In this document: one piece after another, positions 1 to 64,000 of the stretch
How the letters are laid out: every line of letters begins with the position of its first letter
Numbering within the stretch: position 1 is the first letter of the stretch
NCBI GenBank assembly: GCA_963931865.1
Contig: OZ007509.1
Coordinates: 12,637,671 to 12,701,670 of the forward strand
Direction: 5' to 3'
DNA length: 64,000 nucleotides
From: Axinella damicornis
Taxonomy: Eukaryota > Porifera > Demospongiae > Axinellida > Axinellidae
Notes under the pieces: generated by a model
What the model saw: only the letters and a program-made list of their open reading frames with translations
Database searches by the model: none
What the model was told of the DNA's origin: nothing
Position numbers and translations under genes: made by a program

Positions 1-155
1 ATGTCACTAGCTATGCTACACGTACCAGGAGACGGGAGACTGGACACACAATTAGACAATGAATTGGACCCAAGTGTATGTCAATTAGTGACCTGTTCAA
101 TTCATATTGTCAATGAACATGCAACCCAGTGCAATGTGGTATGTGTTCTGCTCAC

Positions 156-1750
156 CAAACTCCAGCACAGTTGTATCAGCCAGCTTGGGGATATCACGGT
201 CTCTCCTTTCACTATCCCACTTTGAACCACCTCCAAATGTTGTGGCATGTACCCGGCCTTTGCCCATCTTGAAGGCAGTGAGGGTGTGCCCCCACCGTGG
301 CTGTGTACCTTCAGGAAGAGTGAGCTGTGGAGAGGGAAGACAACTGACTGGTGGATGCAGGTTCAAGATACACAGTGAGAATACTATTGTACAATTGTGC
401 AGATCCAGAACCTGATCTGAAATGTACATTATTAATTTGATAATTCATTCTACAGTCACGGTTCAGGATAATTGGAAGTAGGATGCTAATTGGATTAGTA
501 AGGTACTTTGGTCATAGTTGGTCCCATACACACTTACACCTCCCTCACCTCCCTCCACCTCCCAGAGTCAATGTGCAGGAGCCAGGCATCCCCGAGTGTG
601 TTGTAGTTCTTGTCAATCCCACCAGTCATGAGTAGTACAGGCTCATCATCCCCATAGTTGAGGCAGCAGGCAGCATGGTCACATCTTTCCACTGGCCAAG
701 GGGCCCCCTCTTGTATCTCACATTTGGTCCATTTCTGGGAGAAGTGACAGTGAATAGTAGCATGTCAGAATACACCTCAGGCAAACATGTCAGAACACAC
801 ACAAACAGAACTCACAGTGTACAGTAGTACAATGGGAAAACCCACTAGCAGTACAATACCACATCAGCTACTCTTTGCCACCTACACACTACAGTAAAGC
901 ATTGACATGGGCCGGGTGTTCATATGTGGCTCAAGAACAAGAAGAGTTATGTAGTGTAGTTTGTACGGTCTGTTAGTCCATACACTACTAAAATAGGTAC
1001 TGGGAGAATATATGTTTTGGTGTTCTGTTCCACCGTGGGATGTGTTGGTGTAATGAACACTCTCGAGTGTTGTACAAACTGCCTATTGGTAGCTATAGGT
1101 GAGTGTGTAACTGAAACAATCCTTGACTAGGTAACATTCTACCATTTGGGATGAAAACTCTACTGGCGCACTTTCAAGCCAATTTCTGTGTGACTCGTAT
1201 CTGCTTAGAAGGTGAAGGTGCTTATGGAAGGTGATCTGAACCCATACAGTTAGGCTTGTTACCATGTTCAGGGGGAAAGTATAATCACACTGGGTTCTTA
1301 GCGGTACAGTTTGTACAGGGGTACATAGTGGTAGCCTCGTTCCCAGGCTCCTCCCCAGCTTTTTGTCGCATACTGTACCGTTTTTTGCACAGCCTGGGAA
1401 CGAGGCTACATAGTGGTACAATCACACTGGGTTCTTAGAGGTACATTTTGTAAGCTGAAGTGAGCTACGTAGTAACACAGAAAGTGATCCAAATTTCTGT
1501 CATTGGGTTTGTTTCCATAATTATGTCGAATACCTGTAAAAACATCCTTACATTGCTGCTAATGCAGGGGCAGATACGTCTGTACTCACACTAGGGAACA
1601 ATCCATTATCATGAAACACAGGTAATTCACAACCTATACCTGGTTGGTTTCTGCCTCAGTAAGTTTGAATGGCATGTTTTGTGGTGAGCCAAGATCGTTT
1701 GGCATACTCACATACACCACTAGGTAATCGCTTGCAGGGTTTCATCTACG

Positions 1751-1796
<46 letters not shown>

Positions 1797-4561
1797 GGGG
1801 GAAGCTTCCCCCTCAAACAGTCTAGCTCCCCCCCCAAAGAAGAGATTGACTATATCATTATATCATAGGTAATACCATATTAGGACTCAGATACTGCTGT
1901 AGGCCACACCTCTTCCGGGGAATTAATTAACCTCAAAACATTTTGCACGGCACTTGCCACTACTTCCCCCCCCCCAAACATTTTTTTCTAGATGAAACCC
2001 TGGCTTGTACAACACTTAATTAAGACTGTTTGTAATCCCAGCACATCCAACGTTGGGTGTACATACATCGTGCCAATAGACACATGTAACCATTGCATAC
2101 TGGCATTTCAACCCATCTCTACAGATTCTGGTAGTAGCTGTGTGGTACCCAGGTTTCAGGGTGAAAAGTTACATTCTCAAACCTTTGAACCACATGCATG
2201 AATTAGGCTTATAGTAAAACCATTGCCATACTTGTAGCTGCCAATTGCATTGTTTAGCTATGATAATTACTGCAGTGCACACAATGACTTGGATATCTCT
2301 GCAGTATTCCACTGGCCATTGGAATGTGTCCTATTTCTAGAGTTTGTATACTGTTACTACTGTCTACACATTTTTTGCAAGTGCATGCATTCTAATCATA
2401 TGTACCATTGTTTCAAAGTCAATGACGTAGACATCATTGACATATCCATGTCCTGGCTGATGCCCTCCAAAATACACGGCCTTGTGGTGGTTTACTGCTG
2501 TGAATGTGAAGGCGGCGGAGGGATGAGGTCTTGGTCCAGTTGTGGTAGGGGAGGACCACTTGCCTGCAGAAGGTGAAGCAGTACAGACAGTGTTTACTCT
2601 CATTCCTAGATGGCAGCCTACAGTATTCTTCCTGTCACTCAGTTAGTATTACAGTATTGCACTTAGTTTGAGATTACTACTGACACAATTGGCTGCACTT
2701 AATTATACCCTGGACCCAAGTGGAATTGGACTAGAAAATTTTCAACAAATATCATAAACATAGAGGCTCTGTACATGTAGGTAATGAACGCATAGTTAGA
2801 CTGCACTGCCTCAGCATAAGAAGTCATTAAAAGTTCCATTCCATTTTCAATGTATGTTCATGTCAACCATGCTACCATGGTTTCCCAATCCACATGCATT
2901 TCACTTGGGGATAACTGTGGGGAGGGGAGGGGCCAGAAGTCATGTGACTCCTTGTGCAGTAAGGTCACAACACAAATACTTCCACACTCACTACAACAAT
3001 ACTGGCAACTGATACCATCTTTATATCATGTAACAGGTCACAGTGGGAGCCAGGAGGTCATGACCTCTCACGAATACTTTATCAGAACACAGGTATATAC
3101 CTTGCACACACTCAGGAATGGGATACCATACTATGATCATGGTATAATGTTTTGTGCTACGTTTAGTGGGGGGTGCGTGCCGAAATCTGACCAACTTTTT
3201 GGGTTCTTCCCTCAAAGTTGTCCCAAGCCTTTTTGGTCACTTTTTGGACTGACAAGAAGCCCTACAAGTGCATAGGGTCCAAATGACATCAATGGAGCTT
3301 AAAATTAAAGATAAGAGGTTAATTGTTGGATCTGTGTTCCCATTCATGCCACTGCCTGTTTGTACGCAAAAGAAGCCTACAGCATTTGCAACCTGCAAAC
3401 TAACCTAGTGGACACCAATGAAACTTCAGGCCCTCATGCATTGAGAAGACAGTGTAATCCCTCCCAAGCCACTGTAAACTGTGTGGCTCCTTTCTCCACT
3501 GCCTGTTTGTACTGCAGCCACTGCTACTATTGTGAATGGTGCTAGTCGGTTACACAACTCAGTGTCAGTAGTTCAATGGTTAATACACCTCAGAGCTGCA
3601 TGTGAACATTGTATGCTAGTAGAGCATAACCACACCCAAAGAGGTGGGAGGGGATGTGGGACGGGAGGGGCAGGTAGACCATGGGCCATGCAAACTTGAA
3701 ATCACCACTCAAAATTTTCATCCGGCCACACCCAGGCAATTGCATTCTACAACAGGCTGTTGTGCAGTTCAGTGCCACCTCAGAACCTGTTGTTCTGTTG
3801 TATATAGCTCTTCACATTTTTTGTTGTGCATTAAAAATACTTTTACATACTCTACTACTGCATTACTACTTATTACAGTAATCACTACTCAACTCAAATC
3901 GTTCGCAGTGGGTGCTAAACTTGGACATAACAAATGGATTTCTACCCATGCATTGGCTCACTCAAAATTCTCTTCTCTAGCCGGCCATGCACCCACACAA
4001 AGTATCACACTAGAAGTTGCAACTGGAGAAAATTTACTTACCTTCTGTGACATCAAAGACATGGAACTCGTCAGTCCACCCTTCACTTGTATAGATAACA
4101 CTCTTGTGGAAGGATGATCCAGTCTGTATGGGCTGTGTGGGTACACCGTATCCGCCTATGGTGGCTAGGTGGTGTGTGCCAAAGAAAACCATGCCACACC
4201 CACCCTTTGGCATGGGACTGTTACTTGGTATGTCCTTCCACAGCAGCATGTCGGTGTCCAGAACACGAAGGGAGTTTTGTCGAGCTATTCCATCGTAACC
4301 AGCAAAAGAATACAACAAAGTTGAATGTGCCACTGCTGCTCCCCCATAGAGTCCACGGGGTGGCACTCCTGTTGTACATTGTTCCTGCCAGGTCTCCAGG
4401 TAGGGATCAAAGACATTCACAGTTGACTTCAGTTGGTCTTGCCCACCATGATGAAAGTCTTGTGTGTGTCCACCCCACACAAATGCTTTCCTCCCAACTT
4501 GGACTGCAAAGTGCCACATTCTTGGGGATGGTTGATACCGGGAAGACAGAATGGAGGCCAT
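156..4561 (-). CDS. Kelch-propeller gene, copy A (3' part outside window)
   Basis: Four exons are visible: 4561..4042, 2563..2406, 734..549 and 324..156. Each has AG acceptor and GT donor sites, and lengths give phases 1, 0, 0, 1. Exon 1 starts at an ATG (MASILSSRYQPSP) and holds three Kelch motifs (FVWGG, LYSFAGYDG, LATIGGYG). Exon 2 carries VYFGGHQ, exon 3 HAACCLNYGDDEP with LLMTGG, and exon 4 GHTLTAF with TTFGG, so six blades in all. Kelch propellers are protein-interaction platforms; no partner can be read from the sequence. The phase-1 end of exon 4 matches copies B and C, where a linker exon follows, so the C-terminal effector of A lies off the left edge. No stop or frameshift was seen in these exons. 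The intron between exons 3 and 4 is only 224 bp, against about 1.8 kb in B and C. Confidence 0.85.
1332..1408. repeat. Hairpin mini-element, TAGCCTCGTTCCCAGGC family
   Basis: Begins tagcctcgttcccaggct and ends agcctgggaacgaggcta, a long perfect stem around a 40-bp centre. Members also occur at 4900–4939, 11469–11531 and 33055–33094. Confidence 0.8.
1754..1793 (+). repeat. Poly-G run (40 bases)
   Basis: An uninterrupted G tract in the intron between Kelch exons 2 and 3 of copy A. Length is likely uncertain in any assembly. Confidence 0.95.
3158..3306. mobile_element. Truncated relic of the same piggyBac-type element in copy A
   Basis: The sequence ctacgtttagtggggggtgc through catagggtccaaatgac matches the 3' half of the element at 31219, but lies at a different position within the first Kelch intron and lacks the 5' end. 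Confidence 0.7.
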
Positions 4562-4899
4562 CTTTCATACCAGTTGAAGTTGGATCCTAGTTCAAGAAGA
4601 CAAATGACAGAATATAAACACATGTTCAGCTCCTCTCAACAGCTGTTCTTGTGCACTGCACTAGTGCATGTGTAAGATGGTCTCATAATGCTGTAAGGTG
4701 TACACGTGTAAAGCTGAATGAGACTGAGTTGAATCCCATTTTGAACAACAACTCAGACTTCTTTGGTGGACTGCTAATATAACAAACAGGAAATGGCACT
4801 CCACCCCATGAGTGATTATCTGCTATGCTCCTCCAACCACACCCTCCCAACCAAGAAGTTACAGTCTGATCATGTGGTTCTACATCACCAGTGGGAACG

Positions 4900-4939
4900 T
4901 AGCCTCATTCCCAGGCCACCTGACTTGGGAACGAGGCTA
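4900..4939. repeat. Hairpin mini-element, same family
   Basis: tagcctcattcccaggc pairs with cttgggaacgaggcta across a very short centre. Confidence 0.65.
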
Positions 4940-5046
4940 GAATATATACAAACGGAGCTGGGAGAGGCAATTTGTCGTTCTATAGTGGCCACACTTCCAA
5001 TGGCAGTGGCCTCTAGCACCATTCCCAGGCCGCTCCCACCTCCTGT

Positions 5047-5351
5047 CTTTGATCACTTGCAGTATGCAAATTCGGAGGGGGAAGGACTGGGAGATTTTTG
5101 CAATACAGGTAGACAGAGGGTGGGGTGGTGCCCTACCATAACGATTCCCATTTCACGTCGACCCATCCCAGGTATCATGAACAATGGTACTGATACTGCC
5201 TTGCGAAAGCTCCAGGTTTCAGCCTTCGGACAGACATTAACAATTAGAAGGCTTCAGGATCCTTTGTCAGGCACTGGCCCAGGTGTGCCTACCTGACAGC
5301 ACCGCGTATATTTCCCAGACCTTCCCCCTTCATATTTGCAAATGATCAAAT
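5047..5351. mobile_element. Small inverted-repeat element upstream of copy A
   Basis: The ends carry mirrored tttgatca plus gggggaaggnctggg blocks (about 5047–5093 and 5312–5351). A related element lies at the same relative position in B (33202..33505). Confidence 0.55.
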
Positions 5352-5754
5352 TAGGACTAAAGGTGGGGAAGGTCTGGATATCCAGTGCCTCGGAAAGGCA
5401 ACCTTGTGCTTTGCACTGCACTCAGTGCACTTCCGTGTTCAGTGTCATGCTTCTGTAAAAGATTATTGGATTAACTTTCTGCTTAGCTTCACCCGGGCAC
5501 ATACCCTAAACGTTGGTCTGGCCATGGCCGGACTGCTTCCCCCAGCCCTGATAGAGTGTTGTCTATGGAGCTCATGTGACTCTAGGATTCTCATTGTCCG
5601 TATAACGGACAATGGTGGGGGTTCTTTTAGTAATTTCTGGGTTATCTTAACATACGTAAGGAGTCTATTCTTTAGCTTAATGTGCAGGTTCTAGCTTAGT
5701 AGAACCAGTTCTATAACCTACGGACTTCATGACTGTGCATATTTCAATTAATAA

Positions 5755-6128
5755 GAACCAGACCCTTCACACGGGGAGGAGGGAGGGTCTGGGCACATGT
5801 GCACATTCGGGTTGTCTTGGCGGAATGCAATTATGTGTGGGCAATTAGCGATCAACTGTGATACCACATGTACAAACACAGTGTTGCGACCTGCTTGTTG
5901 CTCCCCTCACCTTTTGTCCCACACTCGCGGGTAACGGCACAGCACAGCGATTTGCAGTGTCTAGTTGGTAACTTGGTGTATAGTGACACTGGGGAAAAAA
6001 ATCATTTCCATGCCATCATTTGCAATCAATGTTGACCTGATTTGTCTGGTCAACATTCCGTCCTGGGGACAAATTGAATATGCACATGTGCCCAACCCTT
6101 CCTCCTCCCCGTGCGAAGGGTCTGGTTC
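5755..6128. mobile_element. Inverted-repeat MITE in the 5' flank of copy A
   Basis: Arms of about 60–75 bp begin gaaccagacccttcacacgg and end gcgaagggtctggttc, with matching cacatgtgc boxes inside. The same element sits at the equivalent place in B (35295..35651), so it predates the duplication. Confidence 0.7.
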
Positions 6129-6981
6129 CGAGACTAGTTACACATTAAACATACCTTTGCTGACAGTAGACTGCTTGTGTAGTGCTGCTACCGTCAGACT
6201 GAATCCTCACTGTAACGTTCAAGCGGTATTGAATCACAGAGCTGGACTGACAACAACCCCAAATTGATTTTTTCAGCCCCACCCCCTACCCATGTACAAC
6301 AATTGAGTAGGAGTAGCACAATAACACAACATGATAACGGTTAGTGAAATGATGGGCTCCGGGTGTAATTTGTGGTACAGCTCAATGTTTAAGCTTGCAC
6401 GAGTGATGGTACAGGCCCGTAACAAATGACATGCAGACACAAAATACACAAGCCTGACATTGCACAAGGGCGCAACTGTAACTAATTATGGCCTGCAGCT
6501 AACACACACATACTGTTTAAAGACGGGCTTGCTTGCGTACCTGCAGCGCGTTTTGTAGAGCTCTCTTTCAGGCAGTACATGCAGTACAGTCGAGTCACAG
6601 CATTGGCGTCGGGTGTGGCACAAATTGACTTTCGACGTCACGAGTTAATTAGCCTCGGGGCTCGATCTGTTTCAGCTGTACTAGCTGTGTGTTGGTGGTA
6701 CATGCGGAGATGAACAGGCTCAGAGTCGGAGACAGTGACTGTAGTCTACCGATGGATTGTTGAGGATCACGCTTAACTAGTGCTTTATGTGGAGCAGAGG
6801 GTCAATGGTTCATAGTCTCATGGAACCACTGCGACTACATGCACAGCACAGTACAGATGGAATGCACATGACCAGTACTAGACGAATGTATGGCATAATT
6901 TGTGGGTGAGCCTGAAAGAGTGCCAGTGCAGATCTAGTGGCCCAGACCCTCCAACGACTAGTGATTAGGGTGGGGCGAAAT

Positions 6982-7011
<30 letters not shown>
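6982..7011 (+). repeat. Poly-G run (30 bases)
   Basis: Uninterrupted G tract just beyond unit A. Confidence 0.95.
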
Positions 7012-7012
<1 letters not shown>

Positions 7013-7013
7013 A

Positions 7014-7073
7014 GTAGTCTCGTTCCCAGACCATTTTTCGCACGAAAAAGTGGTCTACGAAAAATGGTCTGGC
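7014..7073. repeat. Hairpin: cagaccatttttcg inverted repeat
   Basis: cagaccatttttcg and cgaaaaatggtctg form a 14-bp stem around a short inner hairpin (cgcacgaaaaagtgg). It lies directly after a poly-G run. Confidence 0.65.
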
Positions 7074-8561
7074 TAGAAGTGACTTGTAATTTCTATTATA
7101 ATTTATGCAGGACATGCACTCATGAAAGCGCATTTGCTGTCTTGTTTTGCCATGGCCTCATTCCCAGGTCTACCCCGTCTTTTGTTCTTCAGCTTTCGTG
7201 TACAATACTACATGGATGCGGAAGAGGCTGCTCTTCCGCACCATGCCTTATTGTCAATGAAAAATGAAGAACAAAATGAGGTAGGCATTAGCCTGTGTTC
7301 GAGGCTAGGTAAGCATGGGAACAAGGCTAGTTTTGCCATGCAGTAGCCCCCATCATTGTAGCCATTCAAGGGGTAGGTCTACTCAACACAGGACTGTGAG
7401 TCATGGTGAAGTAGCTACAGATGGTAGCTCCGTCTTTGTTGTGGCCATTGAAGGGGTAGGCTGTTCATGATTCGTGTCTCAATCTTGTTTGAGCTAACCA
7501 TTTTTGCCATTGCAAGTAACTTCAAAAGTGGGTCTATGCTCCCTCGACATTAGTGATGTCATGATGATTGGTGTTGTTTCTATTCCTAGTGTGTCATTAT
7601 TGTTACCGTTACTGTCATGAGGTGGTTCTTTTGAAACCTTTTGCATTACATTGCAGCTCACTCATTTACGAGAGTCAGGGAGAACCTTTTGACGCCCGTG
7701 TGCTGTCACTTCCACTGAAGATATGCTGTCATGATAGCAAACCTGATGGTGAGGGTTGTCCACGGCTACTGGGAGTACGGTAGTGAAACCAGGGCAATAG
7801 CACCTTCCGTTCACTATGCAACAGATATAGCACGGCAGTGAATGTGTGACAGTTTCAAGGGTGCCAACCCGAAGGTGAGGAAGGCTATGCACTACAAGGC
7901 CATGCTAGATTTGATATTGCTGAGCACCTTAGCATGAAGCAACTGTTAATCTGTACATCTAGGCCACGATCTCATTTACAGTTATAGATTAGTCATGCTC
8001 AGTAATGTAGTTAACACACGTGCGATGGAAAGTCCGGCTTGGTTGACCAGCTTGGTTGAGTTGACAGAGCCAGTGTGGTGTAGTCAGCAGCTCAAACTCT
8101 CACAGGAGAAAGTGAGCTAGCTAACCATGCCATGAATTTCAGCACTTGGGAAAGTGTGCACTGCTTCAGCTGACTCTGCACGTTTTGCCGGACTACTACA
8201 TGAGGTGACGCCTACTAATTGTGGTCATGTGCACGCACACGCATTGCTGCACAAGGTGTTCTGTGCATATGCACATAGCTATTGGTCTGAGCTAACAGTG
8301 TCCTTCCTTCTCGGTGGAGCCTACTGCCTACCCTTTTCCCCTTTTCTTCCCCATTATCTTCGTGTAGTGGTTGTAGTGTGTATGTGTGTGTGTGTTGAGT
8401 GTATGTCTTGTTTCAAGTCGCTGTACTGACAGTGCAAGTTCCTCCCATAATTTGTGTGAAGTGGGTCAGTGTCATATGATTGGTCATTTTTATGCTTTGC
8501 TCTCCCCTCCTGCTTGCTTCCCTCCCTCATCCCCCTCCTCCTCTCCTCCTCCTCCCTTTGT

Positions 8562-8584
8562 CCCCCCCCCCCCCCCCCCCCCCC
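8562..8584 (+). repeat. Poly-C run after a CCT-rich tract
   Basis: 23 C bases preceded by about 50 bp of cctcct-type sequence. Confidence 0.95.
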
Positions 8585-9392
8585 ATCCGACTTCCAGCAA
8601 TGTTCTGCTACCATGCATCTGTATTGAACAAGCAATCAAGACTATATTGTGAGAGTTCTTTAGCATGCTGCTACCACTGCTGGCGTTTCTGTGCGTACAG
8701 TTCACTGCAGCAGTGATGCCAGTGTTCAAGAGTCATATATGAGAGTCACATACAGGAATTTATCTTAAGGTTACGGGATACCGTGTGCTCATTTAAATAT
8801 ACATGACGTGCAAGTTACCTTTGTCCCTCCGCACAGGAACTAGCTAGAGACACGCAACAAAAACGACGTATAGCAGCAATATATGAGTACCTTCTAGCTG
8901 GTATGAGCTTAGCGCCAGTGAGTACAACATGCCAACGTAGGCAGTGGCATCAAACTTCAAGGTTGAGTTGGCAAACTTGGCATCAAATTTTGCAATCAGA
9001 AAGGGCTAACAGGCCAGCTTGGCAGCATCCATGAGAAGTTTTCAACTGACTGGAGGGCGGCTCGGAGCGAGTTTGCTTCGCTGCTGTTGGAAAAACGAGG
9101 GATGATCGTTCATACCACAAAGCCATTTGCTTTTCGCCTAATCAAGCAAGTAGAACGCACAGTATCTCACGAACAGGATGTTTATCTCGGTAAAACTTTT
9201 CGAGCCGCCCTGCCCCTTTCTTCGTAGAATGGAAGTCCAGTCTAATATACGGTTAGATGTTACTTCAGCGGTAAAAAATTGACACCAAAGTCACGCACAT
9301 ATTTCACTGGTCTAGGAGGAAGGGGGTGGCAGAGATTATTAGTGGGAGGGAGAGAGGACCTCTGGTCTACTCTCCAAGGAGCTACTTCAGCT

Positions 9393-10108
9393 CTCTCTGA
9401 GTGGTATGTTTGGTTTAGCCCATTGATCATATCCTTGCTGGGAGTAGGGTGCCTCTTCCTGGACAATTTAGTGTTGCTATTTCTTGTACAGCAGTGTCAG
9501 GAGAATAAGCACAGCTGCCTGTTCATAGGGTGCTTATACACACATGTACACAGTCAGAACAAATCATTACAAGCAGCTTCGCTCGCTTCAGCTGGTGGTC
9601 CCTGATTGCCTCAGTGTATGAATCCAGTGCTGGACACCTCCCAGTGCAGAAGTCTGGTGAGCTGTCATCCCCATCATGGAAGGCACCAGATGAGTTCTCT
9701 CTTCAGTGGTGTTGCGAGCTTTTGCTCCTCATGCTCTGTGTGAGTGAGTCGAGCATAGCTCACTTCTCGGATGCACTGACAGCGTTGATTGTGTGATGGT
9801 GTCTCCAGCGAAGAACATTAGCACGAGATTGAGGTCAAGTTCAAAGGTCCTCCACATCACTAGTCTAGTCCCGCCCCATGAACATCCTGAAGCTGTTTGA
9901 ATTGATATACTGCTGTTTCTGTGCATGTGTGTATAAGCACCCCATGAATATAAGCAACCATTTGCACTACTAATTAGGCAGCTGTGCCTATTCTCTCCTG
10001 ACTGTACTGTACAAGAATAAATTGTCCAGGAAGAGGCATCCTACTCCCAGCTAGGGATATGATCAGTGGGTAAACCATGCGTACCACACAGAGAGCTGAG
10101 AGGGAGGG
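9393..10108. repeat. Large inverted repeat with about 160–190-bp arms
   Basis: Left arm 9393..9551 and right arm about 9922..10108 share, in inverted order, gatcatatcc, gggagtaggatgcctcttcctggac (split by small changes), tcttgtaca and aggcacagctgcct. The enclosed 370 bp is non-repetitive. Probably an old foldback element. Confidence 0.7.
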
Positions 10109-10607
10109 TGTTGGTTTCTGTACCTTATTGTTGCGAAATGCCAACCAAATCTCATTAAGACCCAAGGGCAGTTCAGTTTACACAATCCACTTGTACTCTT
10201 GTTAGGGGCTACTTGAGGTAAGTGGCACAAGTGGTGTGAGTGTGGCTGTAGGTATTTGACAGGTGTAGTTAGTGGAGGGAGAGCTAGATGTACAGCAAGT
10301 GGTTTGGGCAGCTGTGTCCATCACCTGAAGCATTGGGTACAGATGGTAGTTTAACTCTTTACTAACCAGACTACATAGGAAGTCAGTTGTTCAGCTTGTA
10401 GTTTACGTAAGCATACCCTAGATACTGGTACCGGGGTTGGTTTGGGTCTGGGACGGAGGCTAGTGGTGTCCAAACTACTTCCAGTGCATCTAGCTCTTCA
10501 AACCTCTCCCACTAAATGCAAGTGAATGTCAATTTTACCAAACTCCTGCACGTATGTACTATTAACCCCCAATCATACGTACAGACTCAGTTGTTGTGAC
10601 AGGGGAG

Positions 10608-10740
10608 GTGGGTGAGTTCACCCAAAGGGTGAAAATAGCGTGGCCGTGTCTGGGTTCCTGCAAAAGCCCTTAGTTGGAGCCAGTTGGCCATTTCTCTTGT
10701 GTTAAGCATAAATGGACTTAGAAAACGGTCGGCCATGTAA
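10608..10740 (-). repeat. Dispersed repeat, copy 1
   Basis: The reverse complement shares a chain of blocks (ctaagtccatttatgctta, ggttgg-like and caccctttgggtg) with 34116..34262. It is the same repeat in opposite orientation. Confidence 0.6.
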
Positions 10741-11222
10741 AAGCAGTTTATGTTAGTGTGAGCTAGCTTCTCATCCCGAAATGTGTAGCCATGACGATCG
10801 TACATACGTGCCATTATATTTATATGGAAAGTAATGCACAGCTCTTTATGGAAGACTGCCATTGTGTCAGTTATAAAGTAATCTCTCACCTTTTCTCTTG
10901 TAGCCTGTAGCTATACTGGGATGTGTGATGTGGCACCTGTTGACCGCAAGTAAAATATAGTAATGTGTATGAGCAGCGTTTTTTCAGCGATTCCTAACAA
11001 GCTACCAGGAGAGGTTCATAAGCAGGAAGCTATACCTCCTGAATCTTGAAGCACTTGCTCGTCTCCGTCTCGGAGAGTGTGCATGTGCGTACGTACAGTT
11101 TGTAGCAGCCGTCCAGTTAGTTAGTGGTGACCCTGTGTGCATTTAGTTATAGTGGCTTGCATAATATGTCACATCCAAACGGGTTGCGTCATCCCAGCTG
11201 CTCCCCCTCCTCATCCTCTAGG

Positions 11223-11322
11223 TCAGTTTGTGCCTCATAGCTCCAATGGGACAGTGCTGGCCACTGGGGGAGACAGCAGGAAGGTGAACCTCTGGATTCT
11301 GGGGCAGCCACTGCACCTACAG
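11223..11322 (+). pseudogene. Isolated WD40-repeat exon
   Basis: After a tcctctag acceptor the frame reads QFVPHSSNGTVLATGGDSRK then VNLWILGQP and is followed by gtgagtct, a good donor. The ATGGDSRKVNLW pattern is a WD40 blade and resembles the first blade of katanin p80. No other WD exon is visible nearby, so this is probably a duplicated exon fragment. Confidence 0.45.
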
Positions 11323-11468
11323 TGAGTCTGATGCTTAGGTGTGCGTGTGCTGATGACTCTGTGGTACATTAAAAACTCTTTTCTATATGTATGCATTACA
11401 TTGCAGGAAATGTTTGGTGAAGTAAATTTCACCAGCAGTAATGTATTACCATAACCTCTGCCTGACAT

Positions 11469-11531
11469 TAGCCTCGGTCCCAGGCTCTCTCCTCTAAAAA
11501 CATTTTTAGAGAGAGCCTGGGACCGAGGCTA
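11469..11531. repeat. Hairpin mini-element, same family
   Basis: tagcctcggtcccaggctct mirrors agagcctgggaccgaggcta. The change of t to g in one arm is matched by a to c in the other, so the stem is kept. Confidence 0.85.
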
Positions 11532-11971
11532 GCCTTACATGTCCGAGGGGAATATTTCAACATTTTCGTCCCTACTTAAAACGAATACCGTATTCAGTGG
11601 AAACTTGCAGCCTCTTTCCCCAAAATTCCATCACCACAGGATTTGTTAGGCGGTACCAGCCTCGTGTCTCCCTCACAAAATCACTTCTCCAACGCACCCA
11701 CTCACACCCAAAATGCGCCCCCAATCTTCACCCGTGTACTGTACATCTACTTCTTGCACTATAGTTGAGGAGTTGACTGTTGCCTGGCTTGGATATCCTG
11801 GGGAGAAGCACTCTCATATTTGATGATATCATCTCTTCTTATCCCTCACATCAGGTGGGTGAGGAAGGAGGGACAGAGGGAGCGATGGACAGGTGCCTGG
11901 ATGGACGGTCAGATAGGGAAGGGTGGAAGGGAGGGGGAGCTGGAGGAAATGTGAGTGTTGGGGGAGGGAGG

Positions 11972-12347
11972 TAGTGATGCTCCGATAATCGGATCATTTA
12001 TCGGTATCGGGCCGATAATGACCTTCCTGGGGAGTATCGGCATCTGTAGATTCACCGATAACTCGGCCGATAAATGGTGCATGCGCATTGCGTAACCACA
12101 TGCAAGCATTGTCAGTGCACTGTCAGCACAATGTTTGTTGTTGCGAATGGTGAATGGAGGGAAGAACTCCCTATTTGGGAGTTTTATTTCAATCGGAGAG
12201 ATCTAAAGTTTGCTGTTGGCAGGGCTTGAGGTCCAAAGATTTTACAAACACGAAAACTTACAATATCAGATCGGTTATCGGCAGATATCTGTTTGTATAT
12301 ATCGGATTATCGGAATATCTGCAAAATACCATATCGGTGCATCACTA
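11972..12347. mobile_element. hAT-type MITE with 8-bp target duplication
   Basis: A 376-bp element starts tagtgatgctccgata and ends tatcggtgcatcacta. These TIRs are typical of hAT elements. It is flanked on both sides by gagggagg (11964..11971 and 12348..12355). Internal sequence is rich in atcgg motifs and has no coding capacity. Confidence 0.9.
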
Positions 12348-12355
12348 GAGGGAGG

Positions 12356-13113
12356 GGGAGGAAGGTTGGAGGAATCATGTGAATATGGTGGTGCAGTGTC
12401 TACACCCTAGGGTGTATGGTTGCCAAGCAACATTTATAAGGGCAACTTGAGGGTGTTCTTATCAAAACACAATTGACAATTAGCATGCATTAGGGTACAA
12501 GTCAGTTCCCAGGCTCATTTACTCTTAACATGTGCTGTCAACGAAAGAGCCTGGTAATATTGGGGTTTCAAACTGTTGACTTCTGGTGCCTGAAATGTGG
12601 CAGCTCCAATCAGATTGCAGTGCAGAATCACGTGGATGCTTGACCGTGTAAAGGTGTGGGGAACAAGCAGCAAGATGAGACCTGAACACAGTTAGCACAG
12701 CATGTGGTGAAGGTCAGAGTTCATTCGTTAGTGGAATGCATTCCTGCACTTTCAGTAACACCCTCCCATTCAGCTGTGAATATCATAGTTCAAAGGTCAG
12801 TGTTTCATACAATCTAACCTACTGCTGTTTCATGTACTGTAGGAGTATATCAGGGGGGTGGGACAAGGTCTGTGCGCACATGGTACAATTAACATTCCAT
12901 AGGTATAGTGCACAATAATATACAAGAAGTATGCGGAACTAGCAGACTAGTAACAGCTCTAGTGCTGACTTATCGCTGGGGTTCGATGGGGTTCGATCGC
13001 TTTATTGACTTCCTACCTGATGCATGCTAAACACTTGAGTGCGGTCGACAAGTCTGCATTTTGCATGGTCACTTACATAACTGCTCAGTACAGGCACATA
13101 GTAGTGTGTAGTG
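12356..13113. other. No gene recognised
   Basis: Sequence between the hAT MITE and the P-type element. It contains isolated short open frames only. Confidence 0.5.
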
Positions 13114-13122
13114 GCTTATACC

Positions 13123-13159
13123 ATAGATAATAGAACTACGTAGAAGGGATTGGAAACGC
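13123..13159 (+). repeat. Left terminal inverted repeat of the P-type element
   Basis: Its 37 bases are the exact reverse complement of 17655..17691. Weaker subterminal similarity continues inward (a caaaaatttt-like block and a gcgcgttrcggt block on both sides). Confidence 0.9.
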
Positions 13160-13271
13160 GTAAAAATTTTGTCATTTCCTGATCCAGAGCGCGTTACGGT
13201 CACGTGATCTACAATCGCAAGCGCGCACTAGCTAGGTACACGCACATCCGCCGGTCGATTTGCGAACGATA

Positions 13272-14170
13272 ATGGCAAGCGAAGTCGTGAGAACCGCTGT
13301 TTCTTCGCTACTGGAGCAGAAAGAGTATCAAGTGAACACCCCAAGAAACATAACTGCGAGGGAAACAGCTAAGACGTTGTTGGAGGTTACTTCTGCTAAT
13401 GCAAACTTGACAATTTTTGATGCGTTTGCTCAGAAGCTGGTGGACGCGATTTGAGGTCTCTTTCCAGCTAGGGCAGCTCACCTAAGTGACAGTGAGTGGA
13501 AGGATGATGACTAACTTCCACGCCTTCCGAACAGAGAAACTTGGGCAATTGTGGCACGACTTATATTCTAAGCTAGGCTGGGAGGATGCCCAAGATCCAA
13601 TGCTAGAACAATATGCGAGTCAAGTTGTGTTTGAGAAGCTGATTTCTAGCCATTTTGGCAATATGACTGCACCCAAAAGATCTGGAAGTGCCACACGACT
13701 AACACCTGTGGAGGAGAACATTCTGCGATATGTATCTGGATACGTTCCATTTAAACTAATGAAAAGGTTTGAAGTGCAAACATCATGCAAGGGAAGCAGC
13801 AGAGTACGTTGAGTGTTTGTCGCACATGTCTGTTGGGGGTAATATAACAGACTTCCCTACATACGCAATGAAATGGCTGGAACAAATCGATCGTGGAGGA
13901 CTCTCTCATGTAAACGATAAGACATTCTCCTTATTTCGCCACATTGAATCCAAAGTACGTGAGCTTTTGCCACATACCCTATTAGCTCCCCGACAGACTC
14001 CTGAGGCAAATAGTAGATCTCTGGGTCACCATTAGAGCTCATGCATTTACCAGTAGCTGGATGGAAGAATTTAAACTCAAGAAGCACAAGTCCTCTGGTA
14101 AGCAGAAGGGAATAAGGAAGACGTTGCAAAGGGCAAACCAAGGAAAAACTGTAACCAGTAAGGAAGAGTA
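13272..14170 (+). pseudogene. Second gene of the P-type element, decayed
   Basis: The sequence opens with ATG (MASEVVRTAVSSLLEQ), reaches TGA at 13452, and resumes in another frame with FHAFRTEKLGQLWHDL and NILRYVSGYVPFKLMKRFE. It shifts by one base near 13775–13790 to HHAREAAEYVECLSHM and shifts again before LWVTIRAHAFTSSWMEEFK, ending with TAG at 14168. Homologous-looking proteins with a VSGY(V/I)xxKL core and a LWVTIRAxxF tail are, as I recall, common uncharacterised proteins in sponge and coral genomes. Introns could explain one of the interruptions but not all. Function is unknown. Its position inside the TIRs, convergent with the transposase, suggests it travels with the element. Confidence 0.65.
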
Positions 14171-14256
14171 GAGTGTTGTGTATAGCTGTACATTTTTGTT
14201 GAACTGCCAGGAAAGGTAGATTTTGGTGTGTATACATGATGCATTATCAAAAATAT

Positions 14257-17155
14257 TCAAATCAGCTTGCAGTATTTACTAGCTAAGTCGGCACTTGAGG
14301 TATGGCTTCCCCTTCTTCTCTTGGGTAGTGGTGTTTCATCAATACTGGTGGACTCCTTCATCTGCTTCCTCTTGCGGCAGTTCCCTCTCACTGGATCGAG
14401 AGCTGCTGATCCCTGGACACGAAGAGAGACTGTGTTGTCTAAGAACTGCCTTGCTGAAGGGTTCTCACTGCGTCCACCACAAGCCCTCTGCTTTCCAAAG
14501 AAACACTCAAGGGGGTCCTGTGTAAGCCTCTCACTGAAGAGGTATTTCGCCCCGGGCTGCTTGAAGATGTACTCTGCCATCTCCACAAAGGAGAGGACTG
14601 CAGGAAGGAAATAACATGCAAATGATGAATTTGAAACCTAACTCAGTCCAAAGACAGTCATCAATAATATTGCATGGTAGCTACAAAAATTAAACCTACT
14701 GGTTATCTGCAATCCTGTCAGGGTTTCCTTGCTAAGACACATGGTTTGTTTCTGAGCTTTGGTGAATCCCTCTCTTTTGTCCACATTCTGTTGCCACTCC
14801 TTGAGGTACCCTAAAAAATCTTCTTTGAGCCACTGTAAGTTGTGAATATAGCTCGGATATGAACACTGTATGTAATAATCTGATTGGCAAATTGCTTACC
14901 TTTAGCCTGCTGTCCTGTGCGGAGCGATATGGTCTCAGGTCTGGCTTCCGATGCTTGAAACATTCAGTGAAACTTCGAGCATTGAAACAATTGCAAACAA
15001 ATCTCTCTGTTTCACTGGTTGTTTCATCTCCAAAAAAGGCAAAGGCATTGGCTACTGTAGAACTCAGCACCTGTTGGTTTGAAAATCATTAAATTACTAT
15101 GTGTAAGGTACTACTAATTACTGTATTCATTAACTTAACCTGTGCAGCAAGGTCAACTCTCATGCGACTGAATGAATTGAGATGGAGGTGCCCACTATTG
15201 AGCTTTGGAAGTAGAGTTAGGGCAGATGCGGTGTTACTCTGGTGGTAGAGCTGTGTCAGATGTTGCCAACTGATGTGTTTTCCATTTATCTAGATTGTGA
15301 GGAAATGTCATTTTCCATGACATTAATTTTGAAAGGAATAATATGATTTTACTTACCCAGAGTTGCCTGCTGTTATTGTGGGCGAAGGAGTGCGACCAAC
15401 AGTTTCTGGTGGTCTTCACAAGATGTGGCACGTCTGAAATAAAGAAAAGTGGACGCTTATCCTTGCTGAATGGGTTGATGGTCTTGTATGTTGGATCGTC
15501 TTGGCCACATTTGTGCATATTGAAGAATTTCCTGTTGGTAGAAGCTCCATCACAACACAGTGCTATCACTTTCAAGCCACAGCCCTTGAGATTTCGCACT
15601 ACATCCCAAACTATTGGGAACAGCTGTACACCAGATGCAGTTGTTGTTGTGAACTGGGCATATGGGTACTCAAGGTTAGTGAGTAACCCCCGAACCATGA
15701 AAACGAGCATATGTGTGGCGACAGTGGCAGGTATAAACGTGTCACAGCTTTCAGTGGCTTCACTCAGTGCATTTAGCTGACTATTGAAATCGCCTAAATT
15801 TACAAAGCCAACCACTTGACCAGTGTGCCTATCGTACACTAAATCTTCTCTGATCTTCACCTCATCAAAAGCAACAGCTACAAACTTATCATATCCTTGC
15901 ATTGTAGCGACTTTTGCTTCCTTCATCAGTTGCTCGTTGACCTCTGCTTGAATGCCAACGGCACCTCTCACTACATGGGTGTAATCCCTCAGAGTACGTT
16001 CAGATGGCAGTGTCAGAAAGCCTGATGTTCTCATGGCATGATATGCTGCTGAAGATAGCATCTTCAGGTGAAGGCACCATTTGATTATTACTGGATGCCA
16101 GCGTACATGGCGCTTATCTGTGCGTATAGCTTGCAGTTGTTGGTCCCAGAAGAGCTGCTGAAAGGAGCCTTCAGTGAACTCACTGACAATAGCGTCATTG
16201 TGGTCTTCCATTATCTGTGACAGATCACTATGCAAATCTTGATCTATCTCAATACAACTCTTCCCCATCAATTCCTTAATTCTCTCCTTCAATCTCTTCA
16301 CTGTCTTCTCTGCTGAATTTGATCTGGATTTCAATTCCTTGTACCTCTCAGCCTTCTCTGGAGTTGAAAGATATCGGTAGTTCATTGTACTTGAAGTGGA
16401 GGTGTGTCGGGATGGCGAACGTGTGACCCAGCGGCTATGCATCACCCGAAGCCCAGCACGGTATGAGATGCACTTGTAACACTTACTGCCATGGCAAAGG
16501 ATTTCACACTTTGAAGCTCTAACTGTGAAATGGTACAGCTGGCCGTTGAGTGTGATTGGTCCCTGTTCATCAAGATAAACACTCGTAGAACCATCTTTTG
16601 CGACAACTCTCTTTCCCTTCTTGCTGTTCAACATGGATACATACTTCTCATCTGGATGACCAGTGCTCACTGTTGCGGTATCAAGAACGTGAATCAAGTG
16701 CTGAAGACTTTTGGAATCCAAATGTGGAGGGATTGCGTGTAATGGTTGACACTGACACCGGTCAAGCTTGTGACCATATACAAACGCCTCCCATGTGAAA
16801 TCCATTCCTATTGTGATGCAGTGGCTGACTCGTAGAGGTTTACAGAGGCGAATTGTGGTGTCAGAAATTGATTGATCACTCCATGCATGTGATGGTAGCA
16901 CAATGGATGCTTTCAAGAATTGAAAAGACACTTTAAGACCCTGGCATAGAGGTATATATGACAATATTACATACATACAATTCTGCATTGGTAATAATAT
17001 CCATTTACCTTCTCTTTTATGTACTCTCTGTACTTCTTAGTGCCTTTCTTGGGAGGTCTTCCTATTGGTTTGCACTGAGATTTCTGTCGCTTTCTCTCCC
17101 AATTCTTCTCCGCCTTTGAAGGATACTTCCTCCCCATACTCTCTGGTTTTTCCAA
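14257..17155 (-). CDS. P-element-type (THAP9-like) transposase
   Basis: Six exons: 17155..17009, 16940..15357, 15289..15140, 15070..14900, 14832..14700 and 14597..14257. All have proper splice signals and I saw no lesion. Family signatures in order: a basic N-terminus (GRPPKKGTKKYREY), a Cys-rich patch (CHGSKCYKC), a leucine-rich coiled coil near 16290–16370, FLTLPSERTLRDY, VAFDEVKIREDLVY, LCCDGASTNRKFF, DVPHLVKTTRN, and near the C-terminus LFSERLTQDPLECFFGKQR, which is hallmark sequence of the P/THAP9 family. These proteins cut and paste the element in the nucleus using an RNase-H-like fold with a GTP-binding insertion. I see no N-terminal THAP zinc finger; the short basic first exon may bind the ends instead. 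The gene converges on the decayed plus-strand gene at 13272. Confidence 0.88.
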
Positions 17156-17654
17156 ACTTTACTGTGTAGTAGGTATGTAGCAACAAGTGTAAGTTCAATC
17201 TATATAAGATATTCGTTGCTTGCAATTTAAACTTTGTTGCAAAAATTACACAATATAATATTGCCTGAAGCATGTGCATGAAGATTAAACCAACAAAAAA
17301 AATGGTGCAAATCCTTATTCAGTGTAACCTCGGCATGTAACATTCATACAGGTATGGCATGGTATGATTGAACCTGCTGTTGCATTGATTGGGAACCTGG
17401 AATAACTACACAACCACTAACGGTAAGATACAAGACATTACCCACCTTCTACACTCAAGAGCTCCGCCTCGACACCCTCGCAGTTAAGTGCTGTGAATGT
17501 GCTTAGTGGTATTAGCTTGCTAAACGGCTTCACCGTTTCCGCACGTCACCGCTGCTGTTGTATACACAGAGCGTAGTGTATGGCAACCGCACGGCAACCG
17601 CAACGCGCCCCGATCCTCCCACGGATAGTGACGTCATTTACCGTAAAATTTTTG

Positions 17655-17691
17655 GCGTTTCCAATCCCTTCTACGTAGTTCTATTATCTAT
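17655..17691 (-). repeat. Right terminal inverted repeat of the P-type element
   Basis: Exact reverse complement of the left repeat. It is followed directly by the target-site copy gcttatacc. Confidence 0.9.
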
Positions 17692-17839
17692 GCTTATACC
17701 CAGTTCGGTCACAGTATTTGCATGGAGGTTACTCTTCAGGATGCATTGAAAGCGCAATGCAGCCTTCTTCCACGGAGAAAAGCAGTAGAACGACTTTGCA
17801 TTACGTCATACAAAATGACAGTGCATGTGATCTTGTCCT

Positions 17840-17840
<1 letters not shown>

Positions 17841-17879
<39 letters not shown>
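17841..17879 (+). repeat. Poly-C run (39 bases)
   Basis: Uninterrupted C tract 140 bp beyond the right target copy of the P-type element. Confidence 0.95.
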
Positions 17880-18009
17880 ACGGGGGTATATGGTGGTGTG
17901 ATATCCTCAACAGGCCCCACCCATCGCCCTCCCAAAGCCATAGCCACTCATTATATGCATAATTTTATATGCATCGTTATTTATATACTGCTGTAGTAGG
18001 TATTGAGTG

Positions 18010-18345
18010 CTGGTGGCAGCCACCTAATGGGGTGGCTGTTTGAACATTGGACTGCTTATCACAAGGTCGCTGGTTCATCTCCCACCATAGTATAGGATTC
18101 TGTCTTAGGGGTCTACTCAGCTCTACCCTAGAAAATGAACAAGTGTTGTCTCGAAAGTGTTTCCATCCAAAGCAGTTTACACCACATCCTTCAGAGGGGA
18201 TGTAAAGCCATTGTTCCCATGGTACCTGTTAATGCTAGCATTTGATTATCTGGTCTCCTCATTAGCCACTCTACATGATGGTTTCTGATCTGCTCATTAG
18301 CCACTCTACATGGTGGTTTCTCTTGCAAAAAAGGAAAAAAATCTA
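18010..18345 (+). mobile_element. Older copy of the same tRNA-derived SINE
   Basis: The body matches the SINE at 34757 (cagtttacaccacatccttc, then ggggatgtaaagcc), but the tRNA-like head is degenerate. The 3' end motif (cattagccactctacat) is duplicated in tandem before an A-rich tail. Confidence 0.75.
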
Positions 18346-18425
18346 CGGAACACCAGCTGCTGTAATAATGAAGGGTTGTGCATATTCATGAGTGAAAGGC
18401 ATAGCTGTGTCCTCTTTCTCTGTAG

Positions 18426-18470
18426 GTTGACTCATCACACCACCTGGCAAGGAGTGCTCTTACTGGACGT
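18426..18470 (+). pseudogene. Relic of the GFAT last exon near the 3' end of copy B
   Basis: After a good acceptor (ctctttctctgtag) the sequence reads VDSSHHLARS, aligning with VDCPRHLAKS at 49325, the GFAT C-terminal tail. It then loses similarity and the normal stop. It lies on the plus strand, convergent with the Kelch–kinase gene, as the tail at 49325 is with copy C. Confidence 0.55.
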
Positions 18471-19078
18471 GCTGAATATCAGATACTGTATCTGGTTGGA
18501 TTTTCTGATTCCTGAAGGACCCGAACAAGCCATTTATGAGACACTTGACACTATTGTGTGGTTTTCCAGTCTGTAGTGAACCGTATGAATTTTGCTTTTC
18601 CATTTCCATTGAATAGTTCAGTCAATATTCATTCCCATCAGTGGTGGCAAATGAGTATGATTAGCAGTACTGCATACCATTAGCAAGAAGGCATGTGCCC
18701 ATGCCATCCAAGCGTGCCCATGGGCATGGACATCTTGGACCTCTGGGCATGAGATTGACTAAAGAAGTGTGAAATATGAACACGAAAAGTATGTACTGTG
18801 ATGAGTGCATTATTTTTCAAGATTATGATATTAAAGTGGGTGAACTAAGGAATAATATCATAGACTCGGTAGAGTCTATATGTAGGGATACGACGTACAC
18901 GCAATATATGCTAATACAAAAAAATCTCTCCAAATCTCAGAAACGGTAGCTACACTAATAAGCCTTTATAACCACATACCGTTCATCTTCGAGTGTTTTC
19001 ATGACCAACAAGACTCCTCGCGTCGCGAAAACCCGTCGCGAAAGTACCACACCAGGCACTCGCAAAACGGGCAAATTG

Positions 19079-19082
19079 TTTT

Positions 19083-19131
<49 letters not shown>

Positions 19132-19140
19132 TTCTTCTTC
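19079..19140 (+). repeat. CTTT / CTT microsatellite
   Basis: About 13 tttc units followed by ttc units, inside the unclassified repeat. Copy 2 (44094–44108) keeps only about three units. Confidence 0.95.
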
Positions 19141-19326
19141 AGACAACTTAGCTCAACGTTGCCTCTATCTGTCACGATGGTTTTCGCACGAAACAGCAGC
19201 ATTTTCAACCGAGCAGTGCAACGTCCCATCGCTTTTTCGCTACCTCCAAGTCTTCACCAGGCGGCTGCAGCTGCCCACTCAATAACTATGGCTTCGTTTG
19301 TCACGCTCACGCCATTTTCACGTTTG

Positions 19327-19339
19327 TACGCATGCGCAC
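19327..19339. promoter_or_regulatory. NRF1-like palindrome inside repeat copy 1
   Basis: tacgcatgcgcac matches the GCGCATGCGC-type NRF1 consensus closely. The same site is kept at 44289..44301 in copy 2, so it belongs to the repeat. Promoter activity is only a possibility. Confidence 0.35.
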
Positions 19340-20410
19340 TTAAACGATCACTTAGCAACGAACGTAATTATTACTCAAGATCGCTCAATTAGAAACAGCA
19401 AGGAAGCAGCGTTGATCATTGCCAATAGAGCGGCTGCATTGACGTAACAAAACCACGTGACTGAGTACTTCCGCATGGCAAAAGAACATGGAGTTCAATG
19501 GCAGCTGGACGGAAACTAGTAGCTCACTTGTACTCGAGGTCGCGTAGCTGCTCGATCTAATCGGCATGGTAACTGCGCTACAGTGATAGTTGACACAGTA
19601 GTACTTCGTAAGTTCCGAGCGGCTTGCGTTTCTGAGATCACTGTAGAAATTACTGCTTTCTTGCCATGCAGTCTTATGAGAGAAACGGAATATAACGGAG
19701 GACGTTTCGGTTGTTTTACGGCCGGAGACGTCAAACGCAGCCGCTCTATCAAACGAGGCACTCTTTATAAGACTGAGGTTAGTCCCTGTACGCTTGATTT
19801 AGCTATATTGCTACCTATACTGTATTCTGTGAGCAGGGTGAATGCCTATCTCAACCCTCAACACCATATCATGAATGTCCCTAGCTACTATAATAAACTG
19901 CCTATGCTATGGTCTTCGAGCTTCAGACAGGGAGAACCGTCAGTGGCTTTGTCATCCATCTAGGGAACAGTTGACTTGAGATGCCCGGGTCTGATTCTTC
20001 AGCCAATGCTGGAAGTATATTACCTGAGTCATATACCAAGGCAAGGACACCTACTGCCCAGGTGCCTGTGAGGTCACTGACTTCTGCAGCAAACTTCAAC
20101 TCAAACATGCGCCTGGTGCCCCAAAAAATTACATAAACAAGTAATAAAAAACATTTAAAATGTAGCAGGATGTAGGGATACCAGAACGGCAAAAAGTAAG
20201 GAAACAAGAGGGATGATCGAACATAACAGTGAAGTATACAATCACCCCTACATATCTTTTTTCATTGTACGCAGTGTATATATGGAAGAAGATCTCTGTA
20301 GGGGGGTTGTATACTTCACTGTTATGTTCGATCATCCTTCTTGTTTCCTTACTTTTTGCCGTTCTGGTATCCCTACATCCTGCTACATTTTAAATGTTTT
20401 TTATTACTTG

Positions 20411-21430
20411 TGATATTATAACTAGCTACAGTTCCCCATCTGTTGCCTGTATGCCCTCATGCATTTAATCCCCCCACCTGATAAAAGCACAAAATGTGCG
20501 TAGCATGATTGCAGCCATGTATTCTTTTGTTCTGCTAGTGAGTATGAGAATCCTCAGGCAAAGCCTCACAAGTCATAATTGTGACCCATGTATCAAAAAC
20601 CATTGGGGTTTTACAATGTTCACATTCAAGTTGTATTGTACCTGCATGTCCTTAAGATTATAAAGTAGATCTGCTTGCATGACTCTCATTGTTCCATTGT
20701 TGACCATTCTATACTCAGACTCGATATACTCTCACTCTCTGCATCCATTCATAAAACAACACAGTCATGATCCTCTGATACCCACCTCAACCAGGCATGG
20801 GAATTGAGGCTACAAAGCAGATCCACACTCATTAGCTAAACTCATTATTCCATTCCTGCACTACTCAAATTCTAGGTCACATTCCAGATTCCATTCTCTA
20901 CAAGTTGATCAATTCTGAAAAATTCTGAACATTCCTCATTAATTTCACTCACATTCCAGTTCGTGTGAGTGTTACCAAAATTAGAAAGCAAACTTGGATT
21001 TTCCCAGCAGTGATGTGAAATTGGTATGAAACCATTAAATTCCATCCAGAGCTCTCAATCCTCTATACGGCCCCATCAAGTGATACAAAGTCAATTAATT
21101 TAACATGTATACCCGGGAAATTCAATTCCTGAGGTGAAACTCTGTCTTATCAAGAGATACAACACCCTGTTTCAATTCCAGAGCTCAGACTTCAAATGCA
21201 CACCACTCATGCAAGCATAAATTTAATTGTGCTCTTTTAAAAATTGATGAAAACTGGCTCAACACTTACAAATATCTTGATCCAAAGAGTATTATCATAA
21301 AATATAATGTGTGGATGTTACATGTAACTGTACAAGAAGGATAAGGAAATAGCTTCAACTGTGGGTACATTTTGTACATCAAGTCAAGACTTAGCTGCAA
21401 GTTGGAGGAGTTCCAAGCTATTAAGTGGTA
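20411..21430. other. 3' flank of Kelch–kinase copy B
   Basis: Likely 3' untranslated and intergenic sequence. A stretch rich in attcc phrases lies at 20840–20960. No further feature was recognised. Confidence 0.5.
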
Positions 21431-24400
21431 CTATGCGTTGTGTGGTTCACTCAGTTCAGTGATGATATCATTAGCAGAGGGTCTTGCATTCCTGTCCTCA
21501 GCTAGGCACCGTCGGATGAGTGCCATCGTGCTCGGGTGTCGGATGGAACGAATCAAACGTTGGCGATCAGCCACCTCAGGGAAGCGAGCTGTGTACATTT
21601 CCACCAGTAGTACTCCGAAGCTGAAGATGTCCATTTTTGGAGACTGGAGAGCAGCATTCCCAACCTCAGGAGCTGCGTAGGTGGGATTACCAGGGGCAGC
21701 GGTCCTCAGCCTCTGAAGTAAGTTGACAGAGCCGTAGTCAGAGACTTTGGCCCTCCAGCTGTTGTTGGGCCCAGGATCCAGTAGAACATTGGCACTGCTA
21801 ACGTCTCGGTGTATTATAGGTGTTGGGTGCATCAGGTGGAGGTAGTTGAGGGCTCGGGCCACATCCAGGGCGATGGAGTTGATCTGATTCGGTGAAAACA
21901 CACGCTCATTCTCCAGCTCTCTTCGTACAGTGGTTGGCATCAGTTCAGTGAGGATGATCAGCTCTCCCCGAAGGGTGGCTCCGATAAACTGGAGGAGGTT
22001 GGGGTGGCGAACTCGGGCTGCCATGTTCATTTCACGGATGAACAGAAGGCGGTTGTAGTTGGAGGCTATCTGTCCATAGAGGCACTTTGCTGCCACGTTG
22101 GTTTCACGAAATCTTGCAACTCTGACAACAGCCCAGCCTCCTCTCCCCAGCTCTTCCTCTGAGAGGTTGATCTCATCCCTCCGTACTACCCACAAGGGAT
22201 CCATTTCCTCCAGCCCAGCTTCTTCAGCTCTCCTTTCTGCATCCTCCACTCTCCTTTCTGCATCCTCCGCTCTCCTTTCTGCATCCTCCACTCCCCTTTC
22301 TGTATCCTCTGCTCTCCTTTCTGCTTCCTCTGCTCTGAGTTCTGCTGCTTGTACCCTTTGCTGGAGATCTGCAGCTTGGGTGTTGGCTTCATCCAGAGAC
22401 TGCTGAAGATTTCGAAGACGCTCTTCCGCCTCTCGTACACCATGCTCGGCAGTAGTGGCCCTTTCCTGAAGGGCTCTTTTATCTGCTTGTGATCGTTGCA
22501 GGGCTACCTCAAGGGTCCTATTCTGCTGCTGTGCAGTGTCACGCTGTACTTGGAGGTTCTGTGATCGTCGCTGGACTTGCTGAACTTCTGATTGGAGATC
22601 TCGGTTCCTCCTTTCAACCTCCTGGATCCTCCGCTCTAGGGCTTGCTCTCGTGCAAGTGATCCTCGATGAGTATATCCTATTGTCGTGTGCACTCTAGAG
22701 GTAGCTCCTCTCTCTTGCATACCCTTTCCAACCTTCTCTGGGAATTCTCGCTGCTTCATTTTTACTCTACTGGGCGACTCCACCTGTACCATTAAGGCTG
22801 AGGGAGAAGGAGTGGATAAGTTAGAAGCAAGTGTTGTTTTACCAACCTACACTTTATCCAGCATTGATATCAAACTTTAGTGCAAAGCAGCAGATGACAA
22901 TGCAGTAGGGACAAGCCACCTGGCAACTGAATGCTGTTACAACAGTCAGCTCAAAAGTGGGAAGCTACAGTAGCAGTAAACTGGGACAGACAAGTGAGTT
23001 GTACAGACGTCACAGGGAGTGATGACTGCAGTGACAAGGTACAATGGCATGCTCCAGCATTTCAAGCTGGTCACTAGATACTGCTACATGCAGGAGTTGT
23101 AGATGGATAGCAGAATACCCAGCGGTGCTCAAATATGTACGATTGTTTCAGGGAGCCTGAGGGTGTGATCCCGGCAGTGTGACATTAGCACAACAGAATG
23201 AAGTAAGGAGGTTGGAAGGTGCCAATTAATGGTCGGTAATCACTATCAGTTCACTACAGACTGCCAGGTTAAGGTTTGACACCAGCATGCTCCTGCATGT
23301 TTCATGTGAACATGCTCAGTACAGATATTTCTACATGATCTGTAGATGACTATATAGAAGTATATAACACCGTAATATCTGAACTGACTGTGCAGAATTC
23401 CAGCTATTCAGTATATCCCCCAATACAGCATGCATCATTATCTGTTGAATAAATCAGGTCATACCGTGTTCAGCTTTCTTCTGTTTCATTTTATCAAGTG
23501 CCACTGCTCTCTGTGGCGTCCCCAGCTGGCTGCTGTCAGCCACACCCACCAGGACCCACTGTCTAGAGGAGGGAGTGTCTCCAGACTGAACTGACTCTGG
23601 GGGAGGAGAGACGGTACACAAGTATCAACTTAATTCCTTAGAAACACTTGGACACTCATGCCAGGTAAGCCAGTGGCTGGATAGTACAGTCATAGTGATG
23701 TAATGTAAATAAAGTGTAGATGTTACCCATTGGGCAATTATCACCATCTTCCGCCTATGGTTAATCAGTCCCAATGTTGCTAAGGGCAAGAGGATGGGCT
23801 ATAGATATGCACTGTCATGTTCACCAATACTGGGTAGTGAGTCTATTGGCACTGACACATTCTGTGTACACAGGATGTGAAATGGTAGCCTATAGCTAGT
23901 CCCTTGACTCACCCAGCATGAGAAGAAGGGGAGTGGGTGGAGTTTGGGAGTTTGGGTGCTCCATTGTATTCCATGAGCATTGGCATAGGTAATCGTACAA
24001 CCTTCAGGCAGCTATGACTGCTAAGCGGAAGTCATGCACTACACCCATAGACTTTGTTGTATACACAAATTTAAGCGAGAGGTGGTTTCATTCTTTGTGC
24101 CATCCAATCTGCCATACTGCAAGCAATCAAAGCTAGACATGAGAATATGCAGCCTCCATTGTTACAATGTGTACTGACTGTGCATCAGGGGCTGACTGAT
24201 TCAGTTGTTGCATCACCTCATTAGCCTCATTCCCTGACCATTCTCATGTCCAACTTTGATTGTTTGTATAGTATGGCAAACTGGACAGCACAAAGAATGA
24301 AAGTACCTCTCCCTTACTGACATGCATGTCACTAGCTATGCCACACATACCAGGAGACGGGACACTATTAGACAATGAGTCCAAGTGTATGTCAATTAGC

Positions 24401-27400
24401 GACCTGTTCATTTCACATTAAGGTAGTAAACATGGGTACCGTGATCTCCGAAACCAAGTTGATGGATAAATGGGCAGCATCAAAGCGTACACAAGTTTCA
24501 GCAATACTTTGCATCAAACTGCTCCCTCTGCTTGAAAATGCCCTAAAACTCAATTTTAAGGCCCTCTACTGAACTGAAAATTTGGACCCTCTCCAAGGCC
24601 CCACCCACACTCTGACCCCATCATCAATACACACACAAAACAGGCCAAAAAAACTACGCATGGATTTACCACCTGCTCTCCTCACTTGCAGGCTACAGCC
24701 TAAAACTCACTGCCGCCCTCAAAAACAGAGGTTTGGCTAACCAAGGCTTTCAAAAAAAATTCCACGCACACCAACTAAAACCGACTAAAGCCAAGGCCAC
24801 TTTTCAAAAGGTCAACCTACCACCTGCAAAACCAGGGATGCTTTTCCACGTTCACCTCTCGGTTACAGAGTTTTAGCCACACATCTACTCCCTCTCACCA
24901 GCCCAGTCCAGCTACCAAACCAGCCAAATTCGCCCTAACATGAAAATGGGCGGGGCCTGTAATGCCGAAAGGTCAACTCTCTAGAGTACCTTGACCAGGG
25001 AGCTGTCGGAGGCTGTTCACTTTCCAGGCTGTTCTTCGGCCACTTCAGCAGCCCAACAAACATTCTGCTCACTCGACCTAGCTATTCACACTCAGATAGC
25101 CTATCGCTACATTCAATAAACTAGAATAGCTCCTTACGTGTTGTAACAAATCTTGCACGGCCACATCAGAGTACTGATTTGAAACTTGAAAAAGGGCCGC
25201 TAGCCGCATCGCCATGGGAAAACGTAAACAGATTAATAACTCTATAACCATATGCAAGTGACGTCATCCCATTAATTATTCAATGTAGTATGGTATGTGT
25301 TCTGCTCACCAAACTCCAGCACAGTTGTATCGGCCAGCTTGGGGTCATCGTCATATGATGTGTTGGGGTCAAAACTTGGACAACCTCCAAATGTTGTGGC
25401 ATGTACCTGGCCTTGGTTCATCTCAAAGGCAGTGAGGGTGTGCCCATTCCGTGCCTGTGAAGCTTCAGGAAGAGTGAGCTGTGGAGAGGGAAGACACCTG
25501 ACTGGTGGATGCTGGTTCAAGATACACAGTGAGCATACTATTGTACAATTGTGCAGATCCAGAACCTGATCTGAGATGTAGAACACATACATGTGAATTT
25601 ATTTCCAACGGTAGTAAGACCCTACCACTGCCAACCAGTGCGGACAAATCCTACAGCCATCAAATTCATACAACATTACTCAATCAGAGATATGTACCGT
25701 ATCAGTACATTGTGCAATTGGCTGATTCAATCGTAGTGTCATATGGTCCACTAGAACATTCAGTAAGGAAACTTTATCCGACAATGAAATGTGTGCCTCA
25801 CTATATACCTCCTCCTTACCATATTTCCTCTAATTCGGTCACTGTTCATAGGATGTTAATTTTAATGGTCATCTGTCCAGATGATTAGAAATCCAACAAG
25901 CTAGCGCCAGTTTTGTGATTGAGGGTAGATGGCTCAATTAGACATGAACAGATAGCAAATAGCCACTGCTAGACCAGTCTGGATGGGCAGTGGTCGGCCG
26001 AGAGCGGTGACTACTAAAGCTCATTAATGGATATGGGTGGGTGTGCTAGAGAGCTTTGATGGTCATGACCATAACAAGACCTTAACAACAGGTGAAGTAC
26101 ATAGTGCAAACATTCAAGCCTGAGTGTCCCCATGGTATGGTAAGGGCCTATGTGGAACACTGACAGAATAACACTGCTCAGATCTGGGGTTAGTACAGAG
26201 TATAGATCTAGAGTGAATTCGTCTTGAGTATAGCCAGCTTTTACTTGAATTCAAGTCCCTCTCCACTCAGTGCTATCCACTGCTTCTTGTACACATGAAC
26301 CCCCTCACTGCTGATTGACAGCCCTCAGCCAGGATGCTAAAATATCTCTCATCAAAATTTTTGTTCTCTGGACTGAATTTCTGATTAGTTGTCCGGCAAA
26401 AATTCAGCGTGTAAAATAAACTTCCTGTCTGGTAATTAGGCTGTTAAACTACAGTACCATTATATCCCCACACCTGCTGAGGAAGGTGGTAGAACTGAAC
26501 TTTCCCCACTGGGTGCCAAAAATGGGGGAAGAAACCTGTACCTTCATTCCCAGGGCAGACATGGGAGGAGGATGTTATTGTGCCTCTCATTGTATAGGAA
26601 ATCTTATAGTCTATTGTACTGTATGTGTGACGTCAATTTCGACCTAAGTAGTGAGTGCAGGTGCCATCCAGAATATCAAGCTGTACTTTGTAATTGAAGT
26701 TGCAGATGCCTCTAGCCTATAGACCTGGATGACAAGCCGTAGGAACACTTCACGTTACGCACCTGTTCATTCCTCCAAAGGTTTGTGGTACAGGTGCTAT
26801 TCTTGCAGCCTATCACTCAGGTGTAGAGGTGGGAGGCTGGATTATCAGGACAGATAACTGCACATGATGGACATGAGTGACCCACATAGGGTTCCCTCTG
26901 TTTGCCATTTCCTTTTCCCTAGAGCACCAACTCTCAGCCAGCCTTTTGCTCACCTGTGAATATAGTTTCTGTGTAATTAGCCTACCTAACAGGATATAAA
27001 CCACAATCGTTTGGGTACGATATTGACTCAGTATTACAAAAGACCAGATGCCTGCCTGTGTAATGACATTTCTGTTCTGGTCAGTTGGTGCTACACTGCA
27101 CTGACCAGGTCAAATTAGTTTGAAACTGGTGTATGCAGTTGCACTCAGGCAGGCATCCCTTTGATGACCTTTCATGCAGGGTTTTCCCCACACGTGTTAC
27201 CATACTCCAAGCAATCAAAACCAGCAGTGGGAATGGCCTGGGAATGAAGTTGTTATAGTAAGGTATTGTGGTCATAGTTGGTCCCACACCTACACCTCCC
27301 TCACCTTCCTCCACCTCCCAGAGTCAACATCTAGTAGCCAGGCCTCATTCAATGTGTTGTCATTGTTATCGATCCCCCCAGACATGAATAGGACTGGCTG

Positions 27401-30400
27401 GTCTTCTCCATAGTTGAGGCAGCAGGCAGCATGGCTATATCTCCCCACTGGCCAAGGGGCTCCCTCTTCCCTCTCCAGTTTGGTCCATTCCTGGGAGTAG
27501 TGACAGTGAATAGCAGCATGTCAGAATACACATCAGGCAACACGTTAGTTTCATATGTGGCTCAAGAACAAGAAGAGTTATGTAGTGTAGTTTGTATGGT
27601 CTGTTAATCCATACACTGTTAAAATCCCTGTACTGGGAGAATATATGTTTGGTGTTCTGTTCCACCGTGGGATGTATTGGTGTAATGAACACTCTTGAGT
27701 GTTTTACAAACAGCCTATTGGTAGCTATAGGTGAGTGTGTATGGTAACTGAAACAATCCTTGACTATGTAACATTCTACCATTTTGGGATGAAACACTTT
27801 AACTGGCACACTTTCAAGCCAATTTCCGTGTGTGACTCATATCTGCTTAGAAAACATAACATGCTAACTGAAAACCTACTAAGTGGGTCAGTGTGAGTAC
27901 GTACATACATCGAACCCCACACCAACATCAATAGTTTAAGCCAATGTGAGTATGAAATATGGAAGGTGATCCCATACAGTTAGGCTTGTTACCATGTTCA
28001 GGGGGAAAATACAATCACACTGGGTTCTTAGCGGTACGTTTTGTAAGCTGAAGTGAGCTAGTAACACGGAAAGTGGTCCAAATTTCTGTCATTGGGTTTG
28101 TTTCCATATGTGGAATACCTGTGAAAACATCCTAACATTGCTGTTAAAGCAGGGGCAGATACGTCTGCACTCACACTAGGGAACAGTCCCTTATGATGAA
28201 AACACAAGTAATTCATAACCTATACCTGGTAGGTTTCTGCCTCAGTAACTTTGATGGTATGTTTTGTGGTGAGCCAAGATTGTTCACATACACCACTAGG
28301 TAATTGCTTGTTCAACACTTGATTAAGACTGTTTGTAATTCCCTTACATCAGCACATCCTACGTTGGTTGCACATACATCGTGCCAATAGACACATGTAT
28401 AACCATTGCATACTGGCACTTCAACCCATCTCTACCGATTCTAGTATTATCCGTGCCTAGCAGTGCGGTCCCCAAGTTTGAGGGTGAAAAGTTACGACAA
28501 AACCACATTCTCAACCCTTTGTTTAAGAAAGGCTTGGAAACCACAAGCATGAATAAATTTTCTTTCTTATAGTAAATCATTGCCATACTTGTAGCTGCCA
28601 ATAGCATTGTTTATGCATACATCATTAACTCCATGGCAACATATGATATTTCCTGGTGTAGATTTGTACTGTGATAATTACTGCAGTGCACACAATGACT
28701 TTGATAACTGCAGTATTCCACTGGCCATTGGAATGTATCCTATTTCTAGAGTTTGTATACTGTTACTACTTGTCTACACATTTTGCAAGTGCATATGCAC
28801 TCTAATAATATGTACCATAGTGTGTACCATTGCCTCAAAGTCGATGATGAAGATATCATCGACTGCTCCACGTCCTAGCTGGTACCCTCCAAAATACACG
28901 GCCTTGTGGTGGTTTACTGCTGTGAAAGTGAAGTTGGAGGAGGGGGGAGGTCTTGGTCCAGTTGTGGTGGGGGAGGACCACTTTCCTGCAGAAGGTGAAG
29001 CAGTACAGACAGTGCTCACTCTCATTTTCACAATTGGCTGCACTTAACTATACCCTGGATCCAAATGGCTTGGACTAGAAATATCAACCCATTGTAAACA
29101 TAGAGGCTCTGTACATGTAGGTAATGAACACATAGTTGCATGCAAACTCCTCATGAGCTAAACTCATGCACTACCTCAGCATAAGAAGGCATCAAAAGTT
29201 CCATTCCATTTTCAATGTATGTTCATGTCAACCATGCTACCATGGTTTCCCAATCCACATGCATTTCACTTGGGGATAACTGTGGGGAGGGGAGGGGCCG
29301 GAAGTCATGTGACTCCTTGTGCAGTAAGGTCACAACACTAGTACTTTTTCCACACTCACTACAACAATACTGGCAACTGATACCATCAAGGGCGCATCGA
29401 GCCGCTCGATGCGCTCTTGATACCATCATGTACCCAGTCACAGTGGGAGCCAGGAGGTCATGACCTCTCATGAATACTTCATAAGAACACAGGTATATAC
29501 CTTGCACACACTCAGGAATGGGGTATGATAATTAATGTCCTGAGGTGCAACCTTAAAATTTATGTACTCCATTGCATACATCCTTTTTGTGTTCCTTCCT
29601 GATCTTAACCAAGCAGGTGGACATAACCTGACCTAATTATGACACAGTCAAGCTGTACACATTCTCCCCACATAGTTACATGTTAAGTACAAGATGAACA
29701 TTAAGAGGTTAACTGTTGGATCTGTGTTCCCATGCTGTGCCATTCAGTACCAAGGAAACACACAGACCCACACTTGGATAAGAACATGCCCATGTGGATC
29801 AGAGACTGAATTTGTGTCTCCTAGAGTGCATGAGTGGAAAGAGCATGTGGCGAAACCATATGAATTTAATGGCAGGCAAACACACACGCTAAGGCGGTTT
29901 TAGAGCATGTATTTCCCTCAAGTTTCAACTCCGTAAGGTGGATTCTGGGACCAGTTGGATGGTTTGTGAGCTCTATAGTTTCTAAGTGGTATCACAGCAT
30001 TAGCTAGACAGTAGATGAGTATACTTTAAGCGAAAGAAGCCTACAACCTGCAAACTAACCTCGTGGACACCAACAAAACTTCAGGCCCTCATGCATTTAG
30101 AAGACAGTGTAATCCCTCCCAAGCCACTGTAAACTGTGTGGTTCCAATGTAACATGATCACCATTTGGCTATAACTTGGGTTGGGTTTTACTGGGTGATA
30201 AAAGTTTGCATTGCACATACATACATTATACATATCCAGTAAGTCAAGGGTTCAATTTCTTGGAGAGAGTACTGTTACACAGACAGCTGGAGCTAGAACA
30301 CTCATGCTGACAATTTGTGTGTTAGGAATTCACGGTCTTCTGCTGATGGCAAGTATAGAGAATAGAGTGTACCTACAGTATTGCGACTATTTTATACGTG

Positions 30401-32654
30401 ATTGACCGGATGAATGATAATGCTTTCATCAGGTTGACTAGTTTGGAAGCTGCCGAGTCAGGACTCCACTGAAACACTTTGAGCTATTGTTTCACTGTTG
30501 TACTGTGCTGTACTGACTACTGTAGCCAACACAATCAGTAAGGTCAAGAGTGCATAAATAGCAGGAGTCCCAGTTGTGTACTAAGCAACCTGGTTGCAGG
30601 TGTTGTTGGCATGGTTACCAGACTTTCTCTACTGCCTGTTTGTACTGCAGCCACTGCTACTATTGTGAATGGTGCTAGTCGGTTACACAACTCAGTGTCA
30701 GCAGTTCAATGGTTAATACACCTCAGAGCTGCATGTGAACAGTGTATGCTAGTAGAGCATAACCACACCCAAGGAGTGGAAGGGGATGTGGGAGGGGAGG
30801 GGCAGGTAGACCATGGGCCTTGCAAACTCACTCATACCATATAGCGCTTAGGTTTCGCGGGTCTAAATTTTGCGAATTACGCTTTCAACGAAAATTTTGA
30901 CACGTTAATTTGTGCGCCTACGTACGTACGTGGACAGTATTCCAACGTATGCGTGCGAAGACTAGCTTGATGGCTCTGTTTGTGTACCGTTCAACAGTGA
31001 GGATGGACAGTGGTCGAGGTGTAAGCTTCTGGGTCCACATGGAGAGGTACCTGCCACTGCTGAAGCTGCCAGCTCCATGAGCTTGATGTGGCGTTTTTAC
31101 CACAAATTCGTGAAATGTTTTCAACAAAATGTTCTCGATGAGCAATTCGTGAAAATTTAGACCCGCAAAATATTAGCGACATACGATAGTTTTCATCTGG
31201 CCACACCCACTCAATTAACCCTTTAACCACCGAATTTTTCCCACCAAGACAACACATTTTCATGCATCAGCGCACACCACTTTCGTAGGTACTCCTCTGC
31301 CACAGCATTCGCTCCTCAGCGGCCAAACTTGGTTGGGCCCGCACACATGGAGAGACCCCTCTGGCAATACCGTTAATGATATTCATGACCCCCACAAGCC
31401 CAGCAATCGGAGGTCAAAAGTGGATGTCAGCCGGATTTTCGCCCAGCATTTCCTTAAACTTGGGCCAGATCTGACTGATGGCACACCTTACACCACCAAC
31501 TTGCATGTTTTCTTGAGGCCCTGGGTGGGGTCTATGAATATCATTAAAATCAAAAATCCTCAGGTCAATGAATCTGATTAAAATCAAAAACGCCCACGAC
31601 ATGCGAAAGGGGGGTTGCTGCCCCACCTTTCGATATCCCCCTGCTTCTACGTTTAGTGGGGGATGTGTGCCGAAATCTGACCAAATTTTTGAGTTTGTCC
31701 TCAAAGTCGTCCTGAAGCCTTTTTGGTGTCTTTATGGACTGACGAGAAGCCCTACAAGTGCATAGGGTCTAAATGACGTCTATAGACGTCAATGGGGCTT
31801 AAAGGGTTAAGTAATTGTCAATCACATTCTACACCAGGCTGTTGTGCAATTCAGTGCCACCTCAGAACCTGTTGTTCTGTTGTATAGCTCTTCACTTTTT
31901 TTGTTGTGCATTAAAAATGGTTTCGCGTACTCTACTGCATTACTACTTATTACGGTAATCACTACTCAACTCAAAATTGGGTGATAACTATCTAAACTTG
32001 GCATAACATATGGACTGCTACCCATGCATTGGCTCACTCAAAAATTCTCTGTTCTAGAGCCGGCCCTGCACCCACACAAAGTATCACACTAGAAGTTGCA
32101 ACAAGTGAAATTTGCTTACCTTCTGTGACATCAAAAACATGGAACTCATCAGTCCAGCCTCTTCCATCTGTATAGCGAGTATCCTTGTGGAAGGATGATC
32201 CGGTCTGTATGGGCTGTGTGGGTACACCATATCCACCTATGGTGGCTAGGTGGTGTGTGCCGAAGAAAACCATGCCACACCCTTGCTTTGGCATGGGACT
32301 GTGTGCTGTGTTAGATACATGTACGTCTGTCCACATGAGGGTGTCGGTATCCAGAACATGAAGAGAGCTCTGATAACATTTTCCTTCATGTCCAGCAAAT
32401 GAATACAAGGAAGTTGAGTGTGCCACTGCTGCTCCGCTAGCCAGTCCATGGGATGGCACTCCTGTTGTACATTGTTCCTGCCAGGTCTCCAGGTAAGGAT
32501 CAAAGACATTCACAGTTGACTTCAGTTTGTCTTGCCCACCATGATGAAAGTCTTGCGTGAGTCCGCCCCACAAATACGACTTAGTCCCAACTTGGACTGC
32601 AAAGTGGCCGTATCTTGGGGATGGTTGATACCGGGAAGACAGAATGGAGGCCAT
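21431..32654 (-). CDS. Kelch – coiled coil – protein kinase fusion, copy B (complete)
   Basis: Six exons: 32654..32120, 28985..28828, 27490..27305, 25478..25310, 23596..23465 and 22797..21431. They sum to 2547 nt, an open frame of 848 residues plus stop. Residues 1–350 form six Kelch blades; a 44-residue linker exon follows; about 410–590 is a highly charged coiled coil; about 600–848 is a kinase domain. Visible kinase motifs: glycine loop GRGGWAVV, VAAK lysine, REM helix-C glutamate, HRDVSSANVLL, DYG in place of DFG, and YAAPEV. The pattern resembles tyrosine-kinase-like (TKL) kinases and is probably catalytically competent. No signal peptide or membrane segment is seen, so the protein is likely cytosolic: the propeller would sense or scaffold, the coiled coil oligomerise, and the kinase signal. 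That role is inferred. The start is the first ATG before the first Kelch strand. Confidence 0.88.
22229..22354 (-). repeat. Six 21-bp units encoding coiled-coil heptads
   Basis: Inside the last exon of copy B, a 21-bp unit (tctcctttctgcatcctccac and variants) is repeated about six times. Each unit encodes seven residues of the type EDAERRx, exactly one coiled-coil heptad, so unit gain or loss changes the rod length without breaking frame or register. The leftmost units are almost identical and the rightmost are degenerate, as expected for recent expansion from one end. Confidence 0.85.
24078..24310. mobile_element. Inverted-repeat MITE downstream of the last Kelch exon, copy B
   Basis: Arms of roughly 65 bp start agaggtggtttcattctttg and end caaagaatgaaagtacctct. 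The same element is present in C at 56633..56848, so it is ancestral to both. Confidence 0.7.
24417..25258 (+). mobile_element. TTAA-flanked repeat, copy in B (one end lost)
   Basis: Begins TTAAGGTAGTAAACATGGG and matches the complete 984-bp copy at 59479 in reverse orientation. The last 50 bp or so are missing. It was inserted between Kelch exon 4 and the linker exon of copy B, just downstream of exon 4. No open frame of note. Confidence 0.75.
30833..31187. mobile_element. MITE in the first Kelch intron of copy B
   Basis: Inverted ends of about 40 bp share tttcgcgggtctaaatttt on the left and aaaatttagacccgcaaaa on the right. Copy C enters the same element at the same intron position (63953 to the window end), while copy A has an empty site near 3710. 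Confidence 0.8.
31219..31806. mobile_element. piggyBac-type non-autonomous element in copy B
   Basis: A 588-bp insertion begins ccctttaac and ends ttaaaggg, with TTAA at both flanks (31215..31218 and 31807..31810), the canonical piggyBac end and target. It lies in the first intron of Kelch copy B and has no counterpart at the equivalent site in A. Confidence 0.85.
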
Positions 32655-33054
32655 CTCTCATACTATTTGATGTCTCAGAGGTTGAATCCTAGTTCAAGAA
32701 TACAAATGACAGAATATAAACACATGTTCTGGTCCTCTCAACAGTTGTTCTCATGCACTGCACTAGTGCATGTGTAAGATGGTCTCATTCACTCCCAGCT
32801 CTCGACTGTTGCAGTATGACAACCAAACAACAGAGGCTGAGAGTGGGGGACTGGGAACAATGCTGTAAGGTGTACACATGCAAACCATTTTGGACAATGT
32901 AGAAGTTTTGAGTGGCCTGTTAGTATAAAACAGACCTTTTAACAAACAAGAAAAGATGAGTGATTATTGGCTATGCCCCTCCAACCACACCCCCAACCAA
33001 GAGCAGCGTTAAGTTACAGTCTGATTATGTGGTTCTACATCACCAGTTGGAACG

Positions 33055-33094
33055 TAGCCTAGTTCCCAGGCCACCTGACTTGGGAACAAGGCTA
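33055..33094. repeat. Hairpin mini-element, same family
   Basis: tagcctagttcccaggcc pairs with cttgggaacaaggcta. It occupies the same place in B as 4900..4939 does in A. Confidence 0.65.
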
Positions 33095-33201
33095 GAATAT
33101 ATAAACTGGGCTCAGCTGGGAGAGGCAATTTGTCATTTCTATATCGGCCACATTTCCAAATTAGGCAGTGGCCTCATTCCCAGGACGCTTACATCTCCTG
33201 T

Positions 33202-33505
33202 CTTTGATCACTTGGGGAAGGTCTGGGAGATTTTGCCAATACTGGTGACGTCAGGTAGACAGAGGGTACACACATGGGGGCAGGTGCCCAACCGTTATAG
33301 TTCCCATTTCACGTTGACCTGTCCCAGGCATCATGAACAGTGAATGGTATACTGATACTGCCTTGCGAATGCTCCCTTCAGACAGACATTTAAGTCTCTG
33401 AAAGCATTAAATTTTGTCAGACACTGACCCCAGTGTGTCTACCTGACATCACCACACATGACCACGTTTCCCAGACCTTCCCCCTCCATATTTGGAAATG
33501 ACCAT
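33202..33505. mobile_element. Small inverted-repeat element upstream of copy B
   Basis: Counterpart of 5047..5351, with gggaaggtctggg and cccagaccttccccct blocks in inverted order. Confidence 0.5.
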
Positions 33506-34115
33506 ATTAAGTGAGGAAGGTCTGGGTATGATCCAGTGCCTCTGTTGTCAAGGAAGGCAACCTAAGACTTGTGCTTTGCGTTGCACTCAGTGTACTTCCA
33601 CTGTTTCTGTTCCATGCCGACGTTTTAGGTAGCATGTACATGATTGTTGGATTAACTGCATTAGTTTTACTCGTGCACATACCCAAAACATTGGTCTGGC
33701 CATGGGCGGACTGCTCCCCCCAGCCCTGATAAAGTGCATGTCGTCTATGGAGCTCATGTGACTCGAGGACTTTCTTCGTGCGTATAACGGATAATGGCGG
33801 GAGTTCTTTTAGGTCATAACATACGTAAAGAGTCTATTCTTTAGCTTAAGTTCTAGCTTAAAACTCTTTAGGGCCTAAATTTATTTCTCTAGGTCATTTT
33901 CAGTCTATAGAACACTTAAACATACCCTAATTTCTGTTCCCTGGCGTTGCTGGGCTCGAAACTGCTCACACAGGTAATTTCAGCTACACTAAGCATATAC
34001 GTGACTTAACCACACCCACCAACTAACGAACTTGCAATCAAGCCTCCCGAGAAGTGGCCAACCTGCTGTAGCTAAAAAACTGACCATGAACACTGGAAAT
34101 GGAGGGCCTACAAGG

Positions 34116-34262
34116 CAAGACAGCTACTTTCTAAGTCCATTTATGCTTAAAACCCGAGAAATGGCCTACCCGGCTCCAACCAAGGGCCGTTCAAAGCCGA
34201 GCCCAAACGCGGCCATGCTGTTTGCACCCTTCGGGTGCACCCACCCACCTCCCCCTGCCCCG
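34116..34262 (+). repeat. Dispersed repeat, copy 2
   Basis: Matches the repeat at 10608..10740. It ends in the palindromic gcacccttcgggtgc and is specific to unit B among the Kelch units. Confidence 0.6.
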
Positions 34263-34756
34263 CCCTTTCTGCTGGCGCAGAGCCTATCTCTCAAGGACAT
34301 TGCCTGATGTGACATCATGAAGCTGAAAGTCTCATGACACCTTAAGGCGTCATTAGCTAGTAAACGGTTAATGGGGATGCAAATAAAATTAAAACGGAGC
34401 TATTTAATGATATTCATGAGGATTCTGGCAGCTATTTGGGTCAGACCATGTCAAGTGTCAGCATACAACCAAAGTTAGCTACAGCTGGCTTCACAGGTAC
34501 CAACGGCACAGGCACACCCTCCAACACACAGAATAATAGTGAATAGGCTGTTAATGATATTCATGATCCACAAAATAAGACAGATTACGTCCCTTGTCGC
34601 AGTCACAGTCAGGATATGGTTGGACAGAGGTTCAGTGCTCAGTTCAGCTATAGCTTGCTTATCTCTGAACTTTCTTACCACATTTCGGTTCTTTCTCTCG
34701 TCTCATTAATAGGATCAGTTTGTGTAACAAAACTATAACCTACAGCCTTCAAACGG

Positions 34757-35060
34757 GTGGCTGGTGGCCTAGCGGTTAAAGCATCCGACTGCTAATCTAA
34801 GGTTGCAGGTTCGAATCCCACCATTGCCATATATAGGAGAGATTTTCTTTCTCTCCTAGGAGTTGACTCAGCTCTACCCTTAAAAATGAGTAGGTGTGTT
34901 CTTGAAGGCCTTTCACCTGAAACAGTTCACACCGCATCCTTCGGAGGGGATGTAAAGCCGTTGGTCCCGGGGTACTGGTTAATATTAGCATTCATGCTAT
35001 TCCAGTTACCTCATTAGCCACTCTACACGGTGGTTTCTCATAAAATAAAATAAAATAAAC
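34757..35060 (+). mobile_element. tRNA-derived SINE
   Basis: The head contains pol III boxes: tggcctagcggttaaagc (A box, about 34763) and ggttcgaatccc (B box, about 34808). A non-tRNA body follows with catccttcggaggggatgta and agccgttggtccc, and an AAAAT-rich tail ends near 35060. It does not fold as a complete functional tRNA, and the body repeats at 18010–18345. Confidence 0.85.
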
Positions 35061-35294
35061 ATTTATTATTCTTATTATTTTTTATATATTTGTCAATAAT
35101 TATTGTTGTGTATTTGATGTATTATGCTCAACTTTGTGTATCTGTTTTGTACTCGGCTAGGTGCTGGACACCCAACATGTTTCTTATATTATACTGTATA
35201 GTAGTAAGTAGTTCGCTTTCTGTTATGTGTTTCAACCCTCAAAAAAAATAATAAATAAATAAACAAACCATATTTCAAATGTTGATTATTAATC

Positions 35295-35651
35295 GGAAAC
35301 AGATCCTTCACACAGGGAGGAAGAAGAGTCTTGGCACATGTGCACATTCAAATTGTCCTGACGGAATGCAATTATGCGTGGGCAATTAGCGATCAACTGT
35401 GATACCACACGTACAAACACAGTCGCGACCTGCTTGCTGCTCCCCTCACCTTTTGTCCCACACTCACGGGTAATGGCATAGCACAGCGATTTGCAGTGTC
35501 TAGTCAGTAGTGACACTGGGAAAAAATCATTTCCATGCCATCATTTGCAACCAATGTTGACCTGATTTGTCAGGTCAACATTCCATCCTGGGGACAAGTT
35601 GAATGTGACGTGCCCAGACCCTTCCTCCTCCCCGTGCGAAGGGTCTGGTTC
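35295..35651. mobile_element. Inverted-repeat MITE in the 5' flank of copy B
   Basis: Counterpart of 5755..6128 with the same terminal blocks and internal sequence, slightly diverged at the left tip. Confidence 0.7.
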
Positions 35652-36203
35652 CGAGACTAGTTACACATTAACATACCTTTGCTGAAGTGTCTTGTAGTAG
35701 ACTACTTGTGTAGTGCTGCTACCGTCAGACTGAATCCTCACTGTAATGTTCAAGTGGTATACATATTTATTGAATCACAAAGCTGGACTGACAACAAACC
35801 CTGAATTCAAACTGATTTCAGCCCCACCCCCTACCCATGTACAACAGTTGAGCAAGGAGTAGCACAATATGATAACGGTTAGTGTAATGATGGGCTCCGG
35901 GTGTAATTTGCTTGGTTACTGTGGTATAGCTTGCACGAGTGATGGTGACAGGCCCGTAACAAATAAACTGAATGACATGCAAACACAAAATACACAAGCC
36001 TGACAAGGGCGCAACTGTAACTAACTATAGCCTGCAGCTAACACACACGTAATCTTTAAAGACAGGCTTGCTTGCGTACCTGCAGCGCGTTTTGCAGAGC
36101 TCTGTAACACTGTCCCAGTGTACGTACGTGTTGGCGCATTCTTCGTTGGGTGTGGCACAAATTGACCTTGACGTCATGAGTTAATTAGCCTCGGGGCTCG
36201 ATC

Positions 36204-36566
36204 TTCCGACCAACAGAGCATTGTCAGCCACTGAGCCAGAGAACTTGCGATCCCGGGTCCGTGAGAACCTGTCCGAGCCTGTTGTTCAAGGTTAGCCAAT
36301 CAAACTGCACTTAGCTGTTGATCTGATTGAAACCAGGGTGCGGGGCTAATGGTGTCCTCCCTTCCCCTACAGCCACAACGCCTAGCCCTGTACTACCTCT
36401 CTAGCTAGCTACCAGCTAGTCTACCTCTGCGTGCCAGTGCAGTCGCCTTGGCCTTGCAGCTTGAAGAACGACCTGTTGCCGACCTACCAACGAATGGCGT
36501 CTAAAAGACGAGGTACAAGTTCATTTGTAGTGTGTGGAGTGCCGGGTAAATCATTATGTCATTCTC
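36204..36566. other. Region between unit B and the AcademH-like element
   Basis: Unique sequence after the duplication edge. An ATG at 36556 stands directly before the insertion; read across one copy of the target site it opens a frame (MSFSLGLTSELEW) that continues into 42281–42366. This could be the first exon of the kinase-like relic, cut by the transposon. Confidence 0.4.
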
Positions 36567-36575
36567 CTTAGGACT

Positions 36576-36645
36576 TAGTCTGGCGAAGCCAGCCCGAGCG
36601 CGTAAGCGCGAGGGTCTGGTCCGAAACCTATCCCCGGATTTGTAC
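36576..36645 (+). repeat. Left 70-bp terminal inverted repeat with internal palindromes
   Basis: Base-for-base reverse complement of 42202..42271. It contains nested hairpins, CTGGC-gaa-GCCAG at the tip and CGCG-taag-CGCG further in, which could be transposase or helicase recognition structures. Confidence 0.95.
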
Positions 36646-36760
36646 CTGCTGCAAAATATTTGCAGACCCAATCAGATCGCAGAACGAGTAATAAACATCA
36701 ATTAGAAATACCAACAGCTACGTGTGTAGTACAGTGTCATGGCTTCCGTCAACTGCTAGC

Positions 36761-38368
36761 ATGGAAAAAGACAGCGTTGATTCGCGCTCAGTGAGAGAAG
36801 CGGCTACAAGTGCAGCAAGGGAACTGGGCTATCCCGACCTGAAACCTGAACAGTTGAAAGTCGTGGAGACTTTTGTGAAGGGGCGCGATGTATTCGCCGT
36901 TCTCCCAACGGGTTATGGCAAGAGTCTTTGTTACGGATGTCTACCCATTGTATTCGATAAACTGCTTGGTAAGGGCGGAGATGACTGTTCCATCGTAGTG
37001 GTTGTCACACCTTTAACTGCTATCATGAAGGACCAGGTGAGTGGAAGTACAGTACAGTGTCATGTGTTTTGCAGCAATGCTTTGGCTGGCTGATTCTGTG
37101 ACAGGTAGCTAGCTATCTAGTGCTCTGTTCATCCACTCACTTCTTTATGCCTTTCAGGCTACCAGCTTTACTACAAGAGGGCTCTCTACTGCATATGTCA
37201 CAGGACAGCATGGGAACGAAGACATGAAGCGAGGAGTATACCAAGGGAAGTATCGCTTGGTGTTTTTCACTCCAGAACTACTTATAACCAGTAGGACATG
37301 GAGGAAGGTTCTCAGCAGTGACATCTACAATGCTCGGCTAAAAGCTTTTGTTGTGGATGAGGCCCACTGTGTTAAGAAATGGTAAGCACACGGCCACTTT
37401 CATGGGGTGCCAAAGGAACTTACACAGAGTGCATTTATTAGAATCCCTTTGCACCTTGCACTGAAAACTGTGGCTGCTAAGTAACACTTATGGTGTGTGT
37501 ATTCATGTTCAAACTGTGTCATCTATTCAGGGGACAAACATTCCGTACTGTGCTGGACCGCATTGGAGAAGTACGTAGCATACTGCCAGAGGGATTGAAC
37601 ATCATGGCTCTTACGGCAACGGCAACAAAAACCCTCTGATATTCGGTTAGCCGAACCATAGGAATGCATAACCCGTTTATCATTGCAATATCTCCTTGCA
37701 AAAAGAACTTAATGTACTCTGTGAAGGCATTTGAATCGATTCAGGACACCTTCAAACCAGTAGTGGAGAGATTGAAAGCGGAGAGAACAGCTATGCCCAG
37801 GATGATTATATATGGACGATCGTTTGGTATCTGTGCTGACATCTACCTGTTCATCAAGGCGGAATTGGGTGAGAACATTACAGAACCCACTGATGCACCA
37901 GATCTTGCCAAATTTAGACTTGTGGATGTGTTCACAAGTGTCACTGACCAACACCAGAAAGATGGTATCATTGATGCTTTCACCAGAAGCAGTCAGCTGA
38001 GGATTGTGATTGCCACTGTAGCTTTCGGTATGGGAATCGATTGTCCAGATGTACGGCAGATTGTACATGTAGGCCTGCCTGACGATTCCGAGTCGTATAT
38101 TCAGGAGACAGGTCGTGCCGGTAGAGATGGATTACCATCACTCGCGACCTTGCTGGTTATGAAACAGAGATGGCACCATGCTGAAGACAGCATCAAGGAG
38201 TATCAAGCCAACCGAGATGTGTGCCGAAGAGACTTCCTGTTCCGGGACATGGATGGGTACCACCACATAGATATGGGTACTAAGTGTATGTGTTGTGACA
38301 TTTGTTCACCATCTTGCACTTGTGGTTCTTGTTGTGAAAATCAGAAGTCCTTTGTGTTTCTGACTTAG
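36761..38368 (+). pseudogene. RecQ-like SF2 DNA helicase of the transposon, one nonsense codon
   Basis: Three exons: 36761..37036, 37158..37381 and 37531..38368. Motifs in order: a RecQ motif-0 region (LKPEQLKVVETF), Walker A (LPTGYGKSLCY), VVVTPLTAIMKDQ, VFFTPELL, the DEAH box (VVDEAHCVKKW), motif III (ALTATATKTL), then VATVAFGMGIDCPDVRQIVH and the arginine-finger motif QETGRAGRDG. A Cys-rich tail (CMCCDICSPSCTCGSC) ends the protein. Together these show a RecQ-type ATP-dependent helicase that presumably unwinds or processes element ends. An in-frame TGA at 37637–37639, just after motif III, is the only lesion found and separates the two helicase lobes. It is either a recent inactivating mutation or an assembly or allelic error. 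RQC and HRDC domains are not apparent. Confidence 0.8.
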
Positions 38369-38526
38369 CTACATGTACACATTTAACTCAAATTGGTGTT
38401 TATTGTTAGTTGTTAGTAGCAAGTTGTGTGATGTGTTTTGTACTGTTGGTGTAATGAATTTAATTTGACTACCAACCACCACTGCGAGTACCATCAAGTA
38501 TAGAGCATTACTACAACATACAGTAA

Positions 38527-41500
38527 TTATTTCACATGATGTGTTCGTAGTCTGGTGGTCATCCACTGCAGTATTTCCTCTCTTGTCTTTGCATGAAGAA
38601 CATCTCGCGGATGTGGGAAAGTTTGATGCTTCCTTCCTGTAACTGTAGTGAACACTTTTGTCCGAACAAGCTCTCCAACGATGATGTTCCTGTCTTTGTC
38701 CGTACTGGCTCGACAATGTGCACCAGAAACTGGTATAATGGCATTCTCACCATCAAAGTGGTCGAGAAGCGGGCCGAGAGTTCCAAGTGCCCTGCCAACT
38801 CGTGATATGGCCTTTTCAGTCTTGTTGGCACCGAGATTTTTCATTGCACCTTTTGCCAGTCTATTGAGGTGCTCCATGTGAAGGTCTGCCGGTATGTTCT
38901 TACCGGGACGACCGTGCACATTCACGAAACGACTCCACAGGAGTTCAGCAGAGAGGCGCGGTGGAAGTGCATATGTGTGTTGGTATAGCATATTCAACAC
39001 CTCACACGTGTAGTTCGTGCGGTGAGACCCAAGGAATATTGGTAACAGGTAACGCCAGCAACGCAGAACACGTTCTCCATCACCCTCTCGAATTGCATCT
39101 GCAATTTCAAGGTAAAAACAACCGAGCCCCAATACCTGTTTTCCATACTCTGTGACACCATCAGTCTCAGTGCTGCTGTCGTCTTCTTCTTTTTCATCAT
39201 CTTCTTCTTTGTCATCAAATGAGAGATCTACAAATGAGTCAATCACTTGCATGCATACTTTGTCAAGGGTAGCCCTTCGGTCATTGGCTGGTAGCATCCA
39301 TATGCTTTGTGCATTTGACAAACAATCCTCGCCAGGGGTGTCATTCAAGGATTTCATTTGAAGCATTGTGAGGGCAGCAGCTATGATGTGGCAGGAAACA
39401 ACAAGTACAAAGAAGTCGTCGCATGCATTGAAGTCCTTGGAGGGGTCTTTTCCAACGTTAGTACGATTCACTTTATTTCGTAGTTGATAAAGGGTTCCAT
39501 GGTCTCCCGGAGATAGTGTGGAATAAAAATATTTCCAGATGACCTGTGAATTGAATCACCAATTACAGATGGAAAGTATTGTATCCGTGTGCTCTTAATA
39601 GGAATACTTACACTCATTATTGTTTAGTAATCACATGGTAATCAATAATGTCAGCTACTGACCTCAAGAAGTGTGACTTTAGTGTGCCAGTCCTCTGCCA
39701 CTGGAACCATGCCCTCAAGTCTGCTTGTTGGCGAGTCAGCATGCACCTTTGCCTTCTTCGCTCCTCTTCCCCTAGCTGCTGTTAGCTGGTCTCCACCAAT
39801 GAGAATTGGATGTAAGTAAGCCTTGGGAACCTGGGTCGTCTGATCAGTACTGGAAATGAAGTGGTCCTTGGCATACTGCACTGTTGGAACATAGCGATGT
39901 AGGTGGCTCATTATTTCCACCATCGCGTCCCCTTTGTTTTCATTTTTGGGCAAAATTCCAAGTGGCACCTGTGAAACCAATTATCAAGGCCTTGATTGAT
40001 AAGGAATACCAAACCACAAAAACACATTCTACACCAGCTACCAAATACTTACATCTTCTGACTTGCTTGACATTTGCTTGTAGAAGTCATGTTTGATGTG
40101 CCAGTCGACAACACCATCAAATGCGACCTTGAAGAAATCAAGATTGCTGACAAGAACACGCGATACTAGAACGGCTAAGTTGTTGCGTATGGCCAGGTCA
40201 TCTTCTGGAGATGGCAACAGGGATGTTGCTATCTGACGTAGGCTCACACTTGGTAATGGAGGGGCTGTCTCAGACAGGTCACTGAAGTCAATCCTATCTG
40301 CAACAGCATAGGAATGAAAATAGTGCATTGATTCACTTTTGTGTGTGTCAGACCTCATGTACCGCGGCTTGATTGTCTTGTCAAGGTTGTCCCCACAGAG
40401 CCGATACATTGTGTGACCAGAACTGGAAGGTTCTGTTACACACTGTGTGGACGTTTGTTGAGTAGTTGTCTGGTGATCACAACCAGGATCTTGCAGGCCA
40501 AGGTGCATTGTGGGTGGCTGAATGGTTGTAGGAGGCTCGATGTCTGAATCTGTAGTGTCACCTGTCTCACTTTCATCGCTTGAGCCTGACAGACTGTATT
40601 CCTCTTCTGAAGTAACAGGGGAAAAACCCAGGAATGACTCATCGGAATCTGAGTCAGAGTTGTATGACTTATCCGATGAACTGGAATCTTCAGCTTCATG
40701 TAGGTTCTGGTATCTCGGACGTTCCTCAGACTGCAAGGTTAATGATTATGCCGGCTAAACGTTACCACACACACATCATAACAATAAAATTCACTGACCT
40801 GTGCTGGGTTTGTGGTCTTGAGTTTAGTCACCAAAGAATCTCGCCATTCCAGTACTCTCGCATCATGGTTCGCACCCATTTTGTCCACCACACTTAATAA
40901 GGTTGAATGTGATGTTGTCAGGTTCAACTTATGCAGCCGCTCATGGACCTGTATACCATATATGATCACAAAGTAAAAAGAGTTGTACATCACAGCATGA
41001 AGCAACAGATAACGTACCCGCTTTGAAGCATGGCCAGCGTAAAGCACAAGGGAAATGATCTTCTGCAGTAGGCTCATCTTCGGATTGCGATGTTTGAGTA
41101 GTATTGCTACACAAGTGCCTATCACTACATGAGTGTTAGGCCTTGGCACCCGTGTTTTTGTCGCAGCAAGTAGTACACTTCGTAGGGTTGGTGCCTGGTT
41201 GGACAGCTCTGCATGGAGCTCGTCCCATTTGAACTCCTTCAAGTCTTCTGTTGATTGGCTGCATAGAACTGAATGTGCATTTTCTGAAGCCATCAATCGT
41301 ATCTCCTTACGGACCTCGTTTCCAATCAGCCTCACAATGTGCTTTCTTGTGCTGGGATCCTTCATGCACTCAAGAGCAATGGTCTTCTTGCTCCTACGGG
41401 CCACTGCTTTCCCGAGGTGCTTGCGATGGGGAGTCAGGACATATGTCTTGGGTCTTTTATACCCAACCTGTACCTATGGAGTGATAATGTGTAGTAGCAT

Positions 41501-42053
41501 CACAGACTCAGAAATTACAGCCACATTACGCTGTCAACAATAGTTGAGGCTGAACAGCTGTCACATGCAAGTGTTAACTTACTGCAACTTCAGGTGAAAC
41601 TGTAGTTGAGCTTGTTGCAAGCTGGAGTTGAAGCCGCGATGCAGATGTAGCACACGTGTATGTAGTTGCACTACTTTCCAGCCTCGGTCTTTTGGGACTT
41701 GATGTGGTGGGTACTACGACATCCACGACTGCTCTCAAGTTGTTCGTTAACAATGTCTGGAGTGATTTATAGCGATCATATGCTCCAAAGCACTTTCTGC
41801 ACATCTTTCCACATTGAGTTGGATCCCCACCACCGCTAACAAGACTATCAGCATCAATATCAACGTCAGATTCTCCCTGACTCACTACATCTTCAAGCAA
41901 TGATTTCCATACTGGGATAATATGCTCTGCTGCATCACTCTGTAGACTCCTCCTGTCCGCAGATCGGTTGGAGATGTCACTGCCACAGCCAAGACAATAA
42001 AGTGGAGGTTTTCTCGCTGTCCCAGGCGCTCGGGATGTACTAGCGCTAGCCAT
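38527..42053 (-). CDS. DUF6589-type transposase of the AcademH-like element
   Basis: Six exons: 42053..41583, 41473..41018, 40948..40799, 40730..40053, 39968..39663 and 39543..38527, with good splice sites and no lesion seen. Exon 1 carries paired cysteine clusters (CLGCG and CGKMCRKCFGAYDRY) resembling a zinc-binding N-terminus. Exon 3 has HERLHKLNLTTSHSTLL. Exon 4 has an acidic serine-rich linker. Exons 5–6 contain the family core: IGGDQLTAARGRGAKKAK, RLEGMVPVAEDWHTKVTLLE, YSTLSPGDHGTLYQLRNKV and NRTNVGKDPSKDFNACDDFF. The conserved aspartates in GGDQL and the glutamate/aspartate of AEDWHTK are candidate DDE catalytic residues (inference). The protein should bind the 70-bp TIRs and catalyse transposition in the nucleus. 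It converges with the helicase gene, with about 160 bp between the stops. Confidence 0.82.
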
Positions 42054-42201
42054 CGCAACAGTAATAACGGCTCATCAGTGCTTGTGCTACACGTGTCACT
42101 GAGGCGCGCGCACCTTGGCTCAATGTTTACATCACACTCACTTAACGTAATCATATTCACGAAGTATTATGTAATCCAGCATGATGTGATACATTCCGCT
42201 A

Positions 42202-42271
42202 GTACAAATCCGGGGATAGGTTTCGGACCAGACCCTCGCGCTTACGCGCTCGGGCTGGCTTCGCCAGACTA
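42202..42271 (-). repeat. Right 70-bp terminal inverted repeat
   Basis: Perfect mirror of the left end, followed by the second copy of the 9-bp target duplication (42272..42280). Confidence 0.95.
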
Positions 42272-42439
42272 CTTAGGACTCACATCTGAATTAGAGTGGA
42301 CGGAACTAACTTGGGAAGCGGTGTTTCAAGAGACTGATGTTAGGAAAAACGATCCAATCGCAATGAAGTTGGTTACTTACTGCTGTCTCTTTGCACTTGC
42401 TTTTCTCCTTTTCGACTTATCCGGTTTCTTTTTGTTTCT

Positions 42440-43488
42440 AGTGTCGTTAGGCTGGATAGTCAGCACTACCAACTCCACAGTTTCGTGAGTGGTACCGTAC
42501 ATGAGGACTTGGTGAAGTTCTTTTGCCGGATTCCTCCTAAAAAAAGTGAAGTCTGCAGTGGAGGTGCTTAAGGACGTCTTAGTCAAACGCTCTCACACTG
42601 AACAATGAGCTTGCAAAGCCAATACTGGATCACATAAGCAACCATCGGCTACCAAATCTCTGTCCCCACGATTTACATGTGAGCCTGCAAGTGGAAGTTT
42701 TTGGTGAATTCATTGACGTCGTTTCAAAGGAGGAGGTTGAATCCAAGTACCTAGAGGTGGCAGGTCGCGTGATGCAGAAAATGAGCCATTTCTATGGTTC
42801 TGAGCAACAACGTCAAGACGCCTTTTTTGACGAAGTAAAAGGGATTTTTCAAGAGTACATTTCGGAGCAACATCAGAGAGCTAAAACCGATGCTCCGATC
42901 AAAGTGTCGATAAATGGTCGTGAGTACACACTTGCTAACTGGGAGTTCACGAATGAAATGAAGGGTATTACTTCAGAGCCGAACGTACAGGACGGATATT
43001 TTATCCGCCTTCAATCCAGGAGTGGCCTACAGCGCACTCCAATGCTGTTGATCAATGTAGTAGGGTGTCATTACTTACAGGTGTTTGGTGCAGCTTGGAA
43101 CGGAGCAGGCAGAATTAGTGTTGATCCATTGTGTAGTTCGGTGTCCCTTCTGGTTGTAAGCTGCAATCCCGTGGGTGGTGTTGAAAAGACAGCACATGTT
43201 TTTGCTGCTATAGACGCTGCATTGCAAAAACTATATAGAAGGGCATTATCTAACTTCAGAATTAAATACTCTACAGGGCCATACTTCCGTGATTGCAATC
43301 TTGGCAACCTTACGGATGTGGACAATACACTGGAGAATAAGTGGTTATATGAAGCCACCACAGATGGTGGTGAACACGTTGTTGTCAAGTTTGTACGATA
43401 CCGCTATGGAGAAGACGTTCATCGGTATTTGAACGAGAAAGGAGTAGCGCCAAAGCTTGTGACCCTTCCCGGTAATTGGTGTGCCGTT
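42440..43488 (+). pseudogene. Decayed, truncated protein-kinase-like gene of a type common in fungi
   Basis: The long readable part runs from about 42590 to 43488 and contains VFGEFIDVV, RVMQKMSHFYGSEQQRQDAF, LLINVVGCHYLQVFGAAW and a kinase-like N-lobe with EHVVVKFVRYRYGEDVHRYL and GVAPKL. This order (helical FGEF segment, restriction-like middle, VVKF lysine, 'APKL' turn) resembles large families of kinase-like proteins in fungi that also occur in sponges and cnidarians. Upstream coding-like sequence (FVSGTVHEDLVKFF) is separated by at least two frame changes, one at a seven-A run (42539–42545). The sequence stops before the catalytic loop (no HxD or DFG) and abuts GFAT sequence at 43517. 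Probably an inactive relic; its relation to known families needs a profile search. Confidence 0.6.
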
Positions 43489-43877
43489 CACTGTGTGGTT
43501 TTGCTCCTCCTTGCAGGCATATTTGGCTACTTGAACTATCTCATTCCTCGCTGCGGCACTACATCCTTGAGACGCTGGTGGAGGGACTCCAACGGCTGGA
43601 GTACCGGGGGTATGACTCCACAGGGGTGGCGTTTGATGGCGACTGCAGTGCCAGTGAGTAGGGGCAGAGTGTGAGGAAGGCGAGGTATGCGTAGTGGTAT
43701 CTTTGGTTCAAGTTGACCCAACAACCTCATCCTGTCAGTGACATTATTACTCCACTCCTTCAGGCTAGTGAAGAAGAGGGGGAATCTCAATGAAGCCGTT
43801 TTCTGTGAGTTGCAGCTTTTGTGGAAAGGGACTACTGGACTGCACAATTCTTTTCATACGGCTCTACTGCGGTATCA

Positions 43878-45021
43878 CAGAGTCGGTAGACTCTGTATGT
43901 AGGGATACGACGTACACGCAATACATGCCAATACAATAAAATCTCTCCAAATCTCAGAAATGGTACACTTATAAGCTTTTATAACCACATACCGTTCATC
44001 TTCGAGTGTTTTCATGACCAACAAGACTCCTCGCATCGCGAAAAACCGTCGCGAAAGTACCACACCAGGCATTCGCAAAATGGGCAAATTGTTTTTCTTT
44101 CTTTCTTCAGACAACTTAGCTCAACGTTGCCTCAATCTGTCACGATGGTTTTCGCACGAAACAGCAGCATTTTCAACCGAGCAGTGCAACGTCCCATCGC
44201 TTTTTCGCTACCTCCAAGTCTTCACCAGGCGGCTGCAGCTGCCCACTCAATAACTATGGCTTCGTTTGTCACGCCATTTTCACGTTTGTACGCATGCGCA
44301 CTTATACGATCACTTAGCAACGATACGTAGCTAATTATTACTCAAGATCGCTGAATTAGAAACAGTGGGGAAGATCGTTGCGCTGTCAATCAAACGAGGC
44401 ACTCTTTATAAGACTGAGGTTAGTCCCTGTACGCGTGATTTAGCTATATTGCTACCTATACTGTATTCTGTGAGCAGGGTGAATGCCTATCTCAACTCCC
44501 AACACCCATATGAATGTCCCTACTATAAGCTGCCTATGCCATGGTCTTCAGACAGAGAACTCGGTGGCTTTGTCATCCATCTAGGGAACAGTTGACTTGA
44601 GATGCCCGGGCCTGATTCTTCAGCCAATGCTGGAAGTGTAATACCTGAGTCATATACCAAGGCAAGGACACCTACTGCCCAGGTGCCTGTGAGGTCACTG
44701 GCTTCTGCAGCAAACTTCAGCTCAAACATGCACCTGCTGCCCAAAAAAATTACATGAACTAGTAATAAAAAGCATTAAAAATGTAGCAGGATGTAGGGAT
44801 ACCAGAATGGCAAAAAGTAAGAGGGATGATCGAACATAACAGTGAAGTATACAATCACCCCTACATATATTTTTTCATTGTACATGTATATATGGAAGAA
44901 GATCTCTGTAGGGGTGATTGTATACTTCACTGTTTTGTTCGATCATCCCTCTTGTTTCCTTACTTTTTGCCGTTCTGGTATCCCTACATCCTGCTACATT
45001 TTTAATGTTTTTTATTACTTG
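43878..45021. mobile_element. Unclassified repeat, copy 2, inside a GFAT intron
   Basis: Same element as at 18861. The terminal hairpin is CAGAGTC-ggta-GACTCTG (43878..43895), differing from copy 1 at two base pairs, both changed on both strands. The right-end inverted repeat arms are 44760..44866 and 44906..45021. It sits between the first two recognisable GFAT exons. Confidence 0.7.
44289..44301. promoter_or_regulatory. NRF1-like palindrome inside repeat copy 2
   Basis: Same tacgcatgcgcac site as in copy 1, conserved although neighbouring bases differ. Confidence 0.35.
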
Positions 45022-46390
45022 TAGAAACTTGCTATTGCTCCTAGTCAGTTCTGGCTTGTATTAGCATGCACCCATGCAGAGTCTTAGGAGTCAGAGCTAG
45101 GTCACATGTGTATGCTTCAACGGATGTGTTCTGCATACCTATAGCTAGCTAGAAGCTTTGCTTGCAGAAAAAAGGAGACTCTTCTGAGGTCTCCGATTGT
45201 GGAAAAAGATGAAAGAAACTGGAGGACAGTGACTGACCTCCGACAACATGGCTATAAAGCAGTTATTATGCCCTAGAGCATGGCTTCGTAACTTCTGCAT
45301 GTACAGTAAAACCTCTGATAGTGGACTCTTCCATAATAGGGACACGATACGATAGACCTCTCTACTTGTGGTTTAATTTACAAAAATGTAGAACTAGAGT
45401 CTGTAGGGAAAGCAATGATTTTGGGACCCTGAAAAGACTCTGAATGTATGTTGTCCCCCAATGGTGTCCTGACTTTAGACATTCCACTGTTACAGTAGTC
45501 CAATTCTGTATGTGACCTTTGACCCCTAAGACATTTTGAGGAAGGACACCTATACATCGGACACTGATACATTATACATACATGTAGGACAATGCTCACC
45601 AGAGCTGTCAATGAGTAAATAAATACCGGGTAGACCAGTTTCTACATATACCACAATAGAGCCAGTAGTCTAGTCCAGGTTACGAACTCCTGTTGTGGCT
45701 ATTGTGCTACAAGATGTGGTAGCGAAAAGCTTGTGGCTTGCTCAAGTGTGTGTGCATGTACAATAGTTCTGTGGTGATGCTCATGAGACTTGTCTGTTTT
45801 GGGAATATTTCAGCTGTTCAGGACTTGGATTTTGATGAGGAATTCACCACACATGTTGGAATTGCTCACACGCTGGGCTACTCATGGAGTGCCGAACGAG
45901 GTCAACAGCCACCCCCAGCGCTCAGACGAGAACAGCGGTGAGGATGTGGGGTTGATGTCAGGCTGTATAGCATTCCCCTCCCTCACCTCTTTCACCCTCG
46001 ACCCCGTCCCTCCTCCTCCCTTCCTCCTCCTCCCCTCCTCCCTATACCTCTCAACCACCCTCCCTCCAGAGTTCGTGGTTGTGCACAATGGAATCATCAC
46101 CAACTACAAGGACATCAAGAAATTCCTGGTGAGCCTTTGACCTTATACCACAGAATGTCGGTAACTGCGTGTGACCCTCAGGATAAGTCCTGGCCTCCAT
46201 TGTGTTGTTCTGTACCCACAGGAGGAGCGTGACTTTGTCTTTGAGTCCGATACTGATACCGAGGTGATTCCAAAGCTCATGAAGTACCTCTACGACACCC
46301 AGGTGATTACACTACACCAAGTAGCTCTTGGACTTGCCCTCTTTCTCATCATTGATGAACTGTTTTTGTCACTGCACTGTTACCTTCCCT

Positions 46391-46525
46391 GCACACACAC
46401 ACCCATACACCCACACACCCACACACACACCCACACACACCCACACACACACCCACACACACCCACACACATATATATGTACACACACTACCCCCATGCC
46501 CTTCACACGCACACACACACACACA
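46391..46525 (+). repeat. CA-rich microsatellite in a GFAT intron
   Basis: Interrupted ca repeats with ccca phrases lie just before the acceptor of the GFAT exon at 46544. Confidence 0.95.
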
Positions 46526-48186
46526 CCTCCCTCCCTGGTGTAGACTGCTGATGATGCAAAGCCCACTCTGCAGGAGCTGATGGAACAAGTTATCGTACAG
46601 CTGGTGAATATTTTATGTTTCACTTCCCAATCACTCAGGGTGTGATCACTGTGCATGCATGACTACCATATACCTGACCCTGACTGTGGTCCAGGAATGA
46701 GACTAGATAGTGCTACTGCAACAGAGTCATGTGACATTTCACTTGGTGACATCTGGTGCCTGTTTTGGTAGAATGTAACATAATTAGAATCGTAGTCTTG
46801 CGAAGGAGTTTTGATTAAAATATCAACAGAGCCAGAGAAAAACTGATGGTGTTAATGCATCCACTCTATTATATTTCACTTGCTGCTGGTTTGTGTTTCA
46901 GGAGGGAGCATCTGCTCTGGTGTGCAAGAGTTCCCACTACCCTGGAGAGATTGTAGCGACAAGGTCAGCTGGCCTCCTTCCTGTTAGCCTTACTGGCTGG
47001 AGTCAGCTGGCCCCCTTCCCAGACTGTATTAGACTGACTCCCTGACTGGAGAGGGTCTTCCTTGTTGTCTATAGTACACTATAGTGCTATGACCACCCCA
47101 CCCAAGTAAACAGTTGTTGCCTGACCTTGAAAATCAGCATTATGGCTTTGCCAACTCTCCCACCCTATCACCTGGTACAGGGGTTATTTTGTCCTCTGTG
47201 GTGTAATGCTGATATCTCTTTTTGCTCTGTCTCTCACTCCCTCCCCTCCACTGTTAATCCCTCCCTCACTCCATCTCGCCAGACGTGGCAGTCCTCTGCT
47301 GTTCGGGATCAAGAGTGACTTCCACGTCCTCACGGACAACATCCCTGTCGTCTTCAGTCCTGCTGTCAAGGGTGAGGAATTAGCTATATCCCAGACCACG
47401 GCTATTCTGTTGTATTGCGTAGTGATCGAGTGCATATCTTCTGCTTTCCTGCTGGCTTTGGCCTGGGTGGTTCAGCGTTTACATTCCCCTCCCACCGTGC
47501 CACCTCCCCAACCTCCCCAACTTCCCCCACACCCCCTGAAGACCTGGAGCTCAAGCGAGCTAGCAGCTTCACACACTTCACCGTTGACGAGGAGAAACAG
47601 GTGGAGTACTTCTTCGCATCTGATGCAAGGTGTGTGGGTGTGTGTACTGTGGGGTGTTAGCAGTTCTGAAACAAATTCCTTCATTTGACAAGTTAACCCC
47701 ATCCTGTCTCCTCCCTCCCCTCCCTCTCCCCTTCCCTCTCCCCTCTCCTCTTCCCTCTTCCCCTCCCATCCTTCTGCCCCTCCCTCTTCCTGTCCTCCCT
47801 CCAGTGCAGTGATAGAGCACACCAACAAGGTGATATTCCTGGAGGATGATGATGTCGCCTCTGTCAACTCTGAAGGAGGTGAGTGTGAACGCATTACATA
47901 TGCTGTGATACATTGTACAGTACCTCTCATCGACTCCCATTGTCCACTCCCTCACCCTCCACCTCATCACCACTCACCTCCCGAGTGTGACCGTCCCTTT
48001 CTCCTCCCTAGTCCTCTCCATCCACCATGTCAAGAGGAGCAACAAAGCTGTAGCCACTCAGCGAGAGGTGCACGTCCTCAAAATGAAGCTGCAGGATATC
48101 ATGAAGGGTGTGTGGTTGACGCAATCAGACTTCCAGATTTGAGAGACACGTTATGAGGTTGCTATCCTGGCCCTCCACCCACATAA

Positions 48187-48465
<279 letters not shown>

Positions 48466-49369
48466 TAAGTCAAAATTCATAATGAGATGAGTCTGTAGCT
48501 CAGTTGTCCAGGCTCTTGAGTGTGGGCCAGTGCAGCCAGTGCAGACAAGTAGTGCATGAAAATATTCCCTGGACACATGTATTATGCTTCCACCTTGTCC
48601 TGGGATGCCTGCCGGTTGTGCTTCTGTTGCTAGAGTTGCTAGTCCTGCAGCTTGGTGTTCGACTGTGGTCCAACACTAGACAGTGCTGACAGGCATCCTG
48701 AGTTTTCTGGAAGCACATCATCATATCCCTGAGCTAACATTGTCTGTGTCCTTGCAGTGGTGCTGGGAGGTCTGAAGGACCACATCCGGATGATCAGACG
48801 CTGCCGGAGACTCATCTTCATAGCCTGTGGCACCAGCTACCACAGTGCCATGGCTGTACATCATATCATTGATAGCGTTGTGTGGGTGATTATGATGGCA
48901 CATTTTGCAACTAGGAAGCAGCAACAGGATCACAGTACAGGTAGCCCTTGTGAGAAAAATTGGGGATGCCTGAGGTCAAAGTCCTGTATCTGCATTGACT
49001 CCCTTAATTTGACAGGCATGCACTCCAGATAAGACTATTTTTTGCCTAGGCTGCAAAAATGGTGCTCAGAATTTAACGTGCTGTCTTTCCTTCAATGCCT
49101 CTTTCATTTGGAATGCTTTGCTGGGCTCCATTTTATTTATGCATGTCGTTTTACGTTTTTCCATATCGCTGTACTGCGGGGATTTGATGTAAGCACCACC
49201 ATGTGACATCATTCTAGACACTAGGCTACATCTGTGTAGGCCTATGTCGACGACATTTCTCTGATTGTTTCTTGCATGTAGTAAGTGGAAGAGCGATACT
49301 AACTGAGCTGTCCTTGTTTTGTAGGTTGACTGTCCACGTCACTTGGCAAAGAGTGTGATGGTTGAGTGA

Positions 49370-50860
49370 GCAAGTCCTACCCCTTGGTTTAGGACACTAG
49401 TGTTGGACTACTGTAGCATTATTGCTGTATTTTTGTGGTGCATAGTTTTTGTTGCCATTGGCCTATGTACCACACTGCACAGCTGAGAATTTGGTTGTTT
49501 TGCTGGTATTTTGTACTTCATACTGACTGCATTGCACTGTTATTGAATTTTAGTCACATTGTTGGACATCAACCAACCTCCTCTATTCATCCTCAATAGA
49601 GGGATGTATCCGGTTTAAATCGTGACGAAAAAGATGTGTGGTGAAGCAGATATTGATGGGAATAAAACAAAACATTCGCTGATGGCATATGCAATGAGTA
49701 AGCTATTTCAGGAGTGACTTGACCAAGCTTAATAGAGGCTCCAGAACTATGCAGCATGTTTAGTGTATTATGAAGTGTATACCAACATAATTATAGGTTA
49801 TTGATATCTGAAATCTGATACCTGAAAAACCTTTAAAAGTTGATTGCTTTCACACCTAGTTAAAGCACAGTGAGTGGGCAGGTTAAAGCACGGACACCTA
49901 GTTAAAGCATGATGTGTGGGCGGGTTAAAGCATGGAGGAAATCTTGTGCGGTTAAAGTTGGTGTGGCTTCTTTGATCAACCCACGCATGATGACACAAGT
50001 TATTAAACATGTAGATGGAGCTTATACTGTGACATGCACCTTTCATAATTATAGCTTTCACCCTTTAGCTATGAGGAAAAAAATTGCATTGTGTGGTCGC
50101 ATGCATGCATGAATTCATGTCTCCTTGTTTTCTATATAGGTTAACTATTCATGCCACCTCAGCAGAGAGTGTGGCTTTATGCTAAGAACCCTAGCCTGTA
50201 TTGGAGCTAAGGATTATCTCTGGTGTTGAATTACATATATGCATGAATTTTATATAGCATATTTCTTCAGCCCCTGTAGACCTCATGATCAATCCATTTC
50301 TGTTCAGTTGAATTTTCATATACCTGACAAAGAGGAATTACCAAAAATAAAATTAACATAACGGGTGAGGAAAGTACAGTAGAGTTGCCAGCACAATGGC
50401 TGTAGACTGCTACGTGTGCATATGAGGACCTAATTATGGACAGTCAGAAGTAGAGGAAGGAGTGCTAGTGTATTTGTTCACTTCTGTCCCGACATGCTCC
50501 TCATCCTCTCTGTCTCCCCACCTGCATGGTGATATGAACAATAACCATGTCATCATGCTGAAGTAACTGATCCATGCAGAATGACATATTATGGAAGTGA
50601 GTACAGTACATGGCATGGAGAGACTAACTATGGCATTGAAGACCATGCAGCGCTTGAGTACTAGAAGGTCCATTTAATATGTCCTGCACTGAAAACACAA
50701 ACACTACTGCTACCATTACTATACTACTCTGCACAGATAGTTTGGAGCCCACTCCGAAGCTATTTGATATTGAGTTGATTGCTGTTGTTGATGAATGTTA
50801 TGCTTTCGGTGTTGAAATGAATCCAGCATCATTTCAACAACTTTGACCTTCCGAAGGGAG
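49370..50860. other. Interval between the GFAT tail and the Death-domain exon
   Basis: No functional gene recognised. It holds a second GFAT-tail-like relic at 50140 and direct repeats of a gttaaagca phrase at 49860–49955. The last part should be 3' untranslated sequence of Kelch copy C. Confidence 0.5.
50140..50185 (+). pseudogene. Second, more degenerate GFAT-tail-like exon near the 3' end of copy C
   Basis: Acceptor-like ttgttttctatatag precedes sequence reading VNYSCHLSREC, which matches the tail exon at 49325 at several positions. It is degenerate and could be chance, but the acceptor context and location argue for a relic. Confidence 0.4.
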
Positions 50861-53800
50861 TTAAGAATTAAGAGAGTGGCGATATTTCAGGATACTCGTA
50901 CAGTAAATTACAGTAAGACACATAAGTGTGCTACATACTCCCCTGTGTTTATGGCAACAACAAGCAGACAAACCTGTTCTCTGCGACCGATACTGCTGCT
51001 CCAGGTCATAGGCGACTCTGCTTTCCCCCACTGTACAGCTCCTCAGGGCATCACACAGCTTTGTGAGGGTAGGAAATGGGTGGGATGGTGGTGCTTGTTT
51101 CAACCATCTGCTCAGTGTCTCTTGAAGAAATGCTGCAGGGCCACTTGGAATGAGCAGGGGCATACTCTCAATTTCATTCAGTTCCCCCATTGTCAGTCTC
51201 AGCAGCAGACCAAGAAACTTCCAGTAACTGGTCACAGGTCGGAGGTGCTCCATGAGGAACGGCAGGTCATGGGGAGCTGGGAGAGAAAAAAATGTGGTAG
51301 TATAAGCTAAGGTCCTCTGATTGAAAAGTTTGCGTAAGGAATGGAAACTGCCATTCTGTGCAAGGTGTCTGAGTACCTCAATGACTATGTAACTGGTCTG
51401 TTCTAATGCCCTATACAGAAGATGTGAAATAGTACTTATGCAAGAATTACCTAATGTTTTAGTATCTTTATGTGCTGGCATCTGGAACACAGTTTCTGAT
51501 GAGAATTCGTTTGAAATAGCTCCTGATGAAAACAGAGATATACAGGGTGGTAAAAATATATATGGACATAATGAAAGGGATATGACCATTGAGTACTATA
51601 GGACTTGCACTGTGGGAGTATGACTAGACACTCTCCAGATCGATCTTGCTCAATCCACTTTCATTAATGAGTAGAAGTACTGAGGGTGTTGCTAACACTC
51701 ATTCCAAAGTTAAGTAACTTGAATTGTTGTTCATCTATGGTCATGTTGCTATAGCAGCATCTATGGTCATGTTGCTATAGCAGCAAGATAAACAGCACAA
51801 CAGAGTGGTTATATATCAAATGACCAACCTGTGGGTGAGAGTACAGTGCTTTTACTGCTAGGAGATGATACTCCAGGACTTGGAGGCAGTGTGCCTGCAG
51901 CTGGAAGATTAACAAGAAGAACTTCAGGAGGAGAATGATATGCTTAACTGCATTTCTTAAGAAAAGCTCTGAGAAAGTAGTATTATCCAGCTCTGACTGA
52001 CATGAAGTATAATGTAATTGTTCTAACAAGGATGCAGTAATACGGCTGTTGAATAGTAAAGTGCATGTCCACATATAATATTGCTCACCTGTATCTGGGA
52101 TGTAGAGGGTGAAGAATGAGCAACCCGTTGCTCCAATCAGGTTGATCTCGTGCTCAACGCACACATGAGGTTTGTCTGCATGTGGCCATCGAAGGAGCAG
52201 CTCACACTTTGGAATCATCCGACCACCACTGAAACGATCGACAGTTCCCTTCCTAATCTGTGGATAGAACAGTGAGCAGCATTAACTTCAACTTGTAGTA
52301 GCTCATGACAACGTACACAGCTATAATCATTTGACAACCTACTATAGGATCATAACGTGGTTTGATTGTCCAGCCACTCTCCAGGACATAACCACTCCTT
52401 GGGATAGACAGCCTAATCATCTTCTGCTCAAATCCAAGGCCCATTTCTATATCTTCCCTGACATGAAACTTTGTCGAATAAAACTCCTCCACAACCTGTA
52501 TTGGATGTAGAGAAATCATTTCATGCTTCATGCTTTGTATGTACAATGGACAGACTTACAGTGCGGTGAGGATCAAGGTTCTTGGTGATCACAAAGTGCA
52601 CTCTGCAGTCATTTACTCCTTTACAGGTGTACACCTGACCACAGCACTGGTCAAAGGTCACAGTTTCTTCTGATGGATTTGAGAGTTGGGGTAATTCGGA
52701 GTCAGTGGTTTGGGATGGAGTAGTGTAGGACCATTGAATCAGACGCCTAACAATGCCAAAACCAGAAAACTGGGTTAGCGACAAGCTACCGTACGAACTG
52801 TGGTGACTAAAGACACCTCCATCTCGCGTTTTAAACATGTAGGGTAGCTCTTTCTGGGTGCATTTGGTAGAAACGAAGGCGAGCTGCGAGCACTGCTGAT
52901 CACTGGAGAGTACAGCACAGTGCTGTATCTCAACAGTGAGGGGCTTTGTGAACTTGTGGGGACTGTACACCCAGTAGACTGCACTAATGAGCTCACAGTC
53001 AGGAGGCATCTGAAACTGACCAGACAGACTAACTCGTACAGTCAGCTTTGCTTCTGATACTTCAGCTGGTAGACTGCCTTCTGGGACATGAAGCTTGAAG
53101 CCGTAACCCTCAAACTGAAGGTTCTGCGATTCTTGTGAGAGAGTGAATGTTGTTTGTGCAACGATCTCTGCTCCACGGAATGGTACTGTAGAGAAAATAG
53201 TATGTTAGATCGAGCATAGTATGTTAGATCGACCCTCAAACTGAAGGTTCTGCGATTGATTCTTGGGAAAGAGTGAATGTTGCCAATATATTCATGTGAC
53301 ATTATAATATTATAACAAAACAACAGTCTTAGACCAGTACGTAACAACTTGGTAAAATGGGTCTAACTCAAGATCTCTCCTTTATATTCTAATTAGCGCT
53401 CCGACAGTCAATAAAAATAAGCTACACCCACAATTGTGAACACCAGCTTACCAATTGGAGAGGAGGCGGATGTAGGCATCATGTGCACCTGCTCCTTTCT
53501 GAGGAAGTCAATTTCAAGTTCTTTGTCCATCAGATCGTCCCTCAGTTGGTCAACCTCCCCGCTGTAAGTGTCTTGAAAGAATTCCACTTCTCTGTATCTA
53601 GCCTCAAGTGACTCCATCTGGGTAGTCAGTTCCTGCTTCTCAATTTCCAGTGTTTCAATTCTGTCTTGGTTGCTATGGGAGTCATTGATGATGGCAGCAA
53701 TTTCATTCTCTTTCTCTGCTACCTTTTGCTGAAGATTTCTGAGCTCTATTTGGAGTGAGTCCACTTGGCTTTGCAGTGCTTTGTTCTCCTCAGCTCTGTG

Positions 53801-56800
53801 TCTTTTAATGGTAGCAATTTCATCGTCTTTTTCTTGTCCATCACAACGGAGAAATGTTACTTCTAAGTTCTTGCTCTCCAGTTCAAGCTGCAGTTTAGCT
53901 GCAAGTTCCGAGTTCCTCTTCCCTAGCTCCAACCTCTCTTCTAGTTTCCATCAGCTGTTGAGCAATTGCTGCTTCTTCCTGAGCAAAGACCGGACCATCG
54001 CCGCTGATTTTCTGCACTTCACCTACTTCAACTGCTGTGATCTGGCTAGCGGTAACATATGAAGCACCTGTTGAACTATCCACTTGATCTGGTTTGGTCA
54101 GGTCTTCTGACAGAGCTGGAACTTGGGTTGCTTTCTCTTGGGTTTGTGTAACAGCCGACACTTGTTGACTTTGAAGAGCTCTGATGTGTTCATCCTTCCT
54201 GTATAGCTGCCGCTCTAACTCTCCTTTCTCCTGGTCTTTGGCTCGAATTTGTGCCCCCAAAGCCAATCTTACTTGCTCCTTCTCTCGTAGTTGATGCTCC
54301 AAAGCTGATTTCATTTGATGAAACTGCTGTTGAATGGATACCTTTGCTTGCTCCACAAGTTCAATTTGATGCTCTAAAGTCGCTTTCATCTGGTAATATG
54401 TTTGCTGTAAAGCTGTAATCGTTTGGTCTCTCACCTGGATTTGATGTTCCAAAGCTGCCCTCGTTTGATCAAACTGCTGTTGTGCAGCTACCCTTGCTTC
54501 ATCGTTCATGCGAATTTGTTCTTCCAGATTTTCTTTTGACTGGGAAAGCTGCTGTTCTAGAATTGGGACTTGGTCAGCTTCCTGTTCAGCTCTCACGGCT
54601 CTAGCCAGGGCGAGTCTGGCTTGCCTCTGTGCTGTTGCAAACTTCTCTTCCATTTGGAGTACTTCTTGCAGCTTCTGGGTATTTCGCTCTCTCTCTGAAG
54701 TGTATAATGGCAAAGAACCTGTTATAGACGAATGCTTCTGAGCTCAAATTGACACAATTTACTTGTATGTGTGTTGTTAAAATGCTTGTATACATGTTTA
54801 CATGTACTCTACACTACATACATTCAATTGTGGATTCTGAACTGGATGTCCAGTTGTGCACAATAATCCAGAAAACCTTCCCTGCTATGGTATTGTGGCT
54901 ATTCTACCTCACTGTGGTAAATGCAAAGTGTAGATAATACAGTTAAATTCTCCGGCAGCAACTACGTACGCACATAGTTGCCTTGAATTCTGAACACTGG
55001 GTGACATTTTGAAGGATGAGACTCACATAAATATTAGTCCAAGAAACTAAGCTCAGGATAAGAAGTGTTATCAAAGATGGCTGAACAGGATATGCTAGGT
55101 CAGAAGAAAGAAACTAGCTCTACAAATGCCCAATTCATCACAACCGGATGACACAATGGAAGGTTGTTTGAATTGCTGGTAGCTTTAGAGTTTATAGTGG
55201 TGTGGCATAAAAATGATAATCTTACATGTAGGTGGTTACAACTGGCATGCTACTCCTCGGTAATACTGTGGACAACCCAACGTAGTAGTGATCCCAATAT
55301 AAGTCTCACATGGCCAGTGTACAAGCAACTGCACATTATGTATTGCAACATGAGTAGTCACTCAATTCTGATGTTAGCATCTTTCTGAAGATCTACATTT
55401 GCAGCTGAAGTGTGTGAATGAAGTAAGGCTGCATGCTGGATCACATGTGCGTACATGCATATAATAACCAGTGCTCAGAAATAGTGCACACCACTTGCAC
55501 GTCACTCAGGATAGCAATGCTACTATGGATACACAAGATGTGAAAGAATTGACACAAAACCAGCACAAACAATGTAGCACAGTATATCTGAACGTGGACG
55601 TACGCTTAATTCTTTCAGGGAGCCTGAGGGTGTGATCCTGGCAGTGTGACATTAGCACAACAGAATGAAGTAAGGAGGTTGGAAGGTGCCAATTAATGGT
55701 TGCTAGTCACAATCAGTTCACTAGCTACAGATACAGACATTAATGTTTGACACCAGCATGCTCCTGCATGTTTCATGTAAACGTGCTCAGTACAGATATT
55801 GCCACATGATCTGTAGATGACCATATAGAAGAACATAACACAGTGGCGGCGGAAGCAGTATGAGATTGGGGGGCTGAGGCAGGGACACAATTGCACGCTG
55901 CCAAAGGCAGCACATAGAGGCACGTAGTGCTGAGTAACCCCCCTAGCCCCCCCCCCCCCCTGTTCCACCGCCCTTGAGTCATAACACCTGAGTGTTCAGT
56001 ATTCACCCAATTCAGCATGCATCATCATCTGTTGAATAAATCAGGTCATACCATGTTCAGCTTTCTTCTGTTTCAGTTTCTCCAGTTCCCTTGTCCTCTC
56101 TGGCGTCCCCAGCTGGCTGCTGTCAGCCACACCCACCAGGACCCACTGACTAGAGGAGGGAGTGTCTCCAGATTGAACTGACTCTGGGGGAGGAGAGAAT
56201 GTACACAAACACCCACTTCCTTAGAAACACTTGGACACTCATGGCAAGTAAGCTAGTGGACTGGATAGCACAGTCATAGTGATGTAATGTAAATAAAGTG
56301 TTAGATGTTACCCATTGGGCAACTATCACCCTCTTCCTCCTATGGTTAATGAGCCCCAAAGAAAACCTGTTGCTATGGCCAAGAGGATGGGCTATGGGTA
56401 TGTGCTGTCATGTTCACCAATTAAATTGAACAGTAGAACTACTGGGTAGTGAGTCTCTTGGCACTGACACATTTCACATGCTGTGTAGTAGTCCACCCAG
56501 CATGACAAGAAGGGGAGTGGCCAAGGGTGGAGTTTGGGAGTTTGGGTGCTACATTTTATTCCATGAGCATTGGCACATTGGTTAATCGTACAAACTTCTA
56601 GCAGCTATGACTACTACGAGGAAGTCCTGCAGAGAGGTGGTTTCATTCTTTGTGCCATCCAATCTGCCATACAGCAAACAATCAAAGCTGGACATGAGAA
56701 AATGCAACCTCCATTGTTACAATGTGTACTGACTGTGCATCAGGGACTGACTGATTCAGTTGTTGCATCACCTCATTAGCATCATTCCCAGACTATTCTC

Positions 56801-59800
56801 ATGTCCAATGCTGGACAACTGGACAGCACAAAGAATAAAAGCACCTCTGGACACACAATTAGACAATGGACCCAAGTGTATGTCAATTAGGGACCTGTTC
56901 AATTCCAATTCAATGAACATGCAACCTGTATTGTGGTATGCGTTCTGCTCACCAAACTCCAGCACAGCTGTATCAGCCAGCTTGGGCTGATCAGCCAGCT
57001 TGGGCTGATCATCATCCGATCCTCCACGGACAAAACGTGAGCATCCCCCAAATGTTGTGGTGTGAATCCGGCCTTGGTCCATCTCGAAGGCAGTGAGGGT
57101 GTGCCCCCACCGTGGCTGTGTACCTTCAGGAAGAGTGAGCTGTGGAGAGGGAAGACAACTGACTGGTGGATGCAGGTTCAAGATACACAGTGAGCATACT
57201 ATTGTACAATTGTGCAGATCCAGAACCTGATCTGAAATGTAGAACACATACATGTGAATTCATTTCCAATTGTGGTAAGACCCTACCACTGCCAACCAGT
57301 GTGGAGAAATCCTACAGCCATCATATTCATACAATGTTATTCAATCAGAGATATGTACCGTATCAGTACATTGTAACTACCTTGGCTGAATACAACCATA
57401 GTGTCATTTGGGATACCATGGTCCACTAGAACATTCAGTCAGTATATTAAGGAAACCTTATCCGACAATGAAATGTGTGCCTCACTATATACCTCCTCCC
57501 TCCGGTCACTGTTCAGGATAATTGGAAGTAGGATGTTGATTTTTATGGTCACCTGTCCGGATGATTAGAAACCCAATAAGCAAGCTAGTTTTGTGATTGA
57601 GGGTAGATGGCTCAACTAGACATGAACAGATAGCAAATAGCCACTGCTAGACCAGTCTGGATGGGCAGTGGCCGGCCGAGAGCAGTGACTACTAAAGCTC
57701 GTTGATGGGTAGGTGTGATATATATAGAGAGCTTTGATGGTCATGACCATAACAAGACCTTAAAATCAGGCAAAGTACATAGTGCAAACATTTAAGCCTG
57801 AGTGTCCCCATGGTATGGTAAGGGCCTATGTGGAACACTGACAGAGTAACACTGCTTAGATCTGGGGTTAGTACAGAGTATATATCTAGAGTGAATTCGT
57901 CTTGAGTATAGCCAGCTTTTACTTGAATTCAAGTCCCTCTCCACTCAGTGCTATCCACTGCTTCTTGTACACATCAACCTCCTCACTGCTGATTGACAGC
58001 CCTCAGCCAGGATGCAAAAAACATCTCTCATCAAAAAAATTTTTAGTTTCTGGACTGAATTTCTGATTAGTTGTCCGGCAAAAATTCAGCGTGTAAAATA
58101 AACTTCCTGTCTGGTAATTAGGTTGTAAACTACAGTCCCTTATATCCCCACACTGGCTGAGGAAGGTGGTAGAACTGAACTTTCCCCACTCGGTGGCAAA
58201 AATGGGGGAAGAAACCAGCACCCTCATTCCCAGGCCAGACATGGGAGGAGGATGTTATTGTGCCTCTCATTGTAGGAAATCTTATAGTCTATTGTACTGC
58301 ATGTGTGACGTCAATTTCCACCTAGGTAGTGAGTGCAGGTGCCATCCAGAATATCAAGCTGTACTTTGTAATTCAAGTTGTAGATGCCTCTAGCATAGTC
58401 AATAGCCCTGGATGACAAGCCATAGGAAACACTTCACATTACCCACCTGTTCATTCCTCCACAGGTTCATGGTACAGGTGCTATTCTTGCAGCTAATACC
58501 TCAGGGGTAGAAGTGGGAGGCTGGAATATCAGGACGGATAACTACATTCTTGTAGTAGCTACCTACACAGGTAGGCATTGATGTCATGCACAGACGGACC
58601 TGAGTGACCGACTTAGGGTTCACTCTGGTTGCCGTTCTCTATTTCCCTACAGCACCAACTCTCAGCCAGCCATTTGCTCACCTATGAATATAGTTTGTAA
58701 TTAGCTTATAATCAGGACATAACCCACAATCGTTTGGGAAGATATCGGCAAGGCACTATAAAAGCCTGGATGCCTGCCCGTGTAATTACATTTCTGTTCT
58801 GGTCAGTTGGTGCTACACTGCACTGACGAGGCCAAAGTAGTTTGAAAGTGGTGCGTGCAGTTGCACTTAGGCAGGCATCCCTTTGATGAACTTTCATGCA
58901 GGGTTTTCAGTGTTACCATGCTCCAAGCAATCAAAACTAGCAGTGAGAATGGCCTGGGAATGATGCTGTGTGGTCCCATACAAACCTATAGCTACACCCC
59001 TCACCTCCTTCCACCTCCCAGAGTTGATGTCTAGGAGCCAGGCATCTTTGAGAGTGTTGTCATTGTTATCCATCCCACCAGTCATGAGTAGTATCGGCTG
59101 GTCATCCCCATAGTTGAGGCAGCAGGCAGCATGGCGACTTCTCCCCACTGGCCAACGGGCTCCCTCTTCCCTCTCCAGTTTGGTCCATTGCTGGGAGAAG
59201 TGAATTATCGGTTTGAGATATTGAATTTTGACGCAGAATTAGAAAGGACGCATAATTAGAGCGCCTACGGTAGTAGCATGTCAGAATACACACAAACAAC
59301 ACTCACAGTGTACAGTAGTACAATGGGAAAACCCACTAGCAGTACAATACCACATCAGCTACTCTTTGCCACCTACACACTACAGTAAAGCATTGACATG
59401 GAGTTTTCATATGTGGCTCAAGAACAAGAAGAGTTATGTAGTGTAGTTTGTATGGTCTGTTAGTCCATACACTGTTAAGGTAGGAAGCATGACATCGGCG
59501 AAATCGTGCAATTTTGCTCATGAATAATTAATGAGATGACGTCACTTGCATACGGTTATATAGAGTTGTTGATCTGTTTACGTTTTCCCATGGCGGCAAC
59601 CGGAATAAACAAGGGGGGCTTCTCTCTTTGATGCGGCTAGTGGCCCTTTCAAGTTTCAAATCGGTACTCTGATGTGGCCGTGCGGTACTTTGAAGATTTG
59701 TTTGAACACTCTTTTTTTTCTTCTTTTTTTCTTTTTTTTTAAGTAAGGAGCTATTCTAGCTTATTGAATGTAGCAATGGGCTATCTGAGTGTGAATAGGT

Positions 59801-62305
59801 AGGTGGAGTGAGCAGGAATATTTGTGGGTCTGCTGAAGTGGCCGAAGAACAGCCTGGAAAGTGAACAGCCTCCGACAGCTCCCTGGCCAAGGTACTCTAG
59901 AGAGTTGACCTTTCGGCATTACAGGCCCCGCCCATTTTCGTGTCAGGGCGAATTTGGCTGGTTTGGTAGCTGGACTGGGCTGGTGAGAGGGAGTAGATGT
60001 GTGGCCAAAACTCTGTAACCGAGAGGTGAACGTGGAAAAGCATCCCTAGTTTTGCAGGGGGTAGGTTGACCTTTTGGAAACTGGCCTTGGCTTTGGTCTG
60101 TTTTAGTTGGTGTGCGTGGAATTTTTTTGAAAGCCTAGGGTAGCCAAACCTCTGTTTTTGAGGGCGGCAGTGAGTTTTGGGCTGTAGCCTGCAACTGAGG
60201 AGAGCAGGTGGTAAATCCATCCGTTGTTTTTTGGCCTGTTTTGTGTGTGTATTGATGATGGGGTCAGAGTGTGGGTGGGGCCTTGGAGAGGGTTCAAATT
60301 TTCAGTTTAGTAGAGGGCCTTAAAATTGAGTTTTAGGGCATTTTCAAGCAGAGGGAGCAGTTTGATGCAAATTAAAGTATTGCTGAAACTTGTGTACGCT
60401 TTGATGCTGCCCATTTATCCATCAACTTGGTTTCGGAGATCGCTCTACCCATGTTTCCTACCTTAAACTATTGATGTTGGTGTGGGGTTCGATGTATGTA
60501 CGTACCATACACACTCACCTATAGTTACCAATAGGCAGTTTGTACAACACTCAAGAGTGTTCATTACACCAACACATCCCACAGTGGAACAGAACACCAA
60601 ACATATATTCTCCCAGTACACCCTATTTTAAGGTAGGAAACATGGGTAGAGCGATCTCCGAAACCAAGTTGATGGATAAATGGGCAGCATCAAAGGAAAG
60701 GCTGCAGTCGCTACGCATTCTTCCGTATACTATCGGCAGTCAAGCGGTCAACGGCTGAAATACAGCGCAGTCAAGGGGTGGTCACTCCAATATGCGCAAT
60801 ACTTAGAGCTGCGACCGGGGTCACAATGCGGTCACTGGGTCACTGAGGCTTTTTCTGTGCGGTCACAGGGTCACGAAGGTTTTTCCAAGCGGTTACAGCC
60901 TAAATTTTAACATTTTAGAAATCACTGCAAACAGAAGAACGTACACCAGTTAGCTAGCTGGTGTTTCAGTTATGCAGCAGCGATGGCAGGAGGTATATGT
61001 CCTGCGCTCTGAGCCGTGTACTTCGCGCTAGGTAGTCAAATATAATACTGTCGTCGACGTCATGTCACATGCACAACAGGCATGCACGTGCACGGCACGC
61101 ACTTTACACGTGATCTTTCGAGGGTGTAGCTACATGCTTTACTAACTAACCGTTAAGATTAAGGTAGGAAACATGGGTACCGCGATCTCCGAAACCAAGT
61201 TGATGGATAAATTGGCAGCATCAAAGCGTACACAAGTTTCAGCAATACTTTGCATCAAACTGCTCCTTCTGCTTGAAAATGCCCTAAAACTCAATTTTAA
61301 GGCCCTCTACGAAACTGAAAATTTGGACCCTCTCCAAGGCCCCACCCACACTCTGACCCCATCATCAATACACACACAAAACAGGCCCAAAAACTACGGA
61401 TGGATTTACCACCTGCTCTCCTCACTTGCAGGCTACAGCCCAAAACTCACTGCCGCCCTCAAAAACAGAGGTTTGGCTACCCTAGGCTTTCAAAAAAATT
61501 CCACGCACACCAACTAAAACAGACCAAAGCCAAGGCCAGTTTCCAAAAGGTCAACCTACCCCCTGCAAAACTAGGGATGCTTTTCCACGTTCACCTCTCG
61601 GTGACAGAGTTTTGGCCACACATCTACTCCCTCTCACCAGCCCAGTCCAGCTACCAAACCAGCCAAATTAGGACTGTTTGTAATTCCCTTACATCAGCAC
61701 ATCCTACGTTGGGTGTACATACATCGTGCCAATAGACACATGTGTAACCATTGCGTACTGGCACTTCAACCCATCTCTACAGATTCTAGTATTATCATTA
61801 ATGCCTAGCAGTGCGGTCCCCAAGTTTGAGGGTGAAAAACCACATTCTCAACCCTTTGTTTAAGAAAGTCTTAGAAACCACATGCATGAATTTAGTTTTC
61901 TTGCTTATAGTAAAACCATTGCCATACTTGTAGCTGCCAATGGCATTGTTTATGCATACATCATTAGGCAACATATTGATATTTCCTGGAGTAGATTTGT
62001 ATTATGATAATTACTGCAGTGCACACAATGACTCGGATAACTCTGCAGTATTCCACTGGCCATTGGAATGTGTCCTATTTCTAGAGTTTGTATACTGTTA
62101 CTACTGTCTACACATTTTGCAAGTGCATGCACTCTAATCATATGTACCATTTTATCAAAATCAATGATGTAGACATCATTGACTCTTCCACGTCCTGGCT
62201 GGTCCCCTCCGAAATACACAGCCTTGTGGTGGTTTACTGCTGTGAATGTGAAGCCGGAGGAGGGGGGAGGTCTTGGTCCAGTTGTGGTGGGGGAGGACCA
62301 CTTGC
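50861..62305 (-). CDS. Kelch – coiled coil – ZU5-like – Death domain gene, copy C (5' exon off window)
   Basis: Exons seen: 62305..62148, 59190..59005, 57139..56953 (Kelch blades 4–6), 56183..56052 (linker), 54694..53452 (coiled coil), 53185..52560, 52495..52343, 52257..52089, 51900..51829 and 51276..50861. The exon at 53185 has the ZU5 signature (GYGFKLHVPEGSLP, then PPDCELISAVYW), and the next two look like its continuation. The last exon reads as a Death domain: HDLPFLMEHL, YWKFLGLLL, RWLKQAPP, PTLTKLCDAL. ZU5–Death modules occur in UNC5, PIDD and ankyrin-type proteins and signal through homotypic Death contacts. Exon 1, holding Kelch blades 1–3, should lie beyond 64000. The coiled-coil exon contains one net +1 (or −2) frame change near 53925–53960, so this copy may be defective or the assembly may carry an indel. 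All other junction phases agree. Confidence 0.85.
51732..51784 (+). repeat. Tandem duplication of 25–27 bp in an intron of copy C
   Basis: catctatggtcatgttgctatagcagc-type unit appears twice in succession with no difference, just beyond the exon at 51829. Confidence 0.85.
53103..53283 (-). repeat. Partial duplication of the ZU5 exon into the adjacent intron
   Basis: The exon stretch gaccctcaaactgaaggttc (near 53107) through gagtgaatgttg recurs at 53230..53283 with a 4-bp insertion. It is accompanied by a tandem tatgttagatcg pair. The second copy lies upstream of the exon acceptor and is not part of the predicted transcript. Confidence 0.8.
56633..56848. mobile_element. Inverted-repeat MITE downstream of the last Kelch exon, copy C
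   Basis: Counterpart of 24078..24310, with the same agaggtgg and cacctct ends and a partly shortened right arm. Confidence 0.7.
56972..57007 (-). repeat. In-frame 18-bp tandem duplication in the last Kelch exon of copy C
   Basis: The unit atcagccagcttgggctg occurs twice in direct succession and adds six residues (QPKLAD read twice). The exon is 187 nt in copy C against 169 nt in A and B, a difference of exactly 18. The insertion sits in the loop after the TTFGG strand, where propellers tolerate length change. Confidence 0.9.
59479..60462 (-). mobile_element. TTAA-flanked repeat, complete copy in unit C
   Basis: 984 bp with short imperfect TIRs (ggtaggaagcatg at the left, catgtttcctacc at the right) and TTAA on both sides (59475..59478 and 60463..60466). 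The TTAA target recalls piggyBac, but the ends lack the usual CCC start, so the superfamily is uncertain. A T-rich tract lies at about 59709–59742. Confidence 0.75.
60467..60627 (-). repeat. Inverted piece of the Kelch intron in copy C
   Basis: This segment is the reverse complement of intron sequence at about 965–1110 in A and 27610–27930 in B (for example gttccaccgtgggatg appears as catcccacagtggaac). It lies between oppositely oriented copies of the TTAA-flanked repeat. Confidence 0.85.
60632..60695 (+). mobile_element. TTAA-flanked repeat, 5' fragment in unit C
   Basis: Starts right after TTAA with ggtaggaaacatgggta and matches the first 64 bp of the element, then breaks off within the phrase gggcagcatcaaag. 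About 460 bp of unrelated sequence with repeated gcggtcac phrases follows. Confidence 0.65.
61163..61672 (+). mobile_element. TTAA-flanked repeat, 3'-truncated copy in unit C
   Basis: Starts after TTAA (61159..61162) with ggtaggaaacatgggta and ends inside the element (accagccaaatta), after which sequence of the parent duplication resumes. Opposite orientation to the complete copy at 59479. Confidence 0.7.
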
Positions 62306-63952
62306 CTGCAGAAGGTGAAGCAGTACAGACAGTGTTTACTCTCATATTCACAATTGACTGCACTTAGCACATAGAGGCCCTGTAGATATAGGTAATGAAC
62401 GACTGATGCACCGCCTCAACATAAGAAGTCGTTAAAAGTTCCATTCCATTTTCAATGTTAACCATGCTACCATGGTTTCCCAATCCACATGCATTCCACT
62501 TGGGGATAACTGTGGGGAGGGGAGGGGCCGGAAGTCATGTGACTCCTTGTGCAGTAATGTCACAACATTAGTACTTTCCACACTCACTACAACAATACTG
62601 GCAACTGATACCATCACCATAACATGTACCCAGTCACAGTGGGAGCCAGGAGGTCATTACCTCTCATGAATACTTCATCAGAACACAGGTACCTTGCACA
62701 CACTCAGGAATGGGGTATGATGATAATGTCCTGAGGTGCAACCTTAAAATTTGTGTACTCCTTTGCATACATCCTTTTTGTGTTCCTTCCTGATCTGAGC
62801 CAAGCAGGTGGACATAACCTGACCTAATTGTGACACAGTCAAGCTGTACACATTCTCCCCACATAGTTACATGTTAAGTACAAGATGAACATTAAGAGGT
62901 TGATTGTTGGATCTGTGTTCCCATGCTGTGCCATTCAGTACCAGGGAAATACACAGACTCACACTTGGATGAGAACATGCCCATGTGGATCAGAGCCTGA
63001 ATTTGTGTCTGCTAGAGTTCATGAGTGCATGAGTGGAAAGATCATGTGGCGAAACCATATGAATTTAATGGCAGGCAAATGCAAATGCTAAGGGGGTCTT
63101 GGGGCATGTATTCCCCAGAAGTTTTGACTCCGTAAGGTGGATTTTGGGACCAGCTGGATGGTTTGGGAGCTCTACAGTTTCTGAGTGGTATCACAGCATT
63201 AGCTAGACAGTAGATGAGTAGGTACTTTTAAGTGAAAGAAACCTACAGCATTTGCAACCTGCAAACTAACCTAGTGGACACCAACAAAACTTCAGGCCCT
63301 CATGCATTTAGAAGACAGTGTAGTCCCTCCCAAGCCACTGTAAACTGTGTGGTTCCGATGTAACATGATGACCATTTGGATATAATGGGTTTTAATGTGG
63401 TGATAAATTTTGTAGTACACATACGTACATACACAGCAAGTCAAGGGTTCAATTTCTTGGAGAGAGCACTGTTACACAGACAGCTGGAGCTAGAATACTC
63501 ATGCTGACAATTTGTGTGTTAGGAATTCATGGTCTTCTGCTGATGGCAAGTATAGAGATTAGAGTGTGCCTACAGTATTGCCGACTATTTTATACGTGTT
63601 GCCGACTGTTGTACGGTGGTGTACTGACTACTGTAGCCAACACAATCAGTAAGGTCAACAATGCATAAATGGCAGGAGTCCCATTTGTGTACTAAGCAAC
63701 CTGGTTGCAGGTGTTGTTGGCATGGTTACCAGACTTTCTCCACTGCCTGTTTGTACTGCAGCCACTGCTACTATTGTGAATGGTGCTAGTCGGTTACACA
63801 ACTCAGTGTCAGTAGTTAAATGGTTAATACACCTCAGAGCTGCATGTGAACAGAGTATGCTAGTAGAGCATAACCACACCCAAAATGGGGGACGGGGATG
63901 TGGGGGAGGAGGGGCAGGTAGACCATGGGCCACGCAAACTTGAAGTCACCAC

Positions 63953-64000
63953 TCATATCGTATAGCGCTTAAGTTTCGCGGGTCTAAATTTCGCGAATTA
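63953..64000. mobile_element. Start of the same MITE in copy C (cut by window end)
   Basis: tatagcgcttaagtttcgcg follows the same flanking phrase (gccacgcaaacttgaa) as in B. Confidence 0.75.

Follow-up and report, generated by a model that had tools for sequence, protein, structure and literature searches.

Results

Three tandem Kelch genes at the locus

The DNA analysed, hereafter the window, is a stretch of 64,000 nucleotides of the Axinella damicornis genome (226 Mb in 120 contigs) at C5:12637671-12701670. Three tandem copies of a Kelch gene, A (left), B and C, were located on its minus strand, and gene B (window 32654-21431, minus strand) adjoins its paralogue C on the same strand. Gene B was resolved into six minus-strand exons. 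Exon 1 (32120..32654) carries the start codon and Kelch blades 1-3 and ends in phase 1, and is followed by Kelch exons 2 (28828..28985), 3 (27305..27490) and 4 (25310..25478), the last of which again ends in phase 1. Exon 5 (23465..23596) is a linker with both borders in phase 1, and exon 6 (21431..22797) encodes a coiled coil and a protein kinase and terminates with the stop codon. When joined at their GT-AG borders the six exons gave a single open reading frame of 848 residues plus stop, with the N-terminus MASIL.

The joined B head scored 167 bits on the KLHDC2-type Kelch model PF24681, exon 1 alone 64.5 bits; a score so far above that of single exons speaks for the splice model. KLHDC2 was also matched in the PDB (2.4e-25), and the head is consistent with the six Kelch repeats of the KLHDC2 type, the number of blades being read from the sequence. 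The kinase exon matched Pfam Pkinase at 6e-34, and the lysine, HRD and DYG motifs were all seen by eye to be kept. The B chain begins directly with Kelch blade 1 and a Pfam scan detected no BTB in it, so that it does not have the BTB-BACK layout of KLHL proteins. No Death family was matched in the kinase exon at E up to 1 and the chain ends with the kinase, a layout other than the kinase plus Death of RIPK and IRAK. The joined B head, the B kinase exon, the C tail exons and the coiled-coil exons gave no Pfam match to NACHT or NB-ARC, and because no NOD domain was found the family was not filed with the NLRs.

The tail of gene C extends from about 50.9 kb and its head runs beyond the end of the window. 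Its minus-strand Kelch exons are exon 1 (window-equivalent 65165-64643, outside the window), exon 2 (62148..62305), exon 3 (59005..59190) and exon 4 (56953..57139), which ends in phase 1, and these are followed by the linker, exon 5 (56052..56183), with both borders in phase 1. The coiled-coil exon, in the same orientation, has a phase-1 acceptor and is read in two parts (53934..54718 and 53452..53887), which require either a 46-nt intron before the second part or a frameshift near 53.93 kb. Downstream on this strand lie a ZU5 exon containing a QFS motif (52560..53185), two exons at the position of a UPA domain (52343-52495 and 52089-52257) and a Death-like exon in an open frame (50864..51289, with provisional edges at about 51276 and 50974). 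Ten exons were joined with the frame kept through ZU5, while the joins from ZU5 to the Death exon are only partly resolved.

The ZU5 and Death domains that the sequence-only reading had assigned to C were recovered to different degrees. ZU5 passed the Pfam cut-off (25.5 against 21 bits) and is further assigned by ZU5 alignment, but Death remained below it (17.8 against 22.6 bits). An AF2 model of the Death exon (pLDDT 60.5) retrieved the death domains of Fas/FADD and RIPK1 as top Foldseek matches (best E 0.04). The AF2 model of ZU5 was poor (pLDDT 44.3), and its Foldseek matches to the ZU5 domains of ZO-1 (rank 1) and UNC5b (rank 2; best E 0.02) are therefore only supportive; a sequence search of the PDB with C ZU5 alone or with a profile found no match. 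The two exons at the UPA position had no Pfam match to UPA at E up to 10, and their position and alignment to Halichondria panicea proteins fit UPA.

Gene A has minus-strand Kelch exons at 4040..4561 (exon 1), 2406..2563 (exon 2), 549..734 (exon 3) and 156..324 (exon 4), the ends of the last two counted by hand from the sequence. Its Death-only tail lies to the left of the window (L013 7059-7412), where the Death domain passes the Pfam cut-off with 25.7 bits.

The spacer between B and C contains helicase open reading frames (DEAD, Helicase_C; plus strand) beside a DUF6589 frame on the minus strand (window 36695-42071), probably a mobile element. Plus-strand exons at 45787-49032 resemble glutamine-fructose-6-phosphate transaminase, with a SIS domain below cut-off (0.00064) and the rest judged by eye, and likely belong to an unrelated gene. 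Direct repeats of 95-99% identity at 19135-20200 and 44103-44821 lie outside the Kelch genes.

A common head and linker joined to different tails

Between B 33861/C 66387 and B 23142/C 55609 the DNA of the two genes aligned in colinear blocks that are about 80-99% identical, and the similarity ends before both tails. Together with the joined exons, this alignment confirmed that the two neighbours are paralogues with a common Kelch head and linker and different signalling ends, as had been proposed from the sequence; the proposal holds for both copies with the provisos that the first Kelch exon of C is outside the window and that its coiled coil needs the 46-nt intron or a frameshift. In each of the copies A, B and C a phase-1 end of the linker faces a phase-1 start of the tail exon, so that the phase-1 junctions first noted in B and C extend to the third copy. 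These junctions support the view that either effector fits the same linker in frame, and actual exchange of tails is also supported (below). The likely exchange zone in the B intron spans 22854..23142: it is bounded at 23142 by the end of homology to C and at 22854 by the point from which the kinase cassette of another copy, K, is homologous.

A genome-wide family of Kelch heads and tails

All counts from genome searches are lower bounds. Kelch exon 1 of B had at least 77 matches at E up to 0.001, and the B linker exon at least 52. Close heads were represented by 25 rows at 69% identity or more, corresponding to at least 24 copies, as copy T is split in two pieces. The idea of a simple duplicated gene pair was rejected on this number of close heads; the paired arrangement described by the sequence-only reading is real, yet it forms part of a genome-wide family. 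An array spanning C5:12.596-13.139 Mb contains at least 17 of the close heads, each encoded on the minus strand. Among the 24 close copies exon 1 is interrupted in two, by a stop in M and by a frameshift in T, and is open in the other 22.

Tails were assigned by hand as the nearest downstream tail on the same strand before the next head, with ZU5, kinase and the A Death as queries. Among the 24 close heads the nearest tail was ZU5 in 19, kinase in two (B and K) and Death alone in two (A and O), and for the head at C5:11015220 no same-strand downstream tail was found. A tail on the same strand thus lies behind 23 of 24 close heads, a hand count that includes the doubtful copy D, and this confirmed an association beyond chance. 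The distance from head to tail was 7.1-12.9 kb in 16 of the 17 array copies; it was 33.7 kb in D, where the pairing is doubtful. In a second family, whose heads are 42-50% identical to that of B, a kinase 75-84% identical to the B kinase lies behind 20 of 22 heads. ZU5 was found behind five of seven heads in a cluster at C5:11.5-11.75 Mb and behind three of seven in a cluster on C6. Besides kinase tails and Death-only tails, ZU5 tails of at least three types were distinguished.

In copy G (C5:12823970-12851893), which has a single head and a single linker on the same strand, two tails of ZU5 plus Death follow that differ in type. In copy Q (C5:17249409-17267701) a single head precedes two ZU5 exons, which again differ in type and lie 2.3 kb apart. 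Two tails behind one head are a possible intermediate or a possible choice for alternative splicing. A double ZU5 occurs in PIDD or ankyrin, and the two exons of Q may represent such a domain pair. A partial copy at C5:12794759-12797029 consists of a linker with broken Death pieces and lacks a close first Kelch exon. The C ZU5 query had at least 135 genome matches, some of them split exons, and these include more than 100 ZU5-like exons, many away from Kelch heads; other types of head may share the ZU5 tail.

The Kelch head is DIVERSIFYING; the tails are not

Selection was scanned with a custom FUBAR-like grid on tandem paralogues, a setting in which gene conversion among heads could inflate the signal. 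In Kelch exon 1 of 23 close copies omega was 0.7, with 18 columns at P above 0.85, and the heads of 12 type-Z genes had 11 sites at P above 0.9. No site at this level was seen in ZU5 of these 12 genes (omega 0.4) or in eight kinases (omega 0.2), and 10 ZU5 exons of type z1 had no selected site (omega 0.4). Kelch exon 1 is, in these scans, a variable repeat sensor under diversifying selection, the feature by which NLR/STAND proteins were compared. The 'polymorphic sensor' proposed from the sequence alone was in this way borne out for differences among paralogues, the head being under diversifying selection and the tails not.

Sites that are selected, or nearly so, fall repeatedly in the same loop registers, one just after the blade arginine or lysine (B 15-16, 124) and a second just after GG/AG (B 32, 89). 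In the KLHDC2 alignment, where residues were numbered by a fixed offset of 21 consistent with six pocket residues, the register after R/K corresponds to the pocket residues Lys147, Ser269 and Trp270, and that after GG to Tyr163 and Arg236. All five are named as pocket residues in the available part of PMC11377542.

Heads and tails have conflicting histories

The kinase domains of B and K are 96% identical (dS 0.06) and their Kelch exons 1 are 80% identical (dS 0.26). In a tree of Kelch DNA (26 rows), forcing B and K together cost 55.8 log units (p-AU 0.00095), and sisterhood of the two heads was rejected. The common cassette of B and K starts at position 22854 in B, 57 nt ahead of the kinase exon, and is 94.9% identical over 1541 columns; the linker just upstream is only 73.5% identical. 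The B kinase differs from the kinases of the second family by dS 0.56-0.64 (six comparisons) and the heads by dS 1.31-1.51 (three comparisons), with values of 0.59 and 1.31, respectively, for the C4 member. The suggestion that the first 36 residues of the B kinase exon are a decayed linker of the second family was not supported (shuffle p 0.008 in one of seven comparisons, 0.07-0.53 in the others).

The ZU5 tails of the close heads fall into three types, two of which group in the tree with tails of distant Kelch families. The tails of E and T group with C6 genes (100/100), those of N, S, R, Q2 and D with genes at 11.5-11.75 Mb (100/99), and F lies outside the latter group (97/88); a long-branch warning applies to these groupings with distant-family tails. 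On C1, a type-Z ZU5 (78%) follows a distant head. In all six cross-family pairs tried, the C1 pairs included, head dS ranged from 1.21 to saturated and ZU5 dS from 0.33 to 0.57. The reverse pattern was obtained in all three pairs tried among close heads (E-C, N-C and F-G), in which head dS was 0.12-0.15 and ZU5 dS 1.55-2.29, and in E-N, with dS 0.17 for the head and 1.83 for ZU5. Control pairs with like tails gave head and tail dS of 0.01 and 0.00 (H-M), 0.05 and 0.16 (G-I) and 0.05 and 0.22 (S-R), and a C4-C7 control of kinase genes gave 0.45 and 0.42, the head and kinase being taken from different C7 loci.

Over 18 close ZU5 genes the divergence of heads and tails was uncorrelated (r -0.01, p 0.44), and like-tailed genes had no closer heads (divergence 0.147 with like and 0.140 with unlike tails, p 0.60). 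When effector classes were placed on the Kelch tree, class Z required seven changes (76 of 500 shuffles were as low, their mean being 8.9) and class z five (205 of 500 shuffles, mean 5.5); class K (kinase) needs two changes and class D (Death-only) forms one clade. Within type Z, head and tail divergence co-vary (r 0.56, p 0.002), so exchange is occasional: this co-variation, set beside the overall lack of correlation, suggests that tails are swapped from time to time and in the remaining cases are duplicated together with their heads. Exchange of tails between heads is, from these predicted genes, strongly supported.

A predicted self-cleavage motif in ZU5

The F-S pair of the PIDD/CARD8 cleavage motif was invariant in 18 of 18 aligned ZU5 exons, 17 of which match the ZU5 family at E 0.01 or better. 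The residue before it depends on the type: z1 has HFS, z2 has QFS and type Z has mostly QFS, Q replacing H in all but one of the eight type-Z rows of the alignment. In the accessible part of PMC3210808, PIDD is described as cleaved at HF/S and CARD8 at SF/S, UNC5b as having Leu in place of Phe, and an H to Q change in Nup98 as affecting cleavage only slightly. Self-cleavage of ZU5 at F-S in Kelch-ZU5-Death proteins is on this basis a prediction.

Relatives in Halichondria panicea

Proteins were searched for relatives that share five-residue words. The joined B head had one strong match, P0121, a Kelch plus kinase protein of Halichondria panicea whose head is 42% identical to the B head (1e-84), and three weak ones. 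The ZU5 part of C had three matches, all from Halichondria panicea: P0126 and P0127, in which Kelch, coiled coil, ZU5 match and Death stand in one predicted chain, and P0125, with the ZU5 match and Death but without Kelch. Both architectures sought in sponge proteins, Kelch-kinase and Kelch-coiled coil-ZU5-Death, are accordingly present among the predicted proteins of this species. Named protein records of this kind are often supported by RNA. The tails of P0126 and P0127 match C at 1e-44, but their heads had no significant BLASTP match to the C head (best E 0.06), which indicates the same tail on other heads in Halichondria panicea. P0125 also has a stretch, DVEANPGP, after a hydrophobic N-terminus, which we take to be a 2A-like motif; no paper on such a motif in sponges was found.

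Discussion

A probable modular family with exchanged tails

The comparisons showed the predicted genes of this family to consist of a KLHDC2-type head, a short linker exon and one of several tails, the identity of the tail being uncoupled from the ancestry of the head. We consider it probable that they form a birth-and-death family of modular sensors, with diversified Kelch heads and exchanged tails, that is used in the recognition of microbes or non-self. The tails would have been exchanged by recombination or gene conversion within the long intron after the linker, and the length of this intron and the phase-1 borders in A, B and C would make exchange easy and each swap neutral to the frame. 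The loop face of the propeller may bind varied ligands and the coiled coil may cluster the protein. Clustering could then activate the kinase by trans-phosphorylation, or free the Death domain and let it assemble, possibly once ZU5 has cleaved itself at the F-S bond as in PIDD and CARD8. Such proteins would serve to recognize microbes or non-self sponge cells; an immune or allorecognition function is what we infer.

A further idea, which we hold only tentatively and consider unlikely, is a combinatorial repertoire in which heads and tails are separate interchangeable segments, one head is spliced to alternative outputs, and loss or conversion of tails fixes combinations, making an NLR-free system that perhaps acts in allorecognition. 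Copies G and Q, where one head faces two tails, are the reason to think that a single head could be spliced to alternative outputs.

Other explanations were weighed against the exchange of tails. Concerted evolution, in which gene conversion homogenizes the tails while the heads diverge under selection and no new combinations arise, would account for tails being more alike than heads in every cross-family pair tried and for the linked evolution of heads and tails within type Z. It is partly refuted by recently diverged heads that carry ZU5 tails differing by dS 1.55-2.29, or a kinase, and conversion of like by like cannot generate Z, z1, z2, kinase and Death-only tails, which are different modules; we regard it as doubtful, although gene conversion may be how a tail is copied into a new gene. 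That heads and tails are separate genes merely alternating in the array might be argued from the 1.5-4 kb introns that separate Kelch exons from tails and from Pfam, by which no single annotated gene is seen. This appears highly improbable, as linker and tail are compatible in phase 1 in A, B and C, the tails have no evident start codon of their own, and in 16 of the 17 array copies, all but D, the tail is on the strand of the head and at a similar distance from it (7.1-12.9 kb). Moreover, Halichondria panicea has Kelch-kinase and Kelch-ZU5-Death predicted proteins in one chain, and in the second family linker and kinase share one open frame, both in the linker-search matches and in six of six loci read.

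Decay into an array of pseudogenes is suggested by the stop in M and the frameshift in T in exon 1, by the possible frameshift in C and by the orphan linker with broken Death pieces, but is scarcely credible for a family with exon 1 open in 22 of 24 copies, the whole of B open and purifying selection on kinase (omega 0.2) and ZU5 (0.4). A genuine Kelch family with exchanged tails might also have an ordinary cellular role, for example in protein quality control or development, and the closest solved head, KLHDC2, is the substrate receptor of a ubiquitin ligase. We give this reading some credence while judging it the weaker one in view of the tandem expansion, of the Death or kinase outputs and of diversifying selection that is confined to the head and falls in its loop registers. 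Features of this kind are usual for recognition systems. An analogue is provided by the fungal families in the part of PMC4986451 that was available.

Comparison with known systems

In working logic the nearest known systems appear to be the fungal HNWD/NLR families. As far as the available part of PMC4986451 goes, these likewise consist of paralogues with hypervariable repeats (theirs are WD propellers), diversifying selection, which acts at fixed repeat positions, and varied joined effectors. They differ in having a central NACHT or NB-ARC and N-terminal effectors, whereas the Kelch family has no such domain in the parts scanned and its effectors are C-terminal. PIDD, UNC5 and CARD8/NLRP1, as presented in the accessible part of PMC3210808, share ZU5 followed by a Death-like domain, and the F-S pair is the invariant one seen in our 18 exons. 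However, their heads are LRR, netrin-receptor or NLR parts and not a Kelch propeller; PIDD has H before F-S where type Z has mostly Q, and in the Kelch family UPA is unseen by Pfam and cleavage only predicted. Expansions of TRADD-N/Death genes in marine animals, a sponge included, are lineage specific and combine variable propellers with Death-superfamily domains, but in the available part of PMC8195603 they have TRADD-N, the propellers named are WD40, and neither Kelch nor a swap with a kinase tail is mentioned.

Of single proteins, KLHDC2 is the best PDB match of the head and the most variable head sites fall in its pocket loop registers, but it has no kinase or Death tail. The Halichondria panicea proteins are alike in combining a B-like head with a kinase (P0121) or Kelch and coiled coil with a ZU5-like domain and Death (P0126, P0127); they differ in the heads of P0126 and P0127, which do not significantly match that of C, and in P0125, with its ZU5 tail but no Kelch head. 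'Kelch motif containing' genes, which may or may not belong to the present family, are listed in the accessible part of PMC6208332 as differentially expressed in two sponges after microbial stimuli. No description of a paired Kelch-kinase and Kelch-ZU5-Death system was found in the open-licence literature, which does not show that none exists.

Recognition of microbes and of foreign sponge tissue is highly specific in sponges and, to our knowledge, the receptors for this recognition are largely unsettled. A tandem family with a diversifying head and swappable kinase or ZU5-Death outputs is a concrete candidate for such receptors. If this is true, a variable propeller sensor set apart from swappable outputs, as in the fungal NLRs, would have arisen in an early animal without a NOD domain.
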